Source: Caulobacteraceae bacterium
GTDB taxonomy: Bacteria > Pseudomonadota > Alphaproteobacteria > Caulobacterales > Caulobacteraceae
Reading direction: 5' to 3'
Length of the DNA: 43,185 bases
Assembly: GCA_028290905.1 (NCBI GenBank)
Contig: JAQGIW010000286.1
Span: 1 to 43,185 of the forward strand
The position numbers and the translations under genes were made by a program. Under the pieces are notes generated by a model. It was not told the DNA's origin. It saw only the letters and a program-made list of their open reading frames with translations, and made no database searches. The first letter of the stretch is position 1. Each line of letters begins with the position of its first letter. Below are positions 1 through 43,185 of the stretch, piece by piece.

Positions 1-801
1 CCCGCCGCGGCGCCCGGCGCCGCTCCCTCCGTTCCGGCGCCGCCCGCTCCGGCGGCGGCACCCGAGGCGCCCTCCAAGCCGCGGAGTCTGGAGCAGATGG
101 GCATCCCCGCCGGTTCCTACGACCTGAAGCCCCTGGACGGCATGCGCCGCACGGTGGCGCGGCGCCTGACCGAGAGCTTCCGGGACATTCCCCACTTCCC
201 CCTCGACGTCGACATCGAGATCGACGCGCTGCTGGCGACCCGGTCCTCCATCAACGCCCTGCTGGCGGCCGAGGGCGCCAAGGTCAGCGTCAACGACATG
301 GTGATCAAGGCGGCCGCGGTCGCCCTGCGCCGCGTCCCCGACGCCAACGCCAGCTTCACACCGGAGGGGATCGCCTATCACCGCCACGCCGACATCGCGG
401 TGGCCGTCGCCATCGACGGCGGCCTGATCACCCCTATCATCCGGGCGGCCGAGACCAAGGGCGTCGCTCAGATCGCCGCCGAGATGAAGGATCTCGCCGA
501 GCGCGCCCGGGCGCGCAAGCTGAAGCCCGAGGAGTATCTGGGGGGCACCTTCTCGATCTCCAACCTCGGCATGTTCGGGATCAGGTCCTTCTCCTCGATC
601 ATCAACCCGCCGCAGGGAGCCATCCTGTCGGTGGGCGTTGGCGAGCGCCGGCCGGTGGTGAAGGGCGACGCGGTAGCCATCGCCACCATCATGAGCGTGA
701 CCCTCACCTGCGATCATCGCGTGGTGGACGGCGCCATCGGGGCCCGTTGGCTCGCCGCCTTCAAGGCCCTGATCGAGAACCCGATCACCATGATTGTCTG
801 A
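1..801 (+). CDS. pdhC: Dihydrolipoamide acetyltransferase (E2) of pyruvate dehydrogenase, 3' part
   Basis: E2 core enzyme, transferring the acetyl group from lipoyl-lysine to CoA. The reading frame is open from base 1, so the start, the lipoyl domain and probably most of the E1/E3-binding domain lie before the window. The first ~28 visible residues are an Ala/Pro-rich flexible linker. The rest is the trimer-forming catalytic domain, ending with the active-site motif DHRVVDGAIGARW (catalytic His and Asp) and the typical C-terminus NPITMIV. An ATG at 97 is internal to the linker/domain junction and is not the start. The next genes are a glutathione peroxidase 15 bp away and lpdA (E3), so this is the 3' end of a pdh operon. 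Branched-chain or 2-oxoglutarate E2 are less likely, given the linker and the pdhC-like core. Confidence 0.93.
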   Translation, partial: PAAAPGAAPSVPAPPAPAAAPEAPSKPRSLEQMGIPAGSYDLKPLDGMRRTVARRLTESFRDIPHFPLDVDIEIDALLATRSSINALLAAEGAKVSVNDMVIKAAAVALRRVPDANASFTPEGIAYHRHADIAVAVAIDGGLITPIIRAAETKGVAQIAAEMKDLAERARARKLKPEEYLGGTFSISNLGMFGIRSFSSIINPPQGAILSVGVGERRPVVKGDAVAIATIMSVTLTCDHRVVDGAIGARWLAAFKALIENPITMIV

Positions 802-816
802 CGGGAGAGACTGTCC

Positions 817-1328
<512 letters not shown>

Positions 1329-1329
<1 letters not shown>

Positions 1330-2735
1330 TGGCCGACGCCTTCGATCTGGTCGTCATTGGTTCCGGTCCCGGCGGCTATGTGGCGGCAATCCGGGCCGGC
1401 CAGCTGGGCCTGAAGACGGCCATCGTCGAGCGCGAGGCCCTGGGCGGCGTCTGCCTCAACTGGGGGTGCATTCCCACCAAGGCCCTGCTCAAGAGCGGCG
1501 AGGTCTACGAGCAGCTCGGCCATCTTGGGGATTACGGGCTTGCCGCGGAGGGGCGATCCTACGACTTCGCCAAGGTGGTCGAACGCTCGCGCAAGGTGGC
1601 CAAGCAGCTGTCGGCCGGCGTCGCCTTCCTGATGAAGAAGAACAAGATCGAGGTCGTGGACGGAACCGCGCGGCTGCAAGCCGCCACCCCGGCGCCCCGG
1701 GTCGTGGTGGAGCTGAAGGCCGGCGGGGCGCGGACCCTGACGGCCAGATCGGTGATCCTCGCCACGGGGGCGCGGGCCCGCGTGATCCCCGCCGTGGGCC
1801 TCGCGGCGGACGGCGATCGCGTCTGGACCTACCGCGAAGCCATGGTTCCGCGGGCGGCGCCCCAGTCGCTTCTGGTGGTCGGGTCGGGCGCCATCGGAAT
1901 CGAGTTCGCGAGTTTTTACCGGGCCTTGGGCGCGGAGGTTACGGTTCTCGAAGCCCTGCCGCGCATCCTGCCGGTGGAGGACGAGGAAATCTCCGCCGCC
2001 GCGCATAAGGCGTTCGAGAAGCGCGGGCTGAAGTTTCATGTCGGGGCCAAGGTGACCGGACTCACCAAGACCAGGACGGGGGTGGCCATCACCTTCGAAG
2101 CGGACGGCAAGGCCGAGACCCTGGAAGCCGAGCGCGCCATCGTCGCGGTCGGCATAGACGGCAACGTCGAGGGTCTCGGCCTGGAGGACCTCGGGGTGAA
2201 GATCGACCGCGGCCATGTGGTGGTCGACAGCGATGGCGCGACCAACGTCGCGGGGCTCTACGCCATCGGCGACGTGGTCGGCCCGCCGTGGCTGGCGCAC
2301 AAGGCGAGCCACGAGGGCGTCGCCTGCGTCGAACACATCGCCGGCTTCGCCGGCGCCCACATCGCAGCGCCCATTCCCGGCTGCACCTATTCGACGCCGC
2401 AGGTCGCCTCCGTTGGCCTCACCGAGGCCCAGGCCAAGGAAAAGGGCTTGCAGGTCAAGGTCGGACGCTTCCCGTTCCGCGCCAACGGCAAGGCCATCGC
2501 CGCCGGCGAAACCGAGGGCCTGGTCAAGACCGTCTTCGACGGCGCCACCGGGGCCCTCGTCGGAGCCCACATGATTGGCGGCGAAGTCACCGAAATGATT
2601 CAGGGTTTCGCCCTGGCCATGACCCTGGAAGCGACCGAGCAGGAGATCATGGCCACGGTGTTCCCGCACCCGACCATGAGCGAGGCGATGCACGAAGCCG
2701 CCCTCGACGCCTTCGGCCGCGTGCTGCACATCTAG
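1329..2735 (+). CDS. lpdA: Dihydrolipoamide dehydrogenase (E3)
   Basis: 468-aa FAD flavoprotein that re-oxidises dihydrolipoamide and reduces NAD+. The N-terminal FAD motif is VVIGSGPGGYVAA. The redox disulfide is in GGVCLNWGCIPTK. A second Rossmann motif, VVGSGAIGIEFASF, binds NAD. A second FAD motif is GLYAIGDVVGPPWLAHKA, and the C-terminal dimer domain carries the active-site HPTMSE. I start it at ATG 1329, which overlaps the stop of the peroxidase gene by one base. The frame stays open upstream, but that stretch is the shadow of the peroxidase. Position after pdhC assigns it to pyruvate dehydrogenase, although E3 is often shared with other 2-oxoacid complexes. Confidence 0.96.
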
Positions 2736-2842
2736 AGTGTTCGCCGCCGAAGTGAGAACTGGTTCGGCGATCAGCGAACGCCCCAGCGTTTGCGCTAGAG
2801 TGCGTTCCGAAAAGTGGGAACCGGTTTTCGGGTGAAACGCAG
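2731..2842. repeat. Two tandem diverged copies of an alphaproteobacterial palindromic repeat
   Basis: Copy 2 (2794-2842) contains CCGAAAA (2807-2813), GTGGGAACCGG, then TTTTCGG (2825-2831), an imperfect hairpin. It is the widespread alphaproteobacterial element with the core AAAGTGGGAACCGGTTTTCG. Copy 1 (2731-2780) aligns with it from AGAGTG through AAGTGAGAACTGGTTC to GAACG, but is more diverged, and it overlaps the lpdA stop codon. A short further start of the same element (CTAGAGCACC) follows at 2857. The 197-bp gap to the convergent receptor gene holds nothing else clear. ACCC/GGGT followed by a T-rich run near 2864-2885 could be a weak terminator. Confidence 0.7.
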
Positions 2843-2932
2843 GTCAAAACAAAAGACTAGAGCACCCTGGGGGGTATTTCCTTTTCAGCCTGGTTCCGAA
2901 GCCAGCTCGCGGGGCTTCGCTCTCTCTGGACG

Positions 2933-4966
2933 TCAACGAAACGTCTTTACGAACCGCAGGCGAATGAAATGTCCCGCTCTTATGTGGTGGACGTCGGTGA
3001 AGTCCAGTCCGGTGCTGTTTCGAGGGCCGTTGTACGCTTGCCGACTGTGTTCGATGCCCTGTCCCGCTACATTTAGAGCCTCGATCTTGAAGGTGATATC
3101 CATTCGTGGCGTGTAGTCCGCGAACATTGAGACTACCATGCTCTGTTTGTCGGTGTCGATCTCGTCGAAACGATAGAAAGTCTGCGTCGATGGACCATAG
3201 ACGTCGGCCCCGAAGCTGGCCCTCCATGCCGGAACCCCCTGAGTGTAGTGAATCTCCCAATCACTCTGATGCAATCCCGAGAGTTCGCGGACCTGTCCGG
3301 TGGTCGGGTCGGTCACCCGCGACTTGCGAACGGTGGCCGTTCCGGTGAGCATGCCGTGGGGAATGGCCAGGCGGTCGAGAGGCAAGGCCACGGTGAGATA
3401 GGCTTCGTCCCTGGCGCCCGCGCCGATATTGCCGGGGGCGTCGTAAGTTCCTGACGGACTTGCGACGCCGATCCGGTCGACCACGTCCTCGAGCCAGAAG
3501 CGCCGCAGGGTGAGGGTGATGTCGCCCCCGCGCCAGAAGCGTCGGTCCCAGGTCGCTTCGAGCACCCAGTGCTGACCTGGGTTCAGGGTGGGGTTGCCGG
3601 CGTGAACCGTCCCGGTGTTGAGTCCGGCCGCCTGGGCGGTGAAGTCGTCGAAATTCAGCTGGCCCACCTCCCGTTCCACGCTAAGGCGGACTTGGTCGGC
3701 GGTGTCAGGAGACCAGGCGAGCGCCAGCCGCGGCTTGGGATAGTAGAGGCTGCGGGCGCTGACCACATCGCCGGACGAGCTGATATGGGAGGCTTCCATG
3801 CGCAGGCCCGCCTCGACGGTGAAGGTGGGCAGCGCCTGCCAGGTCGTCGTGGCGAACACCTCGCCGCGCAGTTCGTTGACGTCGACATTGGCCGCCGGAA
3901 GCGGGCTGGGAGCTCCGTTCTGAAAGTAGAGGGTATGGCTGCTGAGGAAATTGTAGTCGCCCTCGCCCCCGAACTGCACGGCCAGCGTGGGTTTGACCTC
4001 CAGGGTGAAGTTCGTCCGCGCGATGCTCTCGCCCGTCTTCTTCTTTAGACTGAAGTAGGCGGACACGTCATCCCGCGTCCGGGCGGCTGTCTGGGGATCG
4101 CTGAGGAAGGTGTCGATGGTCGTCTGGCGACCCAGGCGCTGGAGCACGAAGCTTTCCAGGCTGAGCGTGGGGCTCAAGGCGGCCCTGTAGCGGGCGCCCA
4201 GTTCGACGCTGTCCTGGCTCAAGGTGGGCCGGTCCCTTTCCACGCCGGGTGGCGGCGTGAGGGTGTCGTTCTGATAGCCGGCGTAGGGCGAGGAGGTCAC
4301 CGAGGCGTTCACCCGGATCGAGCCTCCGAATAGGGGAGTCTCGACGGCGCCGGTGGCCTTGTAGATTTCCTGCGCGCCCCGGCTCAATTCGCTGGCGGTG
4401 AACCGTCCTCCGCCCGTACCGAAGGCTCTCGTCCACAATCCGGCGCCGACGCCGTTGTCCAGCAATTCGGCGACGCGCAGGGAGCCTTCATAGGCGGTGT
4501 TTCCGACCCGCTCTTCGCCCTCGATGAGCACGCTCCCGGCCACCTGGTCGTCCAGGCCGTGGGTCGCCGTGGCGGTCACGGTCAGCTTCCCGCCGGCGTC
4601 CCGCCGGCGCACGACATTGGCGAGCACGCTCCTGCCCTGCATGTCGATGCCTGGAGCGCCGCCGAGGATCACCTCGACCCTGAGCACCGACGAGGCCGGG
4701 ATGCGCCGGAGCACATCGTCGAGGGTGTCGTCCTTCGACGCCGGGCGGGCGCCGTCCACAAGGACGTTGCCCGCCGCACCCGCGAAACCACGTGCATCGG
4801 CTCCCGCGTCGAAGGTGAATCCGGGCGTGTGCTGCAGCATGTCGAGGGCGGTGGTCGGCCCCGTGGGGGCAAAGAAGGCCGCCGGATAGGTGATGACGTG
4901 GGGGATGGCGGCGCCCGGCGTGGGCGCAGCGGCGATCACGGCCGCCACAATCATCGCCGAACTCAA
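2933..4966 (-). CDS. TonB-dependent outer-membrane receptor
   Basis: 677-aa outer-membrane transporter of unknown ligand. After a short hydrophobic leader comes a plug domain (about residues 35-120; TALDMLQHTPGF, NVLVDGARP, VEVILGGAPGIDMQGRS), then a beta-barrel with alternating strands to the C-terminus (RLRFVKTFR). The plug style resembles the OMP_b-brl_3 group of receptors. The start is unusual: an in-frame stop directly precedes a TTG at 4966, which has GAGAGG 6 bp upstream. The alternative is ATG at 4954. The leader lacks the usual positive charges. The 3' third is less GC-rich than neighbouring genes. It lies 102 bp downstream of the ligase gene on the same strand, but with room for its own promoter. 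Substrate cannot be inferred. Confidence 0.85.
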   Translation of the reverse strand: MSSAMIVAAVIAAAPTPGAAIPHVITYPAAFFAPTGPTTALDMLQHTPGFTFDAGADARGFAGAAGNVLVDGARPASKDDTLDDVLRRIPASSVLRVEVILGGAPGIDMQGRSVLANVVRRRDAGGKLTVTATATHGLDDQVAGSVLIEGEERVGNTAYEGSLRVAELLDNGVGAGLWTRAFGTGGGRFTASELSRGAQEIYKATGAVETPLFGGSIRVNASVTSSPYAGYQNDTLTPPPGVERDRPTLSQDSVELGARYRAALSPTLSLESFVLQRLGRQTTIDTFLSDPQTAARTRDDVSAYFSLKKKTGESIARTNFTLEVKPTLAVQFGGEGDYNFLSSHTLYFQNGAPSPLPAANVDVNELRGEVFATTTWQALPTFTVEAGLRMEASHISSSGDVVSARSLYYPKPRLALAWSPDTADQVRLSVEREVGQLNFDDFTAQAAGLNTGTVHAGNPTLNPGQHWVLEATWDRRFWRGGDITLTLRRFWLEDVVDRIGVASPSGTYDAPGNIGAGARDEAYLTVALPLDRLAIPHGMLTGTATVRKSRVTDPTTGQVRELSGLHQSDWEIHYTQGVPAWRASFGADVYGPSTQTFYRFDEIDTDKQSMVVSMFADYTPRMDITFKIEALNVAGQGIEHSRQAYNGPRNSTGLDFTDVHHIRAGHFIRLRFVKTFR

Positions 4967-5068
4967 CTAGCGCCTCTCACAAGCACTCCTCTGATCGCCC
5001 ACGCCGAAGCGCCGCCCGGCTGATATACAGCACGTTATCGGGATTCACCGTCTGTCGAAGAGTCGCGG

Positions 5069-6622
5069 CTAGGCCGCCAACCCCTCCGCCCCGGCCATTC
5101 TCTGGATGGCCACATAGTCTGTCTTGCCCGATCCCAAGACCGGAATCTCTGTGGTCTTGATGATTCGCCGGGGAACGGCGAGTTCGGAGGCGCCGACGGC
5201 GTGGGCGTGCGTCACCAGCTTGGCGACATCGGCGTCCCGCCGGTCGGTGATCAGGATCAGCCGCTCGCCCTTCTTGCCGTCCGGGACGGCGATCACAGCG
5301 TGGCGCGCCTCCGGCCAGAGGCCGGCGGCCAGATCCTCGGCCGCGGTCAGGGAGACCATCTCGCCGCCGATCTTGGCGAAGCGCTTCACCCGGCCGAGGA
5401 TGGTGATCCAGCTGTCGTTGCTCATCTCCACGACATCGCCGGTGTCGTGCCAGCCGTCCTCCGGCGGCTCCAGCGCGCCGCCCGCGTTCAGATACCCGGT
5501 CATGACGTTCGGCCCGCGCACCAGCAGCCGGCCCCCCCTGTCGATGCCTGGGACAGGGATGATGCGGGTCTCGATTCCGGGCAAGAGGGCGCCGACGGTT
5601 CCCCGGCGATTGTCCTCCGGTTTGTTGACCGCGATCACGGGCGAGGCCTCGGTGGCGCCGTAGCCTTCGAGCACGGGCACCGGGCCGAAGCGGTCGGCGA
5701 TGAGGTTGTGCGTCTCTTCACGCACCTTCTCCGCCCCGCACACGATGAACTTGAGGCCGGCGAGTTCGTCCCCGCCGGCCGCCCTGGCGTACTGATTGAC
5801 GAAGGTGTCGGTGGCCAGGAGGATGCTGGCCTTGGAGTCCTTTACCAGAGCGGGAATGATCTTGATGTGAAGGGGGCTCGGATACTCGAACGCCTTCATG
5901 CCGGTGAAGATCGGCAGCATCGCCCCGGCGGTCAGGCCGAAGCAGTGGAAGATCGGCAGCGGATTGAACAGCACCCAGTCGGGGTCAAGGTCGATGTGGG
6001 CGGCCACCTGCGCCACATTGGCCAGGATGTTGGCGTGGCTCAGCACGACGCCGCGCGGAGCGCCGAAGCTGCCCGAGGTGAACAGCACCACACCGGGGTC
6101 GGACGGCTTCAGGCGGGCGCGAGCCTGCCGGGGAAACAGCGAGGCGGTGAGGGCGCGCAGGCGATCGACGGTCCCGATGCTGGCCCTGACGTCCTCGAGA
6201 TAGGTGATCTCGCACCGCTCCTCGAGCGCGTCGATCAGGTCGTGCAGCTTGCCCTGCTCGATGAACCGGTGCGACGTCAGCACGCGCTTCACCCCCGCCA
6301 GCTTCACCGCCGCGCGAAGGTTCCTGAGGCCCGCCGTGAAGTTCAGCATCGCCGGAACGCGGCCATAGGCGTGCAGGGCGAACACCGTGACCACGCCGCC
6401 GGCGCTCGACGGCAGCAGCAGGCCGACCGTCTCGCCCGGCGCCGTGACATTGGCGATCTTGCGGCCCAGGGCGAAGCTGGCCCGGATCAGGTCGACGTAG
6501 GAGAGGGGCCGGCGTTCCTGGTCTTCGAGAATGGGCTTGCGGGGGCCGAAACGACGCGCGGCGCGCAGCAGGGCGTCGAACAGCGTGGACCGGCTGTCGG
6601 CGATCTCGAATGCATGGGCCAT
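5069..6622 (-). CDS. AMP-forming acyl-CoA/acyl-ACP synthetase (Aas ligase-like)
   Basis: 517-aa adenylate-forming ligase that activates a fatty acid with ATP and passes it to CoA or ACP. Visible motifs are the phosphate-binding loop LFTSGSFGAPRGVVLSH, the A4-like LPIFHCFGLT, the adenine motif EGYGATEASP, the WHDTGD core, the hinge LGRVKRFAKIGGEMVSL and the C-terminal LGSGKTDY with the adenylation lysine. The hinge and core read most like the ligase half of E. coli Aas, here without the acyltransferase half or an MFS lysophospholipid transporter. ATG 6622 has a GGGAGGG Shine-Dalgarno. The exact acyl acceptor is an inference. Confidence 0.87.
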   Translation of the reverse strand: MAHAFEIADSRSTLFDALLRAARRFGPRKPILEDQERRPLSYVDLIRASFALGRKIANVTAPGETVGLLLPSSAGGVVTVFALHAYGRVPAMLNFTAGLRNLRAAVKLAGVKRVLTSHRFIEQGKLHDLIDALEERCEITYLEDVRASIGTVDRLRALTASLFPRQARARLKPSDPGVVLFTSGSFGAPRGVVLSHANILANVAQVAAHIDLDPDWVLFNPLPIFHCFGLTAGAMLPIFTGMKAFEYPSPLHIKIIPALVKDSKASILLATDTFVNQYARAAGGDELAGLKFIVCGAEKVREETHNLIADRFGPVPVLEGYGATEASPVIAVNKPEDNRRGTVGALLPGIETRIIPVPGIDRGGRLLVRGPNVMTGYLNAGGALEPPEDGWHDTGDVVEMSNDSWITILGRVKRFAKIGGEMVSLTAAEDLAAGLWPEARHAVIAVPDGKKGERLILITDRRDADVAKLVTHAHAVGASELAVPRRIIKTTEIPVLGSGKTDYVAIQRMAGAEGLAA

Positions 6623-6800
6623 GCGCGCGGGCCCTCCCTACGGCGATAATTTGATCTTTTCCCTAGGTATCGTCCCGCGTCGCGGTTGCAAAGCGTAGCC
6701 CCGCGCGGGTCCAGGCAATGCGCCTCTCTTCCCCCTCGGCGGAAGTTCCGGCAAAGCCGGCGGTGGGCGCGCGCTTGGCGAGATCTGCGCCGCGTCGCCC

Positions 6801-6836
6801 CCTCCACCCCTTCGGGGGCCTCCCCAAGGGGGGAGG
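6801..6836. repeat. Strong G/C hairpin in the ligase-lipA intergenic region
   Basis: The 296-bp space between the divergent ligase and lipA genes contains CCTCC-A-CCCCTT (6801-6812) facing AAGGGG-G-GGAGG (6826-6836). The stem has one mismatch and a 13-base loop. It resembles the CCCCTCC..GGGGAGG intergenic elements common in Caulobacterales genomes. There is no T-run, so it is not an obvious terminator. It could lie in the lipA leader. I see no coding sequence in this space. Confidence 0.5.
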
Positions 6837-6918
6837 AGATTTCTGGTCAACCAGGCTTAGTTGCCTTGCTGCGCGGGCCCGGCTTGATCCCAGGCCCGCG
6901 AGGGGCGATCTAGACCGT

Positions 6919-7878
6919 ATGGCCATCGTCATCGATAGAACCCCCATTGGCGCGGAGCGCCATCCGGAAAAGCAGGCGAGGCCGGATTCGCCCCGCCTCG
7001 CCAAGCCGCCCTGGCTGCGCGTGAAGGCGCCGGGCTCGGCCGGCTACGGCGAGACGCGCCGGATCGTGAAGTCCCACGGCCTCGTCACAGTCTGCGAGGA
7101 GGCGGCCTGCCCCAACATCGGCGAGTGCTGGACCCAGTCGCACGCCACCATGATGATCATGGGCGGGACGTGCACCCGCGCCTGCGCCTTCTGCAACGTG
7201 GCCACGGGGAGGCCCGATCCCCTCGATCCGACGGAGCCGGAGCGAGTTGCCGAGGCGGTCGCCCTGATGGGCCTCAAGCATGTGGTGATCACCTCGGTGG
7301 ACCGCGACGACCTGGCCGACGGCGGGGCGGCCCATTTCGCCGCCACCGTGGCCGCCATCCGCGCCGCCGCGCCGGGCGCCACCATCGAGATCCTAACCCC
7401 GGACTTCATGCGCAAGCCGGTCGCCGCGGCCGAGCGGGTGATCGACTCAGGCCCCGACGTCTTCAACCACAACCTGGAAACCGTGCCCCGGCTCTATCCC
7501 TCCATCCGGCCGGGCGCCCGCTACTACCAGTCCCTGCGCCTGCTCGAGCGGGTCAAGGAGCGTTCGCCATCGATGTTCACCAAGTCCGGGCTGATGGTCG
7601 GCCTGGGCGAGACCAAGGAGGAGGTGATGCAGGTGATGGACGACATGCGCTGCGCGGGCGTCGATTTCATCACCATCGGCCAGTATCTCCAGCCGACCCG
7701 CAAGCACGCCCCGATCGATCGCTTCATCACCCCCGAGGAGTTCGCCCACCTGGAGACCATCGCCCGCGCCAAGGGGTTCCTGATGGTGTCGTCGAGCCCG
7801 CTCACCCGCTCATCCCACCACGCCGGCGAGGACTTCGCCCGCCTGCGGGAGGCGCGGCGGGCCCTTCACGCGGCCTGA
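6919..7878 (+). CDS. lipA: Lipoyl synthase
   Basis: 319-aa radical-SAM enzyme that inserts two sulfurs into octanoyl groups on E2/H-proteins. Auxiliary cluster cysteines are Cys59, Cys64 and Cys70 ([12 protein letters not shown]). The radical-SAM cluster is Cys85, Cys89 and Cys92 (CTRACAFC). The C-terminal [15 protein letters not shown] carries the RSSxxA serine that ligates the auxiliary cluster. I choose ATG 6919 because the open frame upstream to 6718 runs through the intergenic hairpin and has no family similarity. coq10 follows 6 bp later. Functionally it serves the PdhC/LpdA complex encoded at the start of the window. Confidence 0.97.
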
Positions 7879-7884
7879 GCCCCC

Positions 7885-8373
7885 TTGCGCCACACCCTGG
7901 TCCGTCGTCTGGACTACACGCCGGAACAGCTCTTCGCCATGGTCGGCGATGTCGAGCGCTATCCCGAGTTCGTGCCCTGGATCACCGGCCTGCGGGCCTG
8001 GAATCGACGGGACGCGGCCGAGGGCGTGACCACTCTCGACGCCGAGGCCAAGGTTCGCTTCCACATCCTGCGCGAGCGCTTCGCCACCCGCGTCCGCCTG
8101 GACGCCAACGCCCTCGCCATCGACGTGTCCCTGCTTTCCGGGCCATTCCGCCGCCTGAAGAACCGCTGGCGTTTCCGCCCGAGGCTGGAGGGCGGCAAGG
8201 CCGTCGGCTGCGAACTGGTGTTCGAGATCGACTTCGAGTTCGGCTCCCGCCTCCTGCACGGCTTGCTGACGGCGAATTTCGACCGCGCGGTGGCCAGGCT
8301 GGTCGGCTGTTTCGAGCGCCGGGCGGAGGCGCTCTACGGCCCGGCCCCCCTAGCGGAGGCGATCGCGCAATAG
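7885..8373 (+). CDS. Coq10/RatA-type START-domain protein
   Basis: 162-aa polyketide-cyclase/START-fold protein of the Coq10/RatA family. In mitochondria and alphaproteobacteria these bind ubiquinone and help respiration; E. coli RatA has been described as a ribosome-association inhibitor. Family marks are the RRLDYTPEQLFAMVGDVERYPEFVPW start and the C-terminal FEIDFEFGSRLLHGLLTANFDRAVARLVGCFERRAEALYG. The start is a TTG at 7885, 6 bp after the lipA stop and without a clear Shine-Dalgarno, which suggests translational coupling. The 3' end overlaps the convergent pncC by 24 bp. Ubiquinone binding is the more likely role in this group. Confidence 0.88.
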   Translation: MRHTLVRRLDYTPEQLFAMVGDVERYPEFVPWITGLRAWNRRDAAEGVTTLDAEAKVRFHILRERFATRVRLDANALAIDVSLLSGPFRRLKNRWRFRPRLEGGKAVGCELVFEIDFEFGSRLLHGLLTANFDRAVARLVGCFERRAEALYGPAPLAEAIAQ

Positions 8374-8841
8374 CTCCAGCGCGGTCTGCACGGCGGCCAT
8401 CTGGATATCCCAGCGCTCTTCCAGCTCGAACATCTCCATGCGGTGGTGGACGGACTGATTGGCCCGGGCGGTGGCGAAATGCACCGTGCCCACCGGCTTC
8501 ATCGGCGTCCCGCCGCCGGGTCCCGCGACCCCGGTGATCGACACCGACACATGGGCGTGGGAGTGCTCGATCGCCCCCTCCGCCATCATCCTCGCGATGG
8601 GCTCGCTCACCGCGCCCAGGTCGGCGATGAGGTCCCCGGACACGCCCAGCATTTCCTGCTTGGCGCGATTGGTGTAGGCGACGAACCCGCGCTCGAAGAC
8701 GTCGGAGGCGCCCGGAACGGCGCAGATGGCCGCCGCGACCAGGCCGCCCGTGCAGCTCTCGGCGGTGACCAGGCGCAGCGAGCGCTCCCGGGCGTCGTCG
8801 ATTACCAGTCGGGCGAGAGTCTGGATTTCCAGGGAAAACAT
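8350..8841 (-). CDS. pncC: CinA-family nicotinamide-nucleotide amidohydrolase
   Basis: 163-aa stand-alone CinA C-terminal domain. The family deamidates NMN to nicotinic acid mononucleotide in pyridine-nucleotide recycling. It shows the signature LVTAESCTGGLVAAAI, the VSITGVAGPGG loop and the PVGTVHFA motif. The length matches E. coli PncC (YgaD), without the N-terminal molybdopterin-like domain of full CinA. ATG at 8841. It is convergent with coq10 and their coding ends overlap, so there is no intergenic terminator. A 134-bp space separates it from the divergent membrane synthase gene, where I see no clear site. Confidence 0.92.
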   Translation of the reverse strand: MFSLEIQTLARLVIDDARERSLRLVTAESCTGGLVAAAICAVPGASDVFERGFVAYTNRAKQEMLGVSGDLIADLGAVSEPIARMMAEGAIEHSHAHVSVSITGVAGPGGGTPMKPVGTVHFATARANQSVHHRMEMFELEERWDIQMAAVQTALELLRDRLR

Positions 8842-8975
8842 CGAAGCTCCTTGCTGATGGAGTCGAGGTGTAGGGCCTGACGGCGATTCAAGGAAACGAC
8901 ATCAGGCTCTAGCCAAGCGGCGCCGCCCGAGACCAACATCCCGCCGGTCAGGGTTTCAAGGGCGAATCGTCTACC

Positions 8976-11279
8976 ATGTCCGACACCGTCGCGCCGCCGG
9001 GGCGCCTCTCCGCGGCGTGGCTGTTCGTCCTGGCGGTGTTCATCAGCGCCGCCCTGGTGTTCACCGTCGAACCGATGATGGCGAAGCTCGTCCTGCCGAT
9101 CCTCGGCGGATCGGCGGCGGTTTGGAACACCAGCCTGGCCTTCTTCCAGGCGGCGCTGCTGGTGGGCTACCTCTACGCCCACGCCCTCCAGCGCCTGGTC
9201 TCCCTGCGCGCCCAGATCATCGCCCACCTTGCCGTGCTGGCGCTCGCCGCCCTGGTCCTGCCCCTGGGAGTCTCCCACGTCCTCGGCGATCCTCCACCCG
9301 ACGCGCCGGCCCTCTGGCTGGTCGGAACCCTGACGCTCTCCGTCGGCGCGCCCTTCGCCGCCCTCTCGGCGACCGCGCCGCTGCTGCAGGCCTGGCACGC
9401 CCGGGCCGCGCCCCCGGAAGCGCGAGGCGCGGAAGGGCAGGCGCGGGAAGGGGAGGGCGGTCCGTGGGGCCTCTACGCCGCCAGCAACCTCGGCAGCCTG
9501 CTGGCCCTGATCGCCTATCCGGTGGTCATCGAGCCGACGATCCCCCTGCGCCACCAGACCCTGGACTGGAGCGCCGGCTATCTGGCGTTCGTAGCGCTCA
9601 TCGCCTGCCTGGGCGCCACGCTCTGGCGCGGGGCGCCGGCGCACGCGCCGGTCGTCGAGGCCGACGGCGCCCGGGTCTCGTGGCTCGACCGCGCGCGCTG
9701 GGTGGTTCTGGCGGCCATTCCCTCCAGTCTGATGCTGGGCGTGACCAGCTATGTCACGACGGACGTCGGGTCGGCGCCGTTCCTGTGGGTGGCGCCCCTG
9801 GCGCTCTATCTGCTGACCTTCATCATCGCTTTCCAGCCTCGCCCGCTGATCGCGCCGGGGGCGGCGCTCCTCGCCCAGGCGGCGGCCGTGCTGGCCGCCT
9901 GCGCGCTGGCCCGTCCCATGCCGCGGGCCTTCCTCCTGGGGCTGAGCGTCCACTTCGTGGCCTTCTTCTTCACCGCCCTCGTCTGCCATCAGGCTCTGGT
10001 GGCGCGCCGGCCGGCCCGGGGCCACCTCACGGAATTCTACATCTGCCTCTCCCTGGGCGGCGTGATCGGCGGCGCCTTCAACGCCTTCCTGGCCCCGGTC
10101 CTGTTCACCACCATCGTCGAATATCCCGCCGCCCTGGTGCTCTCGTGCCTCGCCCGGCCGTGGAACCTCGCCGAGCTCGTCAAACCCTGGCGCTGGGGGT
10201 TCTTGGCCGTCTGCGCGCTGAGCCTCGTCGCCGCGGTGCTGGTCGCCCACCCGGCGGGTCGCTCCCTGATCTCGTGGGTGATCTCGCTCGGCCCTGGCGC
10301 GCAGGTGCAGATCGTCACCATCCTCATCCTGTGGGCCGGGGTGCTGATGTTCCGTTTGCGCGACTGCGCACCCCTGTTCGCCCTGGCCGCCCTGATCCTC
10401 GTGGCCGGCGGCGGCCGAGCCGCGGACCGGGTGGACGTCATCCGCTACTGGCGGGGCTTCTTCGGGGTCTTACGCGAATCGCGCCTCAACATCCCGGGCC
10501 TCGGCGGCGAGGTCCGCATGCTGGCCCACGGCACCACCCTGCACGGCGCCCAGGCGCTGGCGCCCCGCTTCCGCTGCCAGCCCCTCGTCTACTACGCCCA
10601 CGAGACGCCGATCGGCCAGGTGTTCGACGCCGAGGCGGCGGCCAAGCCGCGCCTCACGGTGGGGGCGGTGGGCCTGGGAACCGGTTCGGTGGCCGCCTAC
10701 AACCGCGCCTCCGACGCCTTCACCTTCTTCGAGATCGACCCCCTGGTGGTGAAGGTCGCCACCGATCCGACGAACTTCAGCTATGTGACGCGCTGCGCCC
10801 GAGGCGTGGTGGACTACAGGCTCGGCGATGCGCGGCTGACGCTCACCCGCCAGCCCGACGCGCGGTTCGACGTGCTGCTGATCGACGCCTTCTCCTCCGA
10901 CAGCGTCCCCGCCCATCTGCTGACGGTGGAGGCGATGCGGATGTACCTCGCCAAGATCAGGCCGGACGGGGTGATCATCCTGCACCTCTCCAACCGCAAC
11001 CTTGAGCTCGATGGGCCGGCCCAGGCGATCGCCCTGGCGGCGGGTGGCCACGCTCTGCTGCAGACCCACGACGCCGACCCGGCCCTGCCGCAGATGTGGG
11101 AGTCCTCGGAAGATGCTGTGATCGTCGCCAGGACGCCCGCAGGCCTCGCCCCCTTCCTCGCCGATCGCCGCTGGCGCCCGGCCGACCCCCGCGGCGTCCG
11201 CCCCTGGACCGACGACTACACGAACCTCTTCGGCGCCCTGGTGAGGCGCCTGCAGGGCCGCTGGGAAAGCGGGCGGTAG
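8976..11279 (+). CDS. Membrane-anchored spermidine-synthase-like protein
   Basis: 767-aa two-part protein. The first ~510 residues hold many hydrophobic segments (for example LSAAWLFVLAVFISAALVF, HLAVLALAALVLP, FLWVAPLALYLLTFIIAF). The C-terminal ~230 residues are a Rossmann methyltransferase-like domain with GLGTGSVAAY, FFEIDPLVVKVA and DVLLIDAFSSDSVPAHLLT. This is the fused membrane/SpeE-like family. The IDAFSSDSVP loop replaces the DSTDP aminopropyltransferase loop, so real spermidine synthase activity is doubtful. A low-complexity loop (APPEARGAEGQAREGEGG, about residues 146-163) separates two membrane segments. It is a single gene with no functional partner nearby. Substrate unknown. Confidence 0.85.
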   Translation: MSDTVAPPGRLSAAWLFVLAVFISAALVFTVEPMMAKLVLPILGGSAAVWNTSLAFFQAALLVGYLYAHALQRLVSLRAQIIAHLAVLALAALVLPLGVSHVLGDPPPDAPALWLVGTLTLSVGAPFAALSATAPLLQAWHARAAPPEARGAEGQAREGEGGPWGLYAASNLGSLLALIAYPVVIEPTIPLRHQTLDWSAGYLAFVALIACLGATLWRGAPAHAPVVEADGARVSWLDRARWVVLAAIPSSLMLGVTSYVTTDVGSAPFLWVAPLALYLLTFIIAFQPRPLIAPGAALLAQAAAVLAACALARPMPRAFLLGLSVHFVAFFFTALVCHQALVARRPARGHLTEFYICLSLGGVIGGAFNAFLAPVLFTTIVEYPAALVLSCLARPWNLAELVKPWRWGFLAVCALSLVAAVLVAHPAGRSLISWVISLGPGAQVQIVTILILWAGVLMFRLRDCAPLFALAALILVAGGGRAADRVDVIRYWRGFFGVLRESRLNIPGLGGEVRMLAHGTTLHGAQALAPRFRCQPLVYYAHETPIGQVFDAEAAAKPRLTVGAVGLGTGSVAAYNRASDAFTFFEIDPLVVKVATDPTNFSYVTRCARGVVDYRLGDARLTLTRQPDARFDVLLIDAFSSDSVPAHLLTVEAMRMYLAKIRPDGVIILHLSNRNLELDGPAQAIALAAGGHALLQTHDADPALPQMWESSEDAVIVARTPAGLAPFLADRRWRPADPRGVRPWTDDYTNLFGALVRRLQGRWESGR

Positions 11280-11301
11280 GTTATAGAAAAACAAGAAAAT
11301 T

Positions 11302-11425
11302 GCCACGGAGGACACGGAGGACACGGAGGACACGGAGAAGAAAGAATAGATTCTTGCGCTTCGCGCGAAGCGCAGAAATTTTCCTTCCTTGCTTTCTTCT
11401 CCGTGTCCTCCGTGTCCTCTGTGGT
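11302..11425. repeat. Long inverted repeat of 9-bp units with a perfect 20-bp palindrome, copy 1
   Basis: Left arm (11303-11345) is CCACGGAGG, then ACACGGAGG twice, then ACACGGAGA, then AGAAAG. The right arm (11392-11424) is its reverse complement with one unit fewer (CTTTCTTCT, CCGTGTCCT twice, CTGTGG). Between them, at 11355-11374, lies TGCGCTTCGCGCGAAGCGCA, a perfect palindrome. The element fills the space between the ends of two convergent genes. A second copy with the same central palindrome lies at 35611-35737, also between convergent genes. It probably folds as a long hairpin in RNA from either strand and could act as a bidirectional terminator. Confidence 0.85.
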
Positions 11426-11445
11426 GAACCTTTCTTTCTTCTACC

Positions 11446-12615
11446 TCACCCCGGCATCTCCACGCTCGCCACCGCCTGGGCGGCCAGGCCCTCCTCGCGG
11501 CCGGTGAAGCCCATGGCTTCGGTGGTGGTGGCCTTGACGCTGACCCGGTCCAGCGGGAGAGCGAGGAGCTCGGCGAGCCGCCCGCGCATGGCCTCGCGGT
11601 GCGGCTTGATCTTCGGCCGCTCGCAGATGAGCGTCACGTCGACATTGACCACCCGGCCGCCGCGCGCGGCGATCAGCTCGGCGGCGTGGGCGAGGAACAC
11701 CGACGACGCCGCGCCTTTCCAGCGCGGATCGCTGGGCGGGAAGTGATCGCCGATGTCTCCTTCGCCGATGGCGCCCAGCAGGGCGTCGGTGAGGGCGTGC
11801 AGGCCCGCGTCGGCATCCGAATGCCCGATCAGGGACCGGTCGTGCGGGATCCGGACCCCGCACAGCCACACCCCGTCGCCCGGACCGAAGCGGTGGGCGT
11901 CGAACCCCTGGCCGATCCGTGTCGTCATGACGCCTCCCGCGAGCAGCTCGGCCATGGCGAAATCCTCCGGATAGGTGAGCTTCATCAGTCGCGGATCGCC
12001 GGGGGTGAGGACGATCCGTCCGCCCGCCCGTTCCACCACCGCGGCGTCGTCGGTGGGTGATTCGGCGGCGGGCCAGGCGGCGTAGGCCTCCGCGAGAACG
12101 CCGGCCCGGAAGGCCTGCGGCGTTTGCGCGCGCCAGAGACCAGCCCGTTCCACCGTGGCCGTCACTGCGGGGTTCCCAACATCGGCCCACGCGGTCGCCC
12201 GCTTGAGGGTGTCGGCGACGGCGAGGGCGGGGAGGGCGCCGTCGGCGCCGTCCGCGAGGGCGGCGACGACGGCGTCGATGTGACGGGTCTCGACCAGGGG
12301 GCGGGCCGCGTCGTGGACGAGGACGATGTCCTCCGACGAGGCGTCCAGGGCTGCGAGGCCGGCTGCCACAGAGCGGTCTCGGGTGGCGCCGCCCGTGGCA
12401 AGGCGCCAGCCGTCGAGCCCCGCGAAAGCCTCAGCGGCCGCGGCCTCGTCGCCGGGCGCGATCACCACCACCACCCGGCGCGCGCCGGCGGACAGCAGGG
12501 CTTCGAGGGACCAGCGGGCCACGGGCTTGCCGCGCAGCGACCGCCATTGCTTGGCCGCGCCCGGGCCGGCCCGTTGGCCGGAGCCGGCGGCGACGATGAC
12601 GGCGAGGAAATCCAT
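11446..12615 (-). CDS. ispDF: Bifunctional 2-C-methyl-D-erythritol 4-phosphate cytidylyltransferase / MECDP synthase
   Basis: 389-aa fusion for two non-consecutive steps of the MEP isoprenoid pathway. Residues 1-~225 are Isp[14 protein letters not shown] nucleotide-binding loop, [18 protein letters not shown]. Residues ~230-389 are Isp[12 protein letters not shown] with the metal Asp and His, [32 protein letters not shown], and the [13 protein letters not shown] motif. The fusion is usual in alphaproteobacteria. ATG at 12615, divergent from dusB with only 90 bp between. The stop lies just beyond the inverted repeat at 11302-11425. Confidence 0.97.
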
Positions 12616-12679
12616 GCGGGGTCTTTAGCTGGCAAGCCCCGTCTGTCCAGGCTTTACCGGCGCCTTGTGATTGCCTAAA

Positions 12680-12703
12680 GGTTGGGCACAGTGGTTGGGC
12701 ACA
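12680..12703. promoter_or_regulatory. Direct repeat GGTTGGGCACA immediately before dusB
   Basis: The 11-mer GGTTGGGCACA occurs at 12680-12690 and 12693-12703, a 13-bp period, ending two bases before the dusB ATG at 12706. It occupies the place where a Shine-Dalgarno would be, and no standard one is visible. TTG 12682 and GTG 12691 inside it are alternative starts. It may be a binding site, a translation-control element or simply a small duplication. It does not match the sigma54 -24/-12 pattern. Confidence 0.45.
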
Positions 12704-12705
12704 AA

Positions 12706-13740
12706 ATGAGCAATTCAATTTCCATCGGTCCGATCGTGGTTCCGGGGCGGGTCTGGACCGCCCCGATGACCGGCATCTCGGACCTGCCGTTCCGGCGCGT
12801 CGCGAGCCGGCTGGGGGCGGCCTATGTGGCGACCGAGATGGTCGCCTGCGACCACCTGGCGGCCGCGCGGCCGGAGGCGGTGCGCCGGGCCGCGGTGGGT
12901 TCGGGTCTGCCCCTGATGGTGATCCAGCTGGTCGGCGCCGATGAGCGCGCCGTCGCCAGGTCCGCCGCCATCGCCGCGCGCGCCGGCGCCCACATCATCG
13001 ACCTCAACTTCGGCTGCCCCGCCAAGTCGGTGACCGGCGTGGCCTGCGGCTCGGCCCTCATGCGCGACGTCGACAAGGCCGCGAGCCTGGTGGCCGCCGC
13101 CGTGGATGCGTCGGACCGACCCGTCACCGTCAAGATGCGCCTAGGCTGGGACGAGGCGTCGAAGAACGCCCCGGAATTGGCGGCCCGGGCGCAGGCGGTG
13201 GGGGCCGCGGCGGTGACCGTGCATGGACGCACCCGCCGGCAGTTCTACGACGGCCGGGCCGACTGGGCCGCCGTTCGGGCGGTCAAGGAGGCGGTCTCCA
13301 TCCCGGTGATCGTCAACGGCGACATCCTCGATGCGGCGTCGGCGCGCGAAGCTCTCGCGCTGTCCGGCGCGGACGGGGTAATGATCGGCCGAGGCGCACT
13401 CGGCCAGCCCTGGCGGGCGGCTGCGATCGAGGCGGAACTGGGCGGCCGGCATGCCGCCGAGCCGGACGCCGTGGCGCGCCTGGCGATCGTCCTCGACCAT
13501 CTGGCGGCCAGCATCCGCTTCCATGGCCAGCATCTGGGCGTGAGGACGTTCCGCAAGCACCTGGCCGCCTATATCGATGCGGCGCCCCGAGACGCCTCGC
13601 CCGAGTGCGCCCTGCAGCCGGTTTCGGCGGACGCCCGTCGGGAGGCCCGCCGACGCCTCTGCCGTCTCGAAACCCTGGGCGAGATCGCCGCGGCTCTGGA
13701 AGCCCTCTGGGCGCCCTCCCGCGCGAGGCTGGCGGCCTGA
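12706..13740 (+). CDS. dusB: tRNA-dihydrouridine synthase (NifR3 type)
   Basis: 344-aa FMN enzyme reducing uridine to dihydrouridine in tRNA. The TIM-barrel start [15 protein letters not shown], the catalytic [19 protein letters not shown] (Cys104) and the FMN-phosphate region [30 protein letters not shown] are all present. I take ATG 12706. TTG 12682 or GTG 12691 would add 5-8 residues through a direct repeat. The stop is 2 bp before ntrB. nifR3/dusB-ntrB-ntrC is the known alphaproteobacterial order, so this gene probably carries the promoter for nitrogen regulation. Confidence 0.95.
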
Positions 13741-13742
13741 CC

Positions 13743-14837
13743 GTGACCAAGTTCATCGCGCCTCCGTCGCGCCTCGAGGCTCTGCGCGCCAACGCCTTCG
13801 ACCTGTGGCCCGAGCCGGCCATCGTCATCGACGCGCGCGGGTTCCTGACCGCCGCCAACGAGGCGGCCGAAGCCCTGTTCGGCCAATGGCTGTCGATGCT
13901 GTCCCGCGGGCCTCTGAAGACCGTACTGCCGGCCGGCTCGCCTCTGGTGGGGCTGATCGAGCGCAGCGCCATCACCCTCTCGGCCGTGCGCGTGCGGGAT
14001 ATCGAGGTGACGTTCTTCAGCCACGCCCACTTTACCGCCGACGCCGCCGCCACCCCCTTGCCCGATGGCGGCACCCTCCTCACGCTGCATGTGCGCTCGC
14101 CCGCGCCGGGCCCGGAACGGGCCGTGGATGCGCCCGGCCTGCGCTCGGTGGTGGGACTCGGCCAGATGCTGGCGCACGAGGTGAAGAACCCGCTGGCGGG
14201 CATCCGCGGCGCGGCCCAGCTGCTCAAGGGCGCGGCCAGCGCCGAGGACATGCCGCTGGCCCAGTTGATCGTCGACGAGACCGACCGGATCCGTCGGCTC
14301 GTCGATCGCATGGAGGCGTTCGCCGACGATGTGCCGCCCCACCGCACCGCGGTGAACATCCATCAGGTCCTCGACCGCGTGCGGGCGCTCGCCGCCAACG
14401 GCGTCGCCGACGGCCTGCCTCTGCGCGAGCAGTACGATCCTTCGCTGCCCCCGGCGTGGGGCGAGGAGGATCAGCTGATCCAGGTCTTCCTCAACCTGAC
14501 CAAGAACGCCGCCGAGGCCGCCCACGCCCGCGGCGACGGCCGCGGCGAGATCGGCATCTCCACGGCCTACCGCCACGGTGTGAAGATCCGGGGGCGCAAC
14601 GGCCAGGTCGGCCAGGGCGCGCCCCTGGAAGTGAAGGTGATCGACAACGGCCCGGGCGTCCCCAAGCGCCTGCGCGATCATCTCTTCGAACCGTTCGTGA
14701 CCACCAAGGCCAACGGCGCCGGGCTGGGTCTCGCCCTGGTCGCCAAGCTCGTCGCCGCCCACGGCGGCCTGATCGACTTCGAATCCGAGGCGGGCCGCAC
14801 GGTCTTCCGCGTTCTTCTGCCCGCCGCGCCGAACTGA
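13743..14837 (+). CDS. ntrB: Nitrogen-regulation sensor kinase NtrB
   Basis: 364-aa soluble histidine kinase that controls NtrC according to nitrogen status through PII. The N-terminal PAS-like domain (about 20-120) is followed by the H-box LGQMLAHEVKNPLAGIRGAAQLL with His145, the N-box FLNLTKNAAEAA, and the ATP-binding DNGPGVPKRLRDHLFEPF and TTKANGAGLGLALV. There are no membrane segments, as expected. The GTG start at 13743 is 2 bp after dusB; the frame stays open upstream but there overlaps dusB coding. ntrC follows after 36 bp. Confidence 0.95.
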   Translation: MTKFIAPPSRLEALRANAFDLWPEPAIVIDARGFLTAANEAAEALFGQWLSMLSRGPLKTVLPAGSPLVGLIERSAITLSAVRVRDIEVTFFSHAHFTADAAATPLPDGGTLLTLHVRSPAPGPERAVDAPGLRSVVGLGQMLAHEVKNPLAGIRGAAQLLKGAASAEDMPLAQLIVDETDRIRRLVDRMEAFADDVPPHRTAVNIHQVLDRVRALAANGVADGLPLREQYDPSLPPAWGEEDQLIQVFLNLTKNAAEAAHARGDGRGEIGISTAYRHGVKIRGRNGQVGQGAPLEVKVIDNGPGVPKRLRDHLFEPFVTTKANGAGLGLALVAKLVAAHGGLIDFESEAGRTVFRVLLPAAPN

Positions 14838-14873
14838 GCGCGCCTCCAGATCTGTGCTTCAGGACCCGTACCC

Positions 14874-16289
<1,416 letters not shown>

Positions 16290-16299
16290 GTTCCGCTCT

Positions 16300-16317
16300 G
16301 CCCCGCTAAAGCAGGGC
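16300..16317 (+). terminator. Possible hairpin after ntrC
   Basis: GCCCCGC (16300-16306) and GCAGGGC (16311-16317) form a 7-bp stem with one mismatch and a TAAA loop, 10 bp after the ntrC stop. No T-run follows, so it is at best a weak or Rho-assisted terminator. The 204-bp space to ntrY also holds the repeat at 16391-16415 and room for an ntrY promoter. Confidence 0.3.
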
Positions 16318-16390
16318 CCAGTGCTGTCCAGGAATACGCAATTTGGGTGATGGGTCTGGGACAGAGGTCGCCCGGCTGGAAACCTCTGGG

Positions 16391-16415
16391 TTCCCGCTTT
16401 CGCGGGGATCAGCGG
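16391..16415. repeat. Short intergenic repeat with CCCGCTTTCGCGGG core, copy 1
   Basis: The core CCGCTTTCGCGG, with GGGATCAGCGG after it, matches the reverse strand of the element at 22677-22702 (CCGCGAAAGCGG, with a GCTCAT arm). Both copies are intergenic and each can form a small hairpin. This is a REP-like element common in Caulobacterales intergenic regions. Confidence 0.5.
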
Positions 16416-16493
16416 AGGGAGTGTGTCGCGCCAAGCGTCCTTTCGGCAACTGGGGTGTTGAGTTTCAGGCACAGTCTATCCTAGACTCCGGCG

Positions 16494-18770
16494 ATGATCG
16501 AAACGCCCAGTCCGGCCGTCGCGACGTCGCCGTCGCGCGCCCCCGGCCGCCCCGCGTGGATGGGGGCGCTGATCGCGGGCCTGGTCAAGGCCATGGGCTC
16601 CCGCCTGTTCATGGGCGGATGCTTCGCGCTGGCCACCGTCCTCACCGCCATCTCCGTGACCCTGGGCTCGTCGCCGACCCTCAGCGGAGCCCTGGGGCCG
16701 GCCAGTCCCGTGGTCCTGACGCTGGTTGTCATCGGCTTCGTGCTGATCCTCACCCTGGCGGCCCTGTTGGCCTGGCGGCTGTTCGGCCTGGTCAGCGCCC
16801 AGTCCAGCGACGCCGGCGCCCGCCTGCACCTGCGCTTCGTCGCCCTGTTCGCGGTGGCCGCCGTCGCTCCAGCGGTGATCGTCGCCCTCTTCTTCGGCGT
16901 GCTGGTCACCCGGGGCGTCGACAACTGGTTCAGCGCCCGGGTCCAGAGCGTGGTCGAGAACTCCGCCACCGTGGCGCGGTCCTACGTCGACGAGCAGAAG
17001 GACTACATCGGCCGCCACGTGGCGGTGATGGCCGACAACCTCGACCAAGCCGCCGCCAGCCTGGCCGATTCGCCCGTGGCCTACGGCCGCTACCTGCGCG
17101 ATCTGGTCGCCGAGAGCGGCTTATCGGCCGCCTATGTCCTGGACCGCGACGGGCGGGTGCTGGCGCGCGCCGAGCCGGCGGTAGGCGGCGCTCCCTTCCT
17201 GGTTCCCCCGGCCTCGACCTTCAGAGCCGCCGACGAGGGCGACGTGTCGGTGGGGGCCTTCGAATCCGCCGACCTGTTCCGCGCGCTCTACCGCCTGAGG
17301 GGCTATCCGGACGCCTATCTCTACGTGGTGCGGCCGCTGAACCACGGCATCTTCCGTCACCTGCGGGAGACCGAGGCGTCCATGGCCGCCTATCGGGTGG
17401 CCAAGGCGGGGCGGGCGCGCATCCAGGCCGCCTTCGCCCTCAGCTACCTCGAGACCGTGCTGCTGGTCCTCGTCGGCGCGGTATGGCTCGGGATGGAGGC
17501 GGCCGAGAGCATCGCCGCCCCTGTGGCCCGCCTGGTCCAGGCCGCCGGCCGGGTCGCGGGCGGCGATCTCACCGCCCGGGTCGACACCCGGCGCGATCCC
17601 GAGGAGATCGCCGTGCTCTCCCGCGCCTTCAACCGCATGACCTTCGACCTCCGCGAGCAGCAGGAGGCTCTGCGCGCCGCCAGTATCGAGGCCGAATCGC
17701 GGCGGCTGTTCATGGAGGCAGTGCTGCTGGGGGTCAGCGCCGGGGTGATCGGACTGGACACCCAGGGGCGCGTCTCCGTCGTCAATCGTCAGGCGGCCCG
17801 GCTCCTGGCGCGGGACCCAGAGGCGAGCCAGGGCCGCCGCCTGAACGACATTGCGCCGGAACTGGAACCCGTGGCGGCCGCCGCCTCCATGCAAGGGGGT
17901 GAAGCCGAAGAAGACGTCGACATCACCCGCGGGGCGGAGACCCGCCGGCTGCGCGCCCGCGCCAGCCACGGGGTCGAGGGCCTGGTCCTCACCTTCGACG
18001 ATATCACCCGCCTGGTGACGGCGCAGCGCAACGCCGCCTGGCGCGATGTCGCCCGGCGCATCGCCCACGAGATCAAGAATCCGCTCACCCCTATCCAGCT
18101 CTCCGCCGAGCGCCTGCAGCGGCGCTATCGCCGGGAGATCGGCGCCGACGTCGAGATCTTCGACCGCTGCGTCGACACCATCATCCGCCAGGTCGGCGAC
18201 ATCGGCCGGATGGTGGACGAGTTCTCGGCTTTCGCGCGCATGCCGGCTCCCAAGTTCGCCCTGCATGAGGCCGGCGAACTCGTGCGGGCGGCAGTGTTCG
18301 CCCAGCGGGTCGCCGATCCGTCGGTCACCATCGACATCGAAGGGCCGCTCCCCGCCACGCCGCTGGTATGCGACGGCCGCATCGTCGGCCAGGCCCTGGC
18401 CAATGTGCTGAAGAACGCCGGGGAGGCGATCGCGACACGCAGGCTCGCCGGCGACGCCACGCCGGGGCGCATCGACATCCGCTTGCGCACCCTCGACGAT
18501 CGCCTCGACATCGAGGTCGAGGACAACGGCGCCGGCTTTCCCCTGCAGAACCGCGACCGGCTGACCGAACCCTACGTGACCACCCGCGAGAAAGGGACGG
18601 GCCTGGGCCTGGCGATCGTCAAGAGAATCCTGGAGGACCACGGCGGCGGGCTGGTCCTCGAGGACGCCGATCCGGGCCCCGGCGCACGCGTGGTGCTGTG
18701 GTTCCGGCGACACCATGATCTCTCCGCAAAACAGGACGCGGGCCGCGCAGGGCCCAAGGTGCAAGCATGA
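16494..18770 (+). CDS. ntrY: Membrane sensor kinase NtrY
   Basis: 758-aa inner-membrane histidine kinase. Membrane segments are at about 42-58, 73-97, 114-137 and 318-334, with an extracytoplasmic sensing region between the last two. Then come HAMP (335-390), PAS (400-510), the H-box RRIAHEIKNPLTPIQLSAERL with His525, the N-box ALANVLKNAGEAI, and DNGAGFP and TREKGTGLGLAIVKRI. NtrY responds to nitrogen or redox conditions in several alphaproteobacteria. The ATG at 16494 follows a 204-bp gap, so this operon probably has its own promoter. It overlaps ntrX by 4 bp (ATGA). Confidence 0.95.
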   Translation: MIETPSPAVATSPSRAPGRPAWMGALIAGLVKAMGSRLFMGGCFALATVLTAISVTLGSSPTLSGALGPASPVVLTLVVIGFVLILTLAALLAWRLFGLVSAQSSDAGARLHLRFVALFAVAAVAPAVIVALFFGVLVTRGVDNWFSARVQSVVENSATVARSYVDEQKDYIGRHVAVMADNLDQAAASLADSPVAYGRYLRDLVAESGLSAAYVLDRDGRVLARAEPAVGGAPFLVPPASTFRAADEGDVSVGAFESADLFRALYRLRGYPDAYLYVVRPLNHGIFRHLRETEASMAAYRVAKAGRARIQAAFALSYLETVLLVLVGAVWLGMEAAESIAAPVARLVQAAGRVAGGDLTARVDTRRDPEEIAVLSRAFNRMTFDLREQQEALRAASIEAESRRLFMEAVLLGVSAGVIGLDTQGRVSVVNRQAARLLARDPEASQGRRLNDIAPELEPVAAAASMQGGEAEEDVDITRGAETRRLRARASHGVEGLVLTFDDITRLVTAQRNAAWRDVARRIAHEIKNPLTPIQLSAERLQRRYRREIGADVEIFDRCVDTIIRQVGDIGRMVDEFSAFARMPAPKFALHEAGELVRAAVFAQRVADPSVTIDIEGPLPATPLVCDGRIVGQALANVLKNAGEAIATRRLAGDATPGRIDIRLRTLDDRLDIEVEDNGAGFPLQNRDRLTEPYVTTREKGTGLGLAIVKRILEDHGGGLVLEDADPGPGARVVLWFRRHHDLSAKQDAGRAGPKVQA

Positions 18771-20158
18771 TCAGTGACATTCTCGTGGTCGACGACGAGG
18801 CGGACATCCGCGAACTCGTCGCCGCGATCCTTCAGGACGACGGCTACGCGGTTCGCACCGCGCACAACGCCGAGGCGGCGCTGGCGGCCTTCCGCGCCCG
18901 CAAGCCCGGGCTGGTGATCCTCGACATCTGGATGACCTCCGGCGGCCTCGACGGCCTGGAGGTGCTGGACCGGATGAAGGCGACGGACGCGGACCTGCCG
19001 GTGATCATGATCTCCGGCCACGGCAACATCGAGACGGCGGTCAGCTCGATCAAGCGCGGCGCCTATGACTTCATCGAGAAGCCGTTCAAGTCCGATCGGC
19101 TGATGCTGATTGTCCAGCGCGCCCTCGAGGCGGCCAACCTGAGGCGGGAGAATCGCAAGCTGCGCACCCAGGCCATCGTCCCCGATGGCCTCGTCGGCGG
19201 CTCCCCGGCCGCCCAGCAGTTGCGCGCGATGATCGGCCGGGTGGCCCCGGCCAACAGTCGCGTGCTGATCTCCGGCCCGCCCGGCTCGGGCAAGGAGACC
19301 TCCGCACGGCTGATCCACGCCGCCAGCCCCCGGGCCCGCAACGAGTTCGTCGCCATCAGCGCGGCCGGCATGACTCCCGAGCGGATGGACCGCGAGCTGT
19401 TCGGCGAGGAGAGCGGGCCGGGAAGGCCGGGCCATGTCGGTGTCTTCGAGCGCGCCCATGGCGGCACGCTCTACATCGACGATGTGGCGGACATGCCGCG
19501 CGAGACGCAGAGCCGCATCCTGCGCGTCCTCGTCGAACAGCGGTTCCGTCGCGTGGGAGGCGACACCGACGTGCAGGTGGACGTGCGGGTGGTCTCCTCG
19601 ACGTCGCGGGATCTCGGCACCGAGATCGCCGCCGGCCGCCTGCGCGAGGACCTCTTCCATCGCCTGAACGTGGTTCCCCTGCGCGTGCCGGGGCTGGCCG
19701 AGCGGCGGGAGGACATTCCGGAGCTGATCGACTACTACGTCGAGCGCCTGAGCGCCGCCTCCGGCCTCACCAGGCGCACCCTGGCGCCGGACGCCTACGC
19801 CACGCTGCAGGTGCAGCCCTGGCCGGGCAATGTGCGCCAGCTGAAGAATGTCGTGGAGCGCATCCTGATCCTCGCCGCCGGCGATCCCAGCCAGCCGATC
19901 ACCGCCGAGATGCTGCCGGCCGAGGCCAGCGCCACCCCGTCCACCGGCGGGCTGGGCGCCGAGCGGATCATCGCCCTGCCCCTGCGCGAAGCGCGCGAAC
20001 TGTTCGAGCGGGAGTACCTGGACGCCCAGATCATGCGCTTCGGCGGAAATATCTCGCGGACGGCCGCCTTCATCGGCATGGAACGCTCCGCCCTGCACCG
20101 TAAGCTGAAATCGCTCGGCTTCAGCGGGTCGCGCATCATCGAGGAGACAGCGGAGTGA
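18767..20158 (+). CDS. ntrX: Response regulator NtrX
   Basis: 463-aa partner of NtrY. It has a receiver (Asp53 in LVILDIWM, Lys105), AAA+ domain (Walker A GPPGSGKE 170-177, Walker B GGTLYIDDVADMP, PWPGNVRQLKN) and a C-terminal Fis-type HTH (NISRTAAFIGMERSALHRKL). After ELFG the chain reads EESGPGRPGHVGVFERAHGG; the GAFTGA motif is missing, as in other alphaproteobacterial NtrX proteins. It starts in a 4-bp overlap with ntrY and ends in a TGATG overlap with the aminotransferase gene. Confidence 0.95.
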   Translation: MISDILVVDDEADIRELVAAILQDDGYAVRTAHNAEAALAAFRARKPGLVILDIWMTSGGLDGLEVLDRMKATDADLPVIMISGHGNIETAVSSIKRGAYDFIEKPFKSDRLMLIVQRALEAANLRRENRKLRTQAIVPDGLVGGSPAAQQLRAMIGRVAPANSRVLISGPPGSGKETSARLIHAASPRARNEFVAISAAGMTPERMDRELFGEESGPGRPGHVGVFERAHGGTLYIDDVADMPRETQSRILRVLVEQRFRRVGGDTDVQVDVRVVSSTSRDLGTEIAAGRLREDLFHRLNVVPLRVPGLAERREDIPELIDYYVERLSAASGLTRRTLAPDAYATLQVQPWPGNVRQLKNVVERILILAAGDPSQPITAEMLPAEASATPSTGGLGAERIIALPLREARELFEREYLDAQIMRFGGNISRTAAFIGMERSALHRKLKSLGFSGSRIIEETAE

Positions 20159-21021
20159 TGGGACGGGTAGCCTATGTCAACGGGCGCTTCGTGCGTCACG
20201 CCGAGGCGGCGGTTCACATCGAGGATCGCGGCTATCAGCTCGCCGACGCGGTCTATGAGGTGTGGGCGGTGTTCGGCGGACGCCTGGCCGACGCGGCCGG
20301 CCACTTCGCGCGGCTGAAGCGCAGTCTGGGCGAACTGCGCATCGCCGCGCCGATGAGCGACGCGGCGTTGACGATCGTCCTTCGCGAGACTCTGCGCCGC
20401 AACCGCATCGCAGACGGCATGATCTACCTGCAGGTGGGACGCGGCGTCGCTGCCCGTGACCACGCTTTTCCAAATCCGCCAGTCTCCCCCAGCGTGGTGA
20501 TCACCGCCAGGCCGGTCGATCTCGACGCCAGCGAAGCGCGGGCCGCGGCCGGAGTCGGGGTGGTCACCGTTCCTGAAAGCCGCTGGGGTCGCTGCGACAT
20601 CAAGACGGTCGGCCTGCTGCCCAATGTCCTGGCAAAGCAGGCGGCGCGCGAGGCGGGAGCGGTCGAGGCCTGGTTCGTCGACGACCTGGGCCTGGTGACC
20701 GAGGGCGCCTCCAGCAACGCCTGGATCGTCGACGCCGAGGGTCGTCTTCGCACCCGCGATATCCAGGCGAACATCCTGCGCGGCGTCACCCGCCTGTCGG
20801 TCATGGGCCTGATCGCGGAGTCTGGCCTGGACCTGGAGGAGCGGGCGTTCACCGTGGATGAGGCGAAGTCGGCTCGGGAAGCCTTCGTAACGGGCGCGGG
20901 GAGTCTCATTCTGCCCGTCGTGCGCATCGACGGCGCGAAGGTGGGCGATGGGGCGCCGGGGCCGGTGGCGAAGCGGTTGCGGGAGCTCTATATCTCGCAG
21001 GCGCGGCGGAACGCCTCGTAA
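20158..21021 (+). CDS. dat: D-amino-acid aminotransferase (class IV PLP)
   Basis: 287-aa fold-type IV aminotransferase, interconverting D-alanine and D-glutamate for peptidoglycan, or a related branched-chain-type enzyme. The PLP lysine is in CDIKTVGLLPN. Other marks are VHIEDRGYQLADAVYEV at the N-terminus, TEGASSNAW, and the phosphate-binding region ILRGVTR. ATG 20158 overlaps the ntrX stop (TGATG); a GTG one codon earlier is an alternative. Position between ntrX and hfq is typical for Caulobacterales and related groups. Substrate preference is assigned by family only. Confidence 0.88.
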   Translation: MGRVAYVNGRFVRHAEAAVHIEDRGYQLADAVYEVWAVFGGRLADAAGHFARLKRSLGELRIAAPMSDAALTIVLRETLRRNRIADGMIYLQVGRGVAARDHAFPNPPVSPSVVITARPVDLDASEARAAAGVGVVTVPESRWGRCDIKTVGLLPNVLAKQAAREAGAVEAWFVDDLGLVTEGASSNAWIVDAEGRLRTRDIQANILRGVTRLSVMGLIAESGLDLEERAFTVDEAKSAREAFVTGAGSLILPVVRIDGAKVGDGAPGPVAKRLRELYISQARRNAS

Positions 21022-21093
21022 ACTGGTGCGCTGGACCCCCGGTCGGAGGTCACGGCCGCGCTCGAACCCTCCAAGAAAAAGGGGCATAAGCCC

Positions 21094-21348
21094 GTGTCGA
21101 ACGACAAAAAGCAAAATCTCCAGGACACCTTCCTGAACAGCGTCCGCCGCAACCGCACGCCGCTGACGATCTTCCTGGTGAACGGCGTGAAGCTGCAGGG
21201 CGTGGTCAGCTGGTTCGACAGCTTCTGCGTGCTGCTGCGCCGCGACGGCCAGGCCCAACTCGTGTATAAGCACGCCATCTCCACCATCATGCCGGCCGGG
21301 CCCGTGCAACTGTACGAACCCCCTCTGGAAGAAATCGACGAAGATTGA
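21094..21348 (+). CDS. hfq: RNA chaperone Hfq
   Basis: 84-aa Sm-like protein that forms a hexamer and pairs small RNAs with mRNAs. The Sm1 motif runs through [21 protein letters not shown] and [18 protein letters not shown]; the Sm2 motif is YKHAIST. A short acidic tail (EEIDED) ends it. The start is GTG at 21094 with a purine-rich AAGAAAAAGGGG upstream. It overlaps hflX by 4 bp. The 72-bp leader may contain a promoter, but I cannot mark one with confidence. Confidence 0.97.
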
Positions 21349-22661
21349 AGACAACCCCTATCGATCACCGCGCGCCGCCGCAGGCGGCGCTGGTCATCCA
21401 TCCGGCGCGGTCCCGCGCCAGCCTCGCCCGAACCCCTGAGGAGCGCCTCGAGGAGGCGGTCGGCCTGGCCGGCGCCCTCGACCTCGAGGTCCGGCGGAGT
21501 CTGGTCGTTCCCTTGAGGTCCCCATCGCCCGCCACCCTGTTCGGATCGGGCAAGGTCGAGGAAGTGGCCGACCTCTGCCGTGATCTCGAAGCGGACGTGG
21601 TGGTGATCGACGACGCCCTCAGCCCCATCCAGCAGCGCAACCTGGAGCGGGCCTGGCAGGTCAAGGTCATCGACCGCACCGGCCTCATCCTGGAGATCTT
21701 CGCGCGTCGCGCCCGCACCGGCGAGGGCCGGCTGCAGGTCGAACTGGCCCGCCTGGAATACGAACGCTCCCGGCTGGTGCGGACCTGGACCCACCTGGAG
21801 CGCCAGCGCGGCGGCTTCGGCTTCCTGGGCGGCCCCGGCGAGACCCAGATCGAGGCCGACCGCCGGCTGCTCATGGACCGGATCGTCAAGCTCAAGGCCG
21901 AGCTCACCGACGTCCGCCGCACCCGGGGCCTGCAGCGCCAGGGGCGCAAGCGCGTGCCCTATCCGATCGTCGCCCTGGTGGGCTACACCAACGCCGGCAA
22001 GTCGACGCTGTTCAATCGCCTGACCGGGGCGGAGGTCCTGGCCAAGTCGATGCTGTTCGCCACCCTCGACCCGACCCTGCGCCAGCTGCGCCTGCCAGGC
22101 GGCCGCTCGGCCATCCTGTCGGACACCGTCGGCTTCATCTCCGACCTGCCCCACGAGCTGGTGGAGGCCTTCCGCGCCACCCTCGACGAGGTGCGCGAGG
22201 CCGACGTGATCCTGCACGTCCGCGACATCGCCACCCATGACAGCGAAGCCCAGAGCCAGGACGTGAACCAAGTGCTGGGCGAGATCGGCGTCGCCCGCGA
22301 CGAGGGCCGCCGGATCCTGGAGGTGTGGAACAAGATCGATCTCCTGGACGCCGAGGCGCGCGTGGATCTCGCCGAGCAGGCCCGCGCGCGCGGCGCCGTC
22401 GCGGTCTCCGCGGCGGGTGGGGAGGGGATCGACGCCCTCCTGGCCCGCATCGCCTCCCTCATCGACGAGGCGCCCGAGCGCACGTTCCGGCTCGGCGCCG
22501 CGGACGGCGAGGCCCTGGCCTGGCTCTATCGCCACGGCCGCGTCACCGACCGCCGGGAGTCCGAGGCAGGGTTGACCGTGACGGCTCGCCTCGATCCCCA
22601 GGCCCTGGGCCGCTTCGAGCAGATGCGCCCCGAACTCACCACCCGCCTCGCCGCGGAGTAG
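21345..22661 (+). CDS. hflX: GTPase HflX
   Basis: 438-aa ribosome-associated GTPase that splits stalled 70S ribosomes. The N-terminal HflX domain (1-200; [36 protein letters not shown]) and a glycine-rich [18 protein letters not shown] precede the G domain: G1 [10 protein letters not shown]3 [11 protein letters not shown]4 NKID. The start is TTG at 21345 inside the last codons of hfq, so translation is probably coupled. hfq-hflX order is conserved in proteobacteria. It converges on the VOC gene over 64 bp holding a REP-like element. Confidence 0.95.
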
Positions 22662-22676
22662 GGCGCACCCCCCAAA

Positions 22677-22702
22677 CCCGCTCATACCGCGAAAGCGGGG
22701 AT
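22677..22702. repeat. Short intergenic repeat with CCGCGAAAGCGG core, copy 2
   Basis: This is the reverse-strand match of the element at 16391-16415, lying between the convergent hflX and VOC genes. CCGC-GAAA-GCGG forms a small GNRA-like hairpin, which may help end transcription from both sides. Confidence 0.5.
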
Positions 22703-22725
22703 GGGTGGGTAAGGGTGTCCCTGAC

Positions 22726-23109
22726 TCACCCCCCGCTGCCGTAGGGCCGCGTCAGGACTTCGAGGAAGTGGCCGTCGGGGTCGGGGAAATAGACGCCGCG
22801 CCCGCCGTCGTTGCGATTGATCTCGCCGCCGCGCCGGCGCGCCGGATCGGCCCAGTGGTCGAGGTTCCGGCTGTGGATGCGTTCCAGGACGGCGTCGAAA
22901 TCCGCCTCGCTGATCAGGAAAGCGTAATGCTGGGCGGCGATCCTGCCGTCCTGCTGGCCGAAATCCAGCGACACGCCGTTGTCGAGCTCGACGACCTCGA
23001 AGTGGCCGAACCGCGTCGGCGGCGGCCGGCCGAGCATCCCCGCCAGAAAACGCGCCGAAGCGGCAGGGTTCCGGCTCCAGACGATGGTATGGTTGAGTTG
23101 CGCGCCCAT
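22726..23109 (-). CDS. VOC (glyoxalase/bleomycin-resistance) family protein
   Basis: 127-aa single vicinal-oxygen-chelate domain with the paired beta-alpha-beta-beta-beta units. Likely metal ligands are His7 (QLNHTIVW), the His in QHYAFLIS and the Glu in DGHFLEVLTRPYG. The stretch GGRGVYFPDPDGHFLE is typical. Members range from isomerases to ring-cleavage enzymes and resistance proteins, so the reaction cannot be named. ATG 23109 is divergent from the O-methyltransferase gene, 86 bp apart, so they could share a control region. Confidence 0.87.
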   Translation of the reverse strand: MGAQLNHTIVWSRNPAASARFLAGMLGRPPPTRFGHFEVVELDNGVSLDFGQQDGRIAAQHYAFLISEADFDAVLERIHSRNLDHWADPARRRGGEINRNDGGRGVYFPDPDGHFLEVLTRPYGSGG

Positions 23110-23195
23110 ATCAGCCCTGGCCTCCCATTGATGTCCTCAAAGGACGTCTTCGACAGGTGGGCGATCCGCGCGCCGTTTCAATTCACGGGGATCCC

Positions 23196-23861
23196 ATGGA
23201 CGATGACCTTCTTACCCAAGTCGATCGCTACATCGACGCGCTCTTCGCCGTCGAGGACGCCGATCTCGCGGCGGCGCTCGCCAAGTCGCGGGCGGCCGGC
23301 CTTCCGGACATCCAGATCTCGGCCGGCCAGGGCAAGTTCCTCTACCTGCTGGCGAAGATAGCGGGCGCGCGGCGCATCCTCGAGCTCGGAACCCTGGGCG
23401 GCTACTCCACCATCTGGCTGGCGCGCGCCCTCCCGGAAGGCGGCCGGCTGGTGACCCTGGAGTACGAGGCCCGGCATGCGGAGGTGGCCAGGGCCAACCT
23501 GGCCCGCGCCGGCGTGGCCGACAAGGTCGAGGTCGTGGTCGGCCCGGCCCTCGAAACGCTTCCCGCGGTCATCGCGGGGGCGGGCGGTCCCTTCGACCTG
23601 GTTTTCGTCGACGCCGACAAGGTGAACTATTCGAACTACCTGCGGCTCATCATGGGGGCCGTCCGCAGCGGCTCGGTCATCCTGGCCGACAACGTCGTCC
23701 GCCGGGGCGCGGTCCTCGGACCCGCGCCTGCCGATGAGTCGGCCGCCGCTGCGCGCGACTTCAACGCCCTGCTGGCGGCGGACGACCGCCTGGAAGCCGT
23801 CATCCTCCAGCAGGTGGGCGTCAAGGGCCACGACGGACTGGCGATCGCCCGCGTCAGATAG
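23196..23861 (+). CDS. SAM-dependent O-methyltransferase (Methyltransf_3)
   Basis: 221-aa class I methyltransferase of the catechol/caffeoyl-CoA O-methyltransferase type. The SAM site is ILELGTLGGYSTIWLA and TLEYEARHAEVA. The metal/catechol-site region is FVDADKVNYSNYLR and ILADNVVRRGAV. I start at ATG 23196, with ACGGGG just upstream; the frame is open 13 codons further back but without family similarity. The 3' end overlaps the convergent PhyH gene by 8 bp. The natural phenolic substrate is unknown. Confidence 0.9.
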   Translation: MDDDLLTQVDRYIDALFAVEDADLAAALAKSRAAGLPDIQISAGQGKFLYLLAKIAGARRILELGTLGGYSTIWLARALPEGGRLVTLEYEARHAEVARANLARAGVADKVEVVVGPALETLPAVIAGAGGPFDLVFVDADKVNYSNYLRLIMGAVRSGSVILADNVVRRGAVLGPAPADESAAAARDFNALLAADDRLEAVILQQVGVKGHDGLAIARVR

Positions 23862-24675
23862 GTCCGAGCCCCGGCGCGAGGCTGGACCACACCACCGGAA
23901 ACAGCGGATGGTCGAGGCGGGCGCCCGCCGGCAGCATGCCCTCCAGCTCCGGGAAATCCGGCGATGTCTTCCAGGGACGCGGCGCGTGGACCACGTCGTC
24001 GCCGACGAAGCGAAGCGACAGCGCGCGGCGCCGGTTCGCCGACCCCCCGGCCGAATGCAGGGCGAGCATGGAAAAGGCGATGGCGTCGCCGGGCTCCAGC
24101 GGCCAGCTGAGGATGCGGTGCGCGGAGGGGTCGGCGTCGATATCGGGGAGTTCGGCCAGGGCGCCGTCCGGAAACCAGCGCGCCTCGCCGGTCATGAAGG
24201 TGCGGGGCATCAGCCAGGGGCCCAGGTGCGAGCCCACGACGAAGCGCAGGGAAGCCTCGAGGGGGACCGGGTCCAAGGGGATCCACAGGCTGCAGGTCTG
24301 GGCGCCGTCGATGTTGTAGTAGGGCTGGTCCTGGTGCCAGGGGGTGGGTTGGCGGGTCCCGGCCTCCTTCACCAGCAAATGGTCGTGGTGCAGGCGCACC
24401 TCGCTCGCGCCCATCAACGTGCCCGCGACGCGCGCCGCCGCCGAGCTCTCCACGATCCGCCGATAGGCCTCGATGCGGGTCCAGTTGCGGAAGTCCTCGA
24501 AGAACCGCCCCGGATCGTCGCCGCCGCTGGCGACGATGGCCAGGGGGCCCGGCGTGGCGAGGTTGGCCTCCACCCCGGCCCGCGCCAGATCGACCTCGTC
24601 CCGCGAGAGCAGGCCGCGCACGAGCACGGCGCCGTCGCCGCGGAAATCAGCGATCTGGGCTTGCGAGAGCGTCAC
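23854..24675 (-). CDS. Phytanoyl-CoA dioxygenase family protein
   Basis: 273-aa Fe(II)/2-oxoglutarate dioxygenase of the PhyH family. The HxD metal pair is in TPWHQDQPYYN and the distal His in LHSAGGSANRRRALSLRF, where an Arg would bind 2-oxoglutarate. Its start overlaps the end of the crotonase gene by 4 bp (ATGA), so the two are co-translated. Together they suggest hydroxylation and hydration/isomerisation of a CoA thioester, but the substrate is not visible. It converges on the O-methyltransferase gene. Confidence 0.88.
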   Translation of the reverse strand: MTLSQAQIADFRGDGAVLVRGLLSRDEVDLARAGVEANLATPGPLAIVASGGDDPGRFFEDFRNWTRIEAYRRIVESSAAARVAGTLMGASEVRLHHDHLLVKEAGTRQPTPWHQDQPYYNIDGAQTCSLWIPLDPVPLEASLRFVVGSHLGPWLMPRTFMTGEARWFPDGALAELPDIDADPSAHRILSWPLEPGDAIAFSMLALHSAGGSANRRRALSLRFVGDDVVHAPRPWKTSPDFPELEGMLPAGARLDHPLFPVVWSSLAPGLGPI

Positions 24676-25493
24676 CGCGTCTGGCCGTATCGTTCGCCGC
24701 GCTTGCCGCGAACCGCCAGGTCCACCGCCAGCATCCGGCGCTCGCCCGCCAGGCGCAGGTCGACGCCGGGCAGGTACATCATCGCCTGGTAGTCGCCGAG
24801 AGAATCCTCCAGCGCCTGGCTGAAGCCCTGGGCGTCCTGGGCCTTGTTCATGTGGATCTTGGCGAACCGCAGCACCTCCGGGCTGTTTTCCGCGACCCGC
24901 CGCGCCCAGGCCCAGGTCTCGCGCTCGATATCGGCCGCCGGCAGCACGCGATTGACCAGGCCATACCGCTGCGCTTCTTCAGCCGGGATGAAGCGGCTCT
25001 CGAAGCAAAGTTCCTTGGCCCGGCGCACGCCGATGTCCCAGGGAACCGACATGTATTCCACCACGCCGGCCAGGAACTCGGCGTCCTCGGCGGCGAACAC
25101 CACGTCCATCGCCGCCGCCAGCATCCAGCCGGCGTAGATGCAATAGCCCTCGACCATGGCGATGGTCGGCTTGGGGAAGTTGCGCCAGGAGAGGACCATG
25201 TCGAGGTTGTAGCGCTTGAACTGGTCGTAGGCCTGGATGCCCGGCTTGGCGCCCAGGGCTTCCCGATAGGCCAGCTGGTCGGGCGTCCCCAGGTCGTGGC
25301 CGGTGGAGAAGACGCCCCCCGCGCCCCGCACGATCACCACCCGCACCGCCTCGGCCGTCTTGGCCAGGGCGAAGGCCGCGTCGATCTCGTCCAGCATCCG
25401 GTAGCTCTGGGCGTTGCGATAGCCGGGCCGGTTGAGGGTGATCACCCCCAGCGGACCGTCGACCTGGTAGAGAATGTCCTGGAAATCGCTCAA
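24672..25493 (-). CDS. Enoyl-CoA hydratase/isomerase (crotonase) family protein
   Basis: 273-aa crotonase-fold protein. The N-terminal ITLNRPGYRNAQSYRMLDEI and the oxyanion-hole segments VFSTGHDLG and GYCIYAGWMLAAAMD are clear. The usual catalytic pair of glutamates is not obvious: the first position sits in CIYAGWML rather than the classical GGGxE, and the second may be the Glu of GVVEYMSVPWD. The true reaction may therefore differ from enoyl-CoA hydration. It is the first gene of a two-gene minus-strand unit with PhyH. An inverted repeat lies 60 bp upstream. Confidence 0.87.
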   Translation of the reverse strand: MSDFQDILYQVDGPLGVITLNRPGYRNAQSYRMLDEIDAAFALAKTAEAVRVVIVRGAGGVFSTGHDLGTPDQLAYREALGAKPGIQAYDQFKRYNLDMVLSWRNFPKPTIAMVEGYCIYAGWMLAAAMDVVFAAEDAEFLAGVVEYMSVPWDIGVRRAKELCFESRFIPAEEAQRYGLVNRVLPAADIERETWAWARRVAENSPEVLRFAKIHMNKAQDAQGFSQALEDSLGDYQAMMYLPGVDLRLAGERRMLAVDLAVRGKRGERYGQTR

Positions 25494-25552
25494 CGTCTCA
25501 TCCCTCCTGTCGGCGATCGGCGGCGCCTTTTACCCCACGTTTATTCGGCCGG

Positions 25553-25598
25553 CCCCAAGGCGAAATGGAGACTTTACGGCAGGCTCGCCACCTTGGGG
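25553..25598. promoter_or_regulatory. 8-bp inverted repeat upstream of the crotonase gene
   Basis: CCCCAAGG (25553-25560) and CCTTGGGG (25591-25598) are perfect inverted arms 30 bp apart, 60-105 bp upstream of the crotonase start. This is a possible regulator site for the crotonase-PhyH unit or a hairpin in its leader. Function is inferred from position only. Confidence 0.35.
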
Positions 25599-25692
25599 CG
25601 ATCATGCCCAACCTCCGCAAGTCCCGACTTCCGTCCCCCCGAGCCTCTGCTCGCGCCTCCCGTCTTTACGGCCCTATTCTGGTGAGCGGCCG

Positions 25693-26052
25693 ATGAGCCC
25701 CCAATTCCCTTCGCTAGGAGTCCCACTTTCCAGGACCGCCAATCCCGGATCTGGGCGCGCGATCCCCCTGCGCCCAAGGATGCCGCCCGTCGATCGCGGG
25801 AGGGTCGGGACCCGCCTTCTCAGGGACCGGGTCATCGTCACGGTGGCCGGAGTCGCCGGCTTCCTCGGCCTGCTCGTCGCGGCCGTATACTTTCGATCCG
25901 CCGAGCACGTGCTTCGCCTCTCCGCCTTCGTCTGGTTCTTCGGGTTTGGCGCACTGAGGGTGGTCTTCGATCTCCGCGCCTCGCGCGCCTCAAGGCGTCG
26001 GAAAACCTGCTCTGGTGAGCGCGACCGGCGCGTGGGGGGCGGGATGCTCTAG
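25693..26052 (+). CDS. Possible small membrane protein, unknown
   Basis: Open frame of 119 codons from ATG 25693, or 90 codons from ATG 25780. From 25780 codon use becomes typical of the genome (mostly G/C third positions). It encodes two likely membrane spans, VIVTVAGVAGFLGLLVAAVYF and LRLSAFVWFFGFGALRVVF, followed by an Arg-rich tail. I do not recognise a family. The last 63 bp overlap the convergent DUF2158 gene, which is a mark against it. The shorter form is more believable. Confidence 0.35.
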   Translation: MSPQFPSLGVPLSRTANPGSGRAIPLRPRMPPVDRGRVGTRLLRDRVIVTVAGVAGFLGLLVAAVYFRSAEHVLRLSAFVWFFGFGALRVVFDLRASRASRRRKTCSGERDRRVGGGML

Positions 26053-26223
26053 ATTCACGCGCTCCAGGGCCCGCGGCGGAAAGCTCGCCGTCGCGTAGGC
26101 GCTGTCGCGGTCGAACCAGGCGCATTCCACCACGCCTGGTTCGGCCCGTGCGCCGGTGGCGACCACCGTCATCGCCGGTCCGCCGGACTTCAGGCGGACC
26201 ACCTCGCCGACCTGCAAAGTCAT
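25990..26223 (-). CDS. DUF2158 (YodC-like) small protein
   Basis: 77-aa protein. Its core matches the YodC/DUF2158 pattern: VGEVVRLKSGGPAMTV, then ECAWFDRDSAYATASFPPRALERV, an SH3-like small beta fold of unknown function. The C-terminal ~17 residues are Pro/Ala-rich and not conserved. I place the start at ATG 26223, 10 bp after the preceding gene; the open frame further upstream runs antisense-like through that gene. It is the last member of a three-gene minus-strand cluster. Confidence 0.75.
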   Translation of the reverse strand: MTLQVGEVVRLKSGGPAMTVVATGARAEPGVVECAWFDRDSAYATASFPPRALERVNLEHPAPHAPVALTRAGFPTP

Positions 26224-26233
26224 GGGCGACCCG

Positions 26234-26509
26234 CTAGCGGCTGGAGACAAGGCGGGGGTAGGGACGGGGCGCCGCGCGCGGCGTTTCGGGCGGCGTGTAG
26301 CAGTGGAATTCCTGGGGTACGGTCTGTGTGGTGACGATGCCCAGCCATCCGCGCCGGGCGTCCTCGCGCGCCGCCCGACAGGCGTGGGCGATCGCAGTGT
26401 CCTGCGCCGCGAAGCAGTCCAGCCGCGCGCCGCAGCGCTCGACCGCCCAGCCGTCGGGCGACTGTACGACGTCATATTTGCGGGTCTGGCGGGTCGGGTG
26501 TGACGACAT
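26234..26509 (-). CDS. Small uncharacterised protein, DUF2188-like
   Basis: 91-aa protein. KYDVVQSPDGWAVERCGARLDCF followed by AIAHACRAAREDARRG resembles the DUF2188 pattern (a W-containing strand pair and an Ala-rich helix), but the match is from memory and not strong. The tail is Pro-rich. It lies one base after the upstream 152-aa gene and 10 bp before the DUF2158 gene, so all three are probably one transcript. No catalytic motif is visible. Confidence 0.6.
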   Translation of the reverse strand: MSSHPTRQTRKYDVVQSPDGWAVERCGARLDCFAAQDTAIAHACRAAREDARRGWLGIVTTQTVPQEFHCYTPPETPRAAPRPYPRLVSSR

Positions 26510-26510
26510 G

Positions 26511-26969
26511 TCAGGCCGCCATCTTATGTTCGGGTCGCCCCCGGCGGCGGGCGACGTGCAGTTCGCGGTGCCGGCCGTGCAGGCAGCGTTCTACCTGATA
26601 GCCCGCCCGGCCCAGCAGATCGTGGACCGGATCGCGGCCGGACTCGGAGGCCGGCTGTGGGGTCTGCACGATCAGGACGCCCCCGGGCCTTGGTCGGGGA
26701 CCGCTTCGCAAGATCTGCTCGAGTTCGCCGGCGGTGCAGGTCTGCGGAACCAGCAGCAGGTCGCCATCCTCGCAGGGGCCGCGGCCGGTGCTGACATAGC
26801 CCACCTGTTCGTAGCCATGGCGGCAGAACCACAGCAACGCCGCTAGGCCTGCGGGTCCCGTGATCCGGATCGTGTCGGCCTTTCCGAGGCCCGCGCCCTG
26901 CAGCAGATCGGTCAGCGTCTGGCTGAGCGAGAAACCGCGCCGCTCGGCGCGGGGAATAGGGGAGACCAT
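26511..26969 (-). CDS. Uncharacterised 152-aa protein
   Basis: First gene of the three-gene cluster. The middle reads like a Rossmann-type alpha/beta domain: DTIRITGPAGLAALLWFCRHGYEQVGYV, then DGDLLLVPQTCTAGELEQIL, then GGVLIVQT. This is reminiscent of the first half of a SAM-methyltransferase fold but without a proper GxGxG. The C-terminus is basic (ARRRGRPEHK). No family is recognised with confidence. ATG 26969 lacks a strong Shine-Dalgarno. Confidence 0.5.
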   Translation of the reverse strand: MVSPIPRAERRGFSLSQTLTDLLQGAGLGKADTIRITGPAGLAALLWFCRHGYEQVGYVSTGRGPCEDGDLLLVPQTCTAGELEQILRSGPRPRPGGVLIVQTPQPASESGRDPVHDLLGRAGYQVERCLHGRHRELHVARRRGRPEHKMAA

Positions 26970-27492
26970 GTGGGAACTACTCGGTCCTTGGAGCGGCGCC
27001 GCGCGAATGGCTCGACCCGCACATCCATGACCGGGAATCTACGCGCGGGTCGCGTAAAGGATCGATGCGCACGTCGCGCTGGGAGATAGCGACAGCGTAA
27101 AAGGGGTCCGCCGTTAGCTTTGACCTCGAACCGTACCAGTCTGCTCCGAGAACGCGCGCAGCGCTTGGTCGAGCGGGGCGGCCGACAGGATGCTGGCGTC
27201 GGACGCGGAGCGACTGCGGGATCGCCTGTCGCGGCTGCAGGCCATGTTGAACGCCTGAGGGGGCGTCTTCCGCTACTTCGAGCCAGTCACCGTGTCACTA
27301 GCTCAGTAAAATTAAGAAAACCTATCGCAATAGACTTGCCACGTTCGCTATATTTGGCGCCATAGCCGCACCAAGCGGCGTCACGATCACTGAGCTTGCG
27401 AATTCGCGCGTCGCGCGGGCGGGAGACATTGTCCGCTTTAGATTGGGTTCATCAGTAACAGGCCGCTGCGCAATATCCGCATTACCTCAGGC
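26970..27492. other. Gene-poor stretch upstream of the kdp control region
   Basis: About 520 bp with no confident gene. From ~27290 to 27500 it is clearly more AT-rich than the rest of the window (for example AAAATTAAGAAAACCT). The only coding-like signal is a broken small frame at 27120-27258. No tRNA, insertion sequence or phage gene is visible. Confidence 0.6.
27120..27258 (+). pseudogene. Possible frameshifted small helical protein gene
   Basis: A frame from TTG 27120 gives SLLRERAQRLVER and then degenerates. A frame shifted by one base gives AADRMLASDAERLRDRL and SRLQAMLNA to a stop at 27258. Removing one G from GGGG at 27175-27178 joins them into one ~45-residue charged helix. This could be a decayed small gene, a sequencing error, or chance. 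Confidence 0.3.
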
Positions 27493-27493
27493 G

Positions 27494-27510
27494 TTTATGT
27501 TTCGTTTATG
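27494..27510 (+). promoter_or_regulatory. Candidate KdpE operator
   Basis: TTTATG-N5-TTTATG (27494-27499 and 27505-27510) is a direct repeat with an 11-bp period. It closely matches the E. coli KdpE site TTTATA-N5-TTTACA. It lies 78 bp upstream of the first ORF of the kdp operon in a local AT-rich patch, and about 55-75 bp before the start expected from the promoter below, the same spacing as in E. coli. Confidence 0.6.
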
Positions 27511-27530
27511 GCGCGGCTCGGCGACAGGCT

Positions 27531-27560
27531 TTGAGTCTTTAGGCCAGCGCCGGCTAGGTT
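27531..27560 (+). promoter_or_regulatory. Candidate kdp promoter
   Basis: TTGAGT (27531-27536) and TAGGTT (27555-27560) are separated by 18 bp. This is a weak sigma70-like promoter, as expected for one that needs activation by KdpE. The assignment rests mainly on its distance from the operator. Confidence 0.35.
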
Positions 27561-27587
27561 TCACCTCCCAAGTCAAACGGAGCCGTC

Positions 27588-27671
27588 ATGCTTGATATCC
27601 TGTTCGTGGCGGCCGGTGTCGCCCTGTTCGCGGCCTTCGGCCTTTACGCCGTCCTGTTGAGGCGTGTCTGA
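27588..27671 (+). CDS. 27-aa single-span membrane microprotein ahead of kdpF
   Basis: ATG 27588 with GGAG five bases upstream opens a 27-codon frame: [18 protein letters not shown], then LYAVLLRRV. It is one hydrophobic helix with a basic C-terminal end, so it should sit in the inner membrane. It ends two bases before the start of kdpF and has a good Shine-Dalgarno, so it is very probably translated. It resembles KdpF in size and layout but lacks the typical LLRPDKF ending. It may be a second KdpF-like subunit or stabiliser. Confidence 0.65.
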
Positions 27672-27673
27672 CC

Positions 27674-27760
27674 ATGCTGGTCACGGTCCTCTACGTGGCG
27701 GGCGCGGTCGTGGTGACCGTCTACATGCTGGCGGCGCTGCTGCGTCCCGACAAGTTCTGA
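27674..27760 (+). CDS. kdpF: Potassium-transporting ATPase subunit KdpF
   Basis: 28-aa single-span peptide, [18 protein letters not shown] then [10 protein letters not shown]. The ending LLRPDKF is the hallmark of KdpF, which stabilises the KdpABC complex in the inner membrane. GAGG lies 12 bp upstream. It begins two bases after the preceding microgene and is followed by kdpA after 32 bp. Confidence 0.88.
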
Positions 27761-27792
27761 AAACAAGTTTCAAGAATAGCGGAAATCATCCC

Positions 27793-29496
27793 ATGAACAT
27801 TGAGGGTTGGGCCGAGATCGTTCTGACGATCGGCCTCGCCGTCGGCCTCGGCTGGCCGCTCGGCATCTACATGGCGCGCGTATGGCAGGGCGAACGCACC
27901 TGGCTCGATCCGGTGCTGGGTCCGGTGGAGCGCGCCTACAACGCTCTCGTGGGATTGAAGCCGGACAAAGGTCAGGGGTGGCTCGCCTATACCCTGTCGC
28001 TGCTAGCCTTCAGCGCAGCGTCCTTCCTCTTCCTCTACGCCATCTTGCGGTTGCAGGGACACCTGCCGCTCAACCCGCAGGGCTTCGCGGGCATGGCGCC
28101 GGATCTGGCCTTCAACACCGCCATCAGCTTCGTCACCAACACCAACTGGCAGTTCTATTCGGGCGAGAGCGCCGCCAGCCACTTTTCCCAGATGGCCGGC
28201 TTCACCGTCCAGAACTTCGCCTCGGCTGCGGCGGCCATCGCGGTCGCGGCGGCCATGGCGCGCGCCTTCGCCGCCAACCGAGGTGAGACCCTCGGCAACT
28301 TCTGGACGGATCTGTTCCGGATCAGCTTCTACATCCTGCTGCCCCTGTCGGTGGCGATAGGTCTTTGCCTGGCGGCGCTCGGCGTCCCTCAGGTCTTGCT
28401 GGCCCATGTGGACGCCCACACCATCGAAGGCGCCAAGCAATCGATCGCCCTGGGGCCGGTCGCGAGCCAGGAAGCCATCAAGATGCTGGGCACCAACGGC
28501 GGCGGGTTCTTCAACGCCAATTCCGCCCACCCCTTCGAGAACCCGAATCCGCTCAGCAACCTGATCGAGATGGTCAGTATGAACGTGCTGGCCTTCGCCT
28601 GCGTGGTCGCCTTCGGCCGCGTCACGGGACTACGCCGGGAGGCCCGGGCCCTGGTGGTCGTCATGACCCTGATGGTCACCGCGGCAGCGGGGGCCATCTA
28701 CTGGGCGGAGACCCAGCCGACTCCCGCCCTGATGGCGGCCCACGTGCACGCCATCCCCAACATGGAGGGCAAGGAGGTCCGCTTCGGCGCCGCCGCCACG
28801 GCGGTGTTCGCGGCCATGACCACCGGCGCCTCCTGCGGCGCGATCAACGGCTGGCACGAGAGCTTCACCCCCGTCGGCGGCGGCGTGGCGATGTTCATGA
28901 TCCAGCTGGCCGAAATGCTGCCGGGCGGCGTCGGTTCGGGCCTCTACGGCATGATCGTCATGGCCCTGGTGGCCGTGTTCGTGGCCGGCCTGATGGTCGG
29001 ACGTACGCCCGAATACCTCGGCAAGAAGATCGAGGCCCGCGAGATGAAGCTGGCCATGCTCGCGGTGTTGATCCTGACCGCCTCGATCCTGCTCTTCGCC
29101 GCCGCGGCCGCTGTGCTTCCGGTGGCCCTGAAGACGGTCTCGGCCAGCGGACCCCACGGGCTGTCGGAGATTCTCTACGCCTACACCTCGGCGACGGGGA
29201 ACAATGGTTCGGCCTTCGGCGGCCTGGGCTCCAATAGCTACTGGAACGTCACCATGGCGATCGCTATGTGGCTGGGCCGGTTCGGCTATGTCGTGCCGGT
29301 CCTGGCCATCGCCGGCGGCCTGGTCGTCAAGCCGAAGCTCGAGCCCACCGCCGGCACGCTCCCCACCCACGGGACGCTGTTCGTCAGCTTGCTCATCGGG
29401 GTGATCCTGATCCTCGGCGGCCTGCAGTACTTCCCGGCCCAGGCCCTCGGACCGATCGTCGAACACTTCCAGATGCTTGCCGTCACCAAATCCTGA
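27793..29496 (+). CDS. kdpA: Potassium-transporting ATPase subunit KdpA
   Basis: 567-aa K+-binding channel-like subunit of the KdpFABC pump in the inner membrane, of the Trk/Ktr/Kdp fold with four pore loops. The selectivity-filter regions are visible: [56 protein letters not shown] and [16 protein letters not shown] 27793 is chosen; the frame is open further up but covers kdpF. kdpB follows after 33 bp. Confidence 0.97.
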
Positions 29497-29529
29497 CCAG
29501 AACAACAATCGATAAGGATCACTGATCCC

Positions 29530-31593
29530 ATGACTTCCGCCGTCACCGCCAAGCCGCATGGCGCCCTTCTGGGCCGGGCCGGGCCGCAAGGCGCGCTTCT
29601 GCGCCGCGCCGCGCTCGACTCCTTCGTCAAGCTCGATCCTCGCAGGCTGACCGGCAACCCGGTCATTCTCGCCACCGAGGTCGTGGCCGTGCTCGCCACC
29701 GCCTCGTTCGTCGACGCGGCCCTCCGCCATGCGCCGGTGAGCTTCGCCCTGCAGATCGCCCTGTGGCTCTGGGCCACCGTGCTCTTCGCCAACTTCGCCG
29801 AGAGCGTCGCCGAGGGGCGGGGCAAGGCGGCGGCCGACAGCCTGCGGGCCGCCCGCGTCACCACCAAGGCCAAGCTGCTCACGGATCCGGAGAAGGGGGT
29901 CATCGCCCTGGTCGCCTCGCACGAGCTCGTCCCGGGGCAGATCATCCTCGTGGAGTCCGGCGACGTCATCCCGGCCGACGGCGAGATCATCGAGGGGGTG
30001 GCGTCGGTGAACGAGTCGGCGATCACCGGGGAATCCGCCCCGGTGATCCGCGAAAGCGGCGGCGACCGCTCGGCGGTCACCGGCGGCACCACCATCGTCT
30101 CCGACTGGCTCCGGATCCGCGTGACCTCCGGCCCGGGGACCAGCTTCCTCGACCGCATGATCGCCATGGTCGAGGGCGCCAACCGGCGCAAGACGCCCAA
30201 CGAGATCGCCCTGGCGGTCCTGCTCGCCGGCCTGACCCTGGTCTTCATGGTCGCCGTCGTCAGCCTGCTGGGCCTCGGCAAATATTCCGGCGTGAAGCTG
30301 GACCCGATCATCCTGGGCGCGCTGTTCGTCTGCCTGATCCCCACCACCATCGGCGGCCTTCTCTCCGCCGTCGGCATCGCCGGCATGGACCGCCTGCTCA
30401 AGGTCAATGTCCTGGCGACCTCGGGACGGGCCGTGGAAGCCGCCGGCGACGTCGACACCCTGCTGCTCGACAAGACCGGCACCATCACCTTCGGCAACCG
30501 CATGGCCACCGAAGTGGTCGCCGCCCCCGGCGTGCCCGAGGAGCGGGCCCTGATGGCGGCGGTGATGGCCTCGATCGCCGACGACACGGCAGAGGGACGC
30601 TCGATCCTGGAATTGGCCCGCGAACAGCACGGCCTCGTCGTGCCCGTGCCGGCCAAGTTCACCGCGATCCCCTTCAGCGCCACCACCCGCCTGTCCGGCC
30701 TGGACAGCGACGGTGTCCAATGGCGCAAGGGCGCCGTCGACGCGATCTATCGCCTGGTGGGGCTCACCCCCTCGGAGGTCCCGCGAGAGGTCCTGGCCAC
30801 GGTCGAGCGCATTTCCCGCTCGGGGGGCACGCCGCTGGCCTGCGCCCAGGACGGCAAGCTGGTGGGCGTCATCCACCTCAAGGACGTGGTCAAGCCGGGG
30901 GTGAAGGAGCGCTTCGCCGATCTGCGCCGGATGGGCCTGCGGACGGTGATGATCACCGGCGACAATCCGGTCACCGCGGCCACCATCGCCTCGGAGGCCG
31001 GCGTCGACGACTTCCTCGCCGAGGCGACTCCGGAGGACAAGCTGCGCCTGATCCGCGAGGAGCAGAAGAAGGGCCGGCTGGTGGCGATGTGCGGCGACGG
31101 CTCCAACGACGCGCCCGCGCTCGCACAGGCCGACGTCGGCGTGGCCATGCAGACCGGCACCCAGGCCGCGCGCGAGGCCGGCAACATGGTCGACCTCGAC
31201 AGCGATCCCACCAAGCTCATCGAGATCGTCGAGGTCGGCAAGCAGCTGCTGATCACCCGCGGCGCCCTGACCACGTTCTCCATCGCCAATGATGTGGCCA
31301 AGTACTTCGCCATCATCCCGGCGATGTTCGTGGTCTCGCTGCCGGCCCTGAGCGCCATCAACATCATGGGCCTGGCCAATCCTCACAGCGCCATCCTCTC
31401 GGCCGTCATCTTCAACGCCCTGGTGATCGTCGCCCTGATCCCCCTGGCCCTGCGCGGCGTGAAATACCGCGCTATCGGCGCCGGCCCGCTGCTGTCGCAA
31501 AATCTGCTGATCTACGGATTGGGCGGGGTGATCGCGCCCTTCATCGGCATCAAGGCGATCGATCTCCTGATCCACGCCATCAACCTCGCCTAG
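29530..31593 (+). CDS. kdpB: Potassium-transporting ATPase subunit KdpB
   Basis: 687-aa P-type ATPase that powers K+ uptake. The actuator motif is TGES (166-169); the Ser in this loop is the site of inhibitory phosphorylation known for E. coli KdpB. The phosphorylated Asp314 lies in [29 protein letters not shown] closes the P domain. Membrane spans flank these. ATG 29530 has AAGGA 12 bp upstream. kdpC starts 12 bp after the stop. Confidence 0.97.
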
Positions 31594-31605
31594 GATCCAC
31601 TCGAA

Positions 31606-32193
31606 ATGGTTCAGCATCTTCGTCCCGCGATCGTCAGCGTGGTTCTGTTCACGCTCTTCCTCGGCCTTGCCTATCCCCTGGCGATGACCGGCCTGATCGG
31701 CGCGGTCTTCCCCGTCCAGGCCGGCGGCAGCCTGGTGAAGGATGGGTCGGGTCAGGTGATCGGCTCGTCTCTGCTCGCCCAGGGCTTCGCCAGGCCGCAG
31801 TACCTGCATCCCAGGCCGTCCGCCGCGGGGAGTGGCTACGATCCCCTGAATTCGGGAGGGTCCAATCTGGGTCCCCTCGACAAGAAGCTGATCGATCGCG
31901 TCAAGGGCGACGCCGCCTCCATCGCCAAGTCGGATGGGGCCGCCTCGATCCCCGCCGACGCCGTGACCACCTCCGCCAGCGGTCTCGACCCCGACGTGTC
32001 GCCCGAAAACGCCCGCATGCAGACGGCGCGGATCGCGGCGGCCCGCGGCGTGGCGGCGCAGGCGGTCCAGGCCGTGATCGATTCCGGCACCCAGAACCCC
32101 CTGCTGGGCTTCATTGGAGATCCGGCCGTCAATGTCCTGGCCGTCAACCGCGCTCTCGACGCGCGCTTTCCGATGGCTCAACCTAGGGCGTGA
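31606..32193 (+). CDS. kdpC: Potassium-transporting ATPase subunit KdpC
   Basis: 195-aa subunit with one N-terminal membrane span (IVSVVLFTLFLGLAYPLAMTG) and a periplasmic domain. It shows the family stretch VIGSSLLAQGFARPQYLHPRPSAA and YDPLNSGGSNLGP. It is needed for assembly and K+ affinity of KdpFABC. The stop overlaps the GTG start of kdpD by 4 bp. Confidence 0.95.
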   Translation: MVQHLRPAIVSVVLFTLFLGLAYPLAMTGLIGAVFPVQAGGSLVKDGSGQVIGSSLLAQGFARPQYLHPRPSAAGSGYDPLNSGGSNLGPLDKKLIDRVKGDAASIAKSDGAASIPADAVTTSASGLDPDVSPENARMQTARIAAARGVAAQAVQAVIDSGTQNPLLGFIGDPAVNVLAVNRALDARFPMAQPRA

Positions 32194-34904
32194 CCCCAAC
32201 GGAACCTACCCGTCCGGATCCCGACGCGCTTCTGCGGGAAGCCAGGAAGCAGGCTCGCGGACGGTTGAAGGTTTACCTCGGCATGGCTCCGGGGGTGGGG
32301 AAGACCTACGAGATGCTGGCCAGCGGCAAGCGGCGCCTGCTCGAGGGGATCGATGTCGCCGTCGGCGTCGTCGAGACGCACGGCCGCAAGGAGACCGAGG
32401 CGCTGCTGGACGGCCTGGAGGTGCTGCCGCGGATCCCGATCGACTATCGCGGCCGCCAGCTGATGGAATTCGACCTCGACGCCGCGCTGCGCCGTCGTCC
32501 CTCCCTTCTGCTGGTCGACGAATACGCCCACACCAATGCGCCGGGTTCGCGGCACCCCAAGCGGTGGCAGGATGTCGAGGAGCTGCTGGCCGCCGGCATC
32601 GACGTCGACACCACCCTCAACGTCCAGCACCTGGAGAGCCTCGTCGACGTGATCTGGAAGATCACCGGCGTGCGGGTGCGCGAGACGGTTCCTGACTCGG
32701 CGCTGTCCGCCGCCGACGAGGTCGAACTGGTCGACATCACCCCCCAGGAACTCCTCGAGCGGCTGCACTCGGGCAAGGTCTACATGGCCGAGACCGCGCG
32801 CCTGGCAGGCGACAACTTCTTCAAGCCCGAGAACCTCACCGCGCTTCGCGAGATGGCGCTGCGCCGGGCGGCCCAGACGGTGGACGACCAGATGGTCGGC
32901 GCCATGCGCCGGCAGGGAATCGAGGGCCCGTGGGCGGCGGGTGAGCGCATCCTGGTCCTTGTCGGCGGCGACGCCCTCGCCAGCTCCCTGGTGCGGGCGG
33001 GCCGGCGGCTGGCCGACCTCATGGACGCCCCCTGGGTCGTGGCCCATGTCGAACGGCCCAATCAGCCCGCTCCCCGAGCCCAGTCCGCCCGCTGGGTGAG
33101 CGAGGCCATGAAGCTGGCCGAACGGCTGGGTGGATCGAGCGTCGTCCTGACCGGCGACGACCTGCCGGGCGCGGTGCTCGACTACGCCCGCCGCAACAAC
33201 GTCACCCAGATCGTCGTCGGCAAGTCGCCGGAGCGCCTGTGGCGGACGCTCATCGGCCGGTCGCTGGCCAATGCGCTCTTGCGCCGCTCGGGCGGCGCCT
33301 CCCTCAATTTCGTCAGCGCCGGCGCGCCGGACGCCGCGCGCGAGGAGGAGCCGAATGCGTCGGCCGAGCCTGGCTGGCGGCGCTGGAGAGGCTATGTCGG
33401 CGGCTCGGTGCTGATCGCGGCGGCCACCGCCATCGCCTTCTTCCTCGATCGCTATTCCACGGGCGGCGACCTCGCCATGATCTTCCTGGCCGGCGTCCTG
33501 ATCAGCGGCCTGGCCTTCGGCCTGCGCCCCGCCCTGTGGGCGTCGGCCCTGGCCATCCTTTCCTACAACTACTTCTTCCTCGAACCGCGGTTCTCCCTCG
33601 TCATCGGCCACGCCGCCGACGTGCTGACCTTCACGATCTTCTTCGCCGTCGCCGCTGCATCGGGCTGGCTCACCGGCAGGGTGCGCGACCAGGCGCAGCT
33701 GTCGTCACGGCGGGCCGCGGCGGTGACCGCCCTCCTGGCGGCGAGCCGCCGGCTCTCCGGCGCCGCCAACCAGGAGGAGACGGCGCGGGTCCTGGCCGAA
33801 CAGGCGTCGGCGGCGGCGGGAGGCCGGGCCGTGGTTCTGCTGCCCAAGGCCCAGGACCTGGTTCTCGCGGCCGCCGCGCCCGCGTCGATCATTCTCACCA
33901 CCGCCGAAATGGCGGCGGCCCGCTGGGCCTGGGAGCGGGGAGAGGCGGCGGGGGCGGGGACAGGAACCCTTCCCCAGCTCGGCTGGACCTTCCGCCCCCT
34001 CGTCGGGGTGCGGGGGCGGGCGGGTGTCGCCGGGGTGGAGCTGAACGCCTCGGGGGCGTTGGGCGAGGAGCGCCTGGTCGCCGCCATGCTCGACCAGGGC
34101 GCGGTCGCCCTCGAACGCGCCCAGCTCGCCGCCGTCACCGTGGAGAACGAGGCGCTGCGCCGGTCCGATAAGTTGCGCGCGGCGCTGCTGAACTCGATCA
34201 GCCACGATCTGCGCACCCCCCTCTCCACCGTCATGGGCTCGGCGACGACCCTGATCGACTATGGCCCGACCCTGAAGCCGGAAGTCGCCAGCGACCTGTT
34301 GGTCAGCATCCGCGAGGAGGCCGAACGCCTCAACCGCTACGTCGGCGACCTGCTGGACATGACGCGACTGGAAGGCGGCGCCCTGCGCACCCGGTCCGAG
34401 TGGACCGACGCCCGGGACGTGCTGGGCGCCGCGATCGCGCGGGTGGAGCGCCGGCTCGGGCATCGCCGCCTCACCCGCGACTTCCCGCCCGACCTGTCCG
34501 TGGTGCAGGTGGACCCGGGCCTGTTGGAGCAGGCAATCGTCAACGTGTTGGAGAACGCCATCGCCTACAGCCCCGATGCGTCGCTCATCGAGGTCGCCGC
34601 CTACGAGGATCGGGGCAGCGTGCTGATCTCTATCGAGGACGAAGGGCCGGGAATCCCCAAGGCCGACATCGAACGCATCTTCGAAAAGTTCCGCCGCCTC
34701 GAGGAACCCTCGGACCGCGGCCCGAGCGATCGCAACAAGGGCGCCGGCCTGGGCCTCTCCATCGCCCGGGGCTTCATCGAGGCTATGGGGGGCCGGATCG
34801 CGGCGGCCAGTCCGCTGCACCAGGGGCGGGGCACGCGCATCCTCATCAGCCTCCCCAAGGCGCCCGGCGCGGCGTCCTCAGTGCTCCCGGCCGCCGCCGA
34901 ATGA
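32190..34904 (+). CDS. kdpD: Sensor histidine kinase KdpD
   Basis: 904-aa turgor/K+-sensing kinase. In order: the KdpD N-terminal domain with Walker A GMAPGVGKT (31-39) and DEYAHTNAPGSRHPKRWQD; a universal-stress-protein-like domain (about 250-370); four membrane spans (DUF4118, about 405-495); a GAF-like region; the H-box SISHDLRTPLSTVMG with His672; and ATP-binding VLENAIAYSP, DEGPGIP and GAGLGLSIARGF. The GTG start overlaps kdpC, and the stop overlaps kdpE by 4 bp, so the regulators are part of the pump operon. Confidence 0.96.
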   Translation: MTPTEPTRPDPDALLREARKQARGRLKVYLGMAPGVGKTYEMLASGKRRLLEGIDVAVGVVETHGRKETEALLDGLEVLPRIPIDYRGRQLMEFDLDAALRRRPSLLLVDEYAHTNAPGSRHPKRWQDVEELLAAGIDVDTTLNVQHLESLVDVIWKITGVRVRETVPDSALSAADEVELVDITPQELLERLHSGKVYMAETARLAGDNFFKPENLTALREMALRRAAQTVDDQMVGAMRRQGIEGPWAAGERILVLVGGDALASSLVRAGRRLADLMDAPWVVAHVERPNQPAPRAQSARWVSEAMKLAERLGGSSVVLTGDDLPGAVLDYARRNNVTQIVVGKSPERLWRTLIGRSLANALLRRSGGASLNFVSAGAPDAAREEEPNASAEPGWRRWRGYVGGSVLIAAATAIAFFLDRYSTGGDLAMIFLAGVLISGLAFGLRPALWASALAILSYNYFFLEPRFSLVIGHAADVLTFTIFFAVAAASGWLTGRVRDQAQLSSRRAAAVTALLAASRRLSGAANQEETARVLAEQASAAAGGRAVVLLPKAQDLVLAAAAPASIILTTAEMAAARWAWERGEAAGAGTGTLPQLGWTFRPLVGVRGRAGVAGVELNASGALGEERLVAAMLDQGAVALERAQLAAVTVENEALRRSDKLRAALLNSISHDLRTPLSTVMGSATTLIDYGPTLKPEVASDLLVSIREEAERLNRYVGDLLDMTRLEGGALRTRSEWTDARDVLGAAIARVERRLGHRRLTRDFPPDLSVVQVDPGLLEQAIVNVLENAIAYSPDASLIEVAAYEDRGSVLISIEDEGPGIPKADIERIFEKFRRLEEPSDRGPSDRNKGAGLGLSIARGFIEAMGGRIAAASPLHQGRGTRILISLPKAPGAASSVLPAAAE

Positions 34905-35593
34905 CCGCTCACAAGCCCCGCATCCTCGTCATCGACGACGATCCCCAGATCCACCGGTTCCTGGCTCCCGCCCTCGAGGCGGCCGGCTACGAGCACGTCC
35001 GCGCCGACACCGCCGCCGCCGGACTGGCTCTGATCGCCAACCGCCCGCCGGAGGCGGTGATCCTGGATCTCGGCCTTCCCGACATGGACGGCAAACAGGC
35101 CCTGGAGCGGGCCCGGGCCTTCTACGACGGGCCCATCCTGATCCTCTCGGCCCGCGATCGCGAGATGGAGAAGATCGAGTCGCTCGACCTGGGCGCCGTC
35201 GACTATGTCGAAAAACCTTTTCATGTCGGGGAGTTGCTGGCGCGTCTTCGTGTCGCCATGCGCCAGAGGCTGAATCAGATGGGGACCCGGCCGGTGGTGC
35301 GCGCGGGCGATATCGAAGTCGATCTGATCAAGCGGCTGGTGAGCCGGAGCGGCGAACCGGTCCGGCTCTCGCCGCGGGAGTACGACCTGCTGGCCAAGCT
35401 GGTGGAGGCCGGCGGCCGCGTGGTCACCCACCGCCAGCTGCTCGCCTCGGTGTGGGGGCCGGCCAATGTCGAGGATGTCCAGTACCTGCGCGTCTTCGTC
35501 GGTCACCTGCGCCAGAAGCTCGAGCCCGACCCCGCCACGCCCCGCTACCTGATCACCGAAAGCGGCGTCGGCTACCGCTTCGTCTCCGACTGA
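34901..35593 (+). CDS. kdpE: Response regulator KdpE
   Basis: 230-aa OmpR/PhoB-type activator of kdp. The receiver has Asp56 in AVILDLGLPDMDG and Lys105. The winged helix includes LSPREYDLLAKLVEAGGRVVTHRQLL and VEDVQYLRVFVGHLRQKLE. ATG 34901 overlaps the kdpD stop. Its likely target is the TTTATG direct repeat at 27494-27510. The inverted repeat at 35611-35737 follows directly and could end the operon. Confidence 0.96.
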   Translation: MTAHKPRILVIDDDPQIHRFLAPALEAAGYEHVRADTAAAGLALIANRPPEAVILDLGLPDMDGKQALERARAFYDGPILILSARDREMEKIESLDLGAVDYVEKPFHVGELLARLRVAMRQRLNQMGTRPVVRAGDIEVDLIKRLVSRSGEPVRLSPREYDLLAKLVEAGGRVVTHRQLLASVWGPANVEDVQYLRVFVGHLRQKLEPDPATPRYLITESGVGYRFVSD

Positions 35594-35610
35594 CAAGCAA
35601 GATAAGAATT

Positions 35611-35737
35611 TTACCACAGAGGACACAGAGGACACGGAGAAACAAGTAAGACAAGTTCTTTTGCGCTTCGCGCGAAGCGCAATCTGCTACTCTCCTTTCT
35701 CTTTCTTCTCCGTGTTCTCTGTGTCCTCTGTGGTTAA
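35611..35737. repeat. Long inverted repeat of 9-bp units with a perfect 20-bp palindrome, copy 2
   Basis: Left arm (35611-35643): TTACCACAGAGG, then ACACAGAGG, then ACACGGAGA. The right arm (about 35701-35737) is the reverse complement, ending CTCTGTGGTTAA. The same 20-bp palindrome TGCGCTTCGCGCGAAGCGCA sits between them at 35662-35681. Like copy 1, it fills the space between convergent genes (kdpE and mazG), and its right end supplies the mazG stop codon. Spacing and flanking bases differ from copy 1, so both belong to one family and are not a recent duplication. Confidence 0.85.
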
Positions 35738-36588
35738 ACCTTCTCTTCTGGCCTTTCGGCGTGCTTGGCCTCGTCCCAGAGGGCGTCCATCTCCGCGAGA
35801 TTGGACTGTTCGGGGGAGGAGCCGCGCTCGGCCAGAGCGCGCTCGATGTAGCCGAACCGGCGGGTGAACTTGGCGTTGGTTTCGCGCAGGGCGTCCTCCG
35901 GATCGACGTCAAGCTCCCGGGCGATGTTGGCGCAGACGAAGAGGACGTCGCCCAGTTCCTCGCGAGCCTTGGCGGTGTCGCCCGCCGCGACCTCCGCCTC
36001 CAGTTCCGCCACCTCCTCGCGCAGTTTGGCGAGAATCGCCTCGATGTGGGGCCAGACGAAGCCGACGCGCGCCGCCCGCCGCGAAAGCTTGCTGGCGCGG
36101 GTCAGCGCGGGGAGGGTGACGGCGATGTCGTCCAGCAGCCCGGCCGCCGGCTTCGCTCCCGACTGCGCCTTCCTGGCCCGCTCGGCGGCCTTGATCTCCT
36201 CCCAGGCGGCGGTCTGCTCGGCGGCGGTGCGCACCTCGGCGTCGCCGAACACATGCGGATGGCGCCGGATCATCTTGGCGCTGATGCCGCGCACGACGTC
36301 GTTAAAGTCGAAGGCGCCCGCCTCCCTGGCCATCTGGGCGTGGAAGACCACCTGCAGCAGCAGATCGCCAAGCTCCTCGGCGAGGTCGCCCATCGCCCCC
36401 CGCCGGATCGCATCGGCGACCTCATAGGCTTCTTCCACCGTATAGGGGGCGATCGTCGCGAAGGTCTGCTCGAGATCCCACGCGCAGCCGCCGGCGGGAT
36501 CGCGCAGGCGCGCCATGATCTTCAGGAGCTCGGCGATCGGCGGCTCACGCGACGCCGGCTCGGCGTCGGCGGCCGGCGCCGGGGTCAT
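35734..36588 (-). CDS. mazG: Nucleoside triphosphate pyrophosphohydrolase MazG
   Basis: 284-aa all-alpha NTP-PPase that hydrolyses (d)NTPs to monophosphates, a house-cleaning function. Two MazG repeats are visible. The first has [13 protein letters not shown] and [20 protein letters not shown]; the second has [12 protein letters not shown] and [20 protein letters not shown] 36588 overlaps the end of the transferase gene by 4 bp. The stop lies inside the inverted repeat at 35611-35737, which has probably replaced the original end of the gene. Confidence 0.94.
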
Positions 36589-37367
36589 TCGGCCTCGACT
36601 GGCGCTTGGGGCGCGGCCTCCGCCCGGTCGCGGGCCGAGATCAGCCGCCAGCCGCCGGGGTCGAGGATCTCCAGAGGCGAGAACCGCGCCTTGTAGTCCA
36701 TCTTCTCGCTGCCCCGCACCCAATAGCCCAGATAGAGGTAGGGGAGGCCGAGCCGCTCCGCCTGGACCACATGGTCCAGGATCATGAACGAGCCGGGGCT
36801 GCGCCGCGAAAGCTCCGGATCGAAGAAGCTGTAGACCATGGAGAGGCCGTCCGAGAGCTGGTCGACCAGGGCGCAGGCGACCAGCGGGCCGGGACCGCCG
36901 TCCTCGGGCTGCGGCCGGTACTCGACCAGGTGGGTGCGCACCGAGGTGTCCTCGACCATGGCCACATAGTCCGGCCAGGCCATGTCGGCCATGCCGCCGC
37001 CCGCGTGGCGCGACAGCAGATAGCGCCGCAGCAGGTCGAACTGTTCGCGGGTGGCTTCAGCCTCCACGATGTGGCGGGCCGCGCCCATGTTGCGGGCCAG
37101 GATCCGACGCTCGGACCGTGAGAAGCGATAGTCGCGCACCGGCAGGCGGGCCGAGACGCAGGCCGAGCAGCCCTCGCAGGCCGGCCGGTAGGCGATATTC
37201 TGCGAGCGGCGGAAGCCGCCCTGGGTGAGGGAGTCGTGGATCATCGGCCCTTCCAGCATCGGAAGGTGCGCGAACACCTTGCGCTCCTCACGCCCCGGCA
37301 GATACGGGCACGGGGACGGCGCCGTCAGGAAGAACCGAAGCTGGCGGGTCGGGATATGCTGGGTCAC
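36585..37367 (-). CDS. bpt: Aspartate/glutamate leucyltransferase (bacterial arginyltransferase homologue)
   Basis: 260-aa aminoacyl-tRNA-protein transferase that tags N-terminal Asp/Glu for the N-degron pathway (ClpS/ClpAP). Signature: [53 protein letters not shown] with the Cys cluster, and [20 protein letters not shown] with the GCN5-like acceptor fold. I choose GTG 37367 ([10 protein letters not shown]) because homologues start there; a GTG at 37400 would add 11 residues. No clear Shine-Dalgarno at either. It overlaps mazG by 4 bp. Confidence 0.92.
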
Positions 37368-37507
37368 AAAAGCCGTCGTTGTCCAGGCGTTGCAAATCAC
37401 CTCGCGTCGGGGGGATTAGCGGTCATGGCGGCGCCGAGCGCAAGATGGACTTGCGGTGAAACGCGCGGTTTGCGGGCATTGGCCCCGCAAGGTTCAGGAG
37501 AAGTGCC

Positions 37508-38362
37508 ATGAAGGTCGGTTTCGTGGGTCTGGGAGTGATGGGTGGGCCCATGGCCGCCCACCTGGCCGCGGCGGGCCATGAGATGGCCGTCTACAACCGC
37601 TCGCCCGCCAAGACCGAGCAGTGGACGTCGGCCCATGGCGGCCGTGCTGCCGCCACCGTGGCCGAGGTGGCGGCGGGTCGCGAGCTGCTGATCCTCTGCG
37701 TCGGCAATGACGATGATGTGCGCGCCGTGGTCGGCGAGGCTCTCCAGGCCCTGCCCGCAGGTGCGGTGATCGTCGACCACACCACCACCTCGGCCAAGGT
37801 GGCCCGGGAGTTGGCCGCCGCGGCCGCGGACGAAGGACGGGCCTTCGTCGACGCCCCGGTTTCCGGCGGCGAGGCGGGCGCCAAGGCGGGCAAGCTCTCG
37901 ATCATGATCGGCGGCGAAGAGGCGGCCGTGGCCCAGGCGACGCCCGTCATCGGCGCCTACGCCAAGGCCATCAAGCACATGGGCGGTCCGGGAACCGGCC
38001 AGCTCACCAAGATGGTCAACCAGATCTGCATCGCCGGCGTCGTCCAGGGCTTGGCCGAGGCCGTCGCCTTCACCGCCAAGGCCGGGCTCGATCCCACGCT
38101 TGTCTATGAGGCGATCTCCCAGGGCGCGGCCCAGTCGTGGCAGATGGACAACCGCTGGACGACCATGGCCCGGGGCGAGTTCGAGTTCGGCTTCGCCGTC
38201 GACTGGATGCGCAAGGACCTCGGCCTCGTCCTCGACGAAGCCCGCGCCAACGGCGGCCGTTGCGAGGTCACCGCCCTGGTCGATCAGTTCTACGCCGAGG
38301 TCCAGGCCATGGGCGGCCGCCGCTGGGACACCTCCAGCCTGGCGGCGCGGCTGATGAAGTGA
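37508..38362 (+). CDS. NAD(P)-dependent beta-hydroxyacid dehydrogenase
   Basis: 284-aa oxidoreductase of the 3-hydroxyisobutyrate/tartronate-semialdehyde reductase family. The N-terminal GFVGLGVMGGPMAAHLAAAGH binds NAD(P). The substrate-binding DAPVSGGEAGAKAGKLSIMIGG and the catalytic lysine in GQLTKMVNQI are present. The NRSPAKTEQW stretch after beta-2 (Arg after Asn) may favour NADPH. ATG 37508 has AGGAG nearby. It is divergent from the transferase gene. The exact substrate is not decidable. Confidence 0.9.
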   Translation: MKVGFVGLGVMGGPMAAHLAAAGHEMAVYNRSPAKTEQWTSAHGGRAAATVAEVAAGRELLILCVGNDDDVRAVVGEALQALPAGAVIVDHTTTSAKVARELAAAAADEGRAFVDAPVSGGEAGAKAGKLSIMIGGEEAAVAQATPVIGAYAKAIKHMGGPGTGQLTKMVNQICIAGVVQGLAEAVAFTAKAGLDPTLVYEAISQGAAQSWQMDNRWTTMARGEFEFGFAVDWMRKDLGLVLDEARANGGRCEVTALVDQFYAEVQAMGGRRWDTSSLAARLMK

Positions 38363-38482
38363 GGAGCGCCGGCGTCCCGCCAGGCCCCTCGCTTTCCACA
38401 TGCCGATTGCCCGTTGCCAACCAAGGTTGCAATATGCTATGATCGGCGGGTCCAACTCCCTAGGTTGGGAACCGGTCAGGTC

Positions 38483-38498
38483 TTTGAAACCGTTCAAA
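38483..38498. promoter_or_regulatory. Small inverted repeat upstream of the toxin-antitoxin pair
   Basis: TTTGAA (38483-38488) and TTCAAA (38493-38498) are perfect arms 4 bp apart, in the 264-bp space before the antitoxin gene. It could be an operator for autoregulation, as AbrB-type antitoxins usually repress their own operon. It is 129 bp from the antitoxin start, which is rather far. Confidence 0.3.
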
Positions 38499-38521
38499 AA
38501 AGACAAATGATGCGCCTTGGT

Positions 38522-38568
38522 CACCGTATCTACGGTCGTTAACGGTGGAAATCGCCTGGAGTGACTCC
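38522..38568. repeat. Direct repeat bracketing the toxin-antitoxin pair, left copy
   Basis: The repeat contains CACCGTATC, then ACGG, then GTTAACGGTGGAAATCGCC, then a GGAGT..CTCC palindrome. The arms CACCGT and ACGGTG can pair. The right copy is at 39343-39388, same orientation, with 3 substitutions and small indels. The left copy lies 59-105 bp upstream of the antitoxin start. Confidence 0.8.
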
Positions 38569-38626
38569 TCGGGGATTGCAGGTAAGGCGCCGAAGCCTTA
38601 CTTTCTTGGTTCGCTTCGAGACCGTC

Positions 38627-38881
38627 ATGACCACCCTCACTGTCACCGCTAAAGGCCAGGTCACCCTGCGCAAAGACCTTCTGACCCATCTGGGAGTGCG
38701 GCCCGGTGAAAAGATCATCGTGGAGGCGCTGCCCGACGGTCGCATCCAGGCCAGGGCCGCTCGGCGACGCGGACAGATCTCGGATGTCTTCGACACATTG
38801 AAGCGGCCGGGCGGCCCGAGCCTTTCGATCGACGAGATCAACCGGATCACGGCGGATAGCTGGGCGAACCGGCGCTCGTGA
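38627..38881 (+). CDS. AbrB/VapB-type antitoxin
   Basis: 84-aa protein with an N-terminal AbrB/SpoVT swapped-hairpin DNA-binding domain: TLTVTAKGQVTLRKDLLTHLGVRPGEKIIVE. The C-terminal part (SIDEINRITADSWANRR) would bind and block the toxin. I start at ATG 38627, since the open frame upstream runs through the direct repeat. Its TGA overlaps the GTG of the toxin gene by 4 bp, giving a classical antitoxin-toxin order. It probably represses the pair. Confidence 0.87.
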   Translation: MTTLTVTAKGQVTLRKDLLTHLGVRPGEKIIVEALPDGRIQARAARRRGQISDVFDTLKRPGGPSLSIDEINRITADSWANRRS

Positions 38882-39276
38882 AGATCACGGCCGACACCAA
38901 TCTTCTGGTCCGGGTCCTCACCGGTGATGACGAGCGGCAGGCCGCCATCGCCAAGGTTGAATTGGCCGAGGCGGAACTTGTCGCCATCACGCTGCCGACC
39001 TTGTGCGAACTGAGTTGGGTGCTGATCAGGGGATACAAACACCCCGCCGCGGAGGTGTCGCGCGCGGTCCGCCGCCTCCTGGACAGCGAGACCGTCGCTG
39101 CGGACCGGCCCGCGGCCGAAGCCGGCTTGGCGATCCTGGACGCGGGAGGCGATTTTGCCGATGGCGTGATCGCCTTTGAAGGCAGGCGCCTGGGCGCCGA
39201 TGTCCTGGTCTCGTTCGACGCGACGGCCGTTCAACTCGTCTCCACCCAAGGAGAAGCCTCGCGCCTGCTCTCCTGA
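38878..39276 (+). CDS. PIN-domain ribonuclease toxin (VapC-like)
   Basis: 132-aa PIN-domain nuclease. The acidic site is visible: Asp6 in ITADTNLLVR, Glu44 in TLCELSWVL, Asp92/Asp95 in GDFADGVIAFEG and Asp114 in VSFDATAV. VapC toxins cleave tRNA or rRNA; the target here is unknown. The GTG start overlaps the antitoxin stop. All catalytic residues are intact, so it should be active. Confidence 0.88.
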   Translation: MKITADTNLLVRVLTGDDERQAAIAKVELAEAELVAITLPTLCELSWVLIRGYKHPAAEVSRAVRRLLDSETVAADRPAAEAGLAILDAGGDFADGVIAFEGRRLGADVLVSFDATAVQLVSTQGEASRLLS

Positions 39277-39342
39277 ACGCGCTCGGTCGAATAGAGCTTG
39301 GAAGGGGCTCAGAAGGGCGGGCGGCAGGTCGCGGCGCCTCAG

Positions 39343-39388
39343 CACCGTATCAACGGCGGTTAACGGTGGAAATCGCCTTGGAGTCTCC
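39343..39388. repeat. Direct repeat bracketing the toxin-antitoxin pair, right copy
   Basis: Same element as 38522-38568, in the same orientation, starting 67 bp after the toxin stop. The distance between copies is 821 bp from start to start, and the enclosed segment contains only the toxin-antitoxin pair. The space to hemB also holds the short tandem repeat at 39429-39462. Confidence 0.8.
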
Positions 39389-39428
39389 CCGCCGGTGCGG
39401 AAAAAGCCCGGAAGAACCGCCAGCAGCG

Positions 39429-39462
39429 CGCCCAAAACCGCCAAATACCGCCCAAAACCGCC
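39429..39462. repeat. Tandem 14-mer repeat before hemB end
   Basis: CGCCCAAAACCGCC occurs at 39429-39442 and 39449-39462, a 20-bp period, just beyond the end of hemB. Further AAxxCCGCC fragments nearby suggest slippage. No function is evident. Confidence 0.55.
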
Positions 39463-39493
39463 CTGAATCGGCTTGTCGTCTGGAATCGCCTCG

Positions 39494-40504
39494 CTAAGCG
39501 CCGAGCAGCTGGGCCGCCTTCGGTGCGAAGTAGGTGATCACGCCGGCGCAGCCGGCGCGCTTGAAGGCGACGAGGCTCTCCAGGACGGCGCGGTCGTAGT
39601 CGATCCAGCCGTTGGCGCCGGCGGCGGCGATCATCGCGTATTCGCCGCTGACCTGGAAAGCGAAGGTGGGGACGGCAAAGGTCTCCACCACCCGGCGGAC
39701 GATGTCGAGGTAGGGGAGGCCGGGCTTCACCATCACCATGTCGGCTCCCTCGGCGAGGTCGAGGGCGACCTCCCGCAGGGCCTCTTCGGTGTTGCCGGGA
39801 TCCATCTGGTAGGTGGCCTTGTCGGCAGGATGGTCGGGGGAGGCGGCGCCGAGCTTGGCCGAGCCGATGGCCTCGCGGTAGGGGCCGTAGAAGGCCGAGG
39901 CGTATTTGGCGGCGTAGGACATGATCATCGTATCGGTGAAGCCGGCCGCCTCCAGCGCCGCGCGCAGGGCGCCGACCCGGCCGTCCATCATGTCGGAGGG
40001 GGCGAGGATGTCGCAGCCGGCCGCCGCCTGCATCAGCCCCTGTTCCACCAGCCGCTCGATGGTGGCCTCGTTGAGGATGCGGCCGTTCTCGATCACCCCG
40101 TCGTGGCCGTGGTCGGTGAAGGGATCGAGGGCCACGTCGCACATGATCCCCACCTCCGGCGCGGCGTCCTTCATCGCCTTGACGGCGCGGGCGATGACGC
40201 CCTCCGGGTCGGCCGCCGCGCCGCCCAGGGCGTCCTTCCGGGCTCCGTCGATGTGCGGGAAGATGGCGATGGCCGGAATGCCCAGCCGCCGGGCCTCGCG
40301 CGCGGCGCCTGCCGCCTCCCTGACCGACAGTCGCTCGACGCCCGGCATGGCGGCGACGGGAACGCGGCCTTCGCCTTCGTGGACCACCATCGACCAGATC
40401 AGGTCGTTCGGCGTCAGGACGGTCTCGCGCACCAGGCGGCGGACCCAGTCGGCCTGACGCAGGCGCCGCAGGCGAAGGGCGGGGTAGGGGGCGGGGGAAT
40501 GCAT
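39494..40504 (-). CDS. hemB: Porphobilinogen synthase (delta-aminolevulinate dehydratase)
   Basis: 336-aa haem-pathway enzyme that condenses two 5-aminolevulinates. The Schiff-base lysines are Lys200 (SYAAKYASAFYGP) and Lys260 (MVMVKPGLPYLD). The metal region is DVALDPFTDHGHDG, with Asp in place of the Cys triad of zinc enzymes, so this is the Mg-dependent type usual in alphaproteobacteria. I choose ATG 40504; the frame upstream stays open but lacks similarity. A 161-bp space separates it from the divergent permease gene. Confidence 0.96.
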   Translation of the reverse strand: MHSPAPYPALRLRRLRQADWVRRLVRETVLTPNDLIWSMVVHEGEGRVPVAAMPGVERLSVREAAGAAREARRLGIPAIAIFPHIDGARKDALGGAAADPEGVIARAVKAMKDAAPEVGIMCDVALDPFTDHGHDGVIENGRILNEATIERLVEQGLMQAAAGCDILAPSDMMDGRVGALRAALEAAGFTDTMIMSYAAKYASAFYGPYREAIGSAKLGAASPDHPADKATYQMDPGNTEEALREVALDLAEGADMVMVKPGLPYLDIVRRVVETFAVPTFAFQVSGEYAMIAAAGANGWIDYDRAVLESLVAFKRAGCAGVITYFAPKAAQLLGA

Positions 40505-40665
40505 CCGCCTAGAATAAGGGCGAACGGCGCTTTCACCAACGCGAGGCGCGGCCATTTCGGCGCCCCCGCGTCGGGTCATGGGGTCCGCATTGCCGGATCG
40601 GATGCGACCCGCTAGCGTCCGCCCGGACTCGGCGAGACGGCCGGGGGCAGCCAAGGGACTACCGT

Positions 40666-42267
40666 ATGGCCAGTGTCGCGCGCGGCGGGATCGGACTCGA
40701 GCGCTTGTTCCTGCGCAAGTCGGTCGCGCAGATTCAGTCGGATCTCGAGCACGGCGAGCTGAAGCGGTCACTGGGGGCCCTCAATCTGATCCTGCTGGGC
40801 ATCGGCTGCATCATCGGGACGGGCATCTTCGTGCTGACCGGTCTTGCCGCGGCGCAGTACTCCGGTCCGGCGATCACCGTCTCGTTCGTCATCACCGGCA
40901 CGCTGTGCGCTTTCGTGGCCCTCTGCTATGCGGAACTGGCCTCGGCCCTGCCGGTCTCCGGATCGGCCTACTCCTATTCCTACGCGTCCATGGGCGAATT
41001 GGCGGCCTGGGTGATGGGTATCCTGCTCGTCCTCGAATACGGCCTTTCCGCCTCCACCGTCGCGGTCGGCTGGTCGGGCTACTTCGTCAGCGTCCTGCAG
41101 GACTTCAACATCAATATCCCCCCAGCGCTTACCGGCGCGCCCGGTGTCGAGGTGAAGGATGCGGCCGGCCACGTCGTCGCGATGGGGGTGATCAATCTCC
41201 CCGCCGTCCTGATCATCGCCGCGGTCACTGCCCTGCTGGTGCGGGGCGTCTCGGAGTCCGCGACGGTCAACAATATCATCGTTGCGATCAAGCTGACCGT
41301 GGTCATCGCCTTCATCGTCATCGGCGTCCGGTTCGTGAACCCCGCCAACTGGCATCCCCTGGTGCCGGCCGAGATCCCCGCCCCGCCGCCCGGCACGCCC
41401 ACCGACCTGCCTCACCAGATTCTGCGAGCCCTGGGCGATGTGTTCATGGGGACGCAGCATTCCAAGTATGGCGTCGGCGGGGTGATCACCGGCGCGGCCC
41501 GGATCTTCTTCGCCTACCTGGGTTTCGAGGCCGTCTCGACGGCCGGCGCCGAGGCCCGCAACCCCTCCCGCGACATGCCCATCGGGATCATCGGGGCGCT
41601 GGTGATCTGCACCGCCCTTTATATCGCCACCTCCGCCGTGCTCGTGGGCATCGTACCCTACCAGCAGCTGGACACCCCCGCGCCGATCGCCCTGGCGGTG
41701 AACCGCATGGGAATGCCGTGGTTCGCCTTCCTGGTGAAGATCGGCGCCATCGCGGGCCTGTCCAGCGTGATGCTGGTGCTGCTCTACGGGCAGACGCGCA
41801 TCTTCTACACCATGTCCCGGGACGGCCTGCTGCCCTCGATCATGTCCGTAGTGCACAAGCGCTTCAGGACGCCGTGGATCAACACCATCGTCGTTGGCCT
41901 GATGGCCTGCGGCGCGGCCGGGTTCCTCAGCCTCGACAGCCTGGCCGACCTGTCCAACGTCGGCTCGCTCGCCGCCTTCTCTCTGGTCTGCATCACGGTG
42001 ATCTACCTGCGCGTCTCCAGCCCAGACCTCGTTCGCCCGTTCCGCGTTCCGCTGTTTCCGCTGGTGCCGATCCTGGGCGCGGTGATGTGCCTGTTCCTGC
42101 TCAAGTCGATCCTCAACAAGCCACAGACCGGTCCCTTCTTCCTGACCTATGTCGGGGTCGGATTCGTCCTCTACTTCGTTTATGGGATCTGGAACTCCAA
42201 GCTCGGCAAGGGAATCCCCGTGCCCGGGCATGAGGCCGCGCCGATGGAGCTTCCGCACGCCGAATAG
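40666..42267 (+). CDS. Amino-acid permease (APC superfamily, CAT-like)
   Basis: 533-aa inner-membrane transporter with about 12 hydrophobic segments. The substrate-binding first helix has LGIGCIIGTGIFVLTG. YAELASALPVSGSAYSYSY and FFAYLGFEAVSTAGAEARNPSRDMPIGI are typical of the YfnA/cationic amino-acid transporter group. ATG 40666. Its 3' end overlaps the upstream ATG proposed for hrpB. Substrate is unknown. Confidence 0.92.
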   Translation: MASVARGGIGLERLFLRKSVAQIQSDLEHGELKRSLGALNLILLGIGCIIGTGIFVLTGLAAAQYSGPAITVSFVITGTLCAFVALCYAELASALPVSGSAYSYSYASMGELAAWVMGILLVLEYGLSASTVAVGWSGYFVSVLQDFNINIPPALTGAPGVEVKDAAGHVVAMGVINLPAVLIIAAVTALLVRGVSESATVNNIIVAIKLTVVIAFIVIGVRFVNPANWHPLVPAEIPAPPPGTPTDLPHQILRALGDVFMGTQHSKYGVGGVITGAARIFFAYLGFEAVSTAGAEARNPSRDMPIGIIGALVICTALYIATSAVLVGIVPYQQLDTPAPIALAVNRMGMPWFAFLVKIGAIAGLSSVMLVLLYGQTRIFYTMSRDGLLPSIMSVVHKRFRTPWINTIVVGLMACGAAGFLSLDSLADLSNVGSLAAFSLVCITVIYLRVSSPDLVRPFRVPLFPLVPILGAVMCLFLLKSILNKPQTGPFFLTYVGVGFVLYFVYGIWNSKLGKGIPVPGHEAAPMELPHAE

Positions 42268-43185
42268 GAGCAGCCTGCCGCTCGAGGAGGCGCTGCCCGC
42301 GCTGAGGGCTGCCCTTCGCGAGCGGCCCGGCGCGGTGCTGGTCGCGCCGCCCGGCGCCGGCAAGACCACGGGCGTCCCCCTCGCCCTGCTGGACGAGCCC
42401 TGGGCGCGCGGGGGGCGGCTCATCATGCTCGAACCGCGCCGCCTCGCCGCCCGGGCCGCCGCCGCCCGCATGGCCGCGACCCTCGGCGAGCCGGTCGGCG
42501 TCACGGTCGGCTACCGGGTGCGCCTGGACTCCAGGGTCTCGGCCGCGACCCGCCTGGAGATCGTCACCGAGGGCGTCTTCACCCGGATGATCCTCGACGA
42601 TCCGGGCCTGGAGGGCGTCGCCGGCGTGCTCTTCGACGAGTTCCACGAGCGCAGCCTCGACGCCGACCTCGGCCTGGCATTTGCCTTCGACAGCCAGACC
42701 CACCTGCGCGCGGATCTCCGCGTGCTGGTGATGTCGGCCACCCTCGACGGCGCCCGCATCGCCGCTCTCCTGGGCGACGCGCCGGTGATCGAGAGCCGGG
42801 GGCGGATGTTCGATGTGGAGACCCGCTACCTCGGCAAGAATCTCCGGGGTGGGCTCGAAGACCAGGTCGCCCGTGCGGTTCGCGGTGCGCTGGAGCGGGA
42901 GACCGGCGGGGTGCTGGTCTTCCTGCCGGGCCAGGGCGAGATCCTGCGCGTGGCCAGCCGACTGGAGGAATCCCTGGACGATCCCTCGGTCGACATCGCT
43001 CCGCTCTACGGGGCCATGGACGCGGCCGATCAGGACCTCGCCATAGCGCCCTCGCCCCCGGGCCGGCGCAAGGTGGTGCTGGCCACCGCCATCGCCCAGA
43101 CCAGCCTCACTCTGGAGGGCGTGCGGGTGGTCATCGACAGCGGCCTGGCCCGCGTGCCGCGCTGGGACCCGGCCGGCGGCATCAC
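42230..43185 (+). CDS. hrpB: ATP-dependent RNA helicase HrpB, 5' part
   Basis: DExH-box helicase, cut by the window end (318 codons visible). Motif I is APPGAGKTTG, motif Ia EPRRLAARAAAARMA, motif II DEFHERSLDAD, motif III SATLDG, then VLVFLPGQGEI and VVLATAIAQTSLTLEGVRVVIDSG. The ATG at 42230 overlaps the permease gene by 38 bp and adds a basic, unconserved MRPRRWSFRTPNRSS. Homologues begin near LPLEEALPALRAAL, so a CTG at 42275, with AGGAG at 42266-42270, could be the true start. Confidence 0.9.
   Translation, partial: MRPRRWSFRTPNRSSLPLEEALPALRAALRERPGAVLVAPPGAGKTTGVPLALLDEPWARGGRLIMLEPRRLAARAAAARMAATLGEPVGVTVGYRVRLDSRVSAATRLEIVTEGVFTRMILDDPGLEGVAGVLFDEFHERSLDADLGLAFAFDSQTHLRADLRVLVMSATLDGARIAALLGDAPVIESRGRMFDVETRYLGKNLRGGLEDQVARAVRGALERETGGVLVFLPGQGEILRVASRLEESLDDPSVDIAPLYGAMDAADQDLAIAPSPPGRRKVVLATAIAQTSLTLEGVRVVIDSGLARVPRWDPAGGI

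What the first reader, a model, noticed from the sequence alone, without database searches (positions are those of the whole stretch)
11302..35737. One palindromic element at two convergent gene junctions
Two copies (11302-11425 and 35611-35737) share arms of 9-bp units (ACACGGAGG type) and an identical 20-bp palindrome TGCGCTTCGCGCGAAGCGCA. Both lie exactly between the ends of converging genes (membrane synthase/ispDF and kdpE/mazG), and the second provides the mazG stop codon. The arms differ in unit number and bases while the centre is identical, which suggests selection on the centre. CCACAGAGGACACAGAG-type arms are, as far as I recall, seen scattered in many unrelated genomes, but I know of no agreed function. 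It could be a bidirectional terminator, a binding site for a nucleoid or segregation protein, or a mobile miniature element that prefers gene ends.
Basis: partly seen in the sequence, partly recalled or inferred. Interest (0 to 1): 0.7.

Follow-up and report, generated by a model that had tools for sequence, protein, structure and literature searches.

The report
Nuclease-linked palindromic mobile elements
The two palindromes in this window look like stripped-down copies of a widespread mobile DNA element whose longer relatives carry a small nuclease gene (GxxExxY) between the same repeat-built arms, which gives a lead on what that common, little-studied protein does.

Summary
In detail: 9 arm matches in the window against 0.07 expected by chance. 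The genome holds 20 such sites and seven exact 20-bp palindromes.

The convergent-junction rule fails: of 21 sites, 6 are convergent and 12-14 co-directional; nearly all lie close to a stop codon. The palindrome occurs in 2 of 149 family genomes and in 7 of 20 own sites.

What recurs is the arms: about three units of C-R-C-N-N-A-G at 8-10 bp period, inverted. Both GxxExxY (PD-(D/E)XK nuclease family) genes of this genome lie between such arms, one per arm "dialect". In 63 of 79 named GxxExxY loci the flanks match as inverted arms (13 of 279 shifted positions in the same loci). Arm type follows the nuclease tree. Two congeners with other dialects have a nuclease in matching arms; a third is mixed. 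At 10 of 13 tested sites a congener has the junction without the element.

I conclude: nuclease-less (MITE-like) copies of a GxxExxY element, moved to gene ends probably by the arm-recognising nuclease. The family link and insertion are shown; recognition, cutting and trans-mobilisation are inferred. My searches of the held library showed no description of it. PF05635 (23S_rRNA_IVP) genes sit between arms of other units.

The parts
11303..11337 (+). left arm of copy 1: four units of CACGGAG, period 9
11355..11374 (.). 20-bp palindrome TGCGCTTCGCGCGAAGCGCA, centre of copy 1
11399..11424 (-). right arm of copy 1 (inverted), three units
11281..11445 (.). probable extent of copy 1 with its outer purine/pyrimidine tracts, between the 767-aa ORF and ispDF; edges not exact; congener G015 has the junction without arms
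35614..35639 (+). left arm of copy 2: CACAGAG, CACAGAG, CACGGAG, period 9
35662..35681 (.). 20-bp palindrome, centre of copy 2
35708..35733 (-). right arm of copy 2 (inverted), three units
35594..35752 (.). probable extent of copy 2: starts right after the response-regulator stop (35591-35593); congeners G015 and G012 lack it; edges not exact. 35595-35752 as single-stranded DNA folds at -45.8 kcal/mol, z -9.7
35734..35736 (-). mazG stop codon TAA, next to the right arm and probably within inserted DNA

Best explanation
The two palindromes are nuclease-less copies of a mobile element. The full element is a pair of inverted arms, each about three units of C-R-C-N-N-A-G (or -T) with an 8-10 bp period, around one small gene for a PD-(D/E)XK nuclease of the GxxExxY family. 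I propose that the nuclease binds the arm units of its own dialect, cuts at the element or the target, and that repair copies whatever lies between the arms to a new place. Copies with matching arms but only a short GC-rich hairpin centre, as in this window, would be moved in trans, as MITEs are. Copies survive mainly just after stop codons, where insertion does little harm and may even end transcription. Shown: copy family, insertion in this lineage relative to congeners, arms and nuclease sharing a history, and in three genomes a dialect that matches a resident nuclease-bearing copy. Inferred: arm recognition, cutting, and movement in trans.
For: Own genome: 20 arm sites, 54 pattern hits against 0 for the reversed pattern. 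It has two GxxExxY genes, both between inverted arms (C215 CACAGAG; C212 CGCAGAT), and nuclease-less copies of both dialects. Insertion: copy 2 is absent from G015 and G012; 9 of 12 further sites are empty in at least one congener. Generality: inverted flank score >=12 in 63 of 79 named loci, against 13 of 279 shifted positions in those loci and 180 of 947 cross-locus pairs; 107 of 131 over all sets. Strict rule, two units inward on both flanks: 72 of 131, against 0 of 379 shifted. Polarity inward in 93 of 97 labelled loci. Arm type on the nuclease tree: 2 changes, shuffled mean 10.5, 0 of 500 as low; five-state dialect 30 changes, shuffled mean 42.6, 0 of 200 as low. Congeners: G003 has CACGAAG-type copies and nuclease L252 in CACGAAG arms; G009 has GCCAAG copies and nuclease L236 in CGCCAAG arms. 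Genomes with >=5 arm matches: 35 of 57 with GxxExxY, 10 of 242 without, Fisher 9e-22. The D and E-x-K columns of the PD-(D/E)XK motif (motif recalled) are invariant in 10 and in 45 aligned sequences.
Against: No transposition event, excision product or intermediate was seen, and no target-site duplication was evident. 12 of 57 nuclease-bearing genomes have no match to the arm pattern, and 10 of 242 without the nuclease have >=5. G002 and G012 have a nuclease yet are empty at several of these sites. Three congener nucleases lack clear paired arms (L237, L242, L245); L237 has a separate CACGGAG hairpin upstream. Dialect match is mixed in G011: CACAGAG-type copy, nucleases in CGCCAAG and CACGGAC arms. 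One tree outlier, L133; bootstrap values had not settled. Genomes are not independent: 45 of the 57 nuclease-bearing genomes are of one family; outside it the association is weak (2 of 12 against 2 of 213, p 0.015). 10 of 79 named loci also meet the strict rule in the opposite polarity. The tree result also fits arms and gene being inherited together without recognition. No structure was obtained.
Confidence: 0.62

Rival explanations
1. The arm palindromes are independent repeats spread by host processes or another enzyme, and GxxExxY is a homing-type parasite that inserts into the centre of palindromes of its dialect.
For: Nuclease-less copies far outnumber nuclease copies (19 sites to 1 in the CACAGAG dialect). 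In 30 of 130 loci there are direct repeats (score >=20) around the gene against 0 of 144 shifted positions, some being whole hairpins, e.g. L203 with 137 of 139 bases identical, as if the gene sat between two complete copies. 10 of 242 genomes have >=5 arm matches and no GxxExxY.
Against: The arms recur around GxxExxY in many phyla with mostly constant polarity and track its tree, which makes arms plus gene look like one unit. Some direct repeats look like tandem duplications (L101).
Confidence: 0.2
2. Host-kept bidirectional transcription terminators or RNA stabilisers at gene ends, with no mobility of their own now.
For: Most own sites lie near a stop codon (18 of 21 by caller, 20 after re-reading two); very stable folds, z -3.5 to -15.9, in 18 of 19 folded elements on both strands; two terminator-like sites in copy 1, 0.4 expected.
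Against: No terminator-like site in copy 2; most copies are co-directional, one of them between what look like two metH halves; congeners lack them at the same junctions; this does not explain the nuclease link.
Confidence: 0.1
3. REPIN/TIR-type repeats moved by a Y1 tyrosine transposase (RAYT/TIRYT).
For: Same overall logic: hairpin copies plus a resident enzyme gene (PMC3116915 passages; PMC3733652 abstract and section 16). Congener G003 has 8 Y1_Tnp matches.
Against: The own genome has no Y1_Tnp match at E 0.001. The six congener Y1_Tnp loci fetched have no C-R-C-N-N-A-K pairs in their flanks; the inverted repeats there are of other sequence, with GGGGAC in L258 and L259.
Confidence: 0.04
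4. Binding site of a nucleoid or chromosome-segregation protein at the 20-bp palindrome.
For: Exact identity of the 20 bp in 7 own copies and 7 of G003 (six of these with arms, of another dialect).
Against: Present in 2 of 149 family genomes and 7 of 20 own sites. Chromosomal order could not be tested in 317 contigs.
Confidence: 0.04

Closest known systems
REPIN/RAYT (REPtrons) and TIRtrons (Y1 tyrosine transposase with GTAG repeats or TIRs)
   Same: Inverted-repeat hairpins in many extragenic copies, mostly downstream of genes; a resident enzyme gene flanked by such repeats; in some genomes several repeat types, each beside its own enzyme gene (PMC3116915 passages; PMC3733652 abstract and section 16).
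   Different: The enzyme here is a PD-(D/E)XK family nuclease, not HUH/Y1. Arms are tandem 8-10 bp units, not a GTAG-tagged palindrome or GGGGWSAS TIR. The own genome has no Y1_Tnp match.
Bacterial MITEs
   Same: Short, non-coding, terminal inverted repeats, arms shared with a gene-bearing parent (definition recalled).
   Different: The parent found here carries a nuclease gene and no transposase; no target-site duplication was evident; ends are unit arrays with a purine tract outside.
23S rRNA intervening sequences with the S23p/IVP four-helix protein
   Same: A small gene inside an inverted-repeat stem; the Coxiella IVS has tandem heptamers before the ORF (PMC4990558 passages). PF05635 genes lie between inverted tandem-repeat arms here (22 of 25 tested).
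   Different: Different protein fold and different units (e.g. TAGGCAG, TGAGTAG); the two window elements lie between protein genes.
GxxExxY protein (TIGR04256; PF13366 PDDEXK_3)
   Same: The gene between the arms at C215 is a clear member (2e-41 and 6e-41).
   Different: The window copies have no such gene. The two held papers found with the name mention it in passing (passages).

Membership tests
GxxExxY element (defined here: C-R-C-N-N-A-K unit arms around a TIGR04256 gene) | inverted arms of ~3 units, 8-10 bp period, inward polarity | tested here: met
   window copies; class:
GxxExxY element (defined here: C-R-C-N-N-A-K unit arms around a TIGR04256 gene) | nuclease gene between the arms | tested here: not met
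   absent in both window copies (about 120 bp arm to arm), present in C215 and C212; the window copies are therefore called nuclease-less relatives
GxxExxY element (defined here: C-R-C-N-N-A-K unit arms around a TIGR04256 gene) | movement catalysed by the nuclease | not testable with these tools
   needs an experiment
REPIN/RAYT | resident Y1_Tnp (PF01797) gene | tested here: not met
   0 matches at E 0.001 in G000; assembly 96% complete
REPIN/RAYT | GTAG or CGTC tag next to the palindrome | tested here: not met
   38 aligned ends show TTY-ACCACAGAG after a purine tract and no conserved tag; the seven-copy centre is not flanked by such a tag
REPIN/RAYT | hairpin-forming inverted repeats in many extragenic copies | tested here: met
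MITE of a known IS | arms equal to the terminal inverted repeats of an IS with a transposase | not tested
   no IS library on hand; arms are shared with GxxExxY genes instead
MITE of a known IS | target-site duplication | tested here: inconclusive
   none evident in ten empty-site comparisons, but relatives are about 70-80% identical and edges are blurred
Intrinsic bidirectional terminator | GC stem followed by a T run on both strands | tested here: inconclusive
   copy 1: 2 terminator-like sites, one per strand, 0.4 expected; copy 2: 0
Intrinsic bidirectional terminator | placed between convergent genes | tested here: not met
   6 of 21 sites convergent; all junctions of the held own loci, these included, 18 of 81
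Rfam RNA families | match above gathering score | tested here: not met
   0 matches in the window and five own loci

The most novel reading that the evidence does not exclude
GxxExxY elements are a separate class of mobile DNA in bacteria, archaea and perhaps large viruses. A lone PD-(D/E)XK nuclease of about 120 aa, without any transposase or recombinase of its own, reads a short repeated unit in its arms, spreads its own gene and a larger population of nuclease-less hairpins, and drifts into genome-specific 'dialects'. PF05635 four-helix genes are a second, unrelated protein that has taken up the same inverted-tandem-arm architecture.
Probability: 0.42. Interest if true: 0.92.

Novelty: new variant of a known kind. 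Interest (0 to 1): 0.8.

Why it matters
GxxExxY proteins are annotated in many environmental genomes, and CCACAGAGGACACAGAG-type repeats are scattered through them; neither has an agreed role that I know of (recalled). Finding that one lies inside the other, with matching dialects, gives both a testable explanation: a nuclease and its recognition arms. It would add a non-transposase enzyme to the few known ways by which palindromic repeats populate genomes. It may also explain N-termini of predicted proteins that are read from arm DNA (seen), and it offers a compact nuclease that may read repeated 7-bp units.

Tried and rejected
Rejected: the convergent-junction rule; the palindrome as the defining part; Y1_Tnp mobilisation; known RNA families. 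I took PF05635 as a negative control and it turned out to be a second arm-bearing family, so my negative controls are shifted positions in the same loci, not another gene family. One search had no shifted control of its own.

Led nowhere: no PDB sequence relative of GxxExxY at E up to 1; no match in the phage records, 8 plasmid records; no PHROGs match and only marginal Cas4 matches, E 0.003 and 0.005. Literature: ten searches listed no paper that I recognised as being on these arms or on GxxExxY mobility. Several listings were capped (e.g. 15 of 1,458), only six papers were opened (passages, or abstract and one section), and the library holds only open-licence papers. One search found two papers with a 16-base arm string, both on animals by title, not opened; one search found one with PF13366, not opened. 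Target-site duplications: none evident; the direct repeats at L101 look like a tandem duplication of element plus flanks.

Rows dropped or capped: one search kept the best 80 of 574 relatives. One search's loci are its 30 best matches by genome. One search left out 1 of 80 loci and 1 of 132 for short flanks. One search used 129 rows, 34 without an arm label; L250 was too short for it. L207 and L208 are identical in the nuclease. One search tested 25 of the 30 fetched PF05635 loci. One search dropped C246 from the arm pairing because it has no clear right arm; in the folding it was kept, and C215 was left out for length. One search aligned 38 of 40 ends. One search took the 57 over-cut-off genomes, not the 58th weak one. 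One search read 15 of the 20 matches, leaving out the own two and three fragments. One search fetched 20 of the relative sites suggested.

Full report
What is there. The window holds two palindromic elements, at 11303-11424 and 35614-35733 arm to arm, each with inverted arms of 9-bp units around a shared 20-bp palindrome. Nine arm matches were found against 0.07 expected. The genome (G000, 5.23 Mb, 317 contigs, window = C276) has seven exact palindromes with 0 for the reversed control. CCACRGAGGACACRGAG with one mismatch gives 54 hits with 0 for the reversed control, which group into 20 sites. Nineteen have both arms; C246 has only one. Seven of the 20 have the palindrome; C215 has a gene; most others have other short GC-rich hairpins in the centre, by reading.

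The long copy. At C215 the arms are about 410 bp apart and enclose, on the reverse strand, a gene of the GxxExxY family (PF13366 6e-41, TIGR04256 2e-41). The genome has one other such gene, at C212, and it too lies between inverted arms, of a second unit type, CGCAGAT. That second type has 14 pattern hits, 0 for the reversed control. It also has nuclease-less copies (C96, C317; hits on one arm only at C35, C114, C294, C259), with a similar centre of roughly 80 bp at C96, C317 and C294. At C148 and C181 a CACAGAG element lies inside CGCAGAT arms, and at C259 the two arm types adjoin. The start codon of the C215 gene is uncertain: the frame is open upstream through the arm.

Generality. I tested whether GxxExxY genes elsewhere sit between arms. 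In the best 80 of 574 named loci, from bacteria and two archaea, the best inverted match between the 200-bp flanks scored >=12 in 63 of 79 (one flank too short), against 13 of 279 positions shifted within the same loci and 180 of 947 cross-locus pairs; the latter are raised because arms share a motif. Over all 131 scored loci, 107 pass. Under a strict unit rule on both flanks the counts are 21 of 30 (best phylum loci), 43 of 79 (named), 5 of 15 (genus), 2 of 2 (own) and 1 of 5 (viral contigs), 72 of 131 in all, against 0 of 379 shifted positions; 10 of 79 named loci also satisfied the rule in the opposite polarity, probably because whole hairpins flank some genes. Unit spacing is 8, 9 or 10 bp in 274 of the 318 spacings counted. 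An isolate example is Sphingomonas parapaucimobilis YK209, where a GxxExxY gene in CGCGAAG arms lies between fabD and fabG. Of four divergent genes on viral contigs, L205, L207 and L208 (the last two identical) have long inverted arms of another sequence.

Arms and nuclease evolve together. On a tree of 129 nucleases, 10 of the 11 rows with arms of type C-R-C-N-N-A-T/C form one group (support 100/96, rough because the bootstrap had not settled); the exception is L133. The label needs 2 changes against 10.5 on average in shuffles, 0 of 500 as low. The finer dialect (positions 4-5) needs 30 changes against 42.6, 0 of 200 as low. Few columns make many forks uncertain, and near relatives cluster labels by themselves, so this shows a shared history rather than recognition as such.

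Dialect by genome. Ten of 16 genomes of the genus have GxxExxY. G003 has the same 20-bp palindrome seven times, six in elements with CACGAAG- or CACAAAG-type arms, one of them degenerate. Its nuclease L252 has CACGAAG arms. G009 has elements with GCCAAG arms, and its nuclease L236 has CGCCAAG arms. So three genomes show three dialects, each matched by a resident nuclease. G011 is mixed: a CACAGAG-type copy with nucleases in CGCCAAG and CACGGAC arms. L237, L242 and L245 have no clear paired arms. Across 299 genomes of the phylum, those with >=5 arm matches are 35 of 57 with GxxExxY and 10 of 242 without; single matches are common as background, in the reversed control too. Within one family rich in both it is 33 of 45 against 8 of 29 (p 1.4e-4); outside it 2 of 12 against 2 of 213 (p 0.015).

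Insertion. At copy 2 the congeners G015 and G012 have the response-regulator and mazG genes abutting without the element. For 12 more sites a query of joined flanks was run against six relatives. Nine sites (C40, C43a, C139, C149, C170a, C207, C209, C240, C276a) have at least one relative with both flanks close together and no arms; three (C36, C224, C241) gave no adjacent pair of flanks. At C40 and C209, G009 has an element of its own dialect at the same junction. At C170a (G002, G010) and C209 (G010), other sequence fills the gap. No target-site duplication is evident, but relatives are only about 70-80% identical.

Placement. My gene caller gave 12 co-directional, 6 convergent and 3 divergent among 21 sites (20 plus C212); all junctions in the held own loci, these included, are 46, 18 and 17. 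Reading C43b and C209 by eye suggests both are co-directional, which would leave C240 as the only divergent one; that reading is mine. So the convergent rule is not supported. Closeness to a stop codon is (18 of 21 by caller, 20 after the re-reading), but because any non-divergent gap has a gene end, that excess is modest.

Structure. Left and right arms of one element match each other better than arms of other elements (mean 22.7 against 18.8; 0 of 10,000 permutations; 19 elements). Of 19 elements folded as RNA (C215 left out for length), 18 fold far better than shuffles on both strands; C246 does not. Copy 2 folds as single-stranded DNA at -45.8 kcal/mol, z -9.7. So an element's two arms are kept alike, by pairing or by copying from each other. 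Terminator-like sites are found in copy 1 and not in copy 2.

Mechanism and standing. The protein has the D and E-x-K columns of PD-(D/E)XK nucleases, invariant in both alignments (the motif is recalled). The simplest reading is an arm-recognising nuclease that spreads what lies between its arms; the window copies are its nuclease-less passengers. The rival that the nuclease instead homes into pre-existing palindromes is not excluded: 30 of 130 loci also have direct repeats around the gene, against 0 of 144 shifted, some of them whole hairpins (L203). RAYT-type mobilisation is disfavoured because the genome has no Y1_Tnp match and the six fetched congener Y1_Tnp loci lack these units. In logic the system resembles REPIN/RAYT and TIRtrons, with another enzyme and other ends. 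Movement itself is not shown.

Noticed in passing
L262-L282, L288-L291: 23S_rRNA_IVP (PF05635) four-helix genes also lie between inverted arms of short tandem repeats: 22 of 25 tested score >=12 (no shifted control run), with other units (TAGGCAG, TGAGTAG, GTGAGAT). Their position relative to rRNA genes was not checked.
   Followed up: partly
own genome C148:18313-18513, C181:2705-2920, C259:45049: CACAGAG elements nested inside or abutting CGCAGAT elements.
   Followed up: partly
L205-L208: Divergent GxxExxY genes on IMG/VR contigs of 50-80 kb; L205, L207 and L208 (the last two identical in the gene) have long inverted arms of AT-rich repeats. The kind of virus was not tested.
   Followed up: no
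L097, L101, L115: GxxExxY elements before the same gene start (apparently between pyrB and pyrC, by reading) in three genomes; in L101 element and flanks seem tandemly duplicated.
   Followed up: partly
L185, L198, L201: Satellite-like tandem arrays of arm hairpins around GxxExxY genes in Bacteroidota.
   Followed up: no
L228, L233 (G010 at the C170a and C209 sites): Junctions that carry elements in G000 hold a different sequence in congener G010 that looks like another dispersed repeat (CTCTCCC...GGGAGAG palindromes).
   Followed up: no
own C40 and G009 C235: In two congeners elements of different dialect lie between what look like the two halves of a split metH, by reading.
   Followed up: partly
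L258, L259: Congener Y1_Tnp genes flanked by inverted repeats containing GGGGAC, resembling the TIRtrons of PMC3733652 section 16.
   Followed up: no
window 8976-11279: 767-aa ORF before copy 1 has no Pfam match at E 0.001; function unknown.
   Followed up: no
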